Made by a program: the position numbers and the translations under genes. The notes under the pieces are model-generated. The model ran no database searches, was not told the DNA's origin, and saw only the letters and a program-made list of their open reading frames with translations. Of a stretch of DNA of 62,783 nt, positions 1-62,783 are shown one piece after another (position 1 is the first letter of the stretch; the number at the start of each line of letters is the position of its first letter). The DNA is from a virus. The stretch is from the IMG/VR virus record IMGVR_UViG_3300017963_000290, positions 1 through 62,783 of that record; one strand, written 5' to 3'.

Positions 1-124
1 CGATGAGCCCGAGGCCGATGAGCCCGAGGCCGATGAGCCCGAGGCCGATGAGCCCGAGGCCGATGAGCCCGAGGCCGATGAGCCCGAGGCCGATGAGCCC
101 GAGGCCGATGAGCCCGAGGCCGAC
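1..124 (+). repeat. 15-bp tandem repeat (PEADE-coding), left part
   Basis: About eight perfect copies of a 15-bp unit, CCCGAGGCCGATGAG in coding phase, followed by a diverged GAC GCC GAC GCG tail. The same unit fills 62663-62783. The copies are identical at nucleotide level, which points to recent expansion or slippage, and it is where the assembly broke. Confidence 0.95.
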
Positions 125-160
125 GCCGACGCGATCGCCTTGCCGGAAAAGGCAAGCTAA
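2..160 (+). CDS. C-terminal end of the acidic repeat protein that begins at 61412
   Basis: The frame beginning at base 2 reads Asp-Glu then repeated Pro-Glu-Ala-Asp-Glu units and ends with DADAIALPEKAS and a TAA at 158-160. The gene at 61412 leaves the right end in the same PEADE register, so this is its missing end on a circular or terminally redundant molecule. The contig ends overlap inside the repeat, so the true number of units is unknown. No start codon belongs to this piece. A strong hairpin follows directly, as expected for the end of a transcription unit. Confidence 0.85.
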   Translation, partial: DEPEADEPEADEPEADEPEADEPEADEPEADEPEADEPEADADAIALPEKAS

Positions 161-169
161 CACTACTCC

Positions 170-201
170 AGAAAGGCCATAGGTTATCCTATGGCCTTTC
201 T
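170..201 (+). terminator. Hairpin terminator after the repeat-protein gene
   Basis: Perfect 14-bp stem (AGAAAGGCCATAGG / CCTATGGCCTTTCT) with a TTAT loop, ten bases after the stop codon at 160. The downstream T-tract is weak (TTTCT within the stem foot). Confidence 0.75.
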
Positions 202-214
202 GCTTGCGTCCATT

Positions 215-246
215 CTCCAGAGTACAAGAGACCTTGTATTCTGGAG
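215..246 (+). terminator. Second hairpin, 14-bp stem with one mismatch
   Basis: CTCCAGAGTACAAG pairs with CTTGTATTCTGGAG around an AGAC loop. It sits between the first terminator and the gene at 303, so it is either a back-up terminator or a 5' leader hairpin. No promoter of the phage type is visible for the gene at 303. Confidence 0.5.
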
Positions 247-302
247 AGTAGAAACAAGCGGAAAAAAACAAAGTACACCATTTTTTGAAAGGATGGAACG
301 TC

Positions 303-524
303 ATGGGTAACCCGATCAAACGCAACCTCAAGCAAGAAATGCAAGAAAGACGTGCTAGACAATACGCTCGCGCATGGGCGAATAGCATAGTACGTGTGCG
401 ATGTCTCACGTGTGGGCATGTGTGGTATGGACCAAAAGGATCCGTGTACAAAGAGTATGCTTGTTGTTCGATGCCCGGTTGTCTGGGCGCCTATAGGGTC
501 GAAAAAGAAAGGATCGGGACATGA
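303..524 (+). CDS. Small zinc-ribbon protein (73 aa)
   Basis: Basic N-terminus, then a CxxC knuckle (CLTCGHVW) and a second cysteine pair (CCSMPGC) about 23 residues on, typical of a small zinc ribbon. ATG 303 is chosen because AAAGGA lies nine bases upstream; an in-frame TTG at 285 lacks this. Its stop overlaps the next start (ATGA at 521), so the two are translationally coupled. Function unknown; a nucleic-acid-binding accessory protein is a reasonable guess. Confidence 0.8.
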   Translation: MGNPIKRNLKQEMQERRARQYARAWANSIVRVRCLTCGHVWYGPKGSVYKEYACCSMPGCLGAYRVEKERIGT

Positions 525-910
525 GTAAAGCATTGATCGGGATGATACGAAAAAAGGATCCGCACAAGACGTATCCTCAAGGAGTTGTTTGGCGCAAGGC
601 ATGCATGCCCTTTTTGGAAGATGGGGCGGATTATATCCGGCTTCACTTGCCCAAGGGTTGGCTTGCCTTGCCCTTGATTCAAGATGCCGCATACTTGGGC
701 ATGTGGTTTAATCCCCAGACGTTAGAAACGATCGCTTGGTTTGAGGGGGATCTGCTACACTCGATATCCCCAGACAAGGCCACATTGGTCAAGGTCTGCG
801 ATCAAGCCTTACATGACATCGACGGTAAACCGGAAACGCAAGCGGAACACCAAGCATACGCAAGAGCGATCAACAAGGTTAGAGCAACCTTGTGCAACCA
901 CTGGCACTAG
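521..910 (+). CDS. Hypothetical protein (129 aa)
   Basis: Starts within the ATGA overlap with the preceding zinc-ribbon gene and ends just before a strong terminator, so the two form a short operon. The protein is mixed alpha/beta by composition, with no signal peptide or membrane segment. I recognise no family. Confidence 0.75.
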   Translation: MSKALIGMIRKKDPHKTYPQGVVWRKACMPFLEDGADYIRLHLPKGWLALPLIQDAAYLGMWFNPQTLETIAWFEGDLLHSISPDKATLVKVCDQALHDIDGKPETQAEHQAYARAINKVRATLCNHWH

Positions 911-917
911 AACGGCA

Positions 918-949
918 AAGAGCCCAAGATCTCGAGATCTTGGGCTCTT
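918..949 (+). terminator. Long palindromic terminator
   Basis: AAGAGCCCAAGATCTC / GAGATCTTGGGCTCTT is a near-perfect 16-bp palindrome eight bases after the stop of the 521-910 gene. It is symmetric, so it can act in both directions between the convergent gene blocks. Confidence 0.75.
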
Positions 950-1174
950 GCGACCTTGCGACCTTGCGCGACTACCGTCGCCGCCTGGCCGCTGCCCGCC
1001 GCGATGCGGCGACCGCTCGACGCATCGCTCTTTCACGCGCAGCGTTCACGCCACCAAGCGCTCGACGCTCGCCCTCTTCTCTAGCCCTACGTGCGGCCCT
1101 GGAGGTTCCACCCATCAGTTATCACCTGCCTTTTGCATCACTTTGGACATGGCGCGCTCTCCGCGCCGCGTCAC
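950..1174. other. Convergent intergenic region, no convincing gene
   Basis: High-GC spacer between convergent units. It holds a GCGATGCG/CGCATCGC dyad (1001-1028) and a GGCGCG-CTCTC-CGCGCC hairpin (1151-1167) that lies just past the stop of the leftward gene ending at 1175 and may end that transcript. A frame with a TTG start (892-1185) runs through the terminator and is not supported. Confidence 0.5.
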
Positions 1175-2332
1175 TCAACTGGTAACCCATATAGCGTGGA
1201 CGTTCTCTGGTACAGCCCCGGCGAATGAAAGCCGGAGATCCACGCCCCCACCGTAAAACAGCACGTTTTTAGGTTCTAGCGTCTCTAGCACCCGTTGCGC
1301 TGTACCGGTCAAGACGTTCAATCTACTCTTGTCTAGCTGCTGCGTGTGAATCTCGATTGCAATGCAGGGCGCTCCCTTTGGGATGCCCATAATGCTATAC
1401 TCTACGCACTCCGCAGCGGCGATCTCGATGTCAGGGATAACGTATATCCCTGCCTCTTGCATGTAGCGCCCGACCCATCGGCGTTTGAAGATCTGCATCA
1501 GGTTTAGCACGAGCGGATCAGCGCCCCACATCGAATAGTTTGGCTCTACGGCAAGCTTGAATCCAGCGTTGAGCATTTTGGCAACGTACACATTAGGCTG
1601 CAAAAACCAGTTCTCAAAACGGTAATCGTCCACGTAAAAGGCCAGCATAGCCCGGTCTATGTCGAGCCCTTTCATGCTGTCCGATCCGTAGCAGTACAAC
1701 CAAGAGCCTTCCCATTCTGCATCTGACGCATCAGGGCCGGCCCAGATGTCTAGGGGCTCGGGGCACTCTGCGAGCATGTCAGGCTTGAGATCGGGGATGC
1801 CCATGATGTTGCTCGACTCAAAGTCCATCCAGGCCTTTAATGCAGAGGCTCCTGGCAACTCCGAACTGACATCATCCAAGCCTTGAGCGTCCTGTACTTC
1901 TTCCTCTGCGATCTGAAATAGTTGCTTTAGCTGCTCCGGGTTCCACGCTTTGGACAGGTCAACGCCCTTTTCCCACTTGGCTTTGAGAGTCTTTGCGCTC
2001 CATTTGAGACCAGCGGCGGCAGTGGCATTGTCCAGAATGGCAAGCTCATCACGGCGCGGGTCGTCAGGGTCTAGATCCTCCCGCACGACGACCACATACT
2101 CGTCCCCTGTCGTCGCGACCTCCACAACCTTGCGGATGCCCGCTCTTTTTGCTGCAACCAGACTCTTGTTTCCGGCCATCATGCGCCGACTGTTATCTGC
2201 CAGGCCGGAGCGACCGGCACGCAAGGATCGCATGCTTTCATCGAGCATTTCACGCCCTGCCTTGGTGCCCTCATTGGCGTTTTCTGGGTCAAGGCTGTAT
2301 TCCTCTATGGAATGCTCAGTGACCTTTGCCAC
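1175..2332 (-). CDS. ParB-like N-terminal domain fused to a DUF4417-like domain
   Basis: 385 aa. Residues 1 to about 140 resemble the phage ParB/Srx-like fold: an opening list of residues to keep, then GNKSLVAAKRAGI and a following acidic strand. Residues about 190-380 match the DUF4417 pattern (FYVDDYRFEN, a WGADPLVLNLMQ stretch, RRWVGRYMQEAGIYVIPD, GIPKGAPCIAIE, and a closing VLFYGGG). DUF4417 proteins occur on phages and mobile elements and have no established activity. GTG start at 2332, with GGAGAG upstream and only three bases after the stop of the membrane-protein gene, so one transcript from the promoter at 2854-2883. Function is inference only: DNA-modification or nuclease roles are possible. 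Confidence 0.8.
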   Translation of the reverse strand: MAKVTEHSIEEYSLDPENANEGTKAGREMLDESMRSLRAGRSGLADNSRRMMAGNKSLVAAKRAGIRKVVEVATTGDEYVVVVREDLDPDDPRRDELAILDNATAAAGLKWSAKTLKAKWEKGVDLSKAWNPEQLKQLFQIAEEEVQDAQGLDDVSSELPGASALKAWMDFESSNIMGIPDLKPDMLAECPEPLDIWAGPDASDAEWEGSWLYCYGSDSMKGLDIDRAMLAFYVDDYRFENWFLQPNVYVAKMLNAGFKLAVEPNYSMWGADPLVLNLMQIFKRRWVGRYMQEAGIYVIPDIEIAAAECVEYSIMGIPKGAPCIAIEIHTQQLDKSRLNVLTGTAQRVLETLEPKNVLFYGGGVDLRLSFAGAVPENVHAIWVTS

Positions 2333-2335
2333 AGG

Positions 2336-2773
2336 CTATTTGCTCTCCGGCTTTTCCTCAGAGACATAGGAGACAGCGCCCAACGAGATAGGCAAGACGC
2401 CCTGCTCTCGTAGCATGACGGTAGAGGCATACTGCTCTTGCGCAAGCTCTCGCGGCCACGACTTGGCGCGGGAAACGATATCTTGGGCAAAAAGGGCGAC
2501 CAGCGCGGTCAGTACGCGCCCAAGGACAAGCGGCATCTGTGGATAGCTGGCCGGATCGAAGAGATTGACCCCGGCGAACCAACAGAGCAACCCGGCGACA
2601 ATGGCCTGAATGTACTGCTCTGCAAAGTCCAGAATATCGATCGCAAGCGCAAGGTTGGGCCTGGCATCGGATCGAGTGGACAAAAAGGTGACGATCGGCT
2701 GGTAAAAGTGTTCCACGATCGCGAGAGATACAGCGGCAAAAAGGGCTACTCCGGCAATGGCTTCACCGTTCAT
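2336..2773 (-). CDS. Three-helix membrane protein (145 aa)
   Basis: Hydrophobic segments near residues 5-24, 52-70 and 80-98, then a charged soluble tail of about 45 residues. ATG 2773 is preceded by GGAGG. First gene behind the constitutive-looking promoter at 2854. A holin is possible given the size and topology, but there is no lysin next door, so this is a weak assignment. Confidence 0.75.
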   Translation of the reverse strand: MNGEAIAGVALFAAVSLAIVEHFYQPIVTFLSTRSDARPNLALAIDILDFAEQYIQAIVAGLLCWFAGVNLFDPASYPQMPLVLGRVLTALVALFAQDIVSRAKSWPRELAQEQYASTVMLREQGVLPISLGAVSYVSEEKPESK

Positions 2774-2853
2774 GGCGACCTCCAGTGGGGTGGTGGAGCG
2801 GGTAGGACAGACAGGTGACCCGCCCCACCAAAGGCTAGATACTCATCAGCTTG

Positions 2854-2883
2854 ATTGTACCACGATTCTGCACTTACTGTCAA
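2854..2883 (-). promoter_or_regulatory. Consensus sigma70 promoter (TTGACA - 18 - TACAAT), no palindrome
   Basis: Reading leftward: TTGACA at 2883-2878, an 18-bp spacer ending in CGTGG, and TACAAT at 2859-2854. It drives the 2773 and 2332 genes. It lacks the TAGTAC palindrome found at most other phage promoters, and it has a perfect -35. The pair of core elements and the spacer end are very close to the promoter at 31842. Confidence 0.85.
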
Positions 2884-2887
2884 GCGT

Positions 2888-3055
2888 CTAAAAGTCGTCA
2901 AGGTGTAGCCATAGGGAAATGCGCACATAAATGGGACCAAACAAGCGAATCAGCATGCACAGAATCCACCGGAAACAGTCTCCGATCGCGCCAAGGAGAA
3001 AGACAAAGGGAATAGCGATCAGGCACAGGGCAATACGTAAGTGGTCCTTGATCAT
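2888..3055 (-). CDS. Small two-helix membrane protein (55 aa)
   Basis: Nearly the whole protein is hydrophobic, with two likely membrane helices (about residues 7-27 and 31-50). ATG 3055 overlaps the stop of the upstream gene (ATGA), so translation is coupled; an upstream in-frame ATG at 3070 has no ribosome site. A holin-like role is possible but unproven. Confidence 0.65.
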   Translation of the reverse strand: MIKDHLRIALCLIAIPFVFLLGAIGDCFRWILCMLIRLFGPIYVRISLWLHLDDF

Positions 3056-3810
3056 GCCTCCAACCCCCATCGAACGGCAGTGCGCGGATTCGGCATTTGT
3101 CGCTTGTGCTTGACCAAGAACCCTGACGCCTGTTCAATTGTTCGCGGCGTTTCCCCGTTCATCCCGGCGACAAGTTCAAGATACTCTGCCTTGGTCACGA
3201 CCGGCCAAGACAACTGTTCGATCTTACTCTCGAGATCTGCGATGCGATCTTCCAGCACGGAGCTTGCACGCTCGACAACGTTTCCGTTGTCGATGTCAAA
3301 CTGGCGTTTTTCGTCAAGCCAGCTTTCCATGCGCATCTCGTAAGAGGCAAAGAGAAAGCCTGTCTCGACAAGACCCCCATAATAGTCGGCGGCGACTGTC
3401 AAGCCGCTGACAATTGGCCCCCAATTGAGAACAAATGTCTGCCACGTCGGGGCAAGCGTGCTGCGTGACGCAAACGTGACAAGCAAGTTGACCATTGTCC
3501 CCAAGAGTGACAGGATGAGCGCCCAGATGTCCCAAGCGTTGGCCTCTTTGCGCAAGATTTTGCGAAAGACCTCGATCACAGTGCCGGGCGTGTTCAACTC
3601 TGCGCCCCAGACAATCATGCCACTTGACACAATCACGAGCCAAGACTGCACAGTCGGGCGGATCACGCCGATGTCAGAAAAGGAAAAGGCAAAGATCCCA
3701 CTGACAAAAAAGCCAAACGCAGAGACAATGATCGGGCCAAGCATGCTAAACGTCCGCCAATCTCGCTGCGGCTCGCGCGGTTTCGGTTTCCAAAACTGAA
3801 TTTCAGACAT
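3052..3810 (-). CDS. Four-helix membrane protein with cytoplasmic C-terminal domain (252 aa)
   Basis: Hydrophobic helices at roughly residues 22-45, 54-70, 92-112 and 126-146, then a charged coiled region (about 165-200) and a final 50-residue soluble domain. Overlaps the upstream gene by 8 bp and the downstream one by 4 bp. No family recognised. Together with 4563-5303 it shows the same plan, membrane helices then a soluble tail. Confidence 0.75.
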   Translation of the reverse strand: MSEIQFWKPKPREPQRDWRTFSMLGPIIVSAFGFFVSGIFAFSFSDIGVIRPTVQSWLVIVSSGMIVWGAELNTPGTVIEVFRKILRKEANAWDIWALILSLLGTMVNLLVTFASRSTLAPTWQTFVLNWGPIVSGLTVAADYYGGLVETGFLFASYEMRMESWLDEKRQFDIDNGNVVERASSVLEDRIADLESKIEQLSWPVVTKAEYLELVAGMNGETPRTIEQASGFLVKHKRQMPNPRTAVRWGLEA

Positions 3811-3985
3811 CTTTTTCTTCCCTCTCTTTCAGTGGGATCAAAGAACCGTATCGAAACAGACGACAAATAGGCTCATTGATGGTCAGAGCCAGCGGTTCTG
3901 ATTGTTTGTTTGTGCGTAGGATTCGGGTGTGTACCAGATTGATAGGATCGACGCGCACAAACCTCACTTGCTGTTTATCGCTCAT
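3803..3985 (-). CDS. Hypothetical protein (60 aa)
   Basis: Small basic protein. It starts inside the end of the upstream gene and ends inside the start of the next, typical of this compact operon. No motif recognised. Confidence 0.6.
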   Translation of the reverse strand: MSDKQQVRFVRVDPINLVHTRILRTNKQSEPLALTINEPICRLFRYGSLIPLKEREEKDV

Positions 3986-4283
3986 GTGGAGCCTCGGCCC
4001 ACAGCAGCCCGGCCAATTCTGGGGTCGCTCCAGGTTTTACTTGACCCCCGCTTGGTCCTGCTGGCTCCAATCCAAACGCCAACCCCACCGAAAGCAGCGT
4101 ATTGTACACGCCTTGCCGGTATGCGTGCAACAACTTCTCAGAGTCAACACCCATCACTGGATCGCTTGGCACAGCCAAACTGGCAAGAAGCTCAAGAGCC
4201 ACCCTGGCAGACCCTTCACTAGCGCACGCCGTAGCGCGCAAAACGTTTGCAATGTCTCGCCTGAAATAAACATCCAGTCCCAT
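3975..4283 (-). CDS. Hypothetical protein (102 aa)
   Basis: ATG 4283 follows an AAAGG ribosome site. Alanine- and leucine-rich helical N-terminus, then a Gly/Pro-rich tail. No motif recognised. Overlaps the next gene by 11 bp. Confidence 0.65.
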   Translation of the reverse strand: MGLDVYFRRDIANVLRATACASEGSARVALELLASLAVPSDPVMGVDSEKLLHAYRQGVYNTLLSVGLAFGLEPAGPSGGQVKPGATPELAGLLWAEAPHER

Positions 4284-4295
4284 CGTAGCACCTTT

Positions 4296-4475
4296 CTAGG
4301 CTATAGCCCCTGTTTTGATCTGAAATCCCCACGCCCGGACGCGGGGTTCCCCCGGTTCATTTGAAAACACGCTTTCAACGACCAGTTGGAGCGTGCCTTG
4401 CTTCATGTGGTCGGAGAAGAGCAGCCCGGCCACAAACCCCATCAAAAGCGCATTTGCAACCCATATCCACAACAT
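4296..4475 (-). CDS. Small single-pass membrane protein (59 aa)
   Basis: Reading leftward, AAGGAC lies eight bases before ATG 4475. The protein begins MLWIWVANALLMGFVAGLLF, a clear membrane helix or signal anchor, followed by a soluble 40-residue tail; stop TAG at 4296-4298. It fills the otherwise empty gap between the two membrane-protein genes. Upstream lies a GAAACCGAAA-type short direct repeat (about 4483-4530). Confidence 0.65.
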   Translation of the reverse strand: MLWIWVANALLMGFVAGLLFSDHMKQGTLQLVVESVFSNEPGEPRVRAWGFQIKTGAIA

Positions 4476-4544
4476 CAGCTTGTCCTTTTCCGGTTTCAGT
4501 TTCGGTTTCCGGTTCCGATTCGGTTTCGGTGCTGACCGTTATGC

Positions 4545-4563
4545 AAAAAATCGGTTTTCCGAT
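4545..4563 (-). terminator. Weak intrinsic terminator
   Basis: Leftward ATCGG-AAAA-CCGAT stem followed by TTTTT, touching the stop of the 4563-5303 gene. The 5-bp stem is short, so it is likely partial. Confidence 0.4.
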
Positions 4564-5303
4564 CAGTGGGGTGGGGGAGGCAGAGCCCCCATCCGTTCAG
4601 CGATCTGCCTCATCTTTCGGTCGCGACGGTAAAGATCCGCCTCGTCGTACAGCCATCGGATCGCCCCGTTCCCCCGCTCTTCCGCCCATCCCAAGCGCAG
4701 CCAAATGTCTTTATACTTGGTGTAGAGGTTTTGCCCACCCTGGTAACGAGCGTCAAATTCCTCTTTCGTTGGCCTGTCATACATCTCGTGTGTGACGTCT
4801 ATGATCTCTTCCATCAGCGAGAACTCGCGCATGTTCGGCTCTGGCTTGTGTACAGTTGCAGGAATGGCCTTCGTTTGGTTTGCGTAGGCTCTACTTTGCG
4901 CTTTCGCTTCGATCTTCTTCTTGACCTGATCCATCGTATCCTGCCACTTTTCCCCAATGGTGCGCGGACGCTCCTTGTTGTGCCTGTCGATCGTAACCAG
5001 CCGGTCCTTGTAGACCGTTTTGGGCTTGCGCTCTCTTGGAGGCAGGGTAGCAATCAAGGTGCCCGCCCACACAAAGCTGGTCAGAAGGACGTACACAATG
5101 GTTTGTGTAGGAAACAACACAAAGAACAGCTTACCCGCCGACTCCATAGCAACGTCGAGCCGGTCTCCGCTCACCCAGGCGTACCCTAGTCGAGACACGG
5201 ACACAATTGCTGATGTCGAAAGCGACACCAGCAACGGCCACTTGAAATAGATCAGCATATGCGATTCTGAATGATTCTCCCTTCGGCTGCCACCGTCAAT
5301 CAT
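4563..5303 (-). CDS. Membrane protein with long soluble C-terminal domain (246 aa)
   Basis: Two hydrophobic helices (about residues 20-45 and 58-85), then a charged region and a C-terminal domain that looks winged-helix-like (roughly 190-235, ending in a Lys/Arg-rich helix and a Pro-His tail). ATG 5303 follows AAAGGGG. It is driven by the promoter at 5349-5392. Function unknown. Confidence 0.75.
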   Translation of the reverse strand: MIDGGSRRENHSESHMLIYFKWPLLVSLSTSAIVSVSRLGYAWVSGDRLDVAMESAGKLFFVLFPTQTIVYVLLTSFVWAGTLIATLPPRERKPKTVYKDRLVTIDRHNKERPRTIGEKWQDTMDQVKKKIEAKAQSRAYANQTKAIPATVHKPEPNMREFSLMEEIIDVTHEMYDRPTKEEFDARYQGGQNLYTKYKDIWLRLGWAEERGNGAIRWLYDEADLYRRDRKMRQIAERMGALPPPPH

Positions 5304-5348
5304 GGCCGCCCCTTTCTGGGCTTTGTCGCCCTCAAAATCTACACTGTC

Positions 5349-5392
5349 ATTGTACCACTAAACTTGTCAAAGGCAATAGGAAAAAAGTACTA
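5349..5392 (-). promoter_or_regulatory. Palindrome-type promoter for the 5303 gene
   Basis: Leftward: palindrome TAGTAC-TTTT-TTCCTA (5392-5377), -35 TTGCCT (5376-5371), 16-bp spacer and extended -10 AGTGGTACAAT (core 5354-5349). The TAG of the palindrome is also the stop codon of the 5390-5719 gene. Confidence 0.75.
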
Positions 5393-5719
5393 TGTCTGAA
5401 CAGTCTTGACTTCCCATTGCCCGGAGTCTGACTTGTAGGCTGTCCACGATTGTACAGATGTCCCAAACGGTGGATGACATTTTGAGCAAAGCCAGTTGCC
5501 GCCCGGACCTTGGTAGAAATCTGTCCCATAGCACCAGGGACACGCACCGGCTGCAAGCAACTCCTTCTTGTGCTTGTACTCTGCCGCCTTGCGCTCCAGG
5601 TAGGCGATCCGATCCTCTTTGGGTATAAAGGTTCCGGTAGGCGGATGCGGATGCAGTTTGTTCTGCATCTGCTCGTCCCACGTGTCCCGATCGTCAAGGT
5701 CTAGTATCAGTTGTCCCAT
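5390..5719 (-). CDS. Zinc-ribbon protein (109 aa)
   Basis: Two CxxC pairs (CPWCYGTDF and LCSKCHPP, about residues 60-83) spaced as in a zinc ribbon; acidic N-terminus with a short helix. ATG 5719 lies inside the end of the upstream gene. Its TAG stop forms part of a promoter palindrome. Confidence 0.75.
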   Translation of the reverse strand: MGQLILDLDDRDTWDEQMQNKLHPHPPTGTFIPKEDRIAYLERKAAEYKHKKELLAAGACPWCYGTDFYQGPGGNWLCSKCHPPFGTSVQSWTAYKSDSGQWEVKTVQT

Positions 5720-6096
5720 GGATATCTCCCCTTCATTTCAAAGAACTGTTTGACCAGCTTGATAGCGGAGTTGTCGTCAAGCCGCTCCTTGGTAAACTCG
5801 TAAACGACCCAGCCGCATGTTTGTGCGACGTTGGCAAAGTCTCGATCTCGCTGATACCCGTCCTTTCGCAGATGTGCGCCCCGGCTTTTTCCGCTCCCAT
5901 CCGTGACCCCACCCTGGATCATGACGACCAGATGGACCGGGTATCTCCAAGAAAAATCAGTCTCGACCCCATAAAGAACCTCATGCCATAGAGGCAGTGG
6001 GACGCTTGGCTCGTCTTTGCATTGCGCCCAAAATTGAAACTCCAGCGGACTCTCTCCTAAAATCTCGCGCTCTAGTTCAGCGATGTCGATAGACAT
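5707..6096 (-). CDS. Degenerate PD-(D/E)XK-type nuclease-like protein (129 aa)
   Basis: The middle of the protein follows the phage restriction-endonuclease-like/VSR-like pattern: hydrophobic strand, IQGG, a basic SRGAHLRKDGYQRD stretch, then a GW-V-Y-FT strand and a C-terminal helix. Where active members carry VEIQGG, this one has VMIQGG: the catalytic Glu position is Met (ATG codon near 5929), and no Asp sits in the preceding strand. It may be inactive, or the motif may have migrated. It lies next to the primase cluster, so a recombination or Holliday-junction role would fit an active homologue. Confidence 0.6.
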   Translation of the reverse strand: MSIDIAELEREILGESPLEFQFWAQCKDEPSVPLPLWHEVLYGVETDFSWRYPVHLVVMIQGGVTDGSGKSRGAHLRKDGYQRDRDFANVAQTCGWVVYEFTKERLDDNSAIKLVKQFFEMKGRYPWDN

Positions 6097-6406
6097 AAAT
6101 CAACTCCTGTATCTGTGCGCGCTCATACGTGCCCCACTTGCGTTTGGTCCACCTACGGCAGTAGTGCAGCCACACTCTAGGCGGCACCCCTTCGGATAAA
6201 GCAGCCTCTCCGAGCCGATGGCGCAAACGTGCAGTTTCATCTTGCCCCGCTTGCATCCGCTCCCACTGGCGCCGATGCTTGCTGCATGTCGTCGCCTTGT
6301 CCGTGATCGGGATGTCGCAGATGGGACACGTTTTCCCTAGTTTGTGCTGATAGTTGTATGAGTGCTTGGCCTCCACGTATCGGTTGCGGATCCTCTTCTT
6401 GGTCAT
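6077..6406 (-). CDS. Small zinc-finger protein (109 aa)
   Basis: CPICDIPI...TCSKHRR around residues 26-45 forms a Cys/His finger; the rest is basic and helical. ATG 6406 overlaps the primase stop (TGATG), so it is coupled to it; a longer in-frame start at 6433 lies inside the primase gene. It could be a DNA-binding cofactor of the primase; that is inference. Confidence 0.7.
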   Translation of the reverse strand: MTKKRIRNRYVEAKHSYNYQHKLGKTCPICDIPITDKATTCSKHRRQWERMQAGQDETARLRHRLGEAALSEGVPPRVWLHYCRRWTKRKWGTYERAQIQELIYVYRHR

Positions 6407-7395
6407 CACGTCCGCCCTTCCATCAGCGCCCATGATAGGTCTGCTTTCTCCGGCGCGTCATCCGGCCACTTGTACAGTACGGCGTTTGCTCCGGCTTTGC
6501 GGAGCAGGTTGGCGACTCGCGGGCCGTTCGCCCTGGGCAGCTTTTTGGCCTTGGGGTGATCCAAAAACCATTTCTCTGCCAGCTTGGATAAAAGCTTTTC
6601 GTTCGGCGTGCCATGCAGGTCGTTGTCGTACCAGACGATCACCCGTCCCGGCTTTTGAGAAACAATCCATTTCGTCCACGAATCGCGCCAGGTACCCGCC
6701 CCACCGGTCGACGCTACAGCGATCACACGCGGCGTCTCTTGCATGGCGAACATCGCATCTACAGGGCTTTCGCACACAATCACAATCGCGTTTTCCTCGT
6801 AGGGGATCAGCGATCCGCCCCACAAGGTTACTCGAGATCCCGCCGCTTGGTGCCACTTTTGTTCACAGCCGCATCCGCCGACCTTGAGCACGCGACCACG
6901 AAAGGCCACGATCCGCCCCATGGCATCGTAGCAGGGGTAGATCAAGCGGTCGTGCCGGCAACTGCAAGACGGCAAGACGCCAACCCCAAGGCTCCAGGCT
7001 TGAATTGTATCGAGCGTGAACGGAACATAATCGTTCCACAGTTTTTGTGTCTTGGGATGGTTCGTGAAGGCGCTCAGTGTCTCTTCTGCGTGTTGTTGCC
7101 AAAAGTGCGGGCGATGCGTGACCTTGGCCTTGCGCTTTACAGGCTCCCGGTAGGGCTCTGTGGGCCTTGGCGTGCCTAGACGCTCTGTGAGGTCTTTCAG
7201 CCCGCCGTGCTCTTGGCAGATAAAGCAGTTCCAACCACGTGGGGAGTAAGAGCACTTTTTCCGGTGCGCCTCCGCCCCGCAGTTTGGGCAATCGATCCAG
7301 CGCTCGTCCTTTTCCCCTTCCGGCTCAACCCCTAGCTGGTCATCAAGCGCTTGCAGCCTCCGGCTCACCCATTGCAGTCTCGTCGGCTCGTCCAT
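6406..7395 (-). CDS. DnaG-type primase (zinc finger plus TOPRIM), 329 aa
   Basis: Makes RNA primers for phage replication. N-terminal CHC2-like zinc finger: Cys36, Cys39, Cys57, Cys60 within WIDCPNCG and WNCFICQ. Then a primase core with a TOPRIM fold: VIVCESPVDAMFAM carries the catalytic Glu near residue 207, STGGAGTW follows, and VIVWYDNDLHG carries the metal-binding Asp pair. An extra Cys-rich loop (SCSCRHDR, GGCGCEQ) lies mid-protein. Shorter than bacterial DnaG and without a DnaB-binding C-terminus, as is usual in phages. Overlaps the upstream regulator gene by 53 bp. Confidence 0.88.
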   Translation of the reverse strand: MDEPTRLQWVSRRLQALDDQLGVEPEGEKDERWIDCPNCGAEAHRKKCSYSPRGWNCFICQEHGGLKDLTERLGTPRPTEPYREPVKRKAKVTHRPHFWQQHAEETLSAFTNHPKTQKLWNDYVPFTLDTIQAWSLGVGVLPSCSCRHDRLIYPCYDAMGRIVAFRGRVLKVGGCGCEQKWHQAAGSRVTLWGGSLIPYEENAIVIVCESPVDAMFAMQETPRVIAVASTGGAGTWRDSWTKWIVSQKPGRVIVWYDNDLHGTPNEKLLSKLAEKWFLDHPKAKKLPRANGPRVANLLRKAGANAVLYKWPDDAPEKADLSWALMEGRT

Positions 7396-7711
7396 GTTCC
7401 AACACTCCGTCTACATTCTCCAGCCACCGTGTCAGATCCACGGCGGCATGGACGTCTGTCTCGTCCTCGTCCATGTAGTACTGAATAGCTGCCTCTAGGA
7501 GAGGAAACAGCCGGGCCGTTTCCGACAAAAGCCGGATGATTACCCGGAACCCCTTTGACCTGTTTCCGTCTCCTACGCTCTCCAAAAACGCCACTTGCTT
7601 TTTGAGCAGGGAGAGGTTGAATCTCTCCCGCCTTGGTCCGACAATGCTGACCGTCGTTCTGTTTTCTCCATCCGCCCCCAATGACGGGCGACCTCCCCGG
7701 TTACTTTTCAT
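7343..7711 (-). CDS. Ribbon-helix-helix-like DNA-binding protein (122 aa), candidate regulator
   Basis: Basic N-terminus with GRPS, then a TTVSIVGPRRERFNLSLLKK strand-helix and a SKGFRVIIRLL helix, the layout of CopG/Arc-type ribbon-helix-helix proteins. The last 50 residues are acidic. ATG 7711 has an excellent AAAGGAG site. It is the first gene after the one leftward promoter in this block that has a perfect -35 and no palindrome, so it would be made without activation. That makes it a candidate for the factor that binds the TAGTAC palindrome; this is inference. Confidence 0.65.
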   Translation of the reverse strand: MKSNRGGRPSLGADGENRTTVSIVGPRRERFNLSLLKKQVAFLESVGDGNRSKGFRVIIRLLSETARLFPLLEAAIQYYMDEDETDVHAAVDLTRWLENVDGVLEHGRADETAMGEPEAASA

Positions 7712-7741
7712 GCCGATCTCCTTTCTCTGTATGGTGGTACT

Positions 7742-7770
7742 ATTCTACCACAGAACCTTGTCGCTGTCAA
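7742..7770 (-). promoter_or_regulatory. Consensus promoter (TTGACA - 17 - TAGAAT) for regulator and primase
   Basis: Leftward TTGACA at 7770-7765, 17-bp spacer ending TGTGG, -10 TAGAAT at 7747-7742. No TAGTAC palindrome upstream. The -10 contains the TAG stop codon of the 7745-8110 gene. Confidence 0.85.
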
Positions 7771-8110
7771 TGCCAAGCTTGTTGTAGAGAACGTCAAGAG
7801 CGGCACATATCTGTGTCCGAAAGTCAGCACCTTGGGGTAATTTGAGCGTTTCGTCAATTGCGTACTTGAAATCATGATGCAGCCGATCGTCATCGATCAT
7901 GTCGAACACGCGGTCGTTTGGGCTCACGGAGTACATAAAGAGCCAACCAAGCGCGTTCACTGCGCGTTCTCTCTGTTCTCTCTCACAACCCATGCACCAT
8001 TCGCAGCGCGGAAACTGGCTCTTGATCTTCCATTCTCCGCACCGGGGGCAGCGCCGGAATCCCCGGCGCTGCATCCATAGGTGGTATCGGGTTTTCAGTC
8101 GATCAAACAT
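7745..8110 (-). CDS. Zinc-ribbon protein (121 aa)
   Basis: N-terminal CPRCGEW...CEWCMGCE cluster (about residues 21-42) reads as a zinc ribbon, as in small phage replication accessories. The C-terminal half is helical with no further motif. Its stop overlaps the promoter of the next gene. Starts inside the preceding short gene. Confidence 0.75.
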   Translation of the reverse strand: MFDRLKTRYHLWMQRRGFRRCPRCGEWKIKSQFPRCEWCMGCEREQRERAVNALGWLFMYSVSPNDRVFDMIDDDRLHHDFKYAIDETLKLPQGADFRTQICAALDVLYNKLGIDSDKVLW

Positions 8111-8310
8111 GTCTGTTCCTCCACGATCTTTAGGGCAAGATTGCCTTGCGCAACCTGTTCAAACGCCTCTGTGATAAAGTCGGACAGGCGATAGTCCTCA
8201 CCGCCATGCTCCATGTCGTAGAGCATATCTTGCCAGGCGAGCGCGATCGCATTGTCGTTCTCCGCTGCATACTTTTCGACATCCTCTAGAGTCTTGAGTT
8301 TGATGATCAC
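8095..8310 (-). CDS. Hypothetical acidic protein (71 aa)
   Basis: GTG 8310 overlaps the helicase stop (GTGA), which fixes the start; a longer in-frame reading to 8442 lies inside the helicase. Acidic helical protein, no motif recognised, coupled to the helicase. Confidence 0.65.
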   Translation of the reverse strand: MIIKLKTLEDVEKYAAENDNAIALAWQDMLYDMEHGGEDYRLSDFITEAFEQVAQGNLALKIVEEQTCLID

Positions 8311-10052
8311 AGCCTCAACTCCCTTCTGGCAAAAAAGTGGGTGATGGCTTGAGCAGCGCGGCCCTTGCTCATGCCCTCTTCCCAGACACCCAAGCGCTTG
8401 CACAGCGATTCTTGCTTTTCGCTTGCGCTCTGCTTGCGCCACTTGGCCGATTTTTTACCAAGTACGTCGATTTGATGCAAGATGCAGAAATCTTCTGCAG
8501 CCTCGCTTGCATCTTCCCACGTCTCGTATGTGCCGATGTTTTCAGTGGGAGAGCGCTTTTTGATGTAGTAGAGCGAGAACCGAGCGGCACGGCGCAGCCG
8601 TTCATACTCGCGATTGTAGGCCGGTTTCCAGTGTTCCGTGCCGCGTAGCTCATCGGCTCTTTCCAGCCGGGATAGCGCAACCTCATCCGGCATGGTGATC
8701 GCCAGCGTTCCGCCTTCCCCCACGGTCGCGCTTGCCAACACCCCGTCAAAGGTCCAGGCCAGTCGGCTTGACGTGAGATAGTCCAAGACCTCGACAACGA
8801 TCTCGTCAGGGTCACCGTCAACGCCTTCACCTTTCGAGTTGATGCCAAACGCGCCCAAGATCACGCCAGAATCCGCGCCCTTTTCCTCAGCCTCTCGTTG
8901 TTCCTTGGGCTTGCCCAACATATCCCCGGCTTGCAGGATGTCCCGATCCCCGTCCGGCACAAAGTCAAGGATCGTCGCTACCTGCTTGCCGGGGTAGACG
9001 CGCAGCGCCCGGCCCATCATCTGCATGTAGACCAGATCCGACTTGGTTGGGCGGACCTGCACCAGGCACTCGATCTGGGGGGCGTCAAACCCCTCAGTCC
9101 AGAGCGCACAGTTGACCACACCGGTCGTCTCTCCGCTCTTGAATCGTCTCAGGATCGCTTGCCGTTCTGCCTTTGGCGTGGTTCCATCCGCTGACTCGAA
9201 CGCATACCCGGCCTCTCTGAATCGAGCAGCGAGTGAGTGGGCTTGTGCGACGGATGCCGTAAAGCAGATCGTCGGCTTGCCCTTACAGTGCTCTTCCCAC
9301 TCTGCAATGACCAGATCCTCCGCGTTCCGTGCTTTCAGCACGTCGCCTAGTTCCTCATCGTCCCACCCGGCGCCCACGCGCCGAACGTTCGAGATGTTGA
9401 CAGGGAGACGGAATCCGAGCGCCACAAACGGACACAGCGCGCCGCTCTTGATGCTTTTCTTGATGCCCATGCGATAGGCGACAGAATCATAGACGCGGCT
9501 CAGTCCGTCTCCATCCGTGCGCCTTGGGGTAGCAGTGACGCCAAGGTGCCGGATCTCCGGGTTGTGCTCTTTGAGCCGCGTGTACACGTCCAGGTAAGAG
9601 GGGGCAACGGAGTGATGGGCCTCGTCAGTGATCACGTGCGTGATCTTGCCGTGGGCAAAGATGCGATCCAGCCGCCTGTTTGCGTTCAAGGTCTGGATGG
9701 TCGCGATCACGACCTTGCAGCCGGCCATGTTCTCGTCCGCCATGACGACCCCGACGTCCGCGAGTTCAGGGAAAAACTTCAAGATGCGATCGCGGGGTTG
9801 GTAAATCAGTTCTTGCCGGTGGGCGATGACGAGCGCCCGGTCCTCTGGCCCAAGGTGTCGGGCCAGCGCGGCAAGAAAGATGATCGTCTTGCCGGTCCCG
9901 GTGGACAGCGCGGCAAGCGTCCACTTGCCATGATCCCACTCGGAGCAGATAGACGACACTGCCTCTTCTTGGTAGGGGCGGAGCGTCAGGGGCTCAAAGG
10001 TCAAGTTTAGACGTTCCGCGTCCGCTGTACCGTCAAATAGTGTTCTTTGCAT
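8307..10052 (-). CDS. SF2 DEAD/DEAH-box helicase (581 aa)
   Basis: ATP-dependent helicase of the phage T5 D10/RAD25-like type. Motif I STGTGKT (residues 50-56), motif II DEAH (143-146), motif III VTATPRR, and the second RecA domain with GFDAPQ and QMMGRALR (motif VI, arginine finger). A Q-motif-like RPYQEEAV lies at 25-32. The C-terminal 180 residues are specific to this branch. It sits upstream of the primase on the same strand, so it probably unwinds DNA during replication or recombination. ATG 10052 lies inside the end of the upstream zinc-ribbon gene. Confidence 0.92.
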   Translation of the reverse strand: MQRTLFDGTADAERLNLTFEPLTLRPYQEEAVSSICSEWDHGKWTLAALSTGTGKTIIFLAALARHLGPEDRALVIAHRQELIYQPRDRILKFFPELADVGVVMADENMAGCKVVIATIQTLNANRRLDRIFAHGKITHVITDEAHHSVAPSYLDVYTRLKEHNPEIRHLGVTATPRRTDGDGLSRVYDSVAYRMGIKKSIKSGALCPFVALGFRLPVNISNVRRVGAGWDDEELGDVLKARNAEDLVIAEWEEHCKGKPTICFTASVAQAHSLAARFREAGYAFESADGTTPKAERQAILRRFKSGETTGVVNCALWTEGFDAPQIECLVQVRPTKSDLVYMQMMGRALRVYPGKQVATILDFVPDGDRDILQAGDMLGKPKEQREAEEKGADSGVILGAFGINSKGEGVDGDPDEIVVEVLDYLTSSRLAWTFDGVLASATVGEGGTLAITMPDEVALSRLERADELRGTEHWKPAYNREYERLRRAARFSLYYIKKRSPTENIGTYETWEDASEAAEDFCILHQIDVLGKKSAKWRKQSASEKQESLCKRLGVWEEGMSKGRAAQAITHFFARRELRL

Positions 10053-10257
10053 AAAGCCTTTCCTTTCTCAGCGGGTGGTACAGATTACATCCGCAATGTG
10101 GGCACAGGTGGAGCAGGTGCGATGGTCGCATGTTACCAAGGGGCTTGCCGCAAATCGGACAGAGCCCCTTGCACTGGCAATCAAGGCAAAGCACCCGCTC
10201 CCATTCCCAAGTAGGGTTGGGAACCCAACCCTCGCCCTTACAGGTCGGGCACGTCAT
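10033..10257 (-). CDS. Small zinc-ribbon protein (74 aa)
   Basis: Four CxxC knuckles (CPTCKGEG, CLDCQCKG, CPICGKP, CPHCGC), the first like the DnaJ central zinc domain. Two zinc sites expected. Overlaps the helicase start by 20 bp, so probably coupled to it. Confidence 0.75.
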   Translation of the reverse strand: MTCPTCKGEGWVPNPTWEWERVLCLDCQCKGLCPICGKPLGNMRPSHLLHLCPHCGCNLYHPLRKERLYAKNTI

Positions 10258-10453
10258 CGAAAAGCCCCAAGTCGCCCAAGGTCCGGGCCAGGATCACCAG
10301 TTGATCCGTGTGGTGGGTCGCCAAAAACTCGTAATGCTTGGCAGCGCTCGCCCCTTCCGTCAAGGACGGATGGAGCAGAGTTTGCGCGTGCGGGGACAGC
10401 CTTTCGTCCCCGTCGATTCGTGCTTGCGCTTGCGTTCTGTAGTCGTTAGGCAT
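10238..10453 (-). CDS. Hypothetical protein (71 aa)
   Basis: Helical, His-rich middle, acidic end. ATG 10453 overlaps the stop of the upstream gene. No motif recognised. Confidence 0.6.
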   Translation of the reverse strand: MPNDYRTQAQARIDGDERLSPHAQTLLHPSLTEGASAAKHYEFLATHHTDQLVILARTLGDLGLFDDVPDL

Positions 10454-10710
10454 CAGTCGTCACTCTCCATAGAATCAAAAAGAGCCATATCCCCACCGCT
10501 CACAGGGGCCGGGGCGTATAGCTCGTTCAACCGGTCTTGCTCCAGCGGCAAGCCGGGCCGCTCGTGTTCTGTCCCGCAGACCTCACAGCGCAAGACCTCT
10601 TGCCACGTTCCGGCCTCGTCCAGAATCCAGTTGGTGTACCGGATGTGCCACGTCTGGGCCTTGCACTTGTGGCAGTCTGCTTTTGTCTTTGCGTCTTTTC
10701 GCTCTGGCAT
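10453..10710 (-). CDS. Zinc-ribbon protein (85 aa)
   Basis: Two Cys pairs (CHKCKAQTW and CEVCGTEH) about 30 residues apart form a zinc ribbon. I place the start at ATG 10710, behind GGAG; the longer in-frame ATG pair at 10755 lies in the -10 of the promoter and cannot be in the transcript. Confidence 0.75.
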   Translation of the reverse strand: MPERKDAKTKADCHKCKAQTWHIRYTNWILDEAGTWQEVLRCEVCGTEHERPGLPLEQDRLNELYAPAPVSGGDMALFDSMESDD

Positions 10711-10750
10711 TGGCAAAATCTCCAAGTCCCCCGTTTTGTTTCGTGGTACC

Positions 10751-10795
10751 ATCATACCACAGAACCAAGTCCTAGTACATAGTACTAGAGTACTA
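10751..10795 (-). promoter_or_regulatory. Palindrome-type promoter with a perfect 16-bp operator
   Basis: Leftward: TAGTAC-TCTA-GTACTA (10795-10780), poor -35 TGTACT (10779-10774), 17-bp spacer, -10 TGTGG-TATGAT (core 10756-10751). A second overlapping TAGTAC-containing half lies at 10773-10778. The first TAG is the stop codon of the 10793-11518 gene. Transcribes the zinc-ribbon genes and the helicase. Confidence 0.75.
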
Positions 10796-11518
10796 GGACG
10801 TTTGTTCTAGGGTCATCAGGGCGAAAAGGTCATCGACGGGGATAGGGATAGGGACAGGATCGGGCTCTACGATGTCTGCTTGGCCGGTGTAGAGCAAGAG
10901 CATCTTACGGGCAAGGTCAGGGGATATCTCGTCAGAGTAGCGCCGGGTCAAGTGGATTGTGCCCCACTTGCTGATCTCAAAAAAGGCGACATTTGCGCTC
11001 GTCCGGTTGCTGTTGAACCAATCGGGGGGATAGGGCTCCTTGCCGATCGCAGCGCATAGCTCGTTGACCATGGCAAGCGTGCGCTCCTGCTGCTCGATTG
11101 CGTCAAGCATCGTTTTCTCTAGCTTGTACCACTTGCGCAAGTAGGGGCGCAAGAAACGCTCGCTGATATTGCTTACCACGCTCTGCGGCGTGCGGTCGGC
11201 GGAGACAGTAGCGCGGTAGTTGGTCGTGTCCGTGTAACGGTTGGGCATGGACCAGCCGTACCGGTCGTCTCTGGGCCAATGAAAGGAAAAGATCAGCCGT
11301 CCGCTCTCCGGCACGTCTTTCTCTAGCGCCGGGCACCCTGGACAGATGACGCTCTCCGGGCTTGTGTGGAGCCCTACCATCGCCCCGGCGATGTGCTGCA
11401 AGTAGGTGTAGCGCACCTTTTCACGGTTCGCCCATTCTCCTTGCCCCAAACGCACAGGTGCATGATCCCATTCGATCATGCACCCGGCGATCGCGTCCCC
11501 CCACTGCCGTAGATTCAT
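10793..11518 (-). CDS. Hypothetical protein (241 aa)
   Basis: Soluble protein with one CPGC pair near residue 59, a helical middle and a Pro-rich tail (about 220-230). ATG 11518 overlaps the stop of the small gene upstream. No family recognised. Its stop is inside the promoter palindrome for the next operon. Confidence 0.75.
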   Translation of the reverse strand: MNLRQWGDAIAGCMIEWDHAPVRLGQGEWANREKVRYTYLQHIAGAMVGLHTSPESVICPGCPALEKDVPESGRLIFSFHWPRDDRYGWSMPNRYTDTTNYRATVSADRTPQSVVSNISERFLRPYLRKWYKLEKTMLDAIEQQERTLAMVNELCAAIGKEPYPPDWFNSNRTSANVAFFEISKWGTIHLTRRYSDEISPDLARKMLLLYTGQADIVEPDPVPIPIPVDDLFALMTLEQTS

Positions 11519-11676
11519 TTCTTGACTCCCAAAATGCGATAGCGGATCTCCGCGACGTCAGCTAGTTCGTGCCGCCAACCGTCAACCTCCATCCAGCCCT
11601 TGGGCAACAAGCGGACATAGTGCAGATTCTTGGTGTGAACAGCCGTGTTGTCCTTGAAAAGTACGCTTATGCGCAT
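11515..11676 (-). CDS. Small basic protein (53 aa)
   Basis: Reads MRISVLFKDNTAVHTKNL and ends ...ILGVKK; stop TGA 11515-11517 overlaps the ATG of the next gene (ATGA). Beta-rich with a Trp pair. It fills the gap and is coupled on both sides. No motif recognised. Confidence 0.65.
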   Translation of the reverse strand: MRISVLFKDNTAVHTKNLHYVRLLPKGWMEVDGWRHELADVAEIRYRILGVKK

Positions 11677-11677
11677 G

Positions 11678-11845
11678 TCAGTCGATCGCGCCGCTCTCCA
11701 AGTCCATGATCTCGTCAGCGGCCTCTTGGGGCGTCTTGTCGGTCAAGAAAGCCTCGTCCAGCACGTTCGCCCACGACACAAGCAGATCCTCGTCATCGCC
11801 AAGCAGTTGGAGAACCTTGTCATTCCAGGTATCGCGTTCTGTCAT
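11678..11845 (-). CDS. Small acidic protein (55 aa)
   Basis: Reads MTERDTWNDKVLQLLGDDED... to SGAID; TGA at 11678-11680, two bases before the next start. ATG 11845 follows GGCGGAG. Acidic and helical. It is the first gene of the operon driven from 11890-11934. Confidence 0.7.
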   Translation of the reverse strand: MTERDTWNDKVLQLLGDDEDLLVSWANVLDEAFLTDKTPQEAADEIMDLESGAID

Positions 11846-11889
11846 TGCTCCGCCTTTCGTGTATGGTGCACTTTGTTGTTTCTGCCTCT

Positions 11890-11934
11890 ATTGTACCGCG
11901 AAACCTACCCCGACTCAATAGTACTCTAGTAACC
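11890..11934 (-). promoter_or_regulatory. Palindrome-type promoter for the 11845 gene
   Basis: Leftward: GGTTAC-TAGA-GTACTA (11934-11919), -35 TTGAGT (11918-11913), 17-bp spacer, -10 CGCGG-TACAAT (core 11895-11890). The palindrome abuts the dispersed inverted repeat at 11934-11988. Confidence 0.75.
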
Positions 11935-12003
11935 CCCCTAAAATTTAGATCCATCATGTAAGATCTTATAGATCTAAATTTTAGGGGGAGTACTACAGTA
12001 CTA
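11934..12003. repeat. Dispersed inverted repeat (copy 1) plus adjoining palindrome
   Basis: An 18-bp perfect stem (11934-11951 with 11971-11988; core TAAAATTTAGATC / GATCTAAATTTTA) around a 19-nt loop that starts CATCATGTA. Immediately right is GAGTAC-TACA-GTACTA (11988-12003), a stand-alone copy of the operator palindrome. It ends one base before the stop of the 12005-14113 gene. Similar copies lie at 28810 and 50371, and a half copy at 60796. Confidence 0.85.
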
Positions 12004-12004
12004 C

Positions 12005-14113
12005 CTAGTCTTGAACGGGCTCTAGTATCCAGGTCGTCCGCCCATGGTCTGGAGAAAGACGCCGGTTGACTCTGGCCCACTGCTTGACCCGCGCCCGCTC
12101 TTGCGAGTGTTGGGCGATGTAGAATAGCCAGCGCTGTGCCGTGACGGTCGACGTCGCGACGTCCGCAGCCTCCGCGATCTGCTCTTTTGTGAGATAGGGT
12201 ACGCATGCGTCCCACTGCTCGTCAAGCCATTCTCGCAGCAGGAGCCACTTTTCCCACGTAACCCCCTCGTAGTAGGGCCGGCCAGTCTTGGTTTCCTTGC
12301 GCTCTCTGGATGGTGCCAGCCACGTGTCGTTGAGATTGGAAAAGATGCCGTCAAGGGGCTCGTCAGTCGGCAGAGAGGTCAAGAGCCACACGTCAGAGGG
12401 TTTGATGTTGGGCCTGACCCGGTGTACGGCTTGGGTGATCTCGTTGCGCCGAAACTCTTCCAGCACAACCCGCAGATGCGGATCGCTCCAAAACCCGGAG
12501 ATATCACGAACAGGGTAGCCCCTTGGATCCGGATCCTTCAACCTGTACTCCCGCTCTTTGCGCGTCCATGGCGGAGGCTTGCCCTCTTCTATGAAGGATT
12601 CCATCCGGTCAGGGAAGATGCTTGCGGCAAGATCCATCACTCCGCCAGTATTCGGACAGAACCCACCGGCCACGATCAGAGCGTCGGCGCTCTCCAGGTC
12701 GTTGGTGCCCCGGATGTCTCCAAAGTGGCGTGTGTTTCCGTTGAACCGGGGCACTGCTTCAAATTCCGGCTTTGCAGCCTTGAACGTGACGACGGCTACA
12801 CGCTTGCCTGGATAGTCGTCCGCGATAATCTGGGCGACGTCGAGCATTTGCCGCCCCTTCTTGCTCAGTTTCTTTTCTCCGTTCACCCCCTCGAACGCGC
12901 CGCCCATGCCGTTCAGTCGGCCCACGATCTGGAAGATGCGCCCCGGCCTTTCGACGGTCGGAGCATACAGCAAGACGTCACGATCAAAAAGGGCTTTGTA
13001 CATCTCTGGGGATCCGGTTGCGTCCAGGCAGATCAGAGGGCAGCTTTTCGACCAGCGGTCTTTTGCGTTGTGCCGGGAGAGGATGAGCAGACCGTCGCGG
13101 CTGACTCTCACTCTCGAGATCCAACGTGTCCATCCGCTCTTCCAGCACGTGAACTCTGGAGAGAGGGCAAGCAGCAGGTCTTGCACGTACCAAAAGGGCG
13201 CATTGTGGACCTCTCCAGGCGTGTCGATGATCGGGATATGGGGGATCCATTCTCCAAGGTTCTCTTGCTCGTCGTACACTGCCGCCAGATCGTTACCGAT
13301 CATACTAAACAGCTTTGGCCCCCAGAGGGGAGCGGTCGCCCGGCTTGCCAGGTATTCTAGCCCGTCAAGCAAGCGCTTCAAGGCCCCTTGGGCGCCGGGA
13401 ACGACGATCGACTTGGGGGGTACCCACTGCTTTTTGAGGAACGCGCCGAGCGGCATTTCGTCGCAGAATCCACACCAGTAGTCAGAGATCGCCATGCCGG
13501 TGATCAGGTGTTGGTGCATTCCAAAGATGATCCGCTCCTTGCGCCGGGCTTGCAGCCGGTAGGGGCAGTTGGAGAGATAGCCATCATGGTTGCACAGCGC
13601 TTTACATAGGTCGATCGACGGGTACCCGCGGTTCAACCAGGACATCATCTCCGGTGCATACCTGCACATGTCGTAAGCTTCCCCTCCGCCCAACGTGTGG
13701 GCAAAGGGCAGCCATTCATACCACTTTGACCAGTCAAAACCCTTGGTGCCCGCGATGTCGGCAAAAAAGTCATGGCGTGGACCTGCATAGAGGATACGGC
13801 CTCTCTCTGCAAGGTCTTGTGCGGCCTCGACCGCAGCGGTGGTCTTGCCCACGCCAGGGGGAACGCGCACAAGCAAAAGCCGGGGATCCGCTGACTCTAC
13901 ATAGTCTAGGATCGCCCGGCTGATCCCCTCTCTTACCTCGTCCAGAGGCAAGGGAGGGGGATGCTCGTCAAGCGTCGTTTTATCAGTCCACCCCAGATCG
14001 TAGGTGGACGGCTTGTCCGTCCACCATTCCGGTTCAGGGGGTATCCCATACGCTTGCTCGTCGTGTTCCCTTTTTTGCCGCAGGGCGTCAAGGAAGTCGT
14101 CAATGATGGTCAC
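12005..14113 (-). CDS. Probable Fe-S (DinG/XPD-like) SF2 helicase with C-terminal HTH (702 aa)
   Basis: Motif I VPPGVGKTT (residues 84-92); Walker B-like FCDEMP (Asp218-Glu219). Between them four cysteines (150, 170, 174, 183; ending NCPYRLQ) are placed as in Fe-S helicases of the XPD/DinG type, followed by a HQHLITG motif-II-preceding helix. LDATGSPEM (motif III/IV region) and QAVHRVRP (motif VI) complete the second RecA domain. The last 90 residues hold a helix-turn-helix (KEQIAEAADVATSTVTAQRW), so it may load at a phage-specific site. GTG start at 14113. Probably the replicative or origin helicase; the family is inferred from motifs. Confidence 0.7.
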   Translation of the reverse strand: MTIIDDFLDALRQKREHDEQAYGIPPEPEWWTDKPSTYDLGWTDKTTLDEHPPPLPLDEVREGISRAILDYVESADPRLLLVRVPPGVGKTTAAVEAAQDLAERGRILYAGPRHDFFADIAGTKGFDWSKWYEWLPFAHTLGGGEAYDMCRYAPEMMSWLNRGYPSIDLCKALCNHDGYLSNCPYRLQARRKERIIFGMHQHLITGMAISDYWCGFCDEMPLGAFLKKQWVPPKSIVVPGAQGALKRLLDGLEYLASRATAPLWGPKLFSMIGNDLAAVYDEQENLGEWIPHIPIIDTPGEVHNAPFWYVQDLLLALSPEFTCWKSGWTRWISRVRVSRDGLLILSRHNAKDRWSKSCPLICLDATGSPEMYKALFDRDVLLYAPTVERPGRIFQIVGRLNGMGGAFEGVNGEKKLSKKGRQMLDVAQIIADDYPGKRVAVVTFKAAKPEFEAVPRFNGNTRHFGDIRGTNDLESADALIVAGGFCPNTGGVMDLAASIFPDRMESFIEEGKPPPWTRKEREYRLKDPDPRGYPVRDISGFWSDPHLRVVLEEFRRNEITQAVHRVRPNIKPSDVWLLTSLPTDEPLDGIFSNLNDTWLAPSRERKETKTGRPYYEGVTWEKWLLLREWLDEQWDACVPYLTKEQIAEAADVATSTVTAQRWLFYIAQHSQERARVKQWARVNRRLSPDHGRTTWILEPVQD

Positions 14114-14116
14114 AGG

Positions 14117-14485
14117 CTAGTATCCTGATTTGCCTCTGCGTACAGCCGTCGCGTGCTTTTGCTTTCCGCCAAAGGGGCGGTCAGGAATTGGGGGGCGATA
14201 TCTCTTGTGCATGGTCTGGCTCTCATTGCCGCACTCTGGGCATTTCCAGCGAAACGACCATTTGCCGTCAAGTGTCCAGCCAATGTAGACCAGATTGACC
14301 TTGCACGTGAGGCATTGCGTATCAAACCAGCGGTTGGTGCGCCACGTGCCGTCGATCTTTACTCTTGAGAGCGGGGGTTGGTCTACGCGGACCTCTGTCT
14401 CCAAGAGACACAGATCGTCAGGGTGCCAATCCGTGTCGCGGGGTGCCGGGACGTTCCCGGCGTGCAAAACAAACAGTTTGCCCAT
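14117..14485 (-). CDS. Zinc-ribbon protein (122 aa)
   Basis: CLTCKVNL and CPECGNES (about residues 56-84) form a zinc ribbon; basic, Arg/Lys-rich C-terminus. ATG 14485 has a GAAAGGAT site; an upstream in-frame ATG at 14515 does not. Three bases before the GTG of the helicase gene, so co-transcribed with it. Confidence 0.75.
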   Translation of the reverse strand: MGKLFVLHAGNVPAPRDTDWHPDDLCLLETEVRVDQPPLSRVKIDGTWRTNRWFDTQCLTCKVNLVYIGWTLDGKWSFRWKCPECGNESQTMHKRYRPPIPDRPFGGKQKHATAVRRGKSGY

Positions 14486-14539
14486 GGTCTCGATCCTTTC
14501 AGTGAGAAGAAACAAGTGGGGCGGGGTGCCCCACTTGTC

Positions 14540-14584
14540 ATGGTACCATGTCCGCTCTATAAGATCAATGGGACATGGGTACTA
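14540..14584 (-). promoter_or_regulatory. Palindrome-type promoter for the Fe-S helicase operon
   Basis: Leftward: TAGTAC-CCAT-GTCCCA (14584-14569), -35 TTGATC (14568-14563), 17-bp spacer, -10 ATGG-TACCAT (core 14545-14540). The TAG is the stop of the 14582-15091 gene. A CAAGTGGGG/CCCCACTTG hairpin (14513-14537) begins at about +1 and would cap the 5' end of the mRNA. Confidence 0.7.
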
Positions 14585-15091
14585 GTATATTTCGCTGTAC
14601 CACTTGTCGGCCTCAGTCGCGGCCTTGTCATGAATCCACTCAGGTAAAGGCTCAGAGAGCACGCGCAAGAGGGGCGGATAGTAGAGATAGGGCAGCGGTC
14701 GCCACCAAAAGCCGTTGTTTTGATCGAACCGGGGCGCGATCTTGTACGGCGGCTTGCAGTGTACCATCTCCCACTTGAACCGCACCACGTCAAAGTCAGG
14801 CTTGCGCCAATGTTTGGCCTCTCGATCGCTCATGCCCCCTTGGGTGTAGTGTTCGACGTAGACACAGCCGGTGAACGGACCAAGGCCATGCTCTGCCATC
14901 AGCGCGTGCGCGATGTAGTTTGCCCCGTTCGTCACGCTGAACCCGTCATAGGGATAGGGTTCCCCGACGATGACCACCTTTTGACCGGGGAACATAAAGG
15001 ACGGCAGTTCGCCGGGCTCCAAGACAGTGATGTCCGCACGCGGCTGAACAAGCTTGTTAGGTGCATCATAGAGTAGTTCAAACTGCTCCAT
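14582..15091 (-). CDS. Hypothetical protein (169 aa)
   Basis: ATG 15091 follows AAGGAG. A FPGQKVVIVGEPYPYDG strand-turn near residues 35-52 and an aromatic-rich C-terminus (FWWRPLPYLYYPP). The layout loosely suggests an alpha/beta nucleotide-linked enzyme, but I recognise no family. Confidence 0.7.
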   Translation of the reverse strand: MEQFELLYDAPNKLVQPRADITVLEPGELPSFMFPGQKVVIVGEPYPYDGFSVTNGANYIAHALMAEHGLGPFTGCVYVEHYTQGGMSDREAKHWRKPDFDVVRFKWEMVHCKPPYKIAPRFDQNNGFWWRPLPYLYYPPLLRVLSEPLPEWIHDKAATEADKWYSEIY

Positions 15092-15524
15092 CGGCGTCTC
15101 CTTCCAAGATCGTGCCAACCATGCCCGATATGCCGAATTGAGCGGCGGCAGCGTTCAAGGCTGTGAGATAGTCTGTATTAACCGGCTTATCGCCCTCGAT
15201 TTGTTGGGCGATGACCCCGGCCAGGGCGATGATGACAGCCATTGCGCTCCCGGTCTGCGAGTCGGTCAGTTCGCACGGCTCGTTGATCGTGTAGGGCTTG
15301 AGTGCGCCTAGTAACAGCACTGCTTTCTCTGGGGGCACATAGTACTCTTGCGGCTTGATGTTGGCAGGGTCACGGTTGACGGGGGAGATCCAAACTCCCC
15401 CGTCCTGCATCTGCGTGATTCCGGCGATCTCCGAGATATTGATCCAGGCGTTTCTGATTTGCCGGTCGGCGCATTCTTCCACAAAATCGCTCTTGCGTAC
15501 CGGCCCGGTCAGTTTGATAAACAC
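15078..15524 (-). CDS. Hypothetical protein (148 aa)
   Basis: GTG 15524 has a strong AAAGGAG site. N-terminal 70 residues form a beta-rich unit (WINISEIAGI, GGVWISPVNRD); the rest is Ala-rich and helical. No motif recognised. Overlaps the next gene by 14 bp. Confidence 0.7.
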   Translation of the reverse strand: MFIKLTGPVRKSDFVEECADRQIRNAWINISEIAGITQMQDGGVWISPVNRDPANIKPQEYYVPPEKAVLLLGALKPYTINEPCELTDSQTGSAMAVIIALAGVIAQQIEGDKPVNTDYLTALNAAAAQFGISGMVGTILEGDADGAV

Positions 15525-15542
15525 GGTGGCTCCTTTCTGTGC

Positions 15543-16856
15543 CTAGAACGGCACAAGCAGAGATTCAGGCGCGGTTTCCGCAAACTCGCGGAGTTTCGCC
15601 ATGACCTCTTCCAGGTTGTCCGGCCCGACCTTTTCGTACCCAAGCCCTCCTGCCACTTGCAGGATGCGCGGGAAGTCGGCCTTGCCGGATGGGGCGTAGA
15701 CAGCCTTGTGTTCTTCTGCGAGCTTGGTCGCCTCTCCGCGCCAGGCGTTCATGTTCATGCCCGCGCCCATCTTGGCAGCTTTGGCCTCTGGGTCATAGTC
15801 CAGCGAAAAACCGTTTTCGTCGCCCGGTTCGTCGTCCATTGCGTCGAACAGCGTGGCGTCAAGCTCTCCGGGTTCTTGTCCAGGGGGTGGCTCTGCTTTC
15901 GGCTTGGGCTTCTTGGCAGGGGGCTTTTTCTTGGGCGTGCGCTTGGGCTTCTCCGCAGCCGGGGGCTCTGGTTCGGGGGATCCACCGCCACCGTCAAACT
16001 CAGGGTGCTTGCCCCGATCTGGCGCGATTGTGGGATCGCTCTCTCCAGTCAGATCGTCGTCTGCATAGTCCATCTCAGCGTCGATGAATGCCCCGGTTTC
16101 GACGTCCAACAAGCGAACGTTGTCGCCCGCCGACAGTGCCAAGGCTTCGTTTTGCGCGCCGATGAGCGCCGATTGCATGTACACAGCACTCCGGGCAATC
16201 CCGATGTCATAGTGCGGGTAACGGTTGCCTGACCCCGGATCGGCCCTTTTGATCTCGAATCTCCAGAGCATCACAAGGTAGTGCTCCAGCGTGGCGGCCT
16301 CTCCGTACTTCCGCTCTTGCTCCGTCCAGAGCCCGTACAGGAATTGAGCAATGCGGGTGATGTCGTTGATCCCGCCCGTCGAGATCATCACCGGCTGAGA
16401 GTACCCGGCCTTGGCAAGCCGGACAAGCCGGACGTACAGCCGGCCCTTGTTCTGCTCCCACTTGCGATTTGGCAGGTCCGCGTGCGCGATCTGCTCGTCG
16501 GCCCGCGCCGTGTAGCGCTTTTCCTCTGGTATCCAGCGCAGAACGCTTTTTTCCCCATCGGAGCGCCACCAGAACCGGCCCCCCTCTCCAGGCTCCCGGC
16601 ACTCGATCCACGTCTCAAAGCACTGCTCGATCGTGGGGTAGGCCAAGGCCGCGTCAGGGAGTTCGGTCGGCTTTTCGCCGTAGATCTCGTGAAAGGCAGC
16701 GGCAGAGCCGGGGATGCGCTCGACAAATCGCCAGTGCGGTTGTTCTTTTCCGACCCCACGGTTAGGCTTTTTTGCCCCTTTCATCAGCGTGCCGCACGTT
16801 GGGAAACGGTAACCCCGCGACAGCGTTTCTCGATCCGACATGTTCTTGATTGGCAT
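15543..16856 (-). CDS. Phage protein with conserved N-terminal domain and acidic/basic low-complexity linker (437 aa)
   Basis: Residues 1 to about 230 are a folded domain (GYRFPTCGTLMKG, GEKPTELPDAALAYPT, a Gly-rich RFWW strand). Its layout recalls large phage DNA-metabolism or recombination-directionality-type proteins, but the match is weak. Residues about 290-345 form a Pro/Lys-rich linker, and the C-terminus is a small helical domain. ATG 16856 follows AAAGGGC. The start overlaps the upstream gene by 95 bp. Candidate for a single-strand-binding or recombination factor; unproven. Confidence 0.65.
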   Translation of the reverse strand: MPIKNMSDRETLSRGYRFPTCGTLMKGAKKPNRGVGKEQPHWRFVERIPGSAAAFHEIYGEKPTELPDAALAYPTIEQCFETWIECREPGEGGRFWWRSDGEKSVLRWIPEEKRYTARADEQIAHADLPNRKWEQNKGRLYVRLVRLAKAGYSQPVMISTGGINDITRIAQFLYGLWTEQERKYGEAATLEHYLVMLWRFEIKRADPGSGNRYPHYDIGIARSAVYMQSALIGAQNEALALSAGDNVRLLDVETGAFIDAEMDYADDDLTGESDPTIAPDRGKHPEFDGGGGSPEPEPPAAEKPKRTPKKKPPAKKPKPKAEPPPGQEPGELDATLFDAMDDEPGDENGFSLDYDPEAKAAKMGAGMNMNAWRGEATKLAEEHKAVYAPSGKADFPRILQVAGGLGYEKVGPDNLEEVMAKLREFAETAPESLLVPF

Positions 16857-17106
16857 CAGTTTGCCCTTTCTGCGGCTCTGTCTTGGGACAGAGCCGCCAC
16901 TTGCTGATATTGGGCTCGAACACACGCATGAGCAGTTCGAGCGTCGGCAGATCCTCTATGTGAATGGTCATGCTCTCGTCAGGGGATCGGATCTGATAGG
17001 GCTCCATGTCGCCCGGTGTAGCGATCGCGACATAGGTAAATCGCCCGTCACTGACCGTCATCCCCCGGCCTATGTTCTTCTCAATCCGCTTGCTGACGAT
17101 GGTCAT
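16762..17106 (-). CDS. Hypothetical protein (114 aa)
   Basis: ATG 17106 has an AAAGGAG site. The first 75 residues look folded; the last 40 overlap the next gene in another frame and are low in secondary-structure signal, so the 3' part is less certain. Confidence 0.6.
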   Translation of the reverse strand: MTIVSKRIEKNIGRGMTVSDGRFTYVAIATPGDMEPYQIRSPDESMTIHIEDLPTLELLMRVFEPNISKWRLCPKTEPQKGQTDANQEHVGSRNAVAGLPFPNVRHADERGKKA

Positions 17107-17114
17107 TCTCCTTT

Positions 17115-17405
17115 CTAGTCGTCCCGGTCGATCGGCTTGCCCATAAACAGTTCTTGGACCTTTGGATCAACCGAGTGATCGGCGTTGACGTAGGACAGTT
17201 GGACGAACGGCAAAAATGGCTTGGCCCGGTCCCGAACGGCGGCGGCGGCGGAATCTTGCAGGTAGGCTATAGCGGTGTCGATGTCCTCTCCAGCCTCTAC
17301 GTCTACCTCTGTCTGGATCTCTACTCCGAGCCGCACGCTGTTATAGTCGGTCAAGCCCAACGTTTGGATATGTGTCACCTTGACGATGACAGGTGTACTT
17401 TCCAT
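17115..17405 (-). CDS. Hypothetical protein (96 aa)
   Basis: ATG 17405 follows GAAAGGGG. Alternating strands and one helix, acidic middle. No motif. Same operon as the genes on either side. Confidence 0.7.
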   Translation of the reverse strand: MESTPVIVKVTHIQTLGLTDYNSVRLGVEIQTEVDVEAGEDIDTAIAYLQDSAAAAVRDRAKPFLPFVQLSYVNADHSVDPKVQELFMGKPIDRDD

Positions 17406-17447
17406 CCCAACCCCTTTCTACGCCTGATCGCCTTGCAATCAGGAAGT

Positions 17448-17474
17448 GAGACGCCGGGACATTCCCGGCGTCTC
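17448..17474 (-). terminator. Hairpin between two leftward genes
   Basis: Perfect 12-bp stem GAGACGCCGGGA / TCCCGGCGTCTC with a 3-nt loop. No T-tract leftward, so it may be an mRNA processing or stability hairpin rather than a full terminator. Confidence 0.55.
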
Positions 17475-17482
17475 GTTGCGGT

Positions 17483-17884
17483 TCAGCCGTTGTGCTTTCG
17501 ATGGTTGACGTAGGACATGACGATCTCGTCATACTCTGCGTCCAGCACAAAGTTGCCGTGCTTTTCAGCCATCTCTTGCCGGTAGGCCTCGATCGCGCTC
17601 TCCGGCACGAACTCCAGTTGATGGGCGTCTTGTCGCCGGTTGAACTCCCGGCACTTTTCGGCGTCCAGCACGTGATCGCCTTCCTCAAGGTCGATCTCCG
17701 CATAGAACACGCCCCGCGAAAACTCACCCTTGTGCAGCCCCTCCTTGCCCTTGGTCGAGTAGAGCGGTCGGGGAGCGTTCCACAGTTCGACCTTGCCGTC
17801 CAGAAATGCTTGCCATACTTCCTTGGGCAGCTTGAGACATCGCGAATACCCCTCAATCCACAGAACCTTGTCCAGTTTGTCCAC
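17483..17884 (-). CDS. Hypothetical protein (133 aa)
   Basis: GTG 17884 follows AAAGGGG. Mixed alpha/beta, acidic, no cysteine cluster, no family recognised. First gene behind the 18023 promoter after a leader of about 130 nt. Confidence 0.7.
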   Translation of the reverse strand: MDKLDKVLWIEGYSRCLKLPKEVWQAFLDGKVELWNAPRPLYSTKGKEGLHKGEFSRGVFYAEIDLEEGDHVLDAEKCREFNRRQDAHQLEFVPESAIEAYRQEMAEKHGNFVLDAEYDEIVMSYVNHRKHNG

Positions 17885-18016
17885 CGTGTAACCCCTTTCG
17901 GTTCCCCCCGGTCTAAAACCCCCGACCTTGAGAGCGTTCAGCCAACATGAACGCCCCCAAGAGCGGGCTTTTTAGTGCCCAGGTGCATCGGTTCAATCCC
18001 CCTTCCCTTGTGTGAT
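17885..18016 (-). promoter_or_regulatory. 5' leader with hairpin
   Basis: Between the transcription start expected near 18016 and the GTG at 17884. It holds a GCGTTCA-(7 nt)-TGAACGC hairpin (17934-17954) and a C/G-rich stretch but no open frame of note. Long for this phage, so regulation in the leader is possible. Confidence 0.4.
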
Positions 18017-18022
18017 GCCTCT

Positions 18023-18067
18023 AGGGTACCACACAAAGAGACATCACACAATAGGAAAAGAGTACTA
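18023..18067 (-). promoter_or_regulatory. Palindrome-type promoter for the 17884 operon
   Basis: Leftward: TAGTAC-TCTT-TTCCTA (18067-18052), -35 TTGTGT (18051-18046), 17-bp spacer, -10 TGTGG-TACCCT (core 18028-18023). Confidence 0.7.
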
Positions 18068-18077
18068 GGTCAGCGGA

Positions 18078-18323
18078 CTAGTCCGCCCACCGGCCCACGC
18101 CGCACCCATGGCCCAGGCCCATGATGTAGTGGTACATGTCCCGCGTGTTCATCCAGGCCGACGTAGAGACGATCCGGTTATCGCATCGTTCCTCAATCTG
18201 CCAGCCAAGGCGCGTGCGGGGATCCGCCTTGTTCAGCTTGAAGTAGGTCTTTCGCCCAGATGAGCGGAGCGAATCGTTGACGATCTCCAGGTGCTTGTAC
18301 AAGGTTGCTTGGTTATACCGCAT
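18078..18323 (-). CDS. Hypothetical protein (81 aa)
   Basis: Start set at ATG 18323, eight bases after AAAGGA; the ATG at 18332 sits directly on the ribosome site. Basic N-terminus, small mixed fold. No motif recognised. Confidence 0.65.
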   Translation of the reverse strand: MRYNQATLYKHLEIVNDSLRSSGRKTYFKLNKADPRTRLGWQIEERCDNRIVSTSAWMNTRDMYHYIMGLGHGCGVGRWAD

Positions 18324-18372
18324 GGTGCACATCCTTTCTATGCAGTTGTTAAAGATCCGGTCAAATTCCCAT

Positions 18373-18408
18373 GCTCTAACCCGTTACTCCAGAGTAACGG
18401 GTTAGAGC
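18373..18408 (-). terminator. Strong hairpin after the 18422-18655 gene
   Basis: Perfect 16-bp stem GCTCTAACCCGTTACT / AGTAACGGGTTAGAGC with a CCAG loop. No long T-tract; it separates two leftward genes. Confidence 0.7.
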
Positions 18409-18421
18409 GTAGGCGTTTGGC

Positions 18422-18655
18422 CTACTTGGAGAAAAGAGCGAGAAACTCTAGTGCACCTTTGCTCCAATTGCGATCGGACAATTTGTGGTGGGGATGTCCA
18501 CAAAGGGCCAATGCCTCATCGGTCAAAAGGTTGGCATAGATCGGATTGTTTTTGCCATGAATGGCCTTGGTATAAAGGTCGTTATCATAGCATGCATGAT
18601 AACGGGCATATGCCCGATCACATTGCTTGCGCATAAAAGCTATTGACTTGCCCAT
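18422..18655 (-). CDS. Hypothetical protein (77 aa)
   Basis: ATG 18655 has GAAAGGG upstream in the recurring TCACACGAAAGG leader. Tyr/Cys-rich helical N-terminus. No motif recognised. Driven by the promoter at 18700. Confidence 0.7.
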   Translation of the reverse strand: MGKSIAFMRKQCDRAYARYHACYDNDLYTKAIHGKNNPIYANLLTDEALALCGHPHHKLSDRNWSKGALEFLALFSK

Positions 18656-18699
18656 TTTGCGCCCTTTCGTGTGAGTGAAACCGTCTAAACTCTAGGGCC

Positions 18700-18744
18700 A
18701 TTGTACCACGAAACACACCTTGAGTATATAGCTCTATAGTACCA
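18700..18744 (-). promoter_or_regulatory. Palindrome-type promoter, leftward member of a divergent pair
   Basis: Leftward: TGGTAC-TATA-GAGCTA (18744-18729), -35 TATACT (18728-18723), 17-bp spacer, -10 CGTGG-TACAAT (core 18705-18700). Confidence 0.75.
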
Positions 18745-18756
18745 GAACGGATTTTC

Positions 18757-18801
18757 TAGTACCCTAGAGCTATTGAGTGACTATACCTTTCGTGGTACAA
18801 T
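18757..18801 (+). promoter_or_regulatory. Palindrome-type promoter, rightward member of a divergent pair
   Basis: TAGTAC-CCTA-GAGCTA (18757-18772), -35 TTGAGT (18773-18778), 17-bp spacer, -10 CGTGG-TACAAT (core 18796-18801). Only 12 bp separate its palindrome from that of the leftward promoter, so one bound factor could serve both blocks. Confidence 0.8.
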
Positions 18802-18847
18802 GGCCTTGGGGGGAACGAGAATACACACACGAAAGGGGCAAGGCCAA

Positions 18848-19381
18848 ATGAGCGAGACGCGCTACTATGTCAAGTACAACAAGGGCATGCAATGGTTTTT
18901 TGGATGTGAGACCCCAGACGCGGCACGTAAGCGATATCACAAGTTGGCCCGCATGTACCATCCAGACGTCAACGTGGGCATGCCGGACGCAACGGCCATT
19001 ATGCAAGAGATCAACGCGCACTATGAACGTGACATGCGTGGTTTCTCTGGACAAACTTTCGGCAAGGGTGAACGTTCAGAGCAAGAGTATACCTATACCT
19101 ACTCGCACAAGAAAGAAACCGATATCCAATCCAAGATCGTAGAAACCTTGCGCATGCGCATGGTTGGTGTCAAGGTTGAACTAGTAGGCTCTTGGATTTG
19201 GCTATCTGGAAACACAAAGGTCTATAAAGACAAGCTTGGCAAGAACGGCCTCGGGTATAAATGGTCTGGACGTCGTAAGATGTGGTACTACTCAAACTCT
19301 CCATATCGACGCCGCGCAAGCAAGGCATCGTTTGACCAGATTCGGCGCAAGTACGGATCTCGAGTACTCCAAGACGACTAG
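18848..19381 (+). CDS. J-domain (DnaJ-like) protein with phage C-terminal domain (177 aa)
   Basis: Residues about 15-65 form a J-domain: AARKRYHKLARMYHPDVN carries the HPD tripeptide that stimulates Hsp70 ATPase, followed by the usual third helix. No Gly/Phe or zinc region. Residues about 110-170 are a second domain (VGSWIWLSGNTK, YKWSGRRKMWYY) seen in J-proteins of mobile elements. ATG 18848 follows AAAGGGG; the in-frame ATG at 18773 is inside the promoter. It may recruit host DnaK for replication or virion assembly. Confidence 0.85.
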   Translation: MSETRYYVKYNKGMQWFFGCETPDAARKRYHKLARMYHPDVNVGMPDATAIMQEINAHYERDMRGFSGQTFGKGERSEQEYTYTYSHKKETDIQSKIVETLRMRMVGVKVELVGSWIWLSGNTKVYKDKLGKNGLGYKWSGRRKMWYYSNSPYRRRASKASFDQIRRKYGSRVLQDD

Positions 19382-19393
19382 ATCACAAGCCCT

Positions 19394-19419
19394 AGGGCTC
19401 TTGCCCATGCAAGAGCCCT
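19394..19419 (+). terminator. Hairpin after the J-domain gene
   Basis: Perfect 11-bp stem AGGGCTCTTGC / GCAAGAGCCCT with a CCAT loop, 13 bases after the stop; weak T-tract. Confidence 0.6.
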
Positions 19420-19460
19420 ATAGCTTGGGGGATAGTCTAGCACACGAAAGGGGAAAAACG

Positions 19461-19676
19461 ATGCTTATGCAATGTGAAGATCCGGAGCATAAAGAGTACT
19501 ATACAAGTGAGATCTATAGGTGTTTCAAGGATTGGTCAGATCTTGCACGTTTTGTTTGTCGCAAGTGTGCAAGCAAGGGCATGTGGGTATACTTGGCAAG
19601 GTCAAACGCTTATGGTCCAGATGACCCGCCATTGATCAATAGCACCTTGCCAAGGAAAGGATCTGAGGTTTTGTGA
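19461..19676 (+). CDS. Small Cys-rich protein (71 aa)
   Basis: Cys/His pairs (CEDPEH, FVCRKC) compatible with one zinc site. ATG 19461 follows CACACGAAAGGGG, the recurrent leader. Stop overlaps the next start (TGATG). Confidence 0.65.
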   Translation: MLMQCEDPEHKEYYTSEIYRCFKDWSDLARFVCRKCASKGMWVYLARSNAYGPDDPPLINSTLPRKGSEVL

Positions 19677-19945
19677 TGTCGGAAAAAAACAAAGTACCCG
19701 ATCTTGGCATGGCCCAAATGAGACCGGATCCATGCCAAGACATGGTTTTTTGGCGATCGGATGCCCCAGACGGCAAGCAAGTAACGATCGTCTATGACCA
19801 AGAACACGACTGCTGGCGTTTGATCGTCTATCCTACCGTCTATGCTTACGTGCTCCAGAGCGGCGGAGTGCTGCTCGGGGACCACATTGTGGACTTTCGC
19901 AAGGGCATGGCACATGCCCAACATGAGCTTGGCCTAACGGCCTGA
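19676..19945 (+). CDS. Hypothetical protein (89 aa)
   Basis: ATG 19676 shares a base with the preceding TGA; GAGG lies upstream. Beta-rich middle (VTIVYDQEHDCWRLIVYP), no family recognised. Confidence 0.65.
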   Translation: MSEKNKVPDLGMAQMRPDPCQDMVFWRSDAPDGKQVTIVYDQEHDCWRLIVYPTVYAYVLQSGGVLLGDHIVDFRKGMAHAQHELGLTA

Positions 19946-19953
19946 AAGGGGTT

Positions 19954-20136
19954 ATGATGGTCACAGAGGAACAAATCAGAAATGTTTGGCTGCGGCTCGC
20001 TGATGGGATGTTTCGTCAATACAAGATCGCGGATGAGAAGGGCGATCGAACCATTGCCGCCTCCTGGATCAAGAGTGCAATCCGGGCGGCGACGATCGCA
20101 AGGCAAGGGCGCTATTCTACGTTCAAGCGGCTGTAA
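19954..20136 (+). CDS. Small helical protein (60 aa)
   Basis: GAAAGGGG precedes the ATG pair at 19954/19957. Basic, helical; last gene of the J-domain operon, before a strong hairpin. Confidence 0.6.
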   Translation: MMVTEEQIRNVWLRLADGMFRQYKIADEKGDRTIAASWIKSAIRAATIARQGRYSTFKRL

Positions 20137-20142
20137 AAGGGT

Positions 20143-20176
20143 TGCGCCCCGGTGGAGGGGTTAACACCGGGGCGCA
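20143..20176 (+). terminator. Hairpin terminator of the J-domain operon
   Basis: Perfect 12-bp stem TGCGCCCCGGTG / CACCGGGGCGCA with a 10-nt loop, seven bases after the stop. Confidence 0.7.
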
Positions 20177-20203
20177 CTGGACAAACTGAATCGAGACACC
20201 TAT

Positions 20204-20232
20204 AGTGTACCACGAAAGACAGGCGAATGCAA
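20204..20232 (-). promoter_or_regulatory. Possible antisense promoter
   Basis: Leftward TTGCAT (20232-20227), 17-bp spacer, CGTGG-TACACT (core 20209-20204). No leftward gene follows; a transcript would run into the 20143-20176 hairpin, giving an RNA of about 50 nt or RNA antisense to the 19954-20136 gene. Confidence 0.4.
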
Positions 20233-20243
20233 GGGCAAAAACC

Positions 20244-20288
20244 TAGTACTTTTTTCCTATTGAGCGCAAAGGGGTTATGTGGTACCAT
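20244..20288 (+). promoter_or_regulatory. Palindrome-type promoter for the 20337 operon
   Basis: TAGTAC-TTTT-TTCCTA (20244-20259), -35 TTGAGC (20260-20265), 17-bp spacer, -10 TGTGG-TACCAT (core 20283-20288). Followed by the common TCACACGAAAGGG leader. Confidence 0.75.
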
Positions 20289-20336
20289 AGAGGCATCACA
20301 CGAAAGGGCCATAGGGCCAGAAAGGGACAAACTGAG

Positions 20337-20669
20337 ATGAAACGAGGGACGCTTTACGTCAACGCTTTGGGGTGCAGCGTGGTACACACGATGCGCATCC
20401 ATGCGCGGTTTTACATCGACCCGGCCAAGCTGGAGGCTGAGATCAAGGAGCGAGCAAGGCATTCTCCCAAGTCTCGCTATAATGCGGTCAACTGCCGGGT
20501 TGAGTACGCAGAAGGTGGACATCCGAACCGATACGACATCACCTTTGCGCACCTGGACGCGGAAGAGGCAATCGTGGCGATCGTGGGCGAGATCGAGGCT
20601 GACATTGCCCACGCCCAAGAGTTTGCCCGGCTGCTCGACATGACCAAGACGGATGTGGGCGATGCGTAG
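20337..20669 (+). CDS. Hypothetical protein (110 aa)
   Basis: ATG 20337 follows AAAGGGA; earlier in-frame ATGs lie in the promoter. Alternating strands then a long acidic helix near the C-terminus. No motif recognised. Overlaps the next gene. Confidence 0.7.
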   Translation: MKRGTLYVNALGCSVVHTMRIHARFYIDPAKLEAEIKERARHSPKSRYNAVNCRVEYAEGGHPNRYDITFAHLDAEEAIVAIVGEIEADIAHAQEFARLLDMTKTDVGDA

Positions 20670-21120
20670 GACGGTCAAGGATCGCCGCCCGCTGGTCCAC
20701 GGCAACAATGGAATGCGCCCGCGTGGGCGCATCCGCCGCCGTGACATAGGGGTTAGCAAGCAGGTGGGCACGGTCTACATGCTAGAGTTTGTGCCCCCGT
20801 ACAAGCACTGCCAGCACACGATCGGTTTTACAGAACGCCCGGTCGCGGAACGGCTGGCGGAACACCGGGCGGGTGGGAAAAAGGCGTCTCGTATCTGCCG
20901 TGCTGCTGTGCGTGCCGGATGCAAGATCGAGCTTGTACGGACGTGGGAAAACGTAAACCAGTGGGTAGAGATGGCCTTGAAGTCTCGCGGAGAAAGCCGC
21001 AAGCTGTGCCCAAAGTGTAGCGGGCCAGAGGCGTACAACTACGCACAATATGACCGGCCTGGAACAAGCCTCACTGTCGCAGACCCAGAGCCCGGCGAAC
21101 CGATGATAGGAGCATTCTGA
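20653..21120 (+). CDS. GIY-YIG-like endonuclease (155 aa)
   Basis: After a very basic N-terminus (residues 1-35) comes VYMLEF, then HTIGFTE, AERLAEHRAG, an RTW strand and VEMALKSR followed by LCPKCSG. This order matches the small GIY-YIG-like family in which the second motif reads HYIG and a Glu lies in the last helix. Here the second catalytic Tyr position is Thr (HTIG). Two ATGs (20653, 20662) are possible; I keep the first, and translation is probably coupled to the upstream gene. Nicking or a homing-like role is possible. Confidence 0.7.
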   Translation: MWAMRRTVKDRRPLVHGNNGMRPRGRIRRRDIGVSKQVGTVYMLEFVPPYKHCQHTIGFTERPVAERLAEHRAGGKKASRICRAAVRAGCKIELVRTWENVNQWVEMALKSRGESRKLCPKCSGPEAYNYAQYDRPGTSLTVADPEPGEPMIGAF

Positions 21121-21350
21121 TGCCTGGAAGAGTTTCACAAGTTTTTCACGTGATCGAGATGCAGGTCACGATAGACGATCTGCCGCGTGTCACGCCTTTG
21201 GGGTACTCGGTTGCCAACGAGACGGCGCTGCGCTATCTCAACGACAATGTGACCGACCCGGAGAGTTGGGAGCACTGGATCACCAAGCGCGAGAACGGGT
21301 GCTACACCGTCAAGTGGCGCAAGCCGCTGAAAAAAGGAGAGCACGTATGA
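21120..21350 (+). CDS. Hypothetical protein (76 aa)
   Basis: ATG 21120 overlaps the preceding TGA (TGATG). Small mixed fold with Trp-rich end (SWEHWITKRENG, VKWRKPL). No family recognised. Confidence 0.65.
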   Translation: MPGRVSQVFHVIEMQVTIDDLPRVTPLGYSVANETALRYLNDNVTDPESWEHWITKRENGCYTVKWRKPLKKGEHV

Positions 21351-21607
21351 TAGACACGTATGGCCTGGCCGGTATCGTAGAGACTGCTGGAAAACTGGCC
21401 CAAGAGGCAGTGCGCGAGTCTGGAGAGCTTGGGCCGGACGACGGCATTATCCGCTACAAAGTCAGCCGGCCCAAGTTTCTTTTCGACGGGTACCGGGCAC
21501 TGTTCGAGGTTTCCGTGGAGACCTCCAAGGGTGCGTACAAGGTGGTCGTCGGCTGTGACGTCCGGTTTACGCATCCGAGCATCACCCATAGGTTTGGCAA
21601 AGTATGA
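21347..21607 (+). CDS. Hypothetical protein (86 aa)
   Basis: ATG 21347 follows AAAAGGAG and overlaps the previous stop (ATGA). Helix then beta strands, no motif recognised. Its stop overlaps the next start. Confidence 0.65.
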   Translation: MIDTYGLAGIVETAGKLAQEAVRESGELGPDDGIIRYKVSRPKFLFDGYRALFEVSVETSKGAYKVVVGCDVRFTHPSITHRFGKV

Positions 21608-21792
21608 CCGCAAGAGCGGCGATCTTGGCCTACCTGAAAGATCACCCTTGGTCCCCGCCAAGGGTGATTGCCGAGGGAACCGGGTACAGTCTTGGTCATG
21701 TTGTGCGCATCCTACAAGACATGGTGTTTGAGCTAGACAGCAAGCGGAGAGGCAGAGTGCGATACTATGCCTTGCCAAGAAAGGATCGGTGA
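21604..21792 (+). CDS. Small winged-helix DNA-binding protein (62 aa)
   Basis: The whole protein is a helix-turn-helix with wing: ILAYLKDHPW, VIAEGTGYSLGHVVRILQD, then a strand pair RVRYYAL. This is the size of a minimal transcription regulator. Alternative candidate for the phage regulator, though it sits inside an operon under the palindrome control itself. Overlaps both neighbours by 1-4 bp. Confidence 0.7.
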   Translation: MTARAAILAYLKDHPWSPPRVIAEGTGYSLGHVVRILQDMVFELDSKRRGRVRYYALPRKDR

Positions 21793-22064
21793 TGTACAAC
21801 AGGCACATTCGGGGATTGTCCAAGGGAAACGCTCGGCGGTTGCTTGAAGATGTCGAGCGGATCGGCTGGAGACCTTGCGGCTACGGAAGGCAAGCACACG
21901 CCTGGACTGGAGTTTACGGCAACGGTGGGGCGACCCTTTGTGCAAACATGCTTGTTGCCTTGCCGGGCTCCAAGAACGATGCCAAGCCCCACTGCCCGGC
22001 ATGTGAGGACAAGCTTGCTCTGCTGCGGCACGTGGCGGAAGGCGAGAGCGATGATGCCAGTTAA
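21792..22064 (+). CDS. Small zinc-binding protein (90 aa)
   Basis: CPACEDK near the C-terminus plus a Cys/His pair earlier suggests a zinc site. ATG 21792 overlaps the previous TGA. No family recognised. Confidence 0.6.
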   Translation: MYNRHIRGLSKGNARRLLEDVERIGWRPCGYGRQAHAWTGVYGNGGATLCANMLVALPGSKNDAKPHCPACEDKLALLRHVAEGESDDAS

Positions 22065-22266
22065 AGAGTCTGTTGTAGAGGATATGGCAAGAATGAGCTT
22101 GGTACTGCTCGAATGCGGGCATTATGCCTACGCAAAGGGCTACCCCGAAACCCCTGCAAGCCCGAGCTATATCTGCGCTATATGTCGTGGCGTTCGGCTG
22201 ACTGATGTCGAGAAACGTCGGCGTGACAAACTCGGCATAGAGGGGCGCGGAGTGATTATAGACTAG
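22051..22266 (+). CDS. Small zinc-ribbon protein (71 aa)
   Basis: ECGHYAYAK and ICAICRGVR form one Cys/His zinc site. Start at ATG 22051 or 22054, behind GAAGG. Its TAG stop is the first half of the promoter palindrome at 22264. Confidence 0.65.
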   Translation: MMPVKESVVEDMARMSLVLLECGHYAYAKGYPETPASPSYICAICRGVRLTDVEKRRRDKLGIEGRGVIID

Positions 22267-22308
22267 TACCAAAGTACTATGTCCGACAATAGACGTTATA
22301 GGACATAG
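22264..22308 (+). promoter_or_regulatory. Perfect operator palindrome with a decayed promoter
   Basis: TAGTAC-CAAA-GTACTA (22264-22279) is a perfect inverted repeat. The expected -35 (TGTCCG) and -10 (ACATAG after TATAGG) at the usual spacing are poor, so the promoter may be dead, as may the gene behind it. Confidence 0.5.
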
Positions 22309-22703
22309 AGATACCCGATCTGGTCGTGCGACCTGTGCGGGCGCGACTGCTACAGCGGTGAGCAAGAGCGGCACTGGCTGTACGTGGCGGGTAAGGGTGG
22401 CAAGGATCGGCTTGTGCCGGTCGGTGATAGGCTCGCTGCTGAGCGGGGTGATCCCTCGGTAGGCAACGGGGATCCACTCTTTGACGGTAGACAGGGCCGA
22501 TATGGTCGGGTGCGTGGGCCTGAATTGTCAAGAGCGCGGTTGAGGCAGCGTTCGCCTTCCGACTCGCTCGGAACGGGATCAACATGCGGGTGCAGGACTA
22601 CATGCGGCTCGTAGAGGAATCCTTGCAAGTCAGTGAGGCCTGCATTGTGGGTGACCCGGACGCGGACCTTTCGAGAAAGGATGACCATGCTAGCCTGGCT
22701 TGA
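22279..22703 (+). pseudogene. Interrupted Cys-knuckle gene
   Basis: ATG 22279 reads MSDNRRYRT, then TAG at 22306-22308, then continues in the same frame with WSCDLCGRDCYSGEQERHW and a basic stretch to a stop at 22614. From about 22514 a second frame carries coding-like sequence (AFRLARNGINMRVQDYMRL...) to TGA 22701-22703, suggesting a frameshift as well. No ribosome site precedes ATG 22279. The last 39 codons (ATG 22584) could be a separate small gene. I read it as a decaying gene; the in-frame amber is also discussed as a possible readthrough site. Confidence 0.5.
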
Positions 22704-22938
22704 CGAGAAAACCGCAGAGGAATCCGCCAACCACTTTTGCGCTGGCGCGACAATCATGTGCGTCAACTTCTACCCAAAGGACGGCAACTGTCACTTGCTC
22801 TTGAGCAATAGCGCGATCTTGACCTTTTCGGCAGTAGACATTGACACCGGCCTAAACGAGCGGCTGAGAATCGGCATCCTTGGGCCAAGCGTACCGGAGA
22901 GCCCCCATCACACAGAAAGAGAGATACAGGATGAGTGA
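22687..22938 (+). CDS. Hypothetical protein (83 aa)
   Basis: ATG 22687 lies six bases after AAAGG; the ATG at 22681 sits on the ribosome site. Soluble, beta-rich. No motif recognised. Overlaps the next gene by 8 bp. Confidence 0.65.
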   Translation: MLAWLDEKTAEESANHFCAGATIMCVNFYPKDGNCHLLLSNSAILTFSAVDIDTGLNERLRIGILGPSVPESPHHTEREIQDE

Positions 22939-23119
22939 TTCTGCTCTTGTTGAGACTTTGCGCGCCAAGGCCGAATCCCTGCTTGACAAGATGGAAGGCA
23001 TGACCAAGCCAAGCCCGTAGCACTCTGCTGCTCTATCCGTTCTGGCCGACATCGAGCACGAGATCGGGCGACTGGTCGACGTGCCGGACGTGCAAAAGGT
23101 CGAGCGGAAAAAGCAGTAG
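22931..23119 (+). pseudogene. Small helical protein with an in-frame amber codon
   Basis: ATG 22931 (overlapping the previous stop) reads 29 residues ending KPSP, then TAG at 23018-23020, and goes on in the same frame for 32 residues (HSAALSVLADIEHEIGRL...) to the real stop TAG 23117-23119. Both halves are amphipathic helices. A single C-to-T change (CAG to TAG) would explain it; amber readthrough would give a 62-residue protein. The final stop lies in the next promoter palindrome. Confidence 0.55.
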
Positions 23120-23161
23120 TACCTTTTTCCTATTCCCCTTGCCCCGGTTCTGTGGTACAAT
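23117..23161 (+). promoter_or_regulatory. Palindrome-type promoter for the 23199 operon
   Basis: TAGTAC-CTTT-TTCCTA (23117-23132), -35 TTCCCC (23133-23138, poor), 17-bp spacer, -10 TGTGG-TACAAT (core 23156-23161). Confidence 0.75.
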
Positions 23162-23198
23162 TGGGGCATCAAAACCGAATCGAGAAAGAGAGGGTAAC

Positions 23199-23693
23199 AT
23201 GGAAATCACAGCAAAGCAGTTTGCGCGGCTCCCCAAGTACGCACAAGAGTACATCGAGGCGTTGCAGCGTCGGGAAGATTCCCTTGCGCGCAAGGTTGAC
23301 GAACTGACCGGGCACGAGCAGACCGGCGTAGCCTGGCGCGACGGTGGGCACTCTGGGCATTTGCCCAAGCACGCGATCGTCTACTGGAAGCTTGATGACG
23401 GTCGGCGCATTGAAATCACCCGCTGTTCCGAGTATGGCGGAATCGTTATCCGAACGCAAAACCGCATGATGCTCCTCCCCCGCAACTCAAACTGCGCGAG
23501 CATTATCGATCTGCCTTGGGGCGCAACCCCCTGGACCCCCAAGCCCAAAAAGGCCCCCGAGGTCTGGGTCTGCGAGAACTGCGGGCAAAACCTTGACGAC
23601 GTTGAGCCGGACGGTCCACCGTCCTGCTGCGACAAGCCGAGCTATGTCTTGCAGTCCCCCGACCTGGAGGAAGATGCGGAGGTAAGGCGATGA
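23199..23693 (+). CDS. Phage protein with C-terminal zinc ribbon (164 aa)
   Basis: Helical N-terminus, then a beta-rich middle and a C-terminal VCENCGQN...SCCDK zinc ribbon (about residues 128-150). ATG 23199 follows GAGAGGG. Function unknown. Confidence 0.7.
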   Translation: MEITAKQFARLPKYAQEYIEALQRREDSLARKVDELTGHEQTGVAWRDGGHSGHLPKHAIVYWKLDDGRRIEITRCSEYGGIVIRTQNRMMLLPRNSNCASIIDLPWGATPWTPKPKKAPEVWVCENCGQNLDDVEPDGPPSCCDKPSYVLQSPDLEEDAEVRR

Positions 23694-24016
23694 TAAAGAT
23701 CAAGATCATTGACGCGCCAGCGGTTCACAAAAAGCATGGCATTACAGTAGGGCGCGAGTTCGAGATCGCTTTTGAGCGCCCAGGAGGAGGGGCCGCCCCG
23801 CTTTGGTTCGTGATGGGCGATGCAGGGGAACCGGTCGGTATCTGGCCCAGAGAGGCGATCGTCCTTGAGCGCGAGAGGGTTGCTGTGTGCCCAGAGTGTG
23901 GCGAAGAGACCACCTATTACGATCAACACGCTGGATGGTGGTGTTCCACTGAGACCTGCCCCACCTGCTTCTTTACGCTCTATCCTAAACCGGAGGCTGA
24001 CGATGAGGATCTGTAA
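23690..24016 (+). CDS. Zinc-ribbon protein (108 aa)
   Basis: N-terminal beta domain, then CPECGEETT and C...CPTC (about residues 66-92). ATGA overlap with the upstream gene. Function unknown. Confidence 0.7.
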   Translation: MIKIKIIDAPAVHKKHGITVGREFEIAFERPGGGAAPLWFVMGDAGEPVGIWPREAIVLERERVAVCPECGEETTYYDQHAGWWCSTETCPTCFFTLYPKPEADDEDL

Positions 24017-24437
24017 CACCTGCTCAAACTATCCCAAAGGCACCAGGCCGGAAGATAACTTTGAGTGCGAAGCAGCCGGGTTGTTTGTGCAATGCTCGAT
24101 GCATAGCTGCGAGTTTTACAACCCAACTCCAGAGGCCTACGGCGACGGCTCCCCTGCTCCGCTTGGGCCGGATGACCAAACGGTGTACTTTGTCATTTGC
24201 GAGCCCGGAGACCCAGAAAAGGCAAATCGGGAATGGCCCTGGTTTCCAGATGGGCAAGCGTTCTATCTTGGCCTGGATCCGCAATACGACGATCTAGAGG
24301 TCTGGCTGTGGTTCGTCCGGGGCAACGTCGATGTGTACGGGCTGGCAAATATGCCCTTTGTGCGCGATATCCAACCGCTGGCCCGTCGTCTCGCAAGCCA
24401 AGTGCCCCCATTGCCGGTTTCTTTTTCGGATCAGTAG
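24003..24437 (+). CDS. Cys-rich protein (144 aa)
   Basis: CNTCSNYPKG and CSMHSCEFYN in the first 40 residues give a Cys-rich knuckle; acidic middle, hydrophobic strand. Starts inside the previous gene. Its TAG stop belongs to the next promoter palindrome. Confidence 0.7.
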   Translation: MRICNTCSNYPKGTRPEDNFECEAAGLFVQCSMHSCEFYNPTPEAYGDGSPAPLGPDDQTVYFVICEPGDPEKANREWPWFPDGQAFYLGLDPQYDDLEVWLWFVRGNVDVYGLANMPFVRDIQPLARRLASQVPPLPVSFSDQ

Positions 24438-24479
24438 TACCAGAGAGCTATTGCAAGTGATGGGGTTTTGTGGTAGAAT
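24435..24479 (+). promoter_or_regulatory. Palindrome-type promoter for the 24616 operon
   Basis: TAGTAC-CAGA-GAGCTA (24435-24450), -35 TTGCAA (24451-24456), 17-bp spacer, -10 TGTGG-TAGAAT (core 24474-24479). It is the last clear promoter before the terminase genes. Confidence 0.75.
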
Positions 24480-24485
24480 GAAAGG

Positions 24486-24615
24486 GACATTGGAGAGAGC
24501 ATGTAAGCGAACCGATCCACGATCCTTTGCCTCTCCCTGTGCATCCTTTCGTGTGGGCCGGGGCGGACTCATCACCCGCCCCGGCATTCTTCTTTCTAGT
24601 AGAAAGGTTTGGTCG
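24486..24615 (+). promoter_or_regulatory. Leader with a start-stop minigene and terminator-like hairpin
   Basis: Close to the expected transcript start, GGAGAG is followed five bases later by ATG TAA (24501-24506), a start codon immediately followed by stop. Fifty bases further, GCCGGGGCGG / CCGCCCCGGC (24557-24585) forms a 10-bp hairpin followed by ATTCTTCTTTCT, like an intrinsic terminator. The gene starts only at 24616. The layout suggests ribosome-dependent attenuation. Confidence 0.5.
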
Positions 24616-24891
24616 ATGGCTGACGAGTTCAAGCCCAAAAAGATGGGCAAGGCGTCTTTTGTTGACATCCTGGCAACTATGTACACGCTGGTCGAGTGCC
24701 CCGAACCGGGGTGCAAGGCCCCGGCACTGCTCTTCAATGAGGACTCGACCCTTGACGGAGAAGAGCCGGTCATCCTCTGCTTGGTATGCTGGCAAGCGTT
24801 CAATCCAGAGACCGGGGTGCCGTTGGAACCGGGCGAAAAGCCCTCCGACCAAAAGACTGAGGAAGGGCCGGGCGGGAAGGCCCGGCGCTAG
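24616..24891 (+). CDS. Zinc-ribbon protein (91 aa)
   Basis: CPEPGCKAP and CLVCWQAF form a zinc ribbon (about residues 29-60); charged Gly-rich tail. ATG 24616 follows GAAAGG; no other start is open after the leader hairpin. Confidence 0.7.
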   Translation: MADEFKPKKMGKASFVDILATMYTLVECPEPGCKAPALLFNEDSTLDGEEPVILCLVCWQAFNPETGVPLEPGEKPSDQKTEEGPGGKARR

Positions 24892-24909
24892 GGCAACAAG
24901 GCTGAATCG

Positions 24910-24933
24910 AGAGCCCGGAGCAATCCGGGCTCT
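24910..24933 (+). terminator. Intercistronic hairpin
   Basis: Perfect 10-bp stem AGAGCCCGGA / TCCGGGCTCT with a GCAA tetraloop, no T-tract; probably a processing or attenuation hairpin. Confidence 0.5.
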
Positions 24934-24954
24934 GTCCACTGAAAGGGGATTCTG

Positions 24955-25305
24955 ATGGGCAAGGCGATCTTGTTTTATGTCGAGGATAAAGACGACTCGC
25001 TGTCTCTCGATGTGGATCCATCCGATATGCCAGAAGGGGCGATCTGTGTCGGCACGTTGGAGCAGGAGCATCTGCAAGCGCTCGTTGCACGTGGGGTACA
25101 CTCTGTCTTGACAGAGATTGACGATGGCTGGCAAAGCGGCATTGAGGCACCTGGACAGGATAAGGACGTACCAATTGAACAATTGGTCTCGTACTATCAG
25201 CAAGTGCTTGCGGACTTGATCTACCTTGCAAACGTACACGCGGCTGGCGAGGCTTTGCTTTCCAATCTGGCAGATCCGACCGGGGAAAACGAGATCCCCT
25301 TCTGA
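24955..25305 (+). CDS. Hypothetical acidic protein (116 aa)
   Basis: ATG 24955 follows GAAAGGGG. Acidic, mixed fold, with a C-terminal helical segment. No motif recognised. Stop overlaps the next start. Confidence 0.65.
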   Translation: MGKAILFYVEDKDDSLSLDVDPSDMPEGAICVGTLEQEHLQALVARGVHSVLTEIDDGWQSGIEAPGQDKDVPIEQLVSYYQQVLADLIYLANVHAAGEALLSNLADPTGENEIPF

Positions 25306-25709
25306 TGCGCACTGCGTTTCTGACCGTGACCATTCTGACCGGCGTTATCACCCGCTACAACGGGGAGCCTGGAGACTTTCTCAAGTGCTACCCGCGTGGG
25401 GCCGAACGCTACGGCACGCTCAAAGAGCCCTGGATCGCGCTCGACATTCAAGGGCTTGGTGAGACGTGGCAGTGCGGCGACGAGGGCTTGGCCTACATCG
25501 ACGGTCATCCACCGGTCCGGGTGACAGTGTTAGACTCTGGGCGATTTAGGGGCAAGTGCGTGGTGCAACTAGACGAATCCTGTATTGATATCATCGGGGA
25601 CATGCCTACGCGACTTGCCCCATTTTACCCTGACCTATCCGCACGCGGAAGGGTTGTTTTGACCTCTGCCGCCAAGAGAGCGATGGAGGCATACAGGCAT
25701 GCCCCGTAA
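25305..25709 (+). CDS. Hypothetical protein (134 aa)
   Basis: TGATG overlap start. Beta-rich; DGHPPVRVTVLDSGRF suggests an SH3-like strand set. No family recognised. Confidence 0.65.
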   Translation: MRTAFLTVTILTGVITRYNGEPGDFLKCYPRGAERYGTLKEPWIALDIQGLGETWQCGDEGLAYIDGHPPVRVTVLDSGRFRGKCVVQLDESCIDIIGDMPTRLAPFYPDLSARGRVVLTSAAKRAMEAYRHAP

Positions 25710-26049
25710 GCAATACTACAAGCGCTACTTTCAAGAGACAGCCGCGCATCCGATCCTCAAGACAGACGTCTGTCACTGGTTTCGCATGGCGACATCTAAC
25801 GTCATCCCCGATGTTGATGCGGCAGTAGAGCAGTTGGACAAGGGGGAGATCGTCAAAACCCTCTATGCCTGGTACGGCACGGACAAGGCCGTGCTCGATG
25901 CGCTAGAATGCCCGCCGATTGATCCTTCCGCTGATTATTGGTGGGATGGGTTGCCGGAGGGGTTTGTCTTTGACAATTCCACCGTTTGTGACTTTGGATC
26001 AGGTATTGTTCTAGAAGAGACCGATAATGTGGATACGAGGAGGTTGTGA
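25699..26049 (+). CDS. Hypothetical protein (116 aa)
   Basis: Starts inside the upstream gene. Basic N-terminus, acidic C-terminus. No motif recognised. Confidence 0.65.
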   Translation: MPRKQYYKRYFQETAAHPILKTDVCHWFRMATSNVIPDVDAAVEQLDKGEIVKTLYAWYGTDKAVLDALECPPIDPSADYWWDGLPEGFVFDNSTVCDFGSGIVLEETDNVDTRRL

Positions 26050-26384
26050 TGCCCTGGTGGAACGGTGTGAGGACCTACTATCAATGGCCGTTATTGCGAA
26101 CACCTCTTGTAACTGCGCAAATGGAGATTGAGCGCCTTTCGGTTCAATGTCGAGGATGCGGCAAGCCGGTTGCGTATTTGCACGGTGCAGTCCGAGAATA
26201 TGCCCGCTGCACTAATGTGCGTTGCGGTGGATTGTGCACGGAATGCCAGGTGATCACCTATGCACAGTTTCGGATCTATGATGGGTATTTGCTGTGGGAA
26301 GGGCAGCGGGGATGGTACGAGCTGCCGTTGCGTGCCCGGTGGCTGGTATGGTTGCTTAACCGAGTGCGCAGGTGGTTCCGATAA
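26049..26384 (+). CDS. Zinc-binding protein (111 aa)
   Basis: CRGCGKPV, then C...CGGLCTEC (about residues 34-65) gives one or two zinc sites; basic C-terminus. Last small gene before the terminase pair. Start TGATG overlap. Confidence 0.7.
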   Translation: MPWWNGVRTYYQWPLLRTPLVTAQMEIERLSVQCRGCGKPVAYLHGAVREYARCTNVRCGGLCTECQVITYAQFRIYDGYLLWEGQRGWYELPLRARWLVWLLNRVRRWFR

Positions 26385-26426
26385 GTTGACATATACGACC
26401 TAGCTTTACCGTTTGGATTGCCGTAA

Positions 26427-26993
26427 ATGGCAGGTAGAACGCGCAAGAAAGCCGAAAGACTGTCCCATCTGGTCCGCGCAAGCGACATGTACTTGCACGG
26501 CTACTTTATGCATGAGATCGCGGCTGAGTTGGGTGTCTCCAGACGTCAAGTCGGCTACGACCTTCAAAAGCTGCACAAGATGTGGGAAGAGAAGGCGATC
26601 TCTACCCACGAAAAGATGGTCCAGCGCACACTTGCCCGGATCGATTGGCTGGAGCGCCAGGCTTACGACCAGTGGATCCTCTCTCTCAAGGGTACCCCAT
26701 CCTCTACCACGTCCTACTTTGAGACTGACGAGGAAGGGAACCCGCTCCCCTCACGTGCTGTGATGCACGAGGCAGAGGATGCAGGGCGCGGAGACATCCA
26801 ATGGTGGAACGCGATCGCCCGGTGCGCTGAGATGCGCGTCCGCGTGCTCGAACGGGGCACGCCGCTGAGGATGGAGATCGGGGAGCCGGGGACCGATTGG
26901 GATGCTGCGGCAAAAAGAGCAGATGAGGAATGGGCATCAGAGCCGGACGAGCCTGACGTCTTTATAGAGGGGGAGGCGACGGAGATCGAGTGA
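26427..26993 (+). CDS. Terminase small subunit-like protein (188 aa)
   Basis: Directly before the large terminase and overlapping its GTG start. N-terminal helix-turn-helix (FMHEIAAELGVSRRQVGYDLQKL, about residues 27-50) for DNA recognition, then helices (oligomerisation) and an acidic tail of about 40 residues that likely contacts the large subunit. ATG 26427 has only a weak ribosome site. Confidence 0.75.
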   Translation: MAGRTRKKAERLSHLVRASDMYLHGYFMHEIAAELGVSRRQVGYDLQKLHKMWEEKAISTHEKMVQRTLARIDWLERQAYDQWILSLKGTPSSTTSYFETDEEGNPLPSRAVMHEAEDAGRGDIQWWNAIARCAEMRVRVLERGTPLRMEIGEPGTDWDAAAKRADEEWASEPDEPDVFIEGEATEIE

Positions 26994-28456
26994 AACCCCG
27001 AACCGGCAAGGCCCTGTTTGCCAAGAAGAACGTTGACATCCGCCTTGCGACGAGGGATGCCAGCGCCCGGTGGGAGCGCTACCAAATGGAGTTCCTGAAC
27101 AATGAGACTCCATTTGACATCACGGACAAGTCACGGCAGATCGGATGGTCGTTTACAGCCGCAATGGATGCCGTTTGTGATGGCATCATTCACGAGGACA
27201 CCCCCCACCTATTCGTCTCGATCAACAAGGAAGAGGCAGCCGAAAAGATTCGCTATGCGCGAGACATCGTAGCTGCAATCCGCCCCAAGTATCGCCCCAT
27301 TCTCACGCAAGACGCCACGTTCTCACTGGCATTCGAGAACGGGTCTCGCTTGATCTCCCACCCCTGTAGGCCTCCACGCGGCAAGGCTCGCGCCCGCATC
27401 TACCTGGACGAGATGGCCCACTATCAACCATCCTTGATGCAACCGGTCTACACCGGGGCTCTCCCGGCAACGGTCAGGGGGGATGGCTACATTCGGATCG
27501 GATCCTCTCCCCTTGGAGCAGCCGGCCTTTTTTGGGAGATTTTCACCCAAACGCTGCGCAAGTGGCCCGGCTACGATGGGCATCGTCGCACCGTGCCCTG
27601 GTGGACCTCTCACGCTCTGTGCAAGGATGTCAGGCTTGCAGCGCGTCTAGCGCCCCAGATGACCACGCACGAGCGGGTCATGACGTTCGGCACAGAGGCC
27701 CTTGTTGTCCAGTACGAGAACAACTTCCTAGAGGACTTTCAGCAGGAATTCGAGTGTGCTTGGGTCGATGAGGCTGTGGCCTGGATCTCTTGGGATCTGA
27801 TCCAGAGCATCCAAAAGAACGACCTGCAATGCTGGCATTCTCACTCGGTAGACGAGGCGTTGGAGCATCTGACAGAGGTTCAAAATGCTGTGCGGATGGG
27901 TCAGATCGAGCTCGTGCTGTGCGGCGGGATCGACGTCGGGCGCGTGCACGATCTGACAGAGTTTGTCTTGTTGGGCAAGGGGCCTTCTGGACAACTCCCC
28001 TGCCGGTGGATCGTTTCCTTGAGCAATGTCGAGTTTCGACACCAGCAAACGCTCTTTTGGCACATCATCAACTCGCTCCCGATCACGCTCGTGCTGGTCG
28101 ACATGACCGGGATTGGGATGCAGTTGTCAGAGACCTTGGAGCAGACCGGCAAGGCGGCAGGGGTCTACTTTACCGCGCCCACCAAGGAACTGCTTGCCGT
28201 CGAGGCTCGTTTGCAAGCGGAGAGCCACAATGCGCAGATCCCGGCGATCCGAGACCTGATCTACCAGATCCATAGCATCCGCAAGATGCCAGGCGCGATC
28301 GTGAACCGGTTCGACGTAGAGGCCAGCGAGAAGCATCACGCCGACAAGTTCTGGGCGTGGGCTCTGGGTCTTTATGCTGCGAACGTCATGGTGCGTCTGG
28401 GCCAAGAGAAAGACGAGGTCGTAGAGAGTATTCCTGGCTTGGGGTTGGAGTTCTGA
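26990..28456 (+). CDS. terL: Terminase large subunit (488 aa)
   Basis: Packaging motor and nuclease. ATPase: a deviant Walker A (KSRQIGWS, residues 48-55), as in many phage motors, and Walker B RIYLDE (136-141) with the catalytic Glu. After a linker the nuclease domain begins with GGIDVGRVHD (about residues 306-315) and continues with LVDMTGIG, giving the acidic metal-binding set of the RNase H-like fold. GTG start at 26990. Shorter than average but with both halves present. Confidence 0.92.
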   Translation: MKPRTGKALFAKKNVDIRLATRDASARWERYQMEFLNNETPFDITDKSRQIGWSFTAAMDAVCDGIIHEDTPHLFVSINKEEAAEKIRYARDIVAAIRPKYRPILTQDATFSLAFENGSRLISHPCRPPRGKARARIYLDEMAHYQPSLMQPVYTGALPATVRGDGYIRIGSSPLGAAGLFWEIFTQTLRKWPGYDGHRRTVPWWTSHALCKDVRLAARLAPQMTTHERVMTFGTEALVVQYENNFLEDFQQEFECAWVDEAVAWISWDLIQSIQKNDLQCWHSHSVDEALEHLTEVQNAVRMGQIELVLCGGIDVGRVHDLTEFVLLGKGPSGQLPCRWIVSLSNVEFRHQQTLFWHIINSLPITLVLVDMTGIGMQLSETLEQTGKAAGVYFTAPTKELLAVEARLQAESHNAQIPAIRDLIYQIHSIRKMPGAIVNRFDVEASEKHHADKFWAWALGLYAANVMVRLGQEKDEVVESIPGLGLEF

Positions 28457-28468
28457 GAAAGGCTTACA

Positions 28469-28717
28469 ATGGACTGGCAAGAGGTCACGGAAGGCAATCG
28501 TCCGCCACAAAACAAGCACCTGCTCTGGTTGCTTGCTATGCCTCAAAAAGACGGCTCGTATCAGTGGGTTCTCTTGGGGAGCGGGATCTATGCTTTTGGG
28601 ATTGTCGCTGGAGTTGTTGGAAGATTCACGCTTCCCCCACCAGGCGAGGATGAGCCTTACCTTAGAGGCAAGCGGGTATTCTGGAAAGAGATCGAACTGC
28701 CTGAAGGCATAGAGTGA
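28469..28717 (+). CDS. Hypothetical protein (82 aa)
   Basis: ATG 28469 follows AAAGG. A hydrophobic Gly-rich stretch (LGSGIYAFGIVAGVVG) might be a membrane segment or beta strand. No family recognised. It closes the terminase operon. Confidence 0.6.
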   Translation: MDWQEVTEGNRPPQNKHLLWLLAMPQKDGSYQWVLLGSGIYAFGIVAGVVGRFTLPPPGEDEPYLRGKRVFWKEIELPEGIE

Positions 28718-28809
28718 TATGTTACCGTGGCACCAAGGTACACGTAGGGCTTGTCAAGTAGTGTGTATCGCACAATATCCGACCTGACACATTATTCGAG
28801 CGGTGACGA

Positions 28810-28874
28810 AAAATTTAGATCCATCATGATATATTCTTATAGATCTAAATTTTAGGGGCCGTACTACAGTACTA
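28810..28874. repeat. Dispersed inverted repeat (copy 2) plus adjoining palindrome
   Basis: AAAATTTAGATC (28810-28821) pairs with GATCTAAATTTT (28842-28853), loop starting CATCATGATATA, then AGGGGCC and the operator palindrome. The right arm, the spacer and the palindrome are in the same order as in copy 1 at 11934-12003. Confidence 0.85.
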
Positions 28875-28937
28875 GTGGGCGACGTTTTTTAGTGGGAACA
28901 AGGGGGCCGTCAAGGGGCATTTGGGATAACTCGCCCC

Positions 28938-28967
28938 TTGCCATCCGCCCCGGTTTTGTGGTATACT
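28938..28967 (+). promoter_or_regulatory. Promoter for the portal operon (TTGCCA - 18 - TATACT)
   Basis: -35 TTGCCA at 28938-28943, 18-bp spacer ending TGTGG, -10 TATACT at 28962-28967. No palindrome abuts the -35. The ribosome site AGGAGG follows 14 bases later. Confidence 0.7.
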
Positions 28968-28990
28968 GGTCGAGAGACAGGAGGTTGATC

Positions 28991-29209
28991 ATGTTCATTC
29001 CCTTGTGGCCCAGACAGCCGGTCCCCTATGGCGTAGAGCGTCCCGATGGAACGTTCGAGGTCGTCACTGCTACCCACTACCGCATAGACCGGTTTCAAAA
29101 CCTGCATCTGTACATCGGTCAACATCAAGTCTCGCTGTTCAAGGTGGGGGAATGGCTCTATGCAGAAAGAGGTCTGACTGAGAAGGATGTAGACCAAAGG
29201 GGCATCTGA
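28991..29209 (+). CDS. Hypothetical protein (72 aa)
   Basis: ATG 28991 with a strong AGGAGG site. Small beta-rich protein, possibly OB- or SH3-like. Its stop overlaps the portal start (TGATG). Confidence 0.65.
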   Translation: MFIPLWPRQPVPYGVERPDGTFEVVTATHYRIDRFQNLHLYIGQHQVSLFKVGEWLYAERGLTEKDVDQRGI

Positions 29210-30987
29210 TGACTAGAGTAGTACCAGGCGGGGCACTCCGCACACGGCTTCTAACCGGTCTGGCAGAGTCGGCGCAATGGCAGCTTCCCCCGGAAGAGAT
29301 GATCGCTCTTTACAACGAGTACGATCCGACTATGCTGGACATGGTGATCGATGACGCCTATTGGGATCGCATCGGTGACCCTGGATCAGGGGATACGACA
29401 AACGAGCGGCGGGCCATGATTCGCGCCTCTAACCGAGCCTGGCGCTCATCCCCCCTTGATCAATGGACCAAGTGGACGTGGACCGCCGAGGGCTTGGGGC
29501 AAGGGATCGACGTCAAGGCAGCGGATGCCGGGGCTCAAGACCGGTGGGACGAGTTCTGGACGGCAGAGCGAAACGACCCGCTGCTTGGAGACGACCGATT
29601 GCACCAGATGTCGTTTGACCTGTTGAATCACGGAAACCTCTTTCTGGCCTTCTACTCTTCCCCCGCTGACGGAGAGACCACGATTCGAGACGTCGACGCT
29701 GACGAGATCACAGAGATCATCTGCGACCCGGCAGACAGGAAAAAGCCATGGTTTTACAAGCGTGAGTACATGGCGACGTCAGGAACAATCTCGAACACGC
29801 GCACGCTGTACTACCCAGATTGGGCGCTCTTTTTCCAACCCCAAGAGCTAGAGCGTGCCTGGACACAAGCCCAAGAGCAGAGGCTTGTACCGGACACGGC
29901 GACCAGGGCGGACCTTGTTCAACAGAACGGCGACCTTGGGGACGCTGCGCAAACGTCCGTGTGCGTGCTGCACATTGCCCACAACCGCAAGATTAAAAAC
30001 TCTCCTTGGGGCTGGCCTCTCTCTACCGTCTCTATGCCTTACGCCCGCGCACACAAGCAGTTCATCCAGGCTACGCTCTCCAAGGTCTTGTCGATCGCGC
30101 AGTTCACTCGCAGATCTCGAGTCCAGGGAGGCTCAAGAGCGGTCAACTCTGTGATCGATACGGTTCGGTCAGCGCTCTCCCAAAACCAACGGCTAGACAC
30201 CAACCCACCGGGCGCGCCTGGGGCCTCTTGGCACGTCGAAAACCAAGCCGTGACCACGGAAGAACTGCCGATGTCCACGGCGGCGATGGACACAGATCGG
30301 GACAACAAGACGCTGGCGTGGGCGGCGCTCATTGGGGCGGGCCTATTCCCGGCGACGGCTGGTCTGGACGTGGCGCGCTACGCCACGGCGCTGACGATGG
30401 ACCGGGTACAAGCGTTTGTGTTCTCGCAGTACAAGAGCTTTTGGGCTGCACAGATCCGCAAGATGTTCAAGATCGTGATGGGCTACGCTGGCATGAGCAT
30501 GGAGATCGAGGTCGAGATCTCCATAGACAGCTACGGGCTCCCCGACTTTGCGGAGATGGTAGGGCCGACCACGACCTTGATGCAGCAGATCACGCAAGCG
30601 GTCACGGCCAGCATCCTTGCCCCTCAAGATGCGCGGGATCTCTACGCCGCATTTCTCCGACCGGCTGTACAAGCCCTTGGGGCAAGCGGCATCACAGAAC
30701 TGCTCGACTTTGAAGAGCCGCCCGAACCTGCCCCACAACCGGAGCAAGGCCAACAAGCAGCCGCAGAAGAGGTTTTGAGGCTTGCCGCTGGTCATTACGA
30801 GCGGGGAGAAATCACCTTTGATGCTCTCCTTGAGGCTGTTGTTGCCACGTACACGGAAGGCGGCAAGGGCTCTGGCTGGTTTGGACCGGATGCGGATCAA
30901 TGGGCTGCGTATTTGGCGGAGCTTGAGAAAAAACGCCTTGAGGCGCAAGGGAAGCAAGATCAGGCAGAAAGCGAATCCAGTGAGTGA
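29209..30987 (+). CDS. Portal protein (592 aa)
   Basis: Position and length fit a phage portal (SPP1/HK97-like). Supporting features: a helical clip-wing N-terminus, WSSPLDQWTKW, the AALIGAGLFP and DVARYATALTMDRVQAFV stretch typical of the crown, and a C-terminal KGSGWFG segment before a Lys/Glu coiled tail. Translation starts in the previous stop codon. Forms the dodecameric channel for packaging. Confidence 0.8.
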   Translation: MTRVVPGGALRTRLLTGLAESAQWQLPPEEMIALYNEYDPTMLDMVIDDAYWDRIGDPGSGDTTNERRAMIRASNRAWRSSPLDQWTKWTWTAEGLGQGIDVKAADAGAQDRWDEFWTAERNDPLLGDDRLHQMSFDLLNHGNLFLAFYSSPADGETTIRDVDADEITEIICDPADRKKPWFYKREYMATSGTISNTRTLYYPDWALFFQPQELERAWTQAQEQRLVPDTATRADLVQQNGDLGDAAQTSVCVLHIAHNRKIKNSPWGWPLSTVSMPYARAHKQFIQATLSKVLSIAQFTRRSRVQGGSRAVNSVIDTVRSALSQNQRLDTNPPGAPGASWHVENQAVTTEELPMSTAAMDTDRDNKTLAWAALIGAGLFPATAGLDVARYATALTMDRVQAFVFSQYKSFWAAQIRKMFKIVMGYAGMSMEIEVEISIDSYGLPDFAEMVGPTTTLMQQITQAVTASILAPQDARDLYAAFLRPAVQALGASGITELLDFEEPPEPAPQPEQGQQAAAEEVLRLAAGHYERGEITFDALLEAVVATYTEGGKGSGWFGPDADQWAAYLAELEKKRLEAQGKQDQAESESSE

Positions 30988-31609
30988 CTTTTCGGAGGCC
31001 GCGCAACCTACCCTTGCGGCAGGAATGCGGCAATATCGCTCTGAGTTGCGCGCTGCGGTTCGCGGCCTCTGGTCGGGGGCTCTGGACGAGTTTGACACCT
31101 GGAGCATGTTCGAGGTTGCGATCCGGCGCTCATTCACCAAAGCCTACAACGATGGGGCGCAGTCTGTGGGGACCAACCCAAGCGAGTTGACCGGGCTGGA
31201 GCGTGCAGAGCGCGCCGGGCGGATTGCTGCGGAGATGCGCTTTATCGACGGCTTTATTGAGGCGATCATCCGAGGCAGCAAGGCAAACGAGGGGAAGCTT
31301 GCCCCGCTGTTCAGGCGTGTTGACTTGTGGGTGCAGCGTTATCGGGAGGTCTACAATCTTGGGCTTGAAACAGCGCGAGACGACCCAAAGTATCGATGGA
31401 AGATCAACCCGGAGAAAGAGAACTGTGTCGATTGTAGCCGCTTGGCCGGTCAAGTTCGGCGGCTGTCCGTTTGGAAGGCGCACGATCTCCGCCCCCAGAG
31501 CCCCAAGCTGGCATGTATGCGCTCCGCTAGAGGGGTGACGGTGTGCGGCTGTGAGTTTGAAACGACTACGGATCCGTGCACACGTGGCCCACTGCCGCGT
31601 GTAGAGTAG
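30980..31609 (+). CDS. MuF-like head morphogenesis protein (209 aa)
   Basis: Overlaps the portal end by 8 bp. Helical N-terminal 130 residues, then the MuF-type end: KINPEKENCVDCSRLAG, a WKAHD turn and CMRSARGVTVCGCEFE, the cysteine arrangement of SPP1 gp7/MuF proteins. GTG 30980 is the most likely start; the ribosome site is weak. A minor capsid protein loaded with the portal. Confidence 0.75.
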   Translation: MSDFSEAAQPTLAAGMRQYRSELRAAVRGLWSGALDEFDTWSMFEVAIRRSFTKAYNDGAQSVGTNPSELTGLERAERAGRIAAEMRFIDGFIEAIIRGSKANEGKLAPLFRRVDLWVQRYREVYNLGLETARDDPKYRWKINPEKENCVDCSRLAGQVRRLSVWKAHDLRPQSPKLACMRSARGVTVCGCEFETTTDPCTRGPLPRVE

Positions 31610-31620
31610 AAAGGCGACGA

Positions 31621-31845
31621 ATGAGCCCACTGTCAGAGAACGCAACAAAAATCCGCTCATGGGAGGATGTTGCGCAGCGAATGCGCAATGCCACGAACGG
31701 AAGCAGGGGGGTATCGTTCGTGACCATCCGTGTCTTTTTGAACCAAGGCCGCCCGGTGGCCTGGATATCCCCAGAGGTACAGCACGTAGAGCCGAAAGGG
31801 GACGCCGCTGGCTTTGCAGAATGGCTTGAAACGCTCTGCACTTGA
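31621..31845 (+). CDS. Hypothetical protein (74 aa)
   Basis: ATG 31621 follows AAAGGCG. Small, mixed fold, no motif. The strong promoter at 31842 begins inside its last codons. Confidence 0.6.
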   Translation: MSPLSENATKIRSWEDVAQRMRNATNGSRGVSFVTIRVFLNQGRPVAWISPEVQHVEPKGDAAGFAEWLETLCT

Positions 31846-31871
31846 CAGCATGCGCAGAATCGTGGTACAAT
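31842..31871 (+). promoter_or_regulatory. Consensus promoter (TTGACA - 18 - TACAAT) for the structural operon
   Basis: TTGACA 31842-31847, 18-bp spacer (ending GCGCAGAATCGTGG), TACAAT 31866-31871. Ten of its spacer bases match those of the leftward promoter at 2854. No palindrome. Probably the strongest promoter of the genome. Confidence 0.88.
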
Positions 31872-31877
31872 AGGCTT

Positions 31878-32060
31878 GCGGTGGCACTGACCTAAACTCG
31901 AAAGAGAGGTCAGACCGACGACTGCCGGCCTATAAGCCTATCCCCCCCCTAGCCTGGCCGGCAGTCTTACAACATAGAAACAATTTTAGAAGTGGCGTAG
32001 AAAGCGCGCTGTGTCCATATCGGGCACGGCGCGCTTTCGTGTTTATGGGAGAGTACAGCT
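31878..32060 (+). ncRNA. Structured 5' leader or RNA with three strong hairpins
   Basis: Three hairpins in series: CTGACCT/AGGTCAG (31887-31913), GACTGCCGGCC/GGCCGGCAGTC (31920-31966, loop with a C8 run) and GAAAGCGCGC/GCGCGCTTTC (32000-32038). None has a T-tract typical of a terminator. It lies between a strong promoter and the first structural gene, with no open frame. It could be a stabilising 5' leader, a cis-regulator or a small RNA. Confidence 0.6.
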
Positions 32061-32549
32061 ATGGTTATGCCGTTGGATCCAGCTTGGGACGCTTACCCGA
32101 AAGGATGGGCGAACCCCCTGAATTTGCGTGTTTCCGCCGCTCTCCCCGCTGCGGGCGCGTGGGATGCTACGCCTGTAGAGCAAGTGCTTGCCGGTGCGCG
32201 CCAACTGACCCTTGCGTTTTCCTACACTCGCGGGGGCGCGGCTGGCGCGTTTGATTGGCAACTCGAGATCTCCCACTTCTCCGCTGCCGCTCTTGTGCCA
32301 GCCGGTGGGACAGAATGGTCTGTGGCCGATGCGATCTATGCGGCTGGCGCTGTTGTCGCCGGGGCGGATACGCAGAGCACGGTACAGCAAGAGTACCAGA
32401 CCTACACGGCGACCGCTGCGGCCAAAGAGGCGTTTAGCGTCGGGCCGATCATCTTTAATGGTCCTGTTGAGCGCGTGCGGATCAACTGCCGGGAATCCGG
32501 CAACGTCGGCGCTCCGGGTACCTTGCAGGTTACGGGGATAGGAACATGA
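32061..32549 (+). CDS. Structural protein, small (162 aa)
   Basis: ATG 32061 after GGGAGAG. Beta-rich protein with a regular Ala/Gly/Thr composition. Function not recognised; first gene of the structural operon. Confidence 0.65.
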   Translation: MVMPLDPAWDAYPKGWANPLNLRVSAALPAAGAWDATPVEQVLAGARQLTLAFSYTRGGAAGAFDWQLEISHFSAAALVPAGGTEWSVADAIYAAGAVVAGADTQSTVQQEYQTYTATAAAKEAFSVGPIIFNGPVERVRINCRESGNVGAPGTLQVTGIGT

Positions 32550-33091
32550 GACAAGGGCTGACAGACCAAACCACAGAGCCAACAGGTGGCGTAACGCTTG
32601 CGCAACCGGTGGACGTCGCGATCCAGGTTGACGGGGCGGACGTGAGCGCGGCAAACCCGGTCAACTCGCTTGACTCTTGGCGTGTCTCACTTGTGGCGGA
32701 CGAGACAGCCGACGACTCCGACAAGGTGATCTATACCGTCCCGGCTGACACAGAGGCTCAAGTGCTCTGGATTTGGGTCGAGTTGACATCCACGGCGACG
32801 GCTGGAGATCGGCAGCTTGTGATCGAGATCCAAGATGTCGCCAACGATGTGATCGGGCAATTCCGGGCGGGTGCTGTACAAGCCGCGTCTCTTACTCGTT
32901 ATTACCAGTTTGGCGCCTCAATGGCCGATCTCCAAGCCTTCCGTGACACGGACTACTTGATGACCCCCCTGCCTCCCGGTTTGATTCTCCTTGAAGGCGA
33001 TCAGGTTCGCGTCTATGACAACAATGCTGTAGATGCGGCGGCAGATGACATGGTTTGCCAGATGCAGCTTGCTACAAGGAGTATCGCCTAG
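32546..33091 (+). CDS. Structural protein (181 aa)
   Basis: ATGA overlap start. Beta-rich, ends in the pattern LLEGDQVRVYDNNAVDAAADDM that I associate with phage virion beta-sandwich proteins. Possibly a fibre-base or decoration protein. Confidence 0.6.
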   Translation: MRQGLTDQTTEPTGGVTLAQPVDVAIQVDGADVSAANPVNSLDSWRVSLVADETADDSDKVIYTVPADTEAQVLWIWVELTSTATAGDRQLVIEIQDVANDVIGQFRAGAVQAASLTRYYQFGASMADLQAFRDTDYLMTPLPPGLILLEGDQVRVYDNNAVDAAADDMVCQMQLATRSIA

Positions 33092-36000
33092 TGTTCGGCA
33101 TCCACGGCGCGGGGATTCTGCCAGTCTCTCGCTTGGGCGGCTCGCTTGGGCCGTACATCTACAACTTTGACCTGAACGACGTCACGTTCACCGAGAACAT
33201 GGCCGTGCGCACCGGCTTTGGTGGGTTCGACGCCGCGCCCATCTACCAGGGCAAGTGGGACGGAACGGGCACGCCGGACGTGGTAACGTTCCCTCGTGGC
33301 ACGCTCCTGGGCAACCAGACCCAACACTTCTACTCCAATTTCGACCCATACCAGGGCACCGTCTCGTTTTGGATTCGCCCTGAGTGGGCGGGGAATGATG
33401 GGATAGAGCACAATATCCTGTATATCTCTTCTGACTATCAGGTACTCAAGACCACAGGCGACCTTCTCCAACTCACGGCTGGTGGTCAGAGCATGACCAT
33501 AGATGTTTCTGCTTGGACGGCGGGGACGGCTTATTGCATCCAACTCTCCTGGGACACGCGCAATACAATTGATGGGACAAACTATGGGCGTATAGCCTCT
33601 CAGGGATCAGAGACCTACGGTGCAAGTACGCAACCCACGGCAAGCGCCCCTGATGCAACGATATACGTGGGGTGCGAGACTGGGCCAGCCCTGGCGGCAG
33701 ATGCCCAAATCTCCGGCTTGTTTGTCTGGCGGCGCGTCCTGTTCGACGGCACCTATGGCGTGGGTGCTACCTTTGACGAGTCCGGCCTGGTAGATGAGAT
33801 CAACGCCATCTATGCGGCTGGCGTGGGGGCCGATCCCGCCCAGATCGTGGGCGGTTCCTGGGATGCTACGTTCTGCCTTCCCACCGACCAAACAGAAGGT
33901 GCGCTCCAGACCACCAACCAAGCCTGGTCCCATCCCGCCACGACCTTGATCGATGTGCCATATTTGGACGACGGTGGGCTTCCTGGCACGGACTATGCTG
34001 TAGAGTTCAATGGTACGAACACCGTCATCGACTGTGGGTCTGGGGCTACCCTAGATGACATCGCGTCTGGCGGTGAGATCAACATTGACATTTGGTTCAA
34101 GTCGGATGGCGCTGGAGATGGCGCATTAGAGGCGCTATGCAACAAGTATACTGGCGGTGTCGGCGGCTTTTATGTCCAATTCAATCCGTCAACGGACACA
34201 TTGTTTAGCTTCGTGATATGCGCCACAACCAATGCTTCCGCATCGGCTGTAGCCGCCTCCTTTGATTTGGATTCTTTTGCTGATGGGAAATACCACCTTG
34301 TTTCGTTCCATTATGAGGACACTACCAAGTGGATCAGTCTGGCAGTAGACGGTAGATGGGCATCAGCATATGCTACGCACACGCAAGGAGTTGGAGGATA
34401 TTCCACTGATGCGGCCCAAAATTTCAGAATGGGGACGACAACACAAGCTGTAGTCTATCCCCTTTCTGGTGCAATCGCTTGGTGCGAAATCTCCGACAAC
34501 GACCGTCACAGCGCCGGAACCGACTTTATCCCCAACCGCGCCCCTTACAGCGACGGCAACACCGTTGAGTATTGGGCGATGGATGAGGGCACTGGCGCGA
34601 CCGCTGCGGCCTCGGTGACCTCTCCCGCCAACGACGGCACGATCACCAACGGCTCCTGGTCCGCGATCTGGGCCATTGTGGGCACGCCGGAGATTCCGCA
34701 GAGCTTGCAGTTCTATCAGGAAAATGATGGGATTGACTTTGGGTCGGGGGCCAACATTGACGACCTGTTTGGGGCTGATTGCACTATGGAGTGCTGGGCG
34801 CGTACAGGCAAAGATATGGATGGAGCAGCGTATCTGATCTCCAAGCGAAATAGTGGAGCAGTTACCAATGGATGGGATGTGGTCATTCAATCCAATGGAG
34901 AACCGCTCGTTCGCGCACAACACGCTACTAACGATCTTGTGCTAACTATTGCGCAGGATATGCGAGATGGGCGATTTCATCACTATGCAGTTGACTGGGA
35001 TTTTGGGACACTTACAGGCCGATTGTTCGTAGATGGAATCTTGCGGGATACCGACACGGCGATAGGGGCATATCAAGCGGATGCCGCATATGATTGCATA
35101 GTAAATGGTGCGGCATCAGTTGGGGATAGCGACGAGTTTTTGACTATTGGCTGGCTTGCCCTCTCAGACATGCGGCGCTACACCGGCAACTCATTCATCC
35201 CTGCCGCACGTAACAATCCGCCAGCCAACGATGCGAACTATCACCTGCTGGTCTATATGGACGATGGGGCCGGGACCACCGCAACGGATAGTTCAGGCAA
35301 TGGGTACAACGGCACGATCACGTTTGGGGCGTCTACCCGCTGGAACAACACGCCCGATCTGCTCATAGACGAATCCGGCGCGATGTTCTACCAGCAGGGC
35401 TACAACGTGGGGAGCGATGGGGCCGATGACGGCATCTATATTCCGGTCACCCTGACAGCCTCCACAGACTATGTGATCCGTGCGCCGTTAAACTACTCGC
35501 CCAACGCCTGGCCCCGCATCACGCTCTACGATGTGACAGCAGCCGGGAGCATCGTGGACTTTGACGCTCCGCCGATGACAGCCGTTCACGATGGGGCGGG
35601 CAATGCTGCCGCGTTCACGAGCACCGGGGAGGTCTACCCTGCCAGCTTGATCGGTGGCAAGATCTACAATGTTACGGATGGGTCGAGTGGGACCATCACA
35701 GCCGTAGGCGGCACCAACCAGGACACCATCACCGCTGCGCTGGCCGGGGGTACGGACAACGATTGGGACGTAGCCGACCAGGCCTACATCGTCCCGCCTG
35801 ACGGTTGGGTGTTCAATGAGCCCATCGTGGCGCGCACGAGTGCCAACACTGCCTATCAGGTAATCATATCCAACCGCAACGCAGACGGCATCATCACCGC
35901 GCATCAGGCGGAAGTGTTGGAGTCCCTGCTGGACAATGGAGATCACGAGTCGCTTAACGGCGGGTTCCCTGGCGCAGCAGAGTTGATCACGGGTTGGACA

Positions 36001-36909
36001 AATAGCAACCTAGACGCTGGAGACACAGAGCCAGAAGCTACCTATATCCACGCTGGCGCACAATCGCTGGAATGGAATGTAGGTGCAATTGTAAATGAGC
36101 GCATGTACTACAATGTAGGCGCAGCTTCCGGTGCTTACTATACGTATGGAGTATGGTATTGTGGTGACGGCACAGCGAATTTGCTTGTAATCCCGGCATC
36201 TCTTGGACAAGCTGTATTGCATAACAATCTGGGCACAGATGGCACAATGAATGGGCCTACAGTCAGCACTTGGAAGCATGTTTGTGGCGCATACAGGTCT
36301 TTGGGTGTAACGCAAAACATGATGCTGGCCGCGACGACTGGAGCAGTCGGTGATCGCTTCTCTGATGACGCCTACGCCTTCGAGTGCGATGACGTAACCC
36401 TGGCCGTCACCCCGGCCTCCCAGGCCAACAGCCTGGAGGGCACCGGCATCCGCGTGGATGGGCGGGATAGCAGCACGGTCCCGGCAACAGCGCACAAGGT
36501 ACTTGCTACAAGCGGCGGGGTACGGTTCAGGGCTACGCCACGGCACAGCATTGCCAATTCTGAGGCGTTCGGGCAAACGCAAGAGATGCTTTTCTCGCTG
36601 ACCGAGGATGCCAACAACTACATCTTGCTCTATCGGGACGACGCGGCTGGCGGCACGCTCACGCTTGAGGTTGACCAGGCCGGGGCCGGGCCTTGGACAG
36701 ACACGGACACGCCCGCATGGGCGGCTGACACAGAGGCAAGCATAGACGTGATCAACTATGGCGGCTTGATCCGCGTGCTGTTTGACGGTGCTCCGCTCTT
36801 GGAGATCGGCGGCTTGACCGGGTTTGCCGCTGACTTTACTGCCGCCGCTTACTTTGGGAGTGACGCGACCCCTGAATACGAGTTTGACGGCGTGATCTCG
36901 CCGCCGTAG
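33091..36909 (+). CDS. Very large multi-LamG fibre or adhesin protein (1272 aa)
   Basis: GTG 33091 follows AAGGAG and overlaps the previous stop. At least three LamG/concanavalin A-like jelly rolls are visible: about residues 60-230 (VSFWIRPEWAG), 310-480 (YAVEFNGTNTVIDCG, INIDIWFKSDG) and 540-700 (LQFYQENDGIDFG, TMECWARTG). The last 450 residues are further beta-sandwich units (e.g. HKVLATSGGVRFRATP). Such modules bind polysaccharides, so this is a likely receptor-binding or side fibre. Its position before the capsid genes is unusual. Confidence 0.8.
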   Translation: MFGIHGAGILPVSRLGGSLGPYIYNFDLNDVTFTENMAVRTGFGGFDAAPIYQGKWDGTGTPDVVTFPRGTLLGNQTQHFYSNFDPYQGTVSFWIRPEWAGNDGIEHNILYISSDYQVLKTTGDLLQLTAGGQSMTIDVSAWTAGTAYCIQLSWDTRNTIDGTNYGRIASQGSETYGASTQPTASAPDATIYVGCETGPALAADAQISGLFVWRRVLFDGTYGVGATFDESGLVDEINAIYAAGVGADPAQIVGGSWDATFCLPTDQTEGALQTTNQAWSHPATTLIDVPYLDDGGLPGTDYAVEFNGTNTVIDCGSGATLDDIASGGEINIDIWFKSDGAGDGALEALCNKYTGGVGGFYVQFNPSTDTLFSFVICATTNASASAVAASFDLDSFADGKYHLVSFHYEDTTKWISLAVDGRWASAYATHTQGVGGYSTDAAQNFRMGTTTQAVVYPLSGAIAWCEISDNDRHSAGTDFIPNRAPYSDGNTVEYWAMDEGTGATAAASVTSPANDGTITNGSWSAIWAIVGTPEIPQSLQFYQENDGIDFGSGANIDDLFGADCTMECWARTGKDMDGAAYLISKRNSGAVTNGWDVVIQSNGEPLVRAQHATNDLVLTIAQDMRDGRFHHYAVDWDFGTLTGRLFVDGILRDTDTAIGAYQADAAYDCIVNGAASVGDSDEFLTIGWLALSDMRRYTGNSFIPAARNNPPANDANYHLLVYMDDGAGTTATDSSGNGYNGTITFGASTRWNNTPDLLIDESGAMFYQQGYNVGSDGADDGIYIPVTLTASTDYVIRAPLNYSPNAWPRITLYDVTAAGSIVDFDAPPMTAVHDGAGNAAAFTSTGEVYPASLIGGKIYNVTDGSSGTITAVGGTNQDTITAALAGGTDNDWDVADQAYIVPPDGWVFNEPIVARTSANTAYQVIISNRNADGIITAHQAEVLESLLDNGDHESLNGGFPGAAELITGWTNSNLDAGDTEPEATYIHAGAQSLEWNVGAIVNERMYYNVGAASGAYYTYGVWYCGDGTANLLVIPASLGQAVLHNNLGTDGTMNGPTVSTWKHVCGAYRSLGVTQNMMLAATTGAVGDRFSDDAYAFECDDVTLAVTPASQANSLEGTGIRVDGRDSSTVPATAHKVLATSGGVRFRATPRHSIANSEAFGQTQEMLFSLTEDANNYILLYRDDAAGGTLTLEVDQAGAGPWTDTDTPAWAADTEASIDVINYGGLIRVLFDGAPLLEIGGLTGFAADFTAAAYFGSDATPEYEFDGVISPP

Positions 36910-36919
36910 GGAGAAGAGT

Positions 36920-37309
36920 ATGGCAGAGTACAGCTTTCAATATCGGGTAGGACAACCACAGGCGCGCAACGACGGATCCGGACTTGTCGCCCACGACGTC
37001 ATGGTAGAGGCGTCTGCTGACGGTGAGATATGGAGCCCGGTTCCTGCTCGACATGCAACGATCTTGGTTCCAGCAAGCGAGATACAGGATGCGCTTTCTG
37101 CCGGGACCAACGCGCAGATCAACCAGGCATACAAGCTTGCACTCGCCAACAACTTGCGCACCTCTGCTGTTCCTATACAGGGATGGGACGCGGCAAGCTT
37201 ACAAGCCTTGATGGAGGCCAACGATGCGGCCAGCAATGCGACCATTGCCGTGATCGAGTACGTGGTGGACACGCTCGGGATCACGTTTCCGGTCAGGTTT
37301 ACTTTTTAG
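36920..37309 (+). CDS. Hypothetical structural protein (129 aa)
   Basis: Starts 11 bases after the adhesin; beta N-terminus, alpha C-terminus. Could be a small connector or a chaperone of the fibre. No motif recognised. Confidence 0.6.
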   Translation: MAEYSFQYRVGQPQARNDGSGLVAHDVMVEASADGEIWSPVPARHATILVPASEIQDALSAGTNAQINQAYKLALANNLRTSAVPIQGWDAASLQALMEANDAASNATIAVIEYVVDTLGITFPVRFTF

Positions 37310-37320
37310 AAAGGCAGACA

Positions 37321-38751
37321 ATGCAGAAGGTCAGGGGGTACAACACAATTCATCTTCCGATCGCGAGCATAGCATCGTACCCGGATAGCCTGCAACCAGC
37401 GTTTGGGGCGCCCGCGCTTACCTTTGGCGACTTCTGCGCCCGCATTTCCGCTGACGGCGTGAACCTTTTGCGGGTCAAGCTGTGCGGACGCAGAGGGGAC
37501 GCTGACGCTCTCCCTTTTGAGTACCAGACCGGTGTATACACCGACTGGAATGGGCAACTTCAAGAGATGGTACAGGCGTGTACGGATCACGGCATAGGAC
37601 TTTGGGTGATTCCGTTTGACAGTCGAGAGATGTCTAGCGAGTACGTTTGGAGCTACAATGCTTGGAATGCCAGCAATAGCGGCGGGTTCTTGGAGAATCC
37701 AACAGAGATGTTCACCAACCCCGCTGCTATTGACGCGATGAAGGACAGAATCAGGGCTATCATCGACTATGCTGGCCCCATCATCAAGGCGTGGGAAGTT
37801 TGCGCTGAAATGGTCTCTTTGATGACCCCTTATGTTTGGGGGACAGATTGGGCGGGGCTGACAACGGTCACACGCGAGATCGCCGTTCCGTGGGTTGAGG
37901 AAATTGCACAGTACATCAAATCCGTTCACCCTGCACCAGTCGGAAACGGGCAAGTGTTTGGCGACCTGTCCGCGCCACGGAATGAGGTCTACCGGACGCC
38001 AAGCCTTGATTTTTGCTTGATCAACTGGTATGGAGACCGGGATGTCTCCGAAAAGTTCAAATGGCTGCGCGACGTGCAAGCATGGGCGGGTATCCCGGTC
38101 TATGTAGAGCAGTATGCCCCTTGGGATCTCGGTGCCGAGGCGGACTATACGCGAGAGCCTGACACGTTTGCTTGGTCCAAGATGCATGAATGGATCGCTG
38201 TGTGTGGAGAGCATGGCCTTGTGGGGCCTTTGCGCTGGCCGGAGATCCGGCCAAGGAACCCGGATCAGTATGCCCTATGGTGGGGCATCGCACATCCGAA
38301 CATGGCATCAATTGCAGGAGTTTCGGCAGAGTATGCCGCCCGTGTCGATCTGGAGGAATGGGACGGCCCTGGGCAAGCTTGGGACAGCCTGATCGTCTCT
38401 CCGGGCGCGGATCTCGTGTCCAGTTGGGGGGATGGTGCGCACGTGACCGCTTTTGCTCGATGGATCGAAAATGACCGGCAGCTTGTTATTCACGGTCTCC
38501 GAGACGGCATCTATGATGTGCTGTGGTTCGGTTGGCTCTCTGGTACGTTAACCAAGGTGCAGAATTTTGAAGTGACCAGCGGGAGGTTGGCCCTAGACGA
38601 GCCGGTCCCGGCTGATTGCTCTGTGCTATACGTCTCATTGACCGATGTGCTCCCGCCGCCGCTGGACGAGGAACGGGTACGCGAGATTGCGCGAGAAGAG
38701 GCGATCAGGGCCTTGAATGAAGCAGAGTTCACGGTAACTGTCCATGTCTAA
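37321..38751 (+). CDS. GH5-like glycoside hydrolase with C-terminal domain (476 aa)
   Basis: TIM-barrel pattern: WNASNS, KDRIRAIIDY, then WEVCAEM with the likely acid/base Glu163, and YVEQYAPWD with likely nucleophile Glu263, at the strand-4 and strand-7 positions of clan A enzymes. A C-terminal beta-sandwich follows, ending in an acidic helix. ATG 37321 follows AAAGGC. No signal peptide, so it is probably virion-bound and degrades host surface polysaccharide. In the usual WE-x-x-NE motif the Asn is Ala here. Confidence 0.7.
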   Translation: MQKVRGYNTIHLPIASIASYPDSLQPAFGAPALTFGDFCARISADGVNLLRVKLCGRRGDADALPFEYQTGVYTDWNGQLQEMVQACTDHGIGLWVIPFDSREMSSEYVWSYNAWNASNSGGFLENPTEMFTNPAAIDAMKDRIRAIIDYAGPIIKAWEVCAEMVSLMTPYVWGTDWAGLTTVTREIAVPWVEEIAQYIKSVHPAPVGNGQVFGDLSAPRNEVYRTPSLDFCLINWYGDRDVSEKFKWLRDVQAWAGIPVYVEQYAPWDLGAEADYTREPDTFAWSKMHEWIAVCGEHGLVGPLRWPEIRPRNPDQYALWWGIAHPNMASIAGVSAEYAARVDLEEWDGPGQAWDSLIVSPGADLVSSWGDGAHVTAFARWIENDRQLVIHGLRDGIYDVLWFGWLSGTLTKVQNFEVTSGRLALDEPVPADCSVLYVSLTDVLPPPLDEERVREIAREEAIRALNEAEFTVTVHV

Positions 38752-38833
38752 ATGGAAGCGTCTTGCACTCTCTTTGCTGATACTCGCTTTTGTTTGGGTC
38801 TGGGGGAGCGATGGCAAAGACAAAAAGTTATGA
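38744..38833 (+). CDS. Possible 29-residue membrane peptide
   Basis: MSKWKRLALSLLILAFVWVWG followed by a charged end: a plausible signal anchor. It overlaps the end of the hydrolase gene and the start of the protease gene and has no strong ribosome site, so it is tentative. Confidence 0.35.
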   Translation: MSKWKRLALSLLILAFVWVWGSDGKDKKL

Positions 38834-40382
38834 CGGGGAGGATCTTCCTGCGTCCGCGTTTCTGGTCGTAGGAGACCCACAAGAGCCAAGCACGTGGCAT
38901 CTGCCAGTCAAAAAGGCCAATGGGTCGGTAGATCGGCGGCGGATGGGCGCGGCAAAAGCAGCGCTTACCTCTGCGGGCGGGCATCGCGGCCAAAAGTATG
39001 CTGGCCCAAACAAGCAAGAGGCGATCCGCAAGTTGAAGGCTCTGTACAAGAAAGAGGATATGATCTGGGAGGCTGACGTGGACCTTAAACACGAAATGAG
39101 CGAATTGGATGCAGCAGCATTCTCTGTGGGCCGGTTGTCCACAATGATCCGGGAGGCGTTTGACCTACGATTCCGCCCTGGACCTGGCGTGTACGACGAA
39201 GCACGCGGGCGACGTCGTCCCTGGATGCGTGATTTCTACATCGGGCACCCCCGCTTGGGCGATGCTGTGATCGCGAATCAAGAAGGCTTGATGTACGCGA
39301 TCGCAATGGACCTGTCCGGCGAAAAGCCGACTTTTGCAGAAGAGGCACAATGGAGACAGGTGCGCCCCACCTACGAGCTTGTGCAGCCACCGGAGGCGGC
39401 AAGTGAGATCACCGGGGCGGAGGCGGACGTTGATCTTGGCACTTTCTTGGAGTCAGCGCAAGCGATCGACATGGAGGAAAAGGCGGGCGCTGGAGCCCGA
39501 GATCCCTTGTCCATTCGGTTTGTGATGATCAAGCCTGGATTCGGTAACCCGAAAGACAACCACTACTACCCCAGAGAGGTCTTGGAGCGGGACGCTGGCA
39601 AGTTCGTTGGGGCCAAGATGTACGCTACCGACCACCGGGCGGATCAAAGGTCAGTCTTGACAGAGGTTGCGGTCATCGACAATATTTCCGGGTACACTGA
39701 CGATGGAGCTCCGATCGCGGAGGCGACGGTCTGGGGGCCTGACTTTGCGGAGCAGGTGCGTAACCGGGCCAAGGTGGGCAAGCTGCACCTGCTAGAGTGC
39801 TCGATCATTGGGCGCGGCAAGGCCAAGCGGGGCAAGGTGGACGGCAGGGAAGCAAAGATTGTGCAAGAGATTGAGGAAGGAAAAGCGGTTGATTGGGTCA
39901 GTCGGGCGGGAGCCGGAGGCCATGCCCTTGACATATCGGAATCCAACAGTATAGACGACGGAGGCGAAACAGTGGACGAAAAAGAGAAGCAAGAGCAGAT
40001 TGAAGAGTCCGCAGATCCAGCCGCCAACGTTGACATCCAAGAGAGCGAGACCGAAGAGGTCCAGCCGCAAGAAAATGAAACGGAGGTCACTACTCAAGAG
40101 GCGGCCTTGAGTCAGGATGCCGTTGCATCTCTCTTGGAAGAGTCAGGGCTTGGCGAACGGGCTCAACGGCTCCTGGTCGGCGCGACGTACAAGGACAAAA
40201 GCGCAGTGCAAAGCGCGATCCAGGAGATGAAAAGCCTCATCAAAGAGGCGACAGGCGCGGGGAAACCTTTCGAGCAAGGGGCGACCACGCAAGACCCTGT
40301 AGAAGAGACGGACGGGGAGTTCTGGGCCGGGCTCAACGAGCAGTACGGCACCAGCTTCTACGTCGAGGAAAAGGAGCAGTAA
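38811..40382 (+). CDS. Prohead protease fused to a scaffold (523 aa)
   Basis: Three parts. N-terminal about 85 residues (HLPVKKANGS...QKYAGPNKQEAIRKLKALYKKE) match the leading domain of prohead proteases. Residues about 215-380 match the phage capsid-maturation protease: KMYATDHRAD with catalytic His275, LLECSIIGRGK with Ser331, VDWVSRAG. The C-terminus is acidic and coiled-coil, the scaffold. ATG 38811 follows GGGGGAG. Cleaves scaffold during capsid maturation. Confidence 0.82.
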   Translation: MAKTKSYDGEDLPASAFLVVGDPQEPSTWHLPVKKANGSVDRRRMGAAKAALTSAGGHRGQKYAGPNKQEAIRKLKALYKKEDMIWEADVDLKHEMSELDAAAFSVGRLSTMIREAFDLRFRPGPGVYDEARGRRRPWMRDFYIGHPRLGDAVIANQEGLMYAIAMDLSGEKPTFAEEAQWRQVRPTYELVQPPEAASEITGAEADVDLGTFLESAQAIDMEEKAGAGARDPLSIRFVMIKPGFGNPKDNHYYPREVLERDAGKFVGAKMYATDHRADQRSVLTEVAVIDNISGYTDDGAPIAEATVWGPDFAEQVRNRAKVGKLHLLECSIIGRGKAKRGKVDGREAKIVQEIEEGKAVDWVSRAGAGGHALDISESNSIDDGGETVDEKEKQEQIEESADPAANVDIQESETEEVQPQENETEVTTQEAALSQDAVASLLEESGLGERAQRLLVGATYKDKSAVQSAIQEMKSLIKEATGAGKPFEQGATTQDPVEETDGEFWAGLNEQYGTSFYVEEKEQ

Positions 40383-41018
40383 ATGAGCGCCACTTTTACC
40401 ACCTACGGCGGAATGGGGGATGTCTACTCGGAGACCACGCCCATTGATATGGTCGTGACTGTTTTGGAAAACGACGTTTGGCCGGTGGACAACAACAGCA
40501 TGTCCGGCACAAAGGACAGCTTGCTCGACGCAAACAGCCTTTACGATGGCGTGCATCCGGTCGTCGCGATCGGGAGCCGCGTTAGCACCTCTGGGCGTGG
40601 GCTGAACCCGGTTGGCCTTGTCGTGTCTGTCACGCCGGGTTTGACCACGGCAACGTCTCAGGTCAGGGTCAACATCACCCATGGCAAGATCGTTCGCAAT
40701 TGGGTTGCGAACGTCCTGACCTACACCGGGACGACCCCCTCCACGTTCGTCACTGCGCCATTCCCCGGACAACCGGTGTACGTGGACGACAGCGCGGCCC
40801 TTGGGGCGGGCGTGACCTTGAGCATGAGCCCCCTGAACACGGACGGAGACCGCAACCCCCTTGGCGGGTTCCTCTGGTACTGCCAAGACGAGTTGCCGGA
40901 TTCGGCAGTTGGCGGAGCACGATCGGCGGCGACGTTTGACACGTCCCTTTCAAACTCGCTGGTACAACAGGAGTATTGCGTGATGCTGCCAGGCGGCGGC
41001 GCTCGCGACATCGCCTAG
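40383..41018 (+). CDS. Capsid decoration or accessory protein (211 aa)
   Basis: Between the protease and the major capsid gene, where decoration proteins are often encoded. Beta-rich with VSVTPGLTTATSQVRVNI. The start follows the protease stop with no gap. No family named. Confidence 0.6.
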   Translation: MSATFTTYGGMGDVYSETTPIDMVVTVLENDVWPVDNNSMSGTKDSLLDANSLYDGVHPVVAIGSRVSTSGRGLNPVGLVVSVTPGLTTATSQVRVNITHGKIVRNWVANVLTYTGTTPSTFVTAPFPGQPVYVDDSAALGAGVTLSMSPLNTDGDRNPLGGFLWYCQDELPDSAVGGARSAATFDTSLSNSLVQQEYCVMLPGGGARDIA

Positions 41019-41050
41019 AAAGGGGAACAGCTAGGCAAGGAGAAACAACG

Positions 41051-42172
41051 ATGAGGCAAATTCTGAAACTGATGCTCGATATCCGCAAGCACCAACTGTC
41101 AAAGCGAGGCTTGCAAGCGGATCGGATGGCCCAGACCACGCGGATGTTCGAGTATCTGGACACTGAAATGAGCGGCTTTAGCTCGCTCAACAGCAACGAC
41201 GTTCTGCAAGAGGCTCTGGTCTCTCAGGACTTCACCTTTGCGATCATGGAGTTCGTCAATCGCTTGGCGATCCCCGGATACCAGCAACGGCTTTTCAACT
41301 TTGAGCCCCTGGTCTACGTCGATCGCGTGCAAAACTTCCTGCCGCACTACCGTTACCAGAACCGGAACGGCTTTGACGACCTGGAGTATGTGGGCACGCG
41401 GGGACGGTCCCGCACTGGCGGCATCGACGACGCAACCAAGCGGACGCACGCAGTCTACCGGTGGGAAAAGGACATCTCGATTGATTGGGAGACCCTGGTC
41501 AACGACGACTTGGCTTATCTGGAAGAGACTGTGAGGTTGATGGGCGAGGCGGCACGGCGCACCCTGGAACGGTTTGTGAGCCGGATGTACACCAACGCGA
41601 CGAGCATCGCCCGCCTGACCGGTCTTGGGGCCAACTACTCGCAGACCGGGCGGCTGACTACGGCGCGATGGTCTGAATGTCGGATGGCTTTTGCGCAGCG
41701 CGTGAACGCCGGGAACCAACCGATCCGGGCGTCAGCGGAGTACCTTGTGCACCATACCGGACTGCGCGACACGGCGCTCCAGATCCTACGCTCTACACAG
41801 GTCGCGGAGTTGATGACGAACGCTGTGAACGTGATCAACTTTACGCCGATCGAAGATCCGCACATGGCCGGCACTGCGCCCAACTTGCCGTGGTATGGCT
41901 TTACCCGGTGGCAGGACAACAACATCCGCCCGTTTGCGCTGGTGCGCCTCCGTGGATGGGATGGTCCGCGAGTCTACCGCAAGCGCTCCGACGTCGAGGC
42001 TGTGACCTCTTTGACCGGAGCGGGGACTGCCGTCTCTCCCGCGTTTGGAGACTTTGAGACCGGCAACATCACCCTGAAGATCCGCGATATCTGGGGCACG
42101 TACATCGACGGCACGGAAGGCAACCTGTGGGACTTCCGGGGCGCGTACTACTCCAGCGGAACCGTCGCCTAG
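41051..42172 (+). CDS. Major capsid protein, HK97-like (373 aa)
   Basis: The right length and position, a few hundred bases after the protease-scaffold. Helical N-terminal arm (about 1-50), then VYVDRVQNFLPHYRY and YRWEKDISIDWE strands of the P-loop and spine helix, and FGDFETGNITLKIRDIWG near the end. ATG 41051 follows AAGGAGA. Predicted from context and fold signature, not by a strict motif. Confidence 0.78.
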   Translation: MRQILKLMLDIRKHQLSKRGLQADRMAQTTRMFEYLDTEMSGFSSLNSNDVLQEALVSQDFTFAIMEFVNRLAIPGYQQRLFNFEPLVYVDRVQNFLPHYRYQNRNGFDDLEYVGTRGRSRTGGIDDATKRTHAVYRWEKDISIDWETLVNDDLAYLEETVRLMGEAARRTLERFVSRMYTNATSIARLTGLGANYSQTGRLTTARWSECRMAFAQRVNAGNQPIRASAEYLVHHTGLRDTALQILRSTQVAELMTNAVNVINFTPIEDPHMAGTAPNLPWYGFTRWQDNNIRPFALVRLRGWDGPRVYRKRSDVEAVTSLTGAGTAVSPAFGDFETGNITLKIRDIWGTYIDGTEGNLWDFRGAYYSSGTVA

Positions 42173-42192
42173 CGGCGGAGAAAGGCCCAACT

Positions 42193-42621
42193 GTGGCAAA
42201 ACAGACGATTGCAGACCTGCAATCACAGATCAATCAATTGACTGCGCTCTTGGTGAGTCAAGGCATTCGCGTGCCGGGCTCTCTAGGGCCAGTATCGGAA
42301 GAGCCAGAAGAGCGGGCGGATTTCATCGAGTTTGGCAGTGCGCGGCATGCGTCTCTCTTGGGCATTATCGTCTTGGAGAACCTGGACGAGGCCGGAGAGC
42401 GCGAGGTCTACGAGAGCCGGACAACTGGCAAGATGTACGTTCTGGAGGATGAACCGGCAGCGCTACGGCGAGCGCCGGGGCGCTCCATCAAGGACGCGGT
42501 GATAGCTGAATTGCGACAGAAAGTCGCGCAATTCGAGGCTGGACCTCCGCCTATCCCAGAAAACGCGCCGGGCTTGTGGTCTCCTAACCCGCTCCCTGAC
42601 GTGACTTCCGAGATTCTATAA
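42193..42621 (+). CDS. Hypothetical head protein (142 aa)
   Basis: GTG 42193 after AAAGG. Predicted coiled-coil N-terminus (ADLQSQINQLTALL), then a small domain. Could be a head accessory protein. Confidence 0.6.
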   Translation: MAKQTIADLQSQINQLTALLVSQGIRVPGSLGPVSEEPEERADFIEFGSARHASLLGIIVLENLDEAGEREVYESRTTGKMYVLEDEPAALRRAPGRSIKDAVIAELRQKVAQFEAGPPPIPENAPGLWSPNPLPDVTSEIL

Positions 42622-42633
42622 AGGAGCAGAGCT

Positions 42634-43578
42634 ATGGTTCAAGGTCCATTTTCTGGAACCTGGCCGCAGACGTTCAAGATCCCGCCCATGTTCGGCGGGC
42701 AAATCGGCGTGCCTGGATCGGATACGCCGCAAGGTGTGCGGCTTGCCCCTCAAGGGCTGGTCTACTATGTAGACGCAAGCCACGGTAGGGCCAACGATAA
42801 CAACGACGGCACTGACCCGGACAACCCTCTTGCGACGATCCAACAGGCGATCACGCTCAACAACGCAACGATCACCTGGGCGAACACTCCGCCTTACGTG
42901 GGGGTAAACACGATCGTCATCTCCCCTGGAACGTATGCGGAGAATCTTACCCCTCCCTACTACTGCCGGATCATCGGGCTTGGGTTGGCGACGGGGAACA
43001 CAACGGATGTATGCGTTGACATCCATCCAGCATCGGGATCCGCTCTTGCGGGCACCGGCTTGGCATGCCACTGGTACAACATCCGTTTCACGACGGACAC
43101 GGCAGCGCCGGTCATCGACTTTGGCGTGATGAACTCGGTGATTATCGAGCAGTGCGCGATCACGGACGGCAACCCTGGACTTGCGACGGTCGGGATCGAC
43201 ACGACCAGTGCAAACTCAAGCTGGATCATCAACTGCGTGTTCAAAGGCAACACGAACCCCCTGACTCGCGGCATTCGGTCGACGGGCAACTTTTACTCTT
43301 GTCGGGTGATCGGAAACGAGATCTGCGCTGTCACGACCGGGATCGACTTGTCCGGCGCGGCGCTCGTTGGGAACGCTGTCATTGCCAGAAACATGATCTG
43401 GGGCGGCGGCAGCGTGCTGCTCGGAACCGGGATCGATGACTCGGTGGTGGGTGACTCGTTCTGCGTCGGCAACTGGATCACGGCGACCGACGCGATCAGC
43501 CATGCCGATGCCGCGATGACGCTTGATAACCACGTTCAGAATGCGGGCGTTGGAGCGATCGAAACAGCCGGTACATAA
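42634..43578 (+). CDS. Right-handed beta-helix structural protein A (314 aa)
   Basis: AAAGGAG ribosome site. After a shared opening (PPMFGGQIGVPG, VYYVDASHG) come short repeated beta strands (NSVIIEQCAIT, SWIINCVFKG, YSCRVIGNEI), the signature of a pectate-lyase-like right-handed beta-helix. It lacks an evident catalytic set. It shares its N-terminal plan with the next gene, so the two arose by duplication. Lies right after the capsid genes, so a capsid decoration or fibre is more likely than a free enzyme. Confidence 0.72.
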   Translation: MVQGPFSGTWPQTFKIPPMFGGQIGVPGSDTPQGVRLAPQGLVYYVDASHGRANDNNDGTDPDNPLATIQQAITLNNATITWANTPPYVGVNTIVISPGTYAENLTPPYYCRIIGLGLATGNTTDVCVDIHPASGSALAGTGLACHWYNIRFTTDTAAPVIDFGVMNSVIIEQCAITDGNPGLATVGIDTTSANSSWIINCVFKGNTNPLTRGIRSTGNFYSCRVIGNEICAVTTGIDLSGAALVGNAVIARNMIWGGGSVLLGTGIDDSVVGDSFCVGNWITATDAISHADAAMTLDNHVQNAGVGAIETAGT

Positions 43579-43590
43579 AGGAGATCGGAT

Positions 43591-44583
43591 ATGTCAGGCG
43601 CAAACGTAAACTTTCCGATCCCCATCCTGCAACTGCCGCCCATGTTTCCGGGGCAGTTTGGGGTTCCGGGCACGGGCTCTCCTGAAGGGATGCGCACGGA
43701 CGCGATCGGGGCGATCTACTATGTAGACCCGAACGCGACCGGTGTCACTGACCAGAGGGACGGCACAAACCCGGAATGCCCCTTGCAGACCGTTGCAGCG
43801 GCCTTGACCAAGTGCAACCCGTACAAAAACGATGTGATCGTGGTGATGCCCAACAACTCATGGCAGTACGGCGATGCTACGGATGGGCTCACGACTGCCA
43901 TAGAAGAAGAGGTCACGATTGACGTTCCAGGGGTGCATCTGGTCGGGCTCTCCCGCTCTGGAATGGGCGTCTACTGGTATCCGGCCTCAAACGCCGGGAC
44001 GTGCATCACGGTCTCAGCGATCGATGTGACGATCGAGGGCTTTTTCTTCTCAGAAGGGCCAACTTACACCGGCTGTACGGCAATCTCTGCCGAATGGGAC
44101 GGGGCGACCCTCTTTGGGGAGAACCTGACCGTTCGCAACTGTGTCTTTGATGACACGGTAGACATCGCGATCCAGCTAGAGTACTCCTGGTACTGTGACA
44201 TCCACCACTGCCGGTTTTGGGAGTGCGACCAATACGGGGTCTACACAGCGGCCGCTGGATCCGGAACGGACTATACCGCGATCCACGACAACGAGTTTAT
44301 CGACTGTGGAACGGCGGCGATCGCGCTCTTGGGCGGCGCTGACAACAACTTCATCTACCGAAACCGCATCTTCAACACAAGCGCGCAAGGTGCAGCGGCG
44401 GCGGCAAACGAAGGTATTAACACGACCGGTGGGGCGACGAACCTTGTCACAGAAAACTACCTGTCTTGCCTCTTGCCGGTCCCCGCAAACGGCGATCTGG
44501 ATGACTTTTGCACGGCAGCCGCGACGGACGCTTGGGTAGGCAACTACTGCATGAACGGCTTGCAAGTCACGAATCCGACCTAA
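43591..44583 (+). CDS. Right-handed beta-helix structural protein B (330 aa)
   Basis: Paralogue of the preceding gene: PPMFPGQFGVPG at the N-terminus, then YYVDPNATG and repeated coil strands (NLTVRNCVFDD, WYCDIHHCRFWEC, TAIHDNEFIDC, NFIYRNRIFN). Cys and Asn ladders are typical of stacked coils. No catalytic residues recognised. Confidence 0.72.
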   Translation: MSGANVNFPIPILQLPPMFPGQFGVPGTGSPEGMRTDAIGAIYYVDPNATGVTDQRDGTNPECPLQTVAAALTKCNPYKNDVIVVMPNNSWQYGDATDGLTTAIEEEVTIDVPGVHLVGLSRSGMGVYWYPASNAGTCITVSAIDVTIEGFFFSEGPTYTGCTAISAEWDGATLFGENLTVRNCVFDDTVDIAIQLEYSWYCDIHHCRFWECDQYGVYTAAAGSGTDYTAIHDNEFIDCGTAAIALLGGADNNFIYRNRIFNTSAQGAAAAANEGINTTGGATNLVTENYLSCLLPVPANGDLDDFCTAAATDAWVGNYCMNGLQVTNPT

Positions 44584-44592
44584 AGGGGATCT

Positions 44593-45276
44593 ATGGCAAC
44601 AGAAGCCTGGATACTTGAAAAGGCCACAATCGGAGAAGGGGATCAGGTTGCGAACTCGCTTGCTCAGAGGATCCTTGACCTTGCAACTTCGGTCGCGGCC
44701 CTGGACACGTCCGACATCGCGACGATCTTGGGCTACACCCAAAAGATCGACTCGCTGGCGACGGATGGGCTTGCAGGGGTCTCAAACTCGTTGGCCTATC
44801 GGGTGCACGAGATCGAGCGTCACCTGCACAGCGGTGCACGGTGGTTTGAGACGGCAGCGGTTCCAGACGGAGAGGTCCACGTTGCGGACAGCATTGGATC
44901 CGGATCCGGCGCTTTTCGGGCGGATGCTGGAAACGATACGTGGGGCTCTTGGGTACAGGTGCTTGGAAGTGACGATACGCCAACAGTTGAGGGAAAAGCG
45001 TACTTTGATCCGCACCAACTGATCATAGAGGACACAGAGCGGGCAAGCACGTACTTTTTGCAGTTTACGCGTGGAACCTCTGGGGCGGCGGGCCTTGCGG
45101 CTGGCACCTACACCGAGCTTGTCTATGGGGCATCTGTCCAAAAAGAAACAGGAATCATCACCGTACAGACCGGACGCGCACCTTCCGGATCAAAGCTCTG
45201 GTGGCGCGTAATGTGTCCAGGACAAAACACTGGTTGGATGGATGCCTACATAGGGATTCATGAATACGAGGGCTGA
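44593..45276 (+). CDS. Structural protein (227 aa)
   Basis: Helical first 80 residues and a beta-rich remainder. Starts ten bases after the beta-helix gene. Possibly a fibre tip or decoration protein; no family recognised. Confidence 0.6.
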   Translation: MATEAWILEKATIGEGDQVANSLAQRILDLATSVAALDTSDIATILGYTQKIDSLATDGLAGVSNSLAYRVHEIERHLHSGARWFETAAVPDGEVHVADSIGSGSGAFRADAGNDTWGSWVQVLGSDDTPTVEGKAYFDPHQLIIEDTERASTYFLQFTRGTSGAAGLAAGTYTELVYGASVQKETGIITVQTGRAPSGSKLWWRVMCPGQNTGWMDAYIGIHEYEG

Positions 45277-45277
45277 T

Positions 45278-45463
45278 ATGGACGCAAGAGCACAAAAACT
45301 CGCTATCAAGCTGAAAGACGCAGAAACCGCGCACGCTTTAGTGCGGGCCGGTTTCGACACTCCAGCCAAGATCAAACGGGCCAAGGACGCGGATCTGACC
45401 ACTATCCCTGGCATCGGCAAAGCGCGCCTTGACAAGGTGCGCGCAAGGTGCCCACGGCAGTAG
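45278..45463 (+). CDS. Helix-hairpin-helix protein (61 aa)
   Basis: DLTTIPGIGKARLDKVRARC is a helix-hairpin-helix DNA-binding motif (residues about 39-58). Tiny and alone; GAGGG lies before ATG 45278. Similar small HhH proteins occur near head genes of some phages. Confidence 0.65.
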   Translation: MDARAQKLAIKLKDAETAHALVRAGFDTPAKIKRAKDADLTTIPGIGKARLDKVRARCPRQ

Positions 45464-45481
45464 GCACAGAAAGGTCTCGAC

Positions 45482-46819
45482 GTGTCAGAATCACAGGGAA
45501 GGCAATCAACGGTGCTGATTGCGATTTTGCACATGGGTCGCGTATGCACAGAACTGGCATCATGGGCGGCATACGTAGCAGCGACAGAGCGCCGCTATCC
45601 TTTAACAATTCAGTGGTTTGGGAATGACGCGCAAGCCGTACCCCATTCCTCCAACCGAAACCGCATTTTGAGGGAGACGCCGGCTGACTTTTCCGGTGTC
45701 TTGATGTTGGACGCGGACACAGTGCCCCATCCGAGAACGGTAGACATTCCTTTGCTCGGAAAGGACATCTTGCTTGCCCCTTGTCCCATCTGGAGACCTG
45801 ACGACGACTATGGACCGATTGTAACCAACCTGGTCCCCTACGGGGCCAAAGAGGGCAACATGGACGGCGCCACACTGCCCATTGGTGCGCCGATCGTGAG
45901 CAGGATTAAGGAAGGTGGGACCGGGTGCATCTGGATCAGCAACAACGTTATACGACACCCTGACATGCGTGCCCCGTTCAAGTTTGAGACGGACGACGAT
46001 GGGATAACAGTCATCGGAGAGGATCACGCCTTTTGTCGGCGGGCAACAGAAGCAGGGTTCGAGATCTGGGGCGGCATGGCCTACGTGATGGGGCACATCA
46101 AGGCGATCAACTTGACCACCTGCTACGATGCGTTTCATCCCATCACAGGCCGGAAGCCGGAGATTGTCATCACCGGGACCGGGCGCAATGGATCAGGGTA
46201 CGCCGCAAGTCGTCTGACCGTTGCAGGTCTGCCTACCGGGCATGAATCCGTGTTCATGTATCGCGGGCTGGACTCCGCCAAGGAGAGAATGGGCCGGGCG
46301 GCACAGTTGCGCGCCGACTCGTCTTGGATGGCAGCGCCTTATCTGGACGATCCTTTCCTTGAGAATACGCTGATCGTTCATCAAGTGAGGCATCCGGGCA
46401 AGGTGCTGGCCTCTTGGGTTCGAGAGCCCACGCAAACCACGCCGCGCTACTGGCACTTCCTGCTCGAACACTTGCCGGAACTGGAAAAGATTGAGGACGA
46501 GATCACCCGTTGTGCTGCGCGGTATGTGCTCTGGAATCAGATGGTAGAACTGCGGGGCAACGGCAGAATCATCTACCGGTGGCGGCTGGAGGACGGAGAA
46601 AAAGGAGAGAAAGCCCTGCTCCAGACACTCATCGATCGGGAGATTCTTCCGCCTGGTGCGATGTTCCGCCCCTACATCCCCAACAAAACGGCCAATGCGC
46701 ACAATCAAGGGGCACAGCCGAAGTTTATCACGCTTGACCAGATTCAAGAACCCTGGAGATCGCATATCCACGAAATGGCGGAGCGCTACGGCTACGAGAA
46801 TTGGGAGCAGGAGAAGTAG
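45482..46819 (+). CDS. Glycosyltransferase fused to a sulfotransferase (445 aa)
   Basis: Residues 1 to about 215 are a GT-A type glycosyltransferase: LMLDADT (77-80, the metal-binding DxD), NRNRIL, a GEDHAFCRRATEAGFEIW stretch as in GT2 enzymes. Residues about 226-445 are a PAPS-dependent sulfotransferase: TGTGRNGSGY (231-240) as the 5'-phosphosulfate loop and VRHPGKVLASW (302-312) as the 3'-phosphate motif. Both halves keep their key residues. GTG 45482 follows AAAGG. Lies between virion genes, so a role in decorating a virion glycan is likely. I know of no described phage fusion of this kind. Confidence 0.75.
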   Translation: MSESQGRQSTVLIAILHMGRVCTELASWAAYVAATERRYPLTIQWFGNDAQAVPHSSNRNRILRETPADFSGVLMLDADTVPHPRTVDIPLLGKDILLAPCPIWRPDDDYGPIVTNLVPYGAKEGNMDGATLPIGAPIVSRIKEGGTGCIWISNNVIRHPDMRAPFKFETDDDGITVIGEDHAFCRRATEAGFEIWGGMAYVMGHIKAINLTTCYDAFHPITGRKPEIVITGTGRNGSGYAASRLTVAGLPTGHESVFMYRGLDSAKERMGRAAQLRADSSWMAAPYLDDPFLENTLIVHQVRHPGKVLASWVREPTQTTPRYWHFLLEHLPELEKIEDEITRCAARYVLWNQMVELRGNGRIIYRWRLEDGEKGEKALLQTLIDREILPPGAMFRPYIPNKTANAHNQGAQPKFITLDQIQEPWRSHIHEMAERYGYENWEQEK

Positions 46820-47488
46820 ATGGGTTGCGGGAGCAGGTTTGCGGAGGCTTGGGAGTTTGCCGCGTTCTGGTGTGTAGAGCAGCTTCTTGCCGGGACACAC
46901 GGCGGAGCAGGTCCGGCAGACGCGGCTTTGTCGGACATTACGCAACAGTTCCGCACCAAGGGAGTGCAAGCCAACCGGGGCTTTGTTCTGTACAATGTGA
47001 CACAAAGCACCAGCGGGCAAGTGACGGCTGTCACAGAAACGTCACTCACGGCGACCGGTGTCACGTGGGCAGCGGGGGACACGTTTCGGATCACGCTGAT
47101 CAACGGCACGGAGATCGCCAACATCGAGCACTGGCTTGACGTAGCAGCGGGCGACGTGCACGCGGCAATGATGGCGGCGGATGCGTGCGATTGCACCTTG
47201 CGGACTGGTGCAAGTGCCTATCTGGGTAAGCTCAATATCATCGACGCTGCGGCCTACTACTCGTGCAAGTGTGCCAACACCTACATATCAGACAGCCAAA
47301 AGCAAGCGCTCTTGCAATGGGTCGGCGCGCAACTGACGATGATCGCGACCGGTGTCACGGAGCTATGCTCTGGGGAGACAGGATCAAACTTTCCGGCGAT
47401 GGGATGGGCGCAACAAGCCGTCACAGACTTTGCAGCGGCGACGATTATCATCAACGATCTGATGCGTAACTCGGAGGATGCTGGATAG
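46820..47488 (+). CDS. Head-tail connector protein, gp6-like (222 aa)
   Basis: Follows the transferase gene with no gap. Composition and place (head side of the neck) fit a head-completion adaptor. Central helices (IEHWLDVAAGDVHAAMMAA) and a Cys-rich middle. Position-based. Confidence 0.6.
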   Translation: MGCGSRFAEAWEFAAFWCVEQLLAGTHGGAGPADAALSDITQQFRTKGVQANRGFVLYNVTQSTSGQVTAVTETSLTATGVTWAAGDTFRITLINGTEIANIEHWLDVAAGDVHAAMMAADACDCTLRTGASAYLGKLNIIDAAAYYSCKCANTYISDSQKQALLQWVGAQLTMIATGVTELCSGETGSNFPAMGWAQQAVTDFAAATIIINDLMRNSEDAG

Positions 47489-47796
47489 TGGCTTGAGGCG
47501 GAGGCTATGCAGCGCGGGGCGTTGCGAAAAAGGAAGAGCCGCCCCCGCCTTGGCCGGGGGAGAACGGCTGGCTACGTATAAGGTATCTTGGAGGCGCACG
47601 TATCGCGAGAGCCTGGACCGGGCAATACACCGGTCAAGCGTATTGGTTCGGGGGAGACAGGCGGAGCGGGTACGTCGATGCAAGAGACGGTCTAAAATTC
47701 TTGTTCCCGCGAACGACAGGCGGGGCAAGTCCGGTTTTTGAGGTCTACAATGCAAGTGTCAGCCAAGCGATTGAGCAAGCGAAAAAAAGCATCTGA
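47488..47796 (+). pseudogene. Neck (stopper-like) protein with an in-frame TGA at codon 3
   Basis: GTG 47488 has GGAGG ten bases upstream and overlaps the previous stop, but codon 3 is TGA (47494-47496). From there the frame is open to TGA 47794 and reads like a real protein (EPPPPWPGENGWLRIRYLGG, GYVDARDGLKFLFPRTTGG). A Trp codon (TGG) at codon 3 would restore 102 residues. No later start codon is available in the frame. Essential neck proteins are rarely lost, so readthrough, a suppressor or sequence error must be considered. Confidence 0.6.
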
Positions 47797-48346
47797 TTGG
47801 GGCTCTGCGGTGATCCATGAGATCATAGATGAGACCTTGCGCGAGCCTGGCTTCCAAAGGGAGCCCAAGGCGATCGTCGCGAACTGGCGCAACAAGCCCA
47901 AGTTTACGGTTGAGGCCGCGCTGAACGCCATCATAAGTGGAGCTCTAACTGTCCGGTACATCGTCAAAGGCACAGACCTTGCGCGCAATATCTGGCGCTG
48001 GCTGAACGAGGGCACAAAACCGCACAAGATCAGGGCCAAGAACGCGCCCACGCTCGTTTTTCAATGGGGCGGGCCGGGCAGCTACAATCCAAAGACCAAG
48101 CCGGGCGGGGCAACGTTGCAGTATGGCGGGCCGGGGACCGTTTCGGGCGGAGAGACACACAGACCGGTGGAGGTTGACCATCCGGGCAACGAGGCCAGGG
48201 AGTTCTACGTCTACCTTGGCGGAGAGTTGTTGCCAACCTGGAGAGGAAATATCCGAACGGCAATCAGTCGGGCAATGGGCAACGTGTCTCGTGGAAAGGA
48301 ATACCCCCCGATTGGGGCCAGTGAAAAGGTGGTGAGGAGCAAATGA
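47750..48346 (+). CDS. Tail completion/minor tail protein, HK97 gp10-like (198 aa)
   Basis: Basic protein in the place of the gp10-like tail completion protein. ATG 47750 overlaps the preceding gene. KFTVEAALNAIISGALTVRYIVKG and TRPH-like basic strands. Position-based assignment. Confidence 0.6.
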   Translation: MQVSAKRLSKRKKASDWGSAVIHEIIDETLREPGFQREPKAIVANWRNKPKFTVEAALNAIISGALTVRYIVKGTDLARNIWRWLNEGTKPHKIRAKNAPTLVFQWGGPGSYNPKTKPGGATLQYGGPGTVSGGETHRPVEVDHPGNEAREFYVYLGGELLPTWRGNIRTAISRAMGNVSRGKEYPPIGASEKVVRSK

Positions 48347-48714
48347 GTGACGGTACAACAGTTGTCGAGATGGAGCCTGTAAAGGTTGTTTTTGAGAAGG
48401 GACAATCAGCGCTTGTCGAATGGGCTGACGTCCGGCGCTCGCTTGTTCCTGCAATCGAGATCAAGGCCGGGCACGTCCGCCTTGATACGCTGCTCGAATG
48501 CCCCACCTACGGGATCGATTGGGAAGAGTATTTGAGCGTCGATCTCGACAGCAACGAGCTTGCCCTTAAGTTGCGCAAGGCTGGTATCTGGACGTTGGAG
48601 GATCTGCAAACGAAAGACCGTGTTGTCGCTCGGATTGCAGTCAATATAATCGGAAAAGCGGTCTGGGACGCGGCAAAACGCGCCACAGCCAAGGGAGTTA
48701 GAAAAGATGGCTGA
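48343..48714 (+). CDS. Tail terminator-like or minor tail protein (123 aa)
   Basis: ATGA overlap start; immediately before the tail tube gene, where tail terminators usually lie. Mixed fold. Position-based. Confidence 0.5.
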   Translation: MSDGTTVVEMEPVKVVFEKGQSALVEWADVRRSLVPAIEIKAGHVRLDTLLECPTYGIDWEEYLSVDLDSNELALKLRKAGIWTLEDLQTKDRVVARIAVNIIGKAVWDAAKRATAKGVRKDG

Positions 48715-50266
48715 CTATTTCACCAACAGGGGCAGCACGGTATGGGTACAGCCGGGAGGTCCAAACACGGAGATGCGCCCCCTCCTGTGTCACGATCTTG
48801 ACACGATTGACGAGCCCTTGGGGGATGTCACGCTGCGCATGTGTCGCAACCCGGACGGTACCTACAGCGTGGCGAACCGGTCCCAAGGCGAACCGGACGG
48901 GCTGACGTTTGATGTGGTCACGTGGGAAGCGGACACGAGAGACTGGCTTCAAAAGATGAAAGAGCAGAGATGCCCGTTCACCGTCTATGTCAGCAAGTCT
49001 CTCTGCGGACGCGAGGACGTCTCGCTGAACTACACGCTCATGAAGCGCGCCCCGGACGCCATGGCGACCAACAAGAGCAGTTCACAGAACGTGCGTCGAC
49101 GTGCTGAGGGCGGCGAGACCTCCGAGATGACCGAAAACACGTTCTCGCTGAATGCCGCTCCACCCCTTGTCGAGTTGTACAAGCTGGACTCTTCTAACAC
49201 GGAAGAGGCCGGGACAGAGGCGGAACCCTTGCGGGCGATCGCCGGCTGCACCACCCCACAATGCGATGGACCTTGCGGCGGGATCGAGTTTCCTTGCAAG
49301 GAAATCCACGTTGCGGCAGACAGTGCCGCAAGTCCATCCACAGCTAACGGCTACGTTTCGACGGACTATGCATCGACGTTTACAGCGTGGGCGGCTAACC
49401 CGTTTGCGGGCGGGCTGGACATCGCGGCCTTGAAGTGTTTCCAGATCGACAAGGACACGGAGCGCTTGCTTGCAGTGCAAGGGACAACGGTCGGTGGCGC
49501 CCCCATGACCGTCGAGTACTCCGACGACGATGGTGCGACCTGGACAGCGGTCACGGTAGGATCGACAAACGGCGAATACGGCATGCACAGCCGGTGCTTG
49601 CACGTGCTTGACCATCGGCACATCTGGGTTTGCACCAGTGAGGCCAACGTCTACTTTTCGAGTGACAGCGGCTTGACCTGGACTGACCAGGGAGCCCCCG
49701 CCCCCGGTGCGAGCGAAAAGCTGTATGGCATCCACTTTATAGACGAAAACTATGGATGGGCAGTCGGTGGATTCAGAACAACCCCCACTGGTCTTTTCAT
49801 CCAGACCACGGACGGCGGTGCTCACTGGAGTGCAGCAACGTCGGAACCCAAGGTCGAGATGGGCGTCTGGTGCGCAGTCATCGATCGCTACAACGTTTGG
49901 GTTGGCCTGGATGACGGCACGGTCTACTACACCGAGGACTGGGGAACGTCTTGGACACAAAGAACGCTCCCAGAGACCTTGACCAACACTGGAGACGGCA
50001 AGTTCCTTGGCCCTCTGACCGGCTTTATCGCCGGGTACCGCACTATCAGCGGTGCCGTGCATCCGACCATCATGCGCACGCCCAACGGTGGCTATGACTG
50101 GGAGGTCTACGATCACGATACGTCCTTCTCGACGGCAGTGGAGCACTTTGGGATCAACGAGATCCACATTTGCAGCCACAACCAAGTGATCGGCGTGGGC
50201 GAGCAGATGACCGGGGGTGTCTCGCTGGTTTGGTACCTCAAGCCGGTTGGGGCATCCTGGGACTAG
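48707..50266 (+). CDS. Major tail protein with a BNR/Asp-box beta-propeller (519 aa)
   Basis: Residues 1 to about 155 fit a tail tube protein by position (before the chaperone and tape measure) and beta content. Residues about 240-519 hold five Asp boxes: SDDDGATW (272-279), SSDSGLTW (318-325), TTDGGAHW (367-374), TEDWGTSW (409-416) and TPNGGYDW near 463, as in sialidase/Ycf48-type propellers. A linker with a CTTPQCDGPCGG cysteine cluster joins the two. The propeller would project from the tail tube. Not catalytic by the residues I see. Confidence 0.75.
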   Translation: MADYFTNRGSTVWVQPGGPNTEMRPLLCHDLDTIDEPLGDVTLRMCRNPDGTYSVANRSQGEPDGLTFDVVTWEADTRDWLQKMKEQRCPFTVYVSKSLCGREDVSLNYTLMKRAPDAMATNKSSSQNVRRRAEGGETSEMTENTFSLNAAPPLVELYKLDSSNTEEAGTEAEPLRAIAGCTTPQCDGPCGGIEFPCKEIHVAADSAASPSTANGYVSTDYASTFTAWAANPFAGGLDIAALKCFQIDKDTERLLAVQGTTVGGAPMTVEYSDDDGATWTAVTVGSTNGEYGMHSRCLHVLDHRHIWVCTSEANVYFSSDSGLTWTDQGAPAPGASEKLYGIHFIDENYGWAVGGFRTTPTGLFIQTTDGGAHWSAATSEPKVEMGVWCAVIDRYNVWVGLDDGTVYYTEDWGTSWTQRTLPETLTNTGDGKFLGPLTGFIAGYRTISGAVHPTIMRTPNGGYDWEVYDHDTSFSTAVEHFGINEIHICSHNQVIGVGEQMTGGVSLVWYLKPVGASWD

Positions 50267-50282
50267 GCTAGACTCCACAGGG

Positions 50283-50334
50283 GACCGGGGTTGGCATGCG
50301 GGTAACTTCCCTGCTCGTGTGTCACCCCGGTTTT
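50283..50334 (+). terminator. Possible terminator after the tail tube gene
   Basis: ACCGGGG pairs with CCCCGGT (50284-50290 with 50325-50331) around a 34-nt loop that has its own GGGTAACTTCCC hairpin, then TTT. Just after the stop at 50266. Confidence 0.5.
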
Positions 50335-50370
50335 CACGCCCGGAGAAAGGTATAAGGAAGGTATAAGCGA

Positions 50371-50408
50371 AAAATTTAGATCCATCATGTATATTATAAT
50401 GGATCTAA
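50371..50408. repeat. Dispersed inverted repeat (copy 3, diverged)
   Basis: AAATTTAGATCCATCATG is shared with copies 1 and 2, and TTAGATCCAT pairs with ATGGATCTAA (50376-50385 and 50399-50408). The right arm lacks the long GATCTAAATTTTAGGGG tail and no palindrome follows. Confidence 0.75.
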
Positions 50409-50490
50409 TAAACTCACCTTCACCAACCTTATACTTTCAGCAACCTAACTTTTACCAAAGGGCCAACTTGGCCCGGAAAGGCACAGGCTC

Positions 50491-51174
50491 ATGCCTGACT
50501 TTATGCGCGTAGACGATGATGGGATTCGTCAGCGTGTGTACACCATGCTTTCGACTGGATACGAGGTTGAGTGCCTGCCGGTCGGACAGCACCTTGCAAC
50601 GGTCGGATCGTCCGTTGCGGATCCTCCAAAACCGGCGCCCCCACAGTACACGATAGAGGGGGTGGGCGGGGCAAAAGAGAAGCGCGATCACGATGAGGTC
50701 AGCATTAAAGACCCCAAGACGTCTGACAAAGAGCGCGCTGCTTGGGACAAGTACCAAGAACGGTTAGAAAAGTGGGAGGCCAAGGTCGCAGAGAATCAGG
50801 CCAAGCGGGACACGATGGAGGCCCGCTTTATCGCGCTGCGTGCGATCGCTATCCCTAGTCGTCCCACGGATGAGGCCATGAAGCAGTGGGCGGAAGAGCA
50901 AGAACTGCTTTTCGGGCTCGTTCCTGACTCTGACAACGGTCTGCCGGACAAGATCAACCTGTACTTGTTTTGGATCGCCCAAGAGGTCATTGCTACGCAG
51001 GACGATGGAAAGCGGATCATGATCGGCGTTATGCGGGCATCAGGGATGGACGCGGAGGCCATCGACCAAGCGGTCAACATGTTTTGGCCTGAGATGGGGA
51101 ACGCTGGAGGATCCGGGACCGACGATACTCGAGATCCGGGAGCATCTGGGCAAGAAGAGAAAAAGGCAGGGTAA
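50491..51174 (+). CDS. Tail assembly chaperone, zero-frame product (227 aa)
   Basis: In the place of gpG, before the tape measure. Helical, acidic, Lys/Glu-rich middle. ATG 50491. The sequence after about codon 195 also reads in the +1 frame; see the next entry. Guides tail tube polymerisation around the tape measure. Confidence 0.75.
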   Translation: MPDFMRVDDDGIRQRVYTMLSTGYEVECLPVGQHLATVGSSVADPPKPAPPQYTIEGVGGAKEKRDHDEVSIKDPKTSDKERAAWDKYQERLEKWEAKVAENQAKRDTMEARFIALRAIAIPSRPTDEAMKQWAEEQELLFGLVPDSDNGLPDKINLYLFWIAQEVIATQDDGKRIMIGVMRASGMDAEAIDQAVNMFWPEMGNAGGSGTDDTRDPGASGQEEKKAG

Positions 51175-51349
51175 GCCGGGGTGGATCATCACTCCGCTTT
51201 ACCTGGAGGTCGAGACGATGATCCGTTCTGGCCTGGCGGATGTCTGGGACGACATATCAGAGGGGCGCAAAATGCAGATCCGCGCCTACTACCGACAGCT
51301 TGAGGTCATGGAGGCTTGGGAGCAAGACCAGGCCGAACAGAAGGGATAA
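51086..51349 (+). CDS. Frameshift extension of the tail assembly chaperone (gpGT-like)
   Basis: The +1 frame is open from 51023 to TAA 51347 and reads like protein (TLEDPGPTILEIREHLGKK, then PGWIITPLYLEVETM and a charged helix). It has no good start of its own. A shift of +1 (or -2) would fuse it to the zero-frame gene; a slip at ATG-TTT-TGG (51079-51087, four T) is possible. The tape measure start follows directly, at 51350. The slip site is inference. Confidence 0.6.
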   Translation, partial: GLRWGTLEDPGPTILEIREHLGKKRKRQGKPGWIITPLYLEVETMIRSGLADVWDDISEGRKMQIRAYYRQLEVMEAWEQDQAEQKG

Positions 51350-54118
51350 GTGCCTGAAAAAGACGGTGTAATCCTTGTAGCACAGGGAGCGTCAAAATTC
51401 GTATCCGACATGGCGGCGGCTACGAAAGCATATCAGGGCTTTATGGATGCGACCGGAAAGGGCGCATCCGGGCTATCTGCCGCTGCGTCTGCGACAAAAG
51501 ACGTCTCGCAAAAAGCCAAATCGGCAAGCGGCACAATGACCTTGCTGGCCGGGGCGCTCGGTGGGGTAGCCGCCGCTGCTGCATCCGCTGCACTTGGCGG
51601 GCTCAAGCAGATGACGGGTCAGCTAAAGGGGCTCGTTTCAGAGGCGATCCAGACAGCCGGGCGCGTAAACGAGATGGGCCTTGTCACGCAGTTGGTGGGC
51701 CAAAGGGCCGGGTTCTCTTCTGAACAAATAGACGAGTACACGCAGTCCGTCATCAAGGCTGGCATCCGTACAGACATTGCGCAAAACCTCATTGCGCAAA
51801 TGGCTCGACAGCAACTAGATCTCTCCCAGGCATCCAAGCTTGCACGTGTAGCACAGGATGCCGCGGTCCTCTCCATGTCCAACTCTTCTGAGACCTTGGC
51901 GCGCATCCAGTATGGTATACAGACCTACCAGACAGAGGTCTTGCGCACTGCCGGTCTTAACATCAACATGCAAGGCTCTTTCAAGATGCTGGCGAAAGAG
52001 CTTGGCAAGAGCACGGCAGCTTTAACGGAATCGGAAAAGCAACAAGCAGCGCTGAATGCGGTCCTAGCAGAAGGGGCCAAGATTGCCGGTACCTATGAAC
52101 TGGCGATGACTTCCCCCTCCAAGGCGCTGCGTTCTCTCCCCCGCTACTTCTTTGAGATCAAGTCAGCGATCGGAGCTCCTTTTCAAGATGCGTTTGGGAC
52201 GGCTATCCAGACTGTGACCAAGTTGACCAAGGCTCTGCTTGCAGCCGTGCAAGAGGGCGGCGCGCTCTATCCCCTGCTAGTCAAGCTTGGAGCAGTCGCG
52301 AGCTTGATCGCGGATGGGTTTGCGGCTCTTGTAGACAAGGTTCTCCCCGCTGTTACGAGCATCACCGGGGAGGTCGAGGGAGGGATCACCGGGCTAATCA
52401 GCAAGGCGTTCAATTGGGGAGCCAACATCGTCATTCAGTTGAGCGAGGGTATTATCAACGCCGCGTCAACTGTCTTGTCAAAGGCAATTTCCTCTCTTGG
52501 AAGAATCCTCTCCGGCTGGCTTGCCCCCGGATCTCCGCCCAAGGTCGCCCCTGACTTGCGCAAGTGGGGCGTGGGGTGGATGGCAGAGTTGTTTGCAGGG
52601 GTACCGGATGCAATGCAAGGTGTGCTTGCCGACATTCAAGGCCCGCTGCAAACGCTTTTCGAGGGCGCGGACTTTGCCAAGTTGAGCCGTCAGGTGACCG
52701 GTTTGCTCGGAAAGGGCGATCGAAAGGGGGTCTTGAACGTCCTGTCTGGTGCGGATGAGGATTTTGGCCCTATCTTGGCCGATCTCGCTGAAAGCGAGTT
52801 CAACCTTGCGGATGCGATCGAGGCAGTCACACAAGCAGAATTGGATCTCGAGGCAGCACAAAAGCGTGTGCTTGCGGTCCAGGGCAAGGTTTCGTCAGAA
52901 ACAGACGAGTACAACCGTCTCCTGAGAGAAGGGGCGAGCCAAGATGTCCTAGATGCGCAACTGGCGCGCATCAATGCGGCAGAGGAAGAGCGCAAAGCGG
53001 CTCTTGAGGCAGAAAAGGCAGCGGCGGCCAACCTTGAAAAGCGGGAAGTAGCAGCGGACACGGCGCAAGATGAAGTGTCGGGCATGAAAGACCTGCTCGA
53101 TCAACTTTTCATGTACAACCGCGCCCTGCAAGAGCAAGAAGAAGTACCTCTTATCGGCGCTGGTGGCGGGATCGTCCCTCCAGATGCACCTGAGTTCGCA
53201 GCGGTCGGCGGGATTGACATCGGCGGGGCAATTGGCGCGGCAGTAGACGCGGCAAAAGAGCAGATCAAAGAGAAGTTCAGGGGCTTGCTTGGAAGCGTGC
53301 GCAAGGTCTGGGAAGAGGGGCTTGCAGAACTGCGCAACAAGTGGAATGTTTTTGTAGCAGGGCTTGGCCTTGCTTGGGATCGGATCAAGAAAAAGTACCC
53401 CATCTTGCAGGAAGTCGAGGATTGGGTTGTCGGCATCCCTGAAAAGATCGGGACCATGATCGCCAATGGATGGGATCTGTTCAAGGGGGCGCTTGAGGCA
53501 GTCTGGTCATACATCGAGACCTATGTCTCCCCTCTGCTGGTCACCTTGCGCGACGTCGTTATAGAGACCCTGAAAGGCAAAGTGCTCGATCTCGCTCTCG
53601 CCTGGTTTGGAGAAGGGGGCCTACTCGACGGGTTGAAGCAGCTCAAAAAGTTCTGGGACGAAAAGCTTGGCCCGCTGATGAGTGAGATTTGGCCCAAGGT
53701 GGTAGAGGCCTTTCGTTTGCAGTATTTGAATCCTCTTATTGAAGGCTTTAACTGGTTTAAGGAAGGGCTAGAGAAGGTAAACGAGATACTTGGCAAGGTT
53801 CTGGAAAAGATTCGCACAGCCAACTTGAAAAAGATGGACGCTCTGATTGGGCACAGCCCGTCACCGCTCGCGATCGGTATCTCGACTGCCGCCGACGCCA
53901 TGGAGCGCATGGCAAAGGTGAGTCTCCCCCAGATGAATGCAGCTATGGGGGCCTACAGAGGGGCGGGCGCGGCGACGTTCAGGCCGGCGGGGACGACTAC
54001 GAACACGACGTCAAACCAGTTCAATTTCAACTCAAGCATCAGCAGTGGCATCGATCAAGTCTCTTTTGAGGCGATGGTCATGCGAACGATCCGGCGCGCT
54101 TTGTCGGAGGCAGCATAG
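51350..54118 (+). CDS. Tape measure protein (922 aa)
   Basis: GTG 51350 after AAGGGAT. The longest helical protein of the tail region: Ala-rich N-terminus with a hydrophobic segment (LLAGALGGVAAAAASAALGG), coiled-coil, a long Ala/Glu-rich helix near 470-590, then a KFFE/LRDVVIETLKG region and a Ser/Thr end. Determines tail length. The next gene starts inside its stop (TAGTG). Confidence 0.88.
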   Translation: MPEKDGVILVAQGASKFVSDMAAATKAYQGFMDATGKGASGLSAAASATKDVSQKAKSASGTMTLLAGALGGVAAAAASAALGGLKQMTGQLKGLVSEAIQTAGRVNEMGLVTQLVGQRAGFSSEQIDEYTQSVIKAGIRTDIAQNLIAQMARQQLDLSQASKLARVAQDAAVLSMSNSSETLARIQYGIQTYQTEVLRTAGLNINMQGSFKMLAKELGKSTAALTESEKQQAALNAVLAEGAKIAGTYELAMTSPSKALRSLPRYFFEIKSAIGAPFQDAFGTAIQTVTKLTKALLAAVQEGGALYPLLVKLGAVASLIADGFAALVDKVLPAVTSITGEVEGGITGLISKAFNWGANIVIQLSEGIINAASTVLSKAISSLGRILSGWLAPGSPPKVAPDLRKWGVGWMAELFAGVPDAMQGVLADIQGPLQTLFEGADFAKLSRQVTGLLGKGDRKGVLNVLSGADEDFGPILADLAESEFNLADAIEAVTQAELDLEAAQKRVLAVQGKVSSETDEYNRLLREGASQDVLDAQLARINAAEEERKAALEAEKAAAANLEKREVAADTAQDEVSGMKDLLDQLFMYNRALQEQEEVPLIGAGGGIVPPDAPEFAAVGGIDIGGAIGAAVDAAKEQIKEKFRGLLGSVRKVWEEGLAELRNKWNVFVAGLGLAWDRIKKKYPILQEVEDWVVGIPEKIGTMIANGWDLFKGALEAVWSYIETYVSPLLVTLRDVVIETLKGKVLDLALAWFGEGGLLDGLKQLKKFWDEKLGPLMSEIWPKVVEAFRLQYLNPLIEGFNWFKEGLEKVNEILGKVLEKIRTANLKKMDALIGHSPSPLAIGISTAADAMERMAKVSLPQMNAAMGAYRGAGAATFRPAGTTTNTTSNQFNFNSSISSGIDQVSFEAMVMRTIRRALSEAA

Positions 54119-56877
54119 TGGCAAACCCATACAGCCGTTTTGTGATCACAGACGGCACAACCGAAACATCTGGGCACAGGCGAGAGGTTTCCCTTCTGAA
54201 CGGCACAAACGGTATCTGCATCAGTGAATGGAGCATGCGGGTCGCAGAGACCAAGAATGGGGGCGTTTGGGCTGACTCTGCTCTTGCGGATGGCCGGTTC
54301 TTGCAGATGTCCAAGCTGCAAAACGTGCAAGAGACGCTTACCCTGACTGTCTCTGATTGGGATGCAGACGCCCTTGCCGATGACCTGCATTTGCTCTACG
54401 ATCTCTTGGAGCAAGCACGCAATTGGGGGCCTAGCGGCTGGTCTAAAAAGCCAGTTTGGATTGAGGTCGTTGGTGTCAACGAGACTAACATCCGCTACGC
54501 ACTGGTCCATACCTATGCTACGCCGGGCGCGGGCGATCCGTTCCATCAACCGTTTTGGCAGCGAGTCTTACGGTCTGGGATCAACGAGTTTGAGCTTGTC
54601 CTTGAGCGAGAACCGTCCTGGCGCGGCAACTATCCCGGCGACTCTGATTGTGTCGAGATCAGCGCAATGCAAGAGATGTGCACGATCTACCCCCTGGTTT
54701 TTAATGGCGACACGTCAGAGGTGGATCTTGCAAGCCCGGCAGTGCTAGACGATCTGCCGAGCACTTGGGCCTCTTTCACTGTCGAGGCGTGGGTCTATGC
54801 GGACGGGTGGGGTGAGGTAAATCTTGGGCGCATCATCGACAAGTCAGGGAATGGGAACGTTGGATGGTCGTTTTGGATTAGCAACACTGCCGGGCTCGTG
54901 GCGCGTGTCTACTACGATGTGCAGGATGCCGTATCAGAATCCGGCACGGACGATTGGGGGACAAGCCAGCTGTCTGGCTGGCATCATGTCGCGTTTGGGT
55001 ACGTTGCTGCAACGGATACTATTCGGTTATGGATCGATGGTATAGAGCCATCTTATGCAACACAGCAAGCCGGAAACAACAACTTTTTGGCAGACGCAGC
55101 GCAGACCGCGCAAATTGGGAACATCGCAAATGGGACGCGATGTTGGGACGGCAAAATTGGCTGGTTGCGCATATCGAGTGGTACAAAGTACGCCGCTGGC
55201 TTTACGCCTCCAGAGAGATGTATTATCCCTGCTGGCGGAGACGGTTTTGCGCAATGGCTTGGGATTCACGAAGGGACAGGGAACACGATCTATGACTTGG
55301 CGATATTGGGCGGCAACAACGGAACAGCGACGAACACAACATGGGGCGACTGCTGCTCTGTCACCTATGGCACCTATGATCCGGTTGACGCAGAACGAGA
55401 AGAAAGCTGCGATGACGAGTTTGTGTTTGTCGCCAACAAGCATAACACCATCGGACTGACTCACATTATGGTGGAGGATGGGGCAGTATTTGGGGCCAAC
55501 CTGCTTGCCGGAGATCCCCCTTACTCTCTTTTGCCCGCCGTTCCGGCTGCAAACGATCGGGTGTACTTTGGCATCCAGAGCACGCTTGCCGACGCTGGTC
55601 CATTCTGCTCTCTGGTGTTCGATCTGTCTCAAGCCCAAGCCAACGTTGCAGATATTGTCTGGGAGTACTGGAATGGTGCATGGGTCGCCCTGACCGTGCA
55701 AGACAACACAGATCAAAATGGGGCAATGACCGGGGCAGCGTTCGACACGACCGGACGCAGATCGGTCCATTGGGTACAACCGTCCGATTGGGCGACGACA
55801 ACGGTCAATGGTGTAACAGGTTTTTGGATACGTGCCGAGGTCCAAGATGCGGGGACGCAACCCCCTATCCAGCAGAATCGACATGTGTACACGGTGCTTT
55901 CTCCTTTCCTAGAGATTCAGAAAGACCAATTGAACGGCAACGTGCCAGCCATTGCCAAGCTTGCGCTTTTGAATCAGAGCGACAATAACAACACGGTTGT
56001 ACTGCCCTACAACCGTGTGATCATGGGACTCCGCTCTGTCTCTCGTGGCGCGGACTTTACCCCCTACCTGAACATCACAGATCGAGAACTCAACAACTTT
56101 TCTACAATCTTTGTGTCCGCCGCTGGCGTAGGGGCCTTTGCAGTAGATTCAACCGCTGTTACAGGGCGCTCTCTTTTTGTCGCCAACCCTGGCGCGATGG
56201 CAAATGTGACCTATATCCAGATACAAGACGCAACCAGCTACCAGGGGACGTTTCACGCCTACTTGAGACTTCAGCAGACGAGCGGGGCGGCGGGGGATCT
56301 GTCTTTTCGCGCTTGGGCAACTGCCGGGCTCACTATCGGGAACATCAATGCGGCTTTCTGGGTCTCTGACACAGTGGAGACGCAATACGCCAATGATTGG
56401 CAAGTGCTCGATCTTGGGACTGTGACCGTTGACACGGAGTTTGGAAGTATCAACTCGTTTGTCTGGTTTGGAATTGACGCAGCCGGAGATGGTGCTGCGG
56501 ATGCGAATCTATACGATCTGATCTTGATGCCCACAGACGAGTGGTCAGCGGATGTGCTTGATCCATTCAATATCTCAACGTCTTTTTGCGGAAACCGGGA
56601 CAACGATGGGTACTCTGTGCTGGCCGATCGTGTTTCAGATCCGCGCAAGTGGCATTCGCTTGTAACGGATCGAGACTTGGGCAGCGTGAACATGCTCTGG
56701 CAAGGTCGGGCGCCGGAGGGGCCGATCCTTTTGCCGGACACAAGGCAGCGGCTTTGGTTTTTCTGTACTCGCTACCCATCCACGACCACGACGGAGCAGC
56801 GAGCAGAGCCCTACTTGAGCGGATCCCCACAGGTGTGGGCCACTGAGAGATACTTGCTCATGCGGGGGGACAAGTGA
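54118..56877 (+). CDS. Distal tail/adhesion protein with LamG domain (919 aa)
   Basis: N-terminal 170 residues fit a distal tail protein (NGICISEWSMRVAETKNG and WQRVLRSGINEFELVLER). Residues about 195-395 are a LamG jelly roll (FTVEAWVYADGW, HHVAFGYV, IRLWIDG, KIGWLRIS). Further beta domains fill the rest. GTG 54118 overlaps the tape measure stop. Binds a surface polysaccharide at the tail tip. Confidence 0.75.
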   Translation: MANPYSRFVITDGTTETSGHRREVSLLNGTNGICISEWSMRVAETKNGGVWADSALADGRFLQMSKLQNVQETLTLTVSDWDADALADDLHLLYDLLEQARNWGPSGWSKKPVWIEVVGVNETNIRYALVHTYATPGAGDPFHQPFWQRVLRSGINEFELVLEREPSWRGNYPGDSDCVEISAMQEMCTIYPLVFNGDTSEVDLASPAVLDDLPSTWASFTVEAWVYADGWGEVNLGRIIDKSGNGNVGWSFWISNTAGLVARVYYDVQDAVSESGTDDWGTSQLSGWHHVAFGYVAATDTIRLWIDGIEPSYATQQAGNNNFLADAAQTAQIGNIANGTRCWDGKIGWLRISSGTKYAAGFTPPERCIIPAGGDGFAQWLGIHEGTGNTIYDLAILGGNNGTATNTTWGDCCSVTYGTYDPVDAEREESCDDEFVFVANKHNTIGLTHIMVEDGAVFGANLLAGDPPYSLLPAVPAANDRVYFGIQSTLADAGPFCSLVFDLSQAQANVADIVWEYWNGAWVALTVQDNTDQNGAMTGAAFDTTGRRSVHWVQPSDWATTTVNGVTGFWIRAEVQDAGTQPPIQQNRHVYTVLSPFLEIQKDQLNGNVPAIAKLALLNQSDNNNTVVLPYNRVIMGLRSVSRGADFTPYLNITDRELNNFSTIFVSAAGVGAFAVDSTAVTGRSLFVANPGAMANVTYIQIQDATSYQGTFHAYLRLQQTSGAAGDLSFRAWATAGLTIGNINAAFWVSDTVETQYANDWQVLDLGTVTVDTEFGSINSFVWFGIDAAGDGAADANLYDLILMPTDEWSADVLDPFNISTSFCGNRDNDGYSVLADRVSDPRKWHSLVTDRDLGSVNMLWQGRAPEGPILLPDTRQRLWFFCTRYPSTTTTEQRAEPYLSGSPQVWATERYLLMRGDK

Positions 56878-58076
56878 GCATCTATCGCTCTGTAGGGCTG
56901 TCTATCTCTGCGTTCAAGCCCACGATTGACACGAGCACGCCCCTTTATACTCCTGCCGGGACATTGGTCACGGATCAACTTGGGCAACAAGTGGACTCCT
57001 ACGAGCATGAGATTCTCGCTGACGGTGGGTTTTGGGCCGCACGCTTTACCATTCAAGCCTCTCGCCCGGTGCTGGAGGAATGGTTTGATCAGGGCCTCAA
57101 TCGGCACATAGAGGTTTACGGTCCTGAGTTGACGCTTCTTTGGGAAGGGTTTGTCAACCAGATCGAGTACAGCGCCGGGGCACTCTCTGCCGTGCATGGC
57201 CCTCTGATGGATGCGACAAACAGGACGAGCGTGGTCTATACGCCGATCTTGGACGCGACGACAGATCCACCCACGACCGGGGTACAGCAAAGCACGACCG
57301 TCGCAGACGATGACGATAGCCGGGCAAAGTATGCTGTACTCGAAACCGTTCTATCTCAAGGGCAACTTTTGGATGATGGGACGACGGACCAGGCAGAGCA
57401 GATCAGAGACACCTACCTGGAGGAAAACGCTTGGCCCAAGTCAACCCAAAGCCTTGGGTTGGGCGATTCCTCTCAACCGTCGATCACAGTAAGTTGCCTG
57501 GGGTACGTGCATCGCTTGTCTCGTTACATTGTACAGGACACGACGGCAGCAACGGTACAGATCTCGAACAATGCCGGGACCGGCAAACTCCAACTGGCGA
57601 TTGCCGCAGATCCCAACGGCATGTTTCCGGCAACGTACAGCAAAACGGACAACAACGCTTTTCTGGCAAGCAGGTATGAGAATGGGAACCGCATGGCCTG
57701 GGACGTGATACAAGAGTTGGTCAGTGTGGGGGATGTAAACGACGATCGTTATACATTTGGGGTCTATGATGGGCGCATCGCAACGTACACTGTCAAGCCA
57801 ACGGATGTCCTTTATCAGCGCAAGCTCGGTGGCGCGCGCATGGCCCTGGAGCATTTTGGGAGCGAGCAAGACGTCATGCCCTGGCTAGTTCGCCCGGCAC
57901 AATGGGTCTTTTTGCCCAACTTTTTGACCGGCAAATCAGAGCCGCTGACCAGGGCGAGCGATCCACGGTATGAGTTTATAGAGTCTGTGCGGTACACTGC
58001 TCCTTTTGGACTGCAAATCTCTGGCAACCCGGACAGCCGCCTTGATCGGATGCTTGCCAAGCTGGGGATGCGATGA
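56874..58076 (+). CDS. Tail hub-like protein (400 aa)
   Basis: GTGA overlap start. Order (distal tail, then hub) fits a baseplate hub or tail-associated protein: beta-rich first 200 residues, GYVHRLSRYIVQ, AWDVIQELV. No catalytic motif recognised. Confidence 0.65.
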   Translation: MSIYRSVGLSISAFKPTIDTSTPLYTPAGTLVTDQLGQQVDSYEHEILADGGFWAARFTIQASRPVLEEWFDQGLNRHIEVYGPELTLLWEGFVNQIEYSAGALSAVHGPLMDATNRTSVVYTPILDATTDPPTTGVQQSTTVADDDDSRAKYAVLETVLSQGQLLDDGTTDQAEQIRDTYLEENAWPKSTQSLGLGDSSQPSITVSCLGYVHRLSRYIVQDTTAATVQISNNAGTGKLQLAIAADPNGMFPATYSKTDNNAFLASRYENGNRMAWDVIQELVSVGDVNDDRYTFGVYDGRIATYTVKPTDVLYQRKLGGARMALEHFGSEQDVMPWLVRPAQWVFLPNFLTGKSEPLTRASDPRYEFIESVRYTAPFGLQISGNPDSRLDRMLAKLGMR

Positions 58077-58882
58077 TCGGAACAACCAGACGCCGCAGCG
58101 ATGTCATGAATAGTCGGGCCGGGGAACTGCAACCCCGGCATGACGGATCGTTTGCCTGGAAAACACTTGCATCTACGCTTCAATGCTTGCCCGCCTTGCG
58201 CGGAGCGTGGATCATGGGCGCATCGCTGGACTCAAACGGGGACGTCTACGATCTGAGCGAGCAGGATCGGACACTCAATTACAATGGCGGATCGTATGCC
58301 TACACCGGACTGGTCCCCTTGCTCAGTCTGGGCGGAGGGGCCGGGGCCTACTTGAACCGGTTGGACGAGGCCGGGCTGGACATTCTTGGGACCGAGGCGT
58401 GGATAGCGGACAAGGGGCTGACCATCGGCGGATGGTTCAATTTTGATCGGCTGACCGCACAAGAGTTCTTGATCGGCAAGGCGTCAACAGTCGCGGCGAC
58501 GTCAAGTTATTGGCTCTCTTTCCGTGGCGATGTCGCAAACGATCCTGTTCGGTTCAACATCAGCGATGGTGCGGCCCTGGACACAGTTGACGTGCAGATC
58601 ACTCCGTCCACCTCAAGCTGGACCTTTGTCGTGGGCCGGTACGATCCTTCTACAGAGATCAAGGTTTTCGCAGCGCAAGGAACCTTGGAGAGCAACACTA
58701 ACGCGGTAGGGATTCCCGCTGCTCTGAACAACAGCGGGGTTGACTTTACGGTCGGCGCGGATTCTACCGGGGCGAACAGGCTACAGGGTGACGTGTCGGC
58801 GTGTTTCCTTTGCGCATGTCGCTTGTCTGACACACTGATATCCTCTATCTGGCATCACACGAGGGCGCTGTATGGACACTAG
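58073..58882 (+). CDS. LamG-domain tail protein (269 aa)
   Basis: A single concanavalin A-like jelly roll (GLTIGGWFNFDR, SSYWLSFRGD, SSWTFVVGRYD) fills most of the protein. Starts four bases before the hub stop. Receptor-binding module of the tail tip, next to the glycosidase. Confidence 0.7.
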   Translation: MIGTTRRRSDVMNSRAGELQPRHDGSFAWKTLASTLQCLPALRGAWIMGASLDSNGDVYDLSEQDRTLNYNGGSYAYTGLVPLLSLGGGAGAYLNRLDEAGLDILGTEAWIADKGLTIGGWFNFDRLTAQEFLIGKASTVAATSSYWLSFRGDVANDPVRFNISDGAALDTVDVQITPSTSSWTFVVGRYDPSTEIKVFAAQGTLESNTNAVGIPAALNNSGVDFTVGADSTGANRLQGDVSACFLCACRLSDTLISSIWHHTRALYGH

Positions 58883-60428
58883 ACACACCCCCTATCTGTA
58901 CGGTATGACTGACTTGTGCCCTGACAATGTGCTTGACGGCAAGGGGGTTATTGTGCATCCGGTCAGGCTTGGGCACAACCCGGACGACTTTTCTTCTGTG
59001 GATTACAGCGACCGGCGTGAGACCATGATCTGCCGACCGCAGCACGGATGGGGAAACGAGGGCACGCTTCCCATCGAGCCGTACATGCCGTACTACTTGC
59101 AGCGCATGAGAAACTTTGTTTCAGGATCCAAAGGGGTCAACATCTGGATTGCTTGGAACGAGCCCAACCACAGCCAAGAAAGGCCAAACGGCCAGATCAT
59201 CTCCCCGAGTTATGCAGCGACGTCCTACTTGGACATCCGAGACGTGATCCGTTCTCTGCCAGGACACGATGATGACCTTGTGCTTGTCGGCGCGATCGCT
59301 CCCTGGAACATTGAAACCGGCGACTGGCTAGAGTACATGCAAGCCGTTTATGCACAGCTTCCCACAGCCTACGTTGATGGCATAGCCCTACATGCCTACA
59401 CCCACGGAGCGCATCCTGATCTGATCTTTTCGATGGAAGTTCAGCACGGTTGGCTGTGGCACTTTCGGACCTACCAGCAACAGATCAATGTGGGTATCCC
59501 TGACCGTTTCAAAGATCGGCCTATCTACATCACAGAGACGAATCAAGGCGATGGGCCTTGGCTGGACTATAACAACGGATGGGCGCAGAATGCGTACCTG
59601 GAAATTGACGACTGGAATCGCGCCGGAGAGCCGACGATCCGATCGCTGGTCCTCTATCGGTGGGCCTTTGATCAATGGAAGATTCAGGATAAGGACGGCG
59701 TAAAAGCCGATCTGCACACCGCAATGGAACACGAGTACACATGGACCGGCTGGACCCCGCCGGATCCCCCGGAGGACAACATGCTAGAGAATCACAGTTT
59801 TGAGGGTGGATGGTACAATCAAACTCCTGACGGAATCCTTGTGTTGCCGGAAGGCTGGTTTGCAGAGTATCAAGAGGGAGACGACCCGTACAAACGACCT
59901 GAGATCAAGCCCAACCAGGAGTTTGTCACGGACGGCACGCACAGTATCCGCTCCTTTCCGCCAGAGCACAGCCGGGCCTTTTCGGGCATCTGTCAAGACG
60001 TCGACGTGGAGCCTGGACAGTGGTATAGGCTCTCCGCTGATGTACGCATAGAAAGCAAGCCGAGCGGTGAGCTTACAGCGTTTGTCGGAATACAGCCGTG
60101 GGGCGGGTCAATTTTCGAGCGCCAAATGATCTGGGGGAAAGAGACCAGGCTGTTGGATGAGTTCCAACAGATCGAGGCCTATGTACAGGCGTTCGGCGGG
60201 CGCATCCGGGTTGCCTTGGGATCAACCAACAAATGGGCCAGCAAGAACAACACAACTTGGTGGGACAACGCCAAACTGGAGCCTTGGGAGTGCGACGGCG
60301 GCACGGAACCCCCCGTAGATCCCCCCGAGCCCGGAGAGTGTAGCGCGCTGACCTATGCCGAAACGGTGGCGGCAGTGGAGCAAGGCGTCAAGGGCGCGCT
60401 AGAGGGGTTGTGTATCCGCCTGGAGTAA
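58872..60428 (+). CDS. Clan GH-A glycoside hydrolase with C-terminal carbohydrate-binding module (518 aa)
   Basis: Residues 1 to about 260 form a GH-A TIM barrel: AWNEPN with the acid/base Glu97, HAYTHG, and YITETNQG with the nucleophile Glu222, in the GH39/GH5 style. A linker (PPDPPED) leads to a CBM-like beta-sandwich (about 275-470; NHSFEGGWYNQTPDG). A short Pro-rich stretch and helix end it. No signal peptide. Virion-bound depolymerase is likely. Starts inside the LamG gene. Confidence 0.8.
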   Translation: MDTRHTPYLYGMTDLCPDNVLDGKGVIVHPVRLGHNPDDFSSVDYSDRRETMICRPQHGWGNEGTLPIEPYMPYYLQRMRNFVSGSKGVNIWIAWNEPNHSQERPNGQIISPSYAATSYLDIRDVIRSLPGHDDDLVLVGAIAPWNIETGDWLEYMQAVYAQLPTAYVDGIALHAYTHGAHPDLIFSMEVQHGWLWHFRTYQQQINVGIPDRFKDRPIYITETNQGDGPWLDYNNGWAQNAYLEIDDWNRAGEPTIRSLVLYRWAFDQWKIQDKDGVKADLHTAMEHEYTWTGWTPPDPPEDNMLENHSFEGGWYNQTPDGILVLPEGWFAEYQEGDDPYKRPEIKPNQEFVTDGTHSIRSFPPEHSRAFSGICQDVDVEPGQWYRLSADVRIESKPSGELTAFVGIQPWGGSIFERQMIWGKETRLLDEFQQIEAYVQAFGGRIRVALGSTNKWASKNNTTWWDNAKLEPWECDGGTEPPVDPPEPGECSALTYAETVAAVEQGVKGALEGLCIRLE

Positions 60429-60431
60429 CGC

Positions 60432-60791
60432 ATGAACGCATCGCAGCAGTCGAGGGGAACGTCAGAGATCACAATGCTGGCCCAAAAGGCGATCGATCAG
60501 CAATCGCGTGTCTGCCAAGAGCGGATGGGGCGGCTCAGTGACCGGCTCAATCAAGTAGCGCGGGACGTAGACGAAGCGAGGCAGGGATTGGGAGACTTGG
60601 CAGAGGTGGTCAGCAAAGGGACCGAAAAGCAAGCGGAGCAAATGACGGCGCTTTTGGTCGCAGTGGAGCATGCCAACACGGAAAACAAGACACGATGGTC
60701 ATTCTTTCGCGTGTTCTCAGGCGTGATCGCCGCGCTCGGGGCTCTGTCTGGGATGGCAGGGCTCTTGATCTCGCTCTTGAATCGTCCGTAA
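60432..60791 (+). CDS. Coiled-coil protein with C-terminal membrane helix (119 aa)
   Basis: Long coiled-coil (residues about 15-85), then one or two hydrophobic helices (FFRVFSGVIAALGALSGMAGLLISLL). The plan suits a holin-like or tail-anchoring protein; at the end of the structural operon a lysis role is possible but unproven. Confidence 0.6.
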   Translation: MNASQQSRGTSEITMLAQKAIDQQSRVCQERMGRLSDRLNQVARDVDEARQGLGDLAEVVSKGTEKQAEQMTALLVAVEHANTENKTRWSFFRVFSGVIAALGALSGMAGLLISLLNRP

Positions 60792-60795
60792 CCCT

Positions 60796-60810
60796 TATTA
60801 TAGATCTAAA
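60796..60810. repeat. Half-copy of the dispersed inverted repeat
   Basis: TTATAGATCTAAAAT matches the right arm of copies 1 and 2. No left arm is present. It lies right before the terminator at the end of the structural operon. Confidence 0.5.
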
Positions 60811-60813
60811 ATG

Positions 60814-60850
60814 AAAAGAGCCCTTGCCGGTCATCGGCAAGGGCTCTTTT
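60814..60850. terminator. Bidirectional terminator between convergent operons
   Basis: AAAAGAGCCCTTGCCG pairs perfectly with CGGCAAGGGCTCTTTT (16 bp), with A-tract on the left and T-tract on the right, so it works both ways. Confidence 0.85.
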
Positions 60851-60863
60851 GCTTGGGTGATGT

Positions 60864-61193
60864 CTAGTACTCGTAAAATATCTCAAACCGATCGTTTGGC
60901 CTGGTATGGTTCAATCGATCGCGTTCGTGCTTGCAAGATTCAAAAGACTCAGAAAACCACATGTTAGCGTACAATGGGAACCACGTGGTAAGCATATACT
61001 CTACAGAAGAGCCCTTGCCGGATGCATGATCATCGTAGTTGGGCGGTTCTCTATCTGGGCGGATCTCGCTATACAATGCCGCAAGCTTGCACCATGCATC
61101 TTGTGCGTCAAGGTTCGCATGCTTGTAATGTGAGACGATCGCCTTGATGTCGTCCGTGTGTTGGCCCTTGGTTTGCTCTACCCAATATGGCAT
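60864..61193 (-). CDS. Hypothetical protein (109 aa)
   Basis: ATG 61193 follows ACACACACGAAAGGAA, the same leader as the J-domain gene; the in-frame ATG upstream is in the promoter. Helical and charged, with no motif. Its promoter-leader is nearly identical to that of the J-domain gene at 18796-18840. Confidence 0.7.
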   Translation of the reverse strand: MPYWVEQTKGQHTDDIKAIVSHYKHANLDAQDAWCKLAALYSEIRPDREPPNYDDHASGKGSSVEYMLTTWFPLYANMWFSESFESCKHERDRLNHTRPNDRFEIFYEY

Positions 61194-61236
61194 CGTTTTT
61201 TCCTTTCGTGTGTGTGTTCTCATTTCCCCCAAGGCC

Positions 61237-61281
61237 ATTGTACCACACAACCCCATGCTAGTCGATGGGACTTGGGTACTA
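61237..61281 (-). promoter_or_regulatory. Palindrome-type promoter for the 61193 gene
   Basis: Leftward: TAGTAC-CCAA-GTCCCA (61281-61266), -35 TCGACT (61265-61260, poor), 17-bp spacer, -10 TGTGG-TACAAT (core 61242-61237). Confidence 0.75.
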
Positions 61282-61293
61282 ACTTTTTGTCAC

Positions 61294-61367
61294 TAGTACC
61301 CTAGTACTATGTGTAAAATGTTTGTAACCCTAGTACCATTCCATGCATGGTGGTTACGTGGTACAAT
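61294..61367 (+). promoter_or_regulatory. Palindrome-type promoter with two operators for the repeat-protein gene
   Basis: A perfect TAGTAC-CCTA-GTACTA (61294-61309) and, 29 bp on, a weak TGTAAC-CCTA-GTACCA (61323-61338) that abuts -35 TTCCAT (61339-61344); 17-bp spacer; -10 CGTGG-TACAAT (core 61362-61367). Followed by TCACACGAAAGG. Confidence 0.75.
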
Positions 61368-61411
61368 GGTTCTAGCGTTTGATAGGTTCAATCACACGAA
61401 AGGAAAAAACG

Positions 61412-62783
61412 ATGTTGACGGTAAAGGATCTGAAACGATTTTGCGGACGTGGTTATGCGCTCAAGAACATTGGGCGTAAGGTGTTTTGGTTCAAGGATCC
61501 CGAGAACGGATTGGCGCCGTTCTGGAGTGATGGTAGCATGACCATCTTTTCAGATGCCCCAAGCACGATCAAGCGTCGGGCGGAGGATCCGGCAAAGTGG
61601 CCCAAGTTGCCCCAGACGATCGCGCGGTTTTTGCCCAAGTTGATCAAGTCACTTACGCCGATCATGGTCGGGGCGCTCAAGAGCGAGACGGACGATATCT
61701 CCCATCTTTTGATGCTTGTCGATGCCGATGAGCAAGTCCACTTTTTGGATGCCCGACGCATTGCCATGGTGCTTGCATCGGATGACCCAGAAACGACGAT
61801 CGCAGATCTCGAGTTTTTGACCGAAAACAAGGGCAAGGGCAAACCGATCCTTGTGAGAATCAACAAGCAAACCCGGGCGATCGTTGCGCAATGCGCGATC
61901 ACGGGTGATTTTGAGTTTGATTCCCCTCACACTTATGTCTTTGCCGATGAGGCCGGCGCGGATGAGACCGGCGCGGATGAGACCGACGCCGATGAGACCG
62001 ACGCCGATGAGACCGACGCCGATGAGGCCGACGCCGATGAGACCGACGCCGATGAGACCGACGCCGATGAGACCGACGCCGATGAGACCGACGCCGATGA
62101 GACCCCAGAAGAACCATGGTGCACCGCAGACGATGCCCCAAGGCCCAAGCTTAAGGTCTGGAGAGCGATCAAATCTTACCCACGTTTCACACTTGACGAT
62201 GACGGGTACACTCTGTATACCGGGGCGATCAATCCCACCATGTATCAAGCAAAAACGCGCAAGTTTGAGTATAAGCCGGGGCGGGGCGGGTTTGCACATT
62301 CGATTTATGGATTGGTTGAAACGACCAACCATTTTGACGGGGCGGATGCCGACGCGATCGGTAACCCGTTCCAATTCTCTTGGGACGATTGGAGCGAGTA
62401 TACCTCAAGTCCAGAGTATACCCGTGGTCCTACGATGGGTGTCTGGTACATGGCCGATCGTGAAAATGGTCCCACGGATACGGATTGGGCATATGCGGAT
62501 GAGTTGGCACGTCAAGAACGGGTGATCGGTCTTTTGCTCATTGCCAAGCTTGCCGATGGTAGCATTTGGGGATACTTTTTGCCGGGGCGATCGCCAGATG
62601 TGCGCGATACGATGTGGGCCTACAAAACCAAGATCAAGGGCGCAAGCAAGACCAAGGCCAAGCCCGAGGCCGATGAGCCCGAGGCCGATGAGCCCGAGGC
62701 CGATGAGCCCGAGGCCGATGAGCCCGAGGCCGATGAGCCCGAGGCCGATGAGCCCGAGGCCGATGAGCCCGAGGCCGATGAGC
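61412..62783 (+). CDS. Large acidic protein with two pentad repeat tracts (partial; continues at 2)
   Basis: ATG 61412 follows AAAGGAAAAAACG. About 457 codons here plus about 52 after the junction, fewer if ends overlap. Residues 1-175 form a folded domain (GYALKNIGRKVFWF, a VDADEQVHFLD segment). Then a tract of ADETD pentads (178-231), a second folded domain (about 240-415, including YMADRENGPTDTDWAYADELARQERV), and a PEADE tract to the end. The two tracts use different 15-bp units. Not a family I recognise. The acidic repeats may mimic DNA or bind metal ions; that is inference. Confidence 0.75.
   Translation, partial: MLTVKDLKRFCGRGYALKNIGRKVFWFKDPENGLAPFWSDGSMTIFSDAPSTIKRRAEDPAKWPKLPQTIARFLPKLIKSLTPIMVGALKSETDDISHLLMLVDADEQVHFLDARRIAMVLASDDPETTIADLEFLTENKGKGKPILVRINKQTRAIVAQCAITGDFEFDSPHTYVFADEAGADETGADETDADETDADETDADEADADETDADETDADETDADETDADETPEEPWCTADDAPRPKLKVWRAIKSYPRFTLDDDGYTLYTGAINPTMYQAKTRKFEYKPGRGGFAHSIYGLVETTNHFDGADADAIGNPFQFSWDDWSEYTSSPEYTRGPTMGVWYMADRENGPTDTDWAYADELARQERVIGLLLIAKLADGSIWGYFLPGRSPDVRDTMWAYKTKIKGASKTKAKPEADEPEADEPEADEPEADEPEADEPEADEPEADEPEADE
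61943..62104 (+). repeat. 15-bp tandem repeat, ADETD tract
   Basis: About ten copies of a 15-bp unit (GCCGATGAGACCGAC in coding phase) plus a 4-codon partial, with a few synonymous and Gly/Ala variants at the left end. It is distinct from the PEADE unit though both encode acidic pentads. Confidence 0.9.
62663..62783 (+). repeat. 15-bp tandem repeat (PEADE-coding), right part
   Basis: Eight perfect copies plus one base of the unit that also fills 1-124; the contig ends inside it. Confidence 0.95.

Follow-up and report, generated by a model that had tools for sequence, protein, structure and literature searches.

Sites of a probable host response regulator at phage promoters

Class II activation from a site just upstream of the -35 element is the mode of action of lambda cI at PRM, where the activator is encoded by the phage. 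In Alphaproteobacteria, CtrA sites are present in the promoters of unrelated pilitropic or flagellotropic phages (phiCbK, vB_BsubS-Delta, and Cp1R7A-A1), some promoters of CtrA-controlled phages being activated and one repressed (PMC9437464). In the phi29 family it is Spo0A, also a host response regulator, that stops the lytic cycle during sporulation (work mentioned in PMC9437464). In E. coli, NarL binds 16-bp palindromes of the 7-2-7 type, and at ogt1052 one such site, about 32 bp upstream of the -10, is enough to activate the promoter (PMC9314961, PMC4549865).

The window analysed here is the whole 62,783-nt stretch of IMG/VR virus record IMGVR_UViG_3300017963_000290. Twelve of its promoters carry a palindrome, TAGTAC-N4-GTACTA, or a one-sided variant, and it is reasonably likely that a host NarL/DegU-type response regulator acts there in class II fashion to activate non-structural genes of the phage. 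This would be an apparent Chloroflexota parallel to the CtrA-controlled phages: in both cases, an appendage-linked host response regulator appears to have sites in the promoters of unrelated phages. The differences are the phylum, the candidate regulator (NarL/DegU-type), and the site, which is here a 16-bp palindrome in a constant position next to the -35 of a dozen promoters. As at NarL promoters, the 16-bp inverted repeat has its centre about 32 bp before the -10, but the half-site is TAGTACY instead of NarL heptamers such as those in TACCCCTAAAGGGGTA, the organism is another one, and activation is predicted. With phi29 the window phage would share a host response regulator on its promoters, although Spo0A halts the lytic cycle, and with lambda it shares the class II position upstream of the -35, although the candidate factor belongs to the host. 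A limited literature search turned up neither a motif nor a regulator of this kind, and no DegU-type control of Chloroflexota pili.

The palindrome in the window promoters

With up to three mismatches, TAGTACN4GTACTA is matched 30 times in the whole window against 6.1 expected, and none of the shuffles got to 30. A palindrome or one-sided variant is present at all of the positions listed in the original prediction, which had counted about a dozen such promoters. Twelve are found, each made up of a full or one-sided palindrome abutting a -35, followed by an extended -10. Seven are on the minus strand: 5349..5392 (palindrome 5377-5392, TAGTACTTTTTTCCTA, 22 nt to TACAAT); 10751..10795 (perfect palindrome 10780-10795, 23 nt to TATGAT), preceding g17, g16, and the helicase gene g15; 11890..11934 (one-sided palindrome 11919-11934, 23 nt to TACAAT); 14540..14584 (14569-14584, TAGTACCCATGTCCCA, 23 nt to TACCAT), preceding g22 and g21; 18023..18067 (18052-18067, TAGTACTCTTTTCCTA, 23 nt to TACCCT); 18700..18744 (18729-18744, TGGTACTATAGAGCTA, 23 nt to TACAAT); and 61237..61281 (61266-61281, TAGTACCCAAGTCCCA, 23 nt to TACAAT), preceding g81. 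The plus strand carries 18757..18801 (18757-18772, TAGTACCCTAGAGCTA, 23 nt to TACAAT), which diverges from 18700..18744 and precedes g30, encoding a J-domain protein; 20244..20288 (20244-20259, TAGTACTTTTTTCCTA, 23 nt to TACCAT), whose 16 bp are identical at a host promoter (L192); 23117..23161 (23117-23132, TAGTACCTTTTTCCTA, 23 nt to TACAAT); 24435..24479 (24435-24450, TAGTACCAGAGAGCTA, 23 nt to TAGAAT); and 61323..61367 (61323-61338, TGTAACCCTAGTACCA, 23 nt to TACAAT), preceding g82.

Perfect copies occur at 10780, 22264, and 61294. The one at 61294..61309, which had been reported as an extra copy, is indeed there, between divergent promoters and with its neighbours 28 and 29 bp away. The one at 22264..22279 had been placed beside a promoter; the copy is perfect, but there is no promoter at the fixed distance. 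The copy at 61294 and the palindromes at 11988 and 28859 also lack a promoter at this distance. The distal TAGTAC arm is near-invariant, and the promoter-proximal half is changeable (GTACTA, TTCCTA, GAGCTA, GTCCCA, GTACCA). The seventh position is a pyrimidine at all 12 window sites, at 20 of 24 in other phages, and at 15 of 18 in hosts. The 16-bp 7-2-7 inverted repeat layout of NarL-type sites fits the window palindromes, the perfect copies included.

The distance from palindrome to -10, whose constancy had been suggested as a check, is 23 nt in 11 of the 12 promoters and 22 nt at 5358(-). In these 11 the palindrome's centre lies 8+23 nt from the -10, i.e., about 32 bp, as for a NarL-type site. 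When a strict extended -10 is used, nine sites are at 23 nt and no other distance has more than three; the three sites at 51 nt (23+28) are due to a neighbouring palindrome, and 60 dinucleotide shuffles give a mean of 0.0 sites at 23 nt. The accompanying -35 shares on average 3.5 of six positions with TTGACA, with TTG retained in 7/12 promoters and TTGAC in none. The palindrome-less promoters at 2863-, 7751-, and 31862+ have TTGACA and a spacing of 17-18 nt (for the first, 2854..2883 on the minus strand, TTGACA, 18 nt, and TACAAT). Both halves of the predicted pattern, poor -35 elements beside the palindrome and perfect ones at these three promoters, hold within the window.

The motif in other phages

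Sites are also concentrated in the promoters of phages that are unrelated to one another. The G+C content of some of these falls to 0.32, and the low-G+C ones may have other hosts. Among deposited phages there is no near DNA relative for window positions 10001-30000. The palindrome adjoins a perfect TTGAC(A) in several unrelated phages, and TTGAC is found beside it in 14 of the 24 tabulated promoters from other phages, which rules out the original idea that the palindrome replaces a good -35 as a general rule. Near-identical duplicated promoters occur in phages G002 and G005, as would be expected if the palindromes were repeats carried along with promoters and served no regulatory protein. This is very improbable, as the sequences between palindrome and -10 are unrelated, yet unrelated phages and hosts alike retain the palindrome and its distance.

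The motif in host-class genomes

About half of the window phage's terminase relatives in MAGs belong to Chloroflexota, from which we infer that its host is likely a member of this phylum, class Anaerolineae. In 396 genomes of this likely host class, the same 45-bp promoter architecture occurs 47 times, versus twice for the reversed pattern; it is found in one of 119 Bacillota genomes. A Flp pilin or TadE motif lies within 900 nt downstream of 14 of the 30 host sites examined (22/3000 for random stretches), and six of the 30 precede related subtilases. A matrix built from 16 host promoters alone has nine window phage promoters as its top nine matches, the best being the one at 23117..23161, and the reversed-sequence control gives one match, at 14.1. 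The one-sided variant TAGTACTTTTTTCCTA-TTG is common to host and phage.

Since this tag stands at host pilus and secreted-protease promoters, a host two-component regulator probably decides when the phage early genes are read. It is possible, though we consider it doubtful, that many unrelated Chloroflexota phages have independently tied their early promoters to the two-component system for Flp/Tad pili and secreted proteases, and that their development is thereby restricted to a surface-attached, pilus-bearing state in which cells can be entered and the phage can spread. If true, phages reading a host regulator that controls pili would be known from a second and independent example, in a distant phylum and with another regulator family, which would support such coupling as a general strategy rather than something peculiar to CtrA. 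The analysis also puts forward a DNA motif and a candidate regulator for the Tad pili and secreted proteases of Anaerolineae, of which few members have been cultured.

The candidate regulator

In the original prediction, the factor was likened to lambda cI. A phage-encoded regulator, either an immunity repressor or an early activator working on operator arrays in the lambda manner, would suit the many scattered operators in one phage, the three operators 28-29 bp apart between divergent promoters at 61.27-61.34 kb, and the site arrays in phages G005 and G419. However, the window encodes neither a GerE-type regulator nor a relative of the host regulator, and no such relative is found in 15 motif-bearing viral records. 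By blastp, no protein family is common to most motif-bearing phages; the widest, DUF4417, is in 6 of 17 records and is absent from several site-rich phages. The identical promoter architecture at host pilin and protease genes also argues against a phage factor. Because the window has no GerE-type regulator and the motif-bearing phages have no widely shared family, the factor is probably a host NarL/DegU-type response regulator rather than a phage protein, and we rate the lambda-like alternative as quite unlikely. Most window proteins are uncharacterised (ten compared with PHROGs gave just two weak matches, both in families without known function), so the phage may have a protein of this specificity that goes unrecognised.

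A host LexA (SOS) box has the same arm-N4-arm layout, and cyanobacterial LexA boxes resemble RGTACNNNDGTWCB. We reject this identity as scarcely credible, because the box that host-group lexA genes have between their -35 and -10 is GAAC-N4-GTTC and does not contain GTAC.

DegS-DegU is a two-component system of Bacillus. The host locus carries, in order, a regulator (Response_reg and GerE domains), a kinase (DegS and HisKA_3 domains), the site, and Flp_Fap/TadE genes. The DegS domain of the kinase and the secreted subtilases of the motif-defined regulon recall the Bacillus system, but the Anaerolineae operon differs in holding genes for Flp pilin and Tad, with TAGTACN4GTACTA as its motif. The site is present in 9 of 30 regulator loci, and in none for 60 permuted-half motifs. 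With a score threshold fixed once the score gap was known, an ortholog of the regulator is found in 28 of 32 motif-bearing genomes versus 12 of 32 in which no strict motif was found (p=3.5e-5). Anaerolineae encode many NarL-family paralogs, and a different one could bind the site.

Proposed mode of action

The palindrome would be an operator to which a host NarL/LuxR-family response regulator binds; this regulator would be part of a DegSU-like two-component system located ahead of Flp/Tad pilus genes in Anaerolineae. A dimer would bind the 7-2-7-like site TAGTACY-NN-RGTACTA, whose centre lies 31.5 bp upstream of the -10 (about -43), and contact RNA polymerase at the -35 edge; the site model put forward for the regulon is TAGTACYNNRGTACTA. 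We read the promoter anatomy best as class II positive control from about -43, given the fixed spacing, a -35 that is weak in both window and host promoters (mean 3.83/6 in the tabulated host set, TTGAC in none), and the activation that a single NarL site 32 bp upstream of the -10 can bring about. That part of the original prediction stands as an inference, and the phage-encoded factor implied by its lambda cI analogy is not favoured.

The same host regulator might instead bind and repress, so that the phage early genes stay silent as long as it is active. Sigma could be obstructed by a 16-bp site that ends at the -35, the palindrome lies beside strong promoters in other phages (those with TTGAC), and CtrA itself represses one phage promoter while it activates others (PMC9437464). 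Repression is nevertheless unlikely, given the invariant spacing, the weak -35 elements of window and host promoters, and the NarL site that activates from an equal distance. With activation by the host regulator, the operator would serve at least 12 promoters of non-structural genes, and promoters near the structural module would depend on an ordinary TTGACA -35 with no operator, as at 31842..31871 on the plus strand, where TTGACA, 18 nt, and TACAAT lie ahead of this module.

Palindrome promoters of the window

With up to three mismatches, TAGTAC-N4-GTACTA matches the window 30 times, against 6.1 expected. Twelve palindrome sites adjoin the -35 of promoters with an extended -10 near GTGGTACAAT, in line with the dozen or so of the original prediction. 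The palindrome spans 16 bp, its centre being 31.5 bp upstream of the -10, and the gap between palindrome and -10 is indeed nearly constant: 23 nt in 11 of the 12 promoters and 22 nt in 5358-. Under a strict definition of the -10, nine window sites lie at 23 nt, versus a mean of 0.0 in 60 dinucleotide shuffles. The distal half is almost always TAGTAC; the promoter-proximal half varies. Of 54 sites tabulated from the window, other phages, and hosts, 47 have a pyrimidine as the seventh base. The 12 promoters lie on both strands and lead into non-structural transcription units; the first gene behind one of them, g30 (18848-19381), encodes a DnaJ (J) domain.

The palindrome had been proposed to replace a good -35. 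The window fits this, with TTGAC in none of the 12 promoters and TTGACA in those lacking the palindrome (2863-, 7751-, and 31862+). However, among 24 promoters tabulated for other phages, 14 combine the palindrome with TTGAC, so the palindrome is no general stand-in.

The same architecture in other phages

Scanning viral contigs for part of the promoter architecture revealed additional phages that carry it. Phage record G002 has five perfect TAGTACCAGAGTACTA adjoining TTGACA, 23 nt from TATAAT, and the arrangement is likewise present in G003, G004, G005, and G006. The loci examined contain 97 distinct TTGAC promoters. In 11 of these, a perfect palindrome ends exactly at the -35, always as TAGTACN4GTACTA, and every other palindrome offset up to 39 occurs at most once. 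Further scans added motif-bearing viral records of 13 to 112 kb (G+C 0.32 to 0.58 in the stretches examined), several with multiple sites; the reversed-pattern control had zero matches in viral records.

Promoters of the probable host class

About half or more of the terminase relatives in bacterial genomes belong to Chloroflexota, including Anaerolineales and Ornatilinea apprima (class Anaerolineae, NCBI), and we infer a host for the phage in that class. The genome of O. apprima was taken as the centre of the genome set searched, which defined the host class. With at most one mismatch allowed, the complete architecture (the palindrome followed by TTG, 20 nt, and TANNNT) has 47 matches spread over 40 of 396 host-class genomes, versus two for its reverse, and a single match in 119 Bacillota genomes. 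A Flp pilin or TadE motif follows within 900 nt at 14 of 30 host sites, compared with 22 of 3000 random stretches, the pilin starting mostly about 50-110 nt past the -10. Related subtilases lie downstream of six of the 30. Small, mutually related helix-turn-helix proteins are encoded behind the same promoter in three host genomes (loci L165, L167, and L168); by eye, they resemble IS630-type transposase N-termini.

A matrix was built from 16 host promoters only, the window never being in training. Its nine best window matches are nine of the 12 phage promoters, although the columns for the palindrome, TTG, and -10 are biased because the host-site search pattern already demanded them. The other three promoters score 16.1 (5357), 15.5, and 14.7, and one non-promoter site, the middle palindrome at 61294, scores 20.3. 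The reversed window gives a single match, at 14.1.

A candidate regulator

Five host contigs (L177-L181) share one gene order: a NarL/LuxR-type response regulator (Pfam Response_reg and GerE), a kinase of about 354-363 aa (HisKA_3, HATPase_c, and DegS), a palindrome promoter, and Flp pilin and/or TadE. Flp_Fap, TadE, and Peptidase_S8 are the Pfam domains of proteins downstream of the host site. By sequence, the solved structures closest to the regulator are VraR and NarL. Of 32 motif-bearing genomes, 28 have an ortholog of it (at least 285 bits; paralogs at most 254), versus 12 of 32 others (p=3.5e-5), which is supporting evidence and no clean test, since the threshold was placed at a visible score gap and the other genomes were picked at intervals along a list. 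A promoter with the site is found at nine of 30 regulator loci, versus none for 60 permuted-half motifs; one such site, TAGTACTTTTTTCCTA-TTG, is identical to the one-sided variant of phage promoter 20244.

As for a phage-encoded factor, no GerE family member is found in the window, and a search of 15 motif-bearing viral records with the regulator profile yields no relative. On its own, a negative of this kind carries little weight if no positive control is included, but 58 of 64 host genomes were matched by this profile. At blastp sensitivity, no protein family is common to most motif-bearing phages. The g03 product (1175-2332) is a DUF4417 protein with relatives in five other phage records of the set.

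Probable mode of action

Because -35 boxes are weak in window and host promoters, class II activation through the palindrome is the most economical reading, in which the host regulator would bind there and act positively. The NarL dimer binds 16-bp 7-2-7 palindromes, and a single site placed 32 bp before the -10 suffices for activation at ogt1052 (PMC9314961, PMC4549865); the palindrome here has the same length and is centred at 31.5 bp. The proposed logic also resembles a case shown by Mascolo et al. (2022; PMC9437464), in which the host regulator CtrA binds promoters of pilitropic and flagellotropic phages of Alphaproteobacteria that are unrelated to one another; some of these promoters it activates, and one it represses. 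Pilus or flagellum tropism is a feature of those phages, and our case involves another phylum, another regulator family, and another site, with promoters that differ in their number and regularity.

A LexA box is ruled out as the identity of the palindrome, since that of the host group is GAACN4GTTC, located between -35 and -10. An array of about six GAACN4GTTC boxes is present in G002 (~32400-32700) and mirrored in G003 (~2370-2550). In viral records G420 (38030-38074) and G425 (6516-6560), the palindrome TAGAACTAATGTTCTA, which combines features of the TAGTAC motif and of a LexA box, adjoins TTGACA at the same 23-nt distance.

Window ends and an inverted-repeat element

Both window ends lie within one coding repeat, so the window, an IMG/VR virus record, may be a circular genome broken inside it. 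The gene spanning the ends (61412-62782 joined to 2-160) has long coding repeats of PEADE- and ADETD-type. The arms TTAGATCC...GATCTAA characterise an inverted-repeat element, which could be a terminator or MITE-like element and occurs at 11919-12003 and 28806-28874 in the window and at 4505-4590 in viral record G012. The copy at 11919-12003 forms a near-perfect 85-nt hairpin (-47.3 kcal/mol, z -10.4) ended on both sides by TAGTAC palindromes, as in G012.
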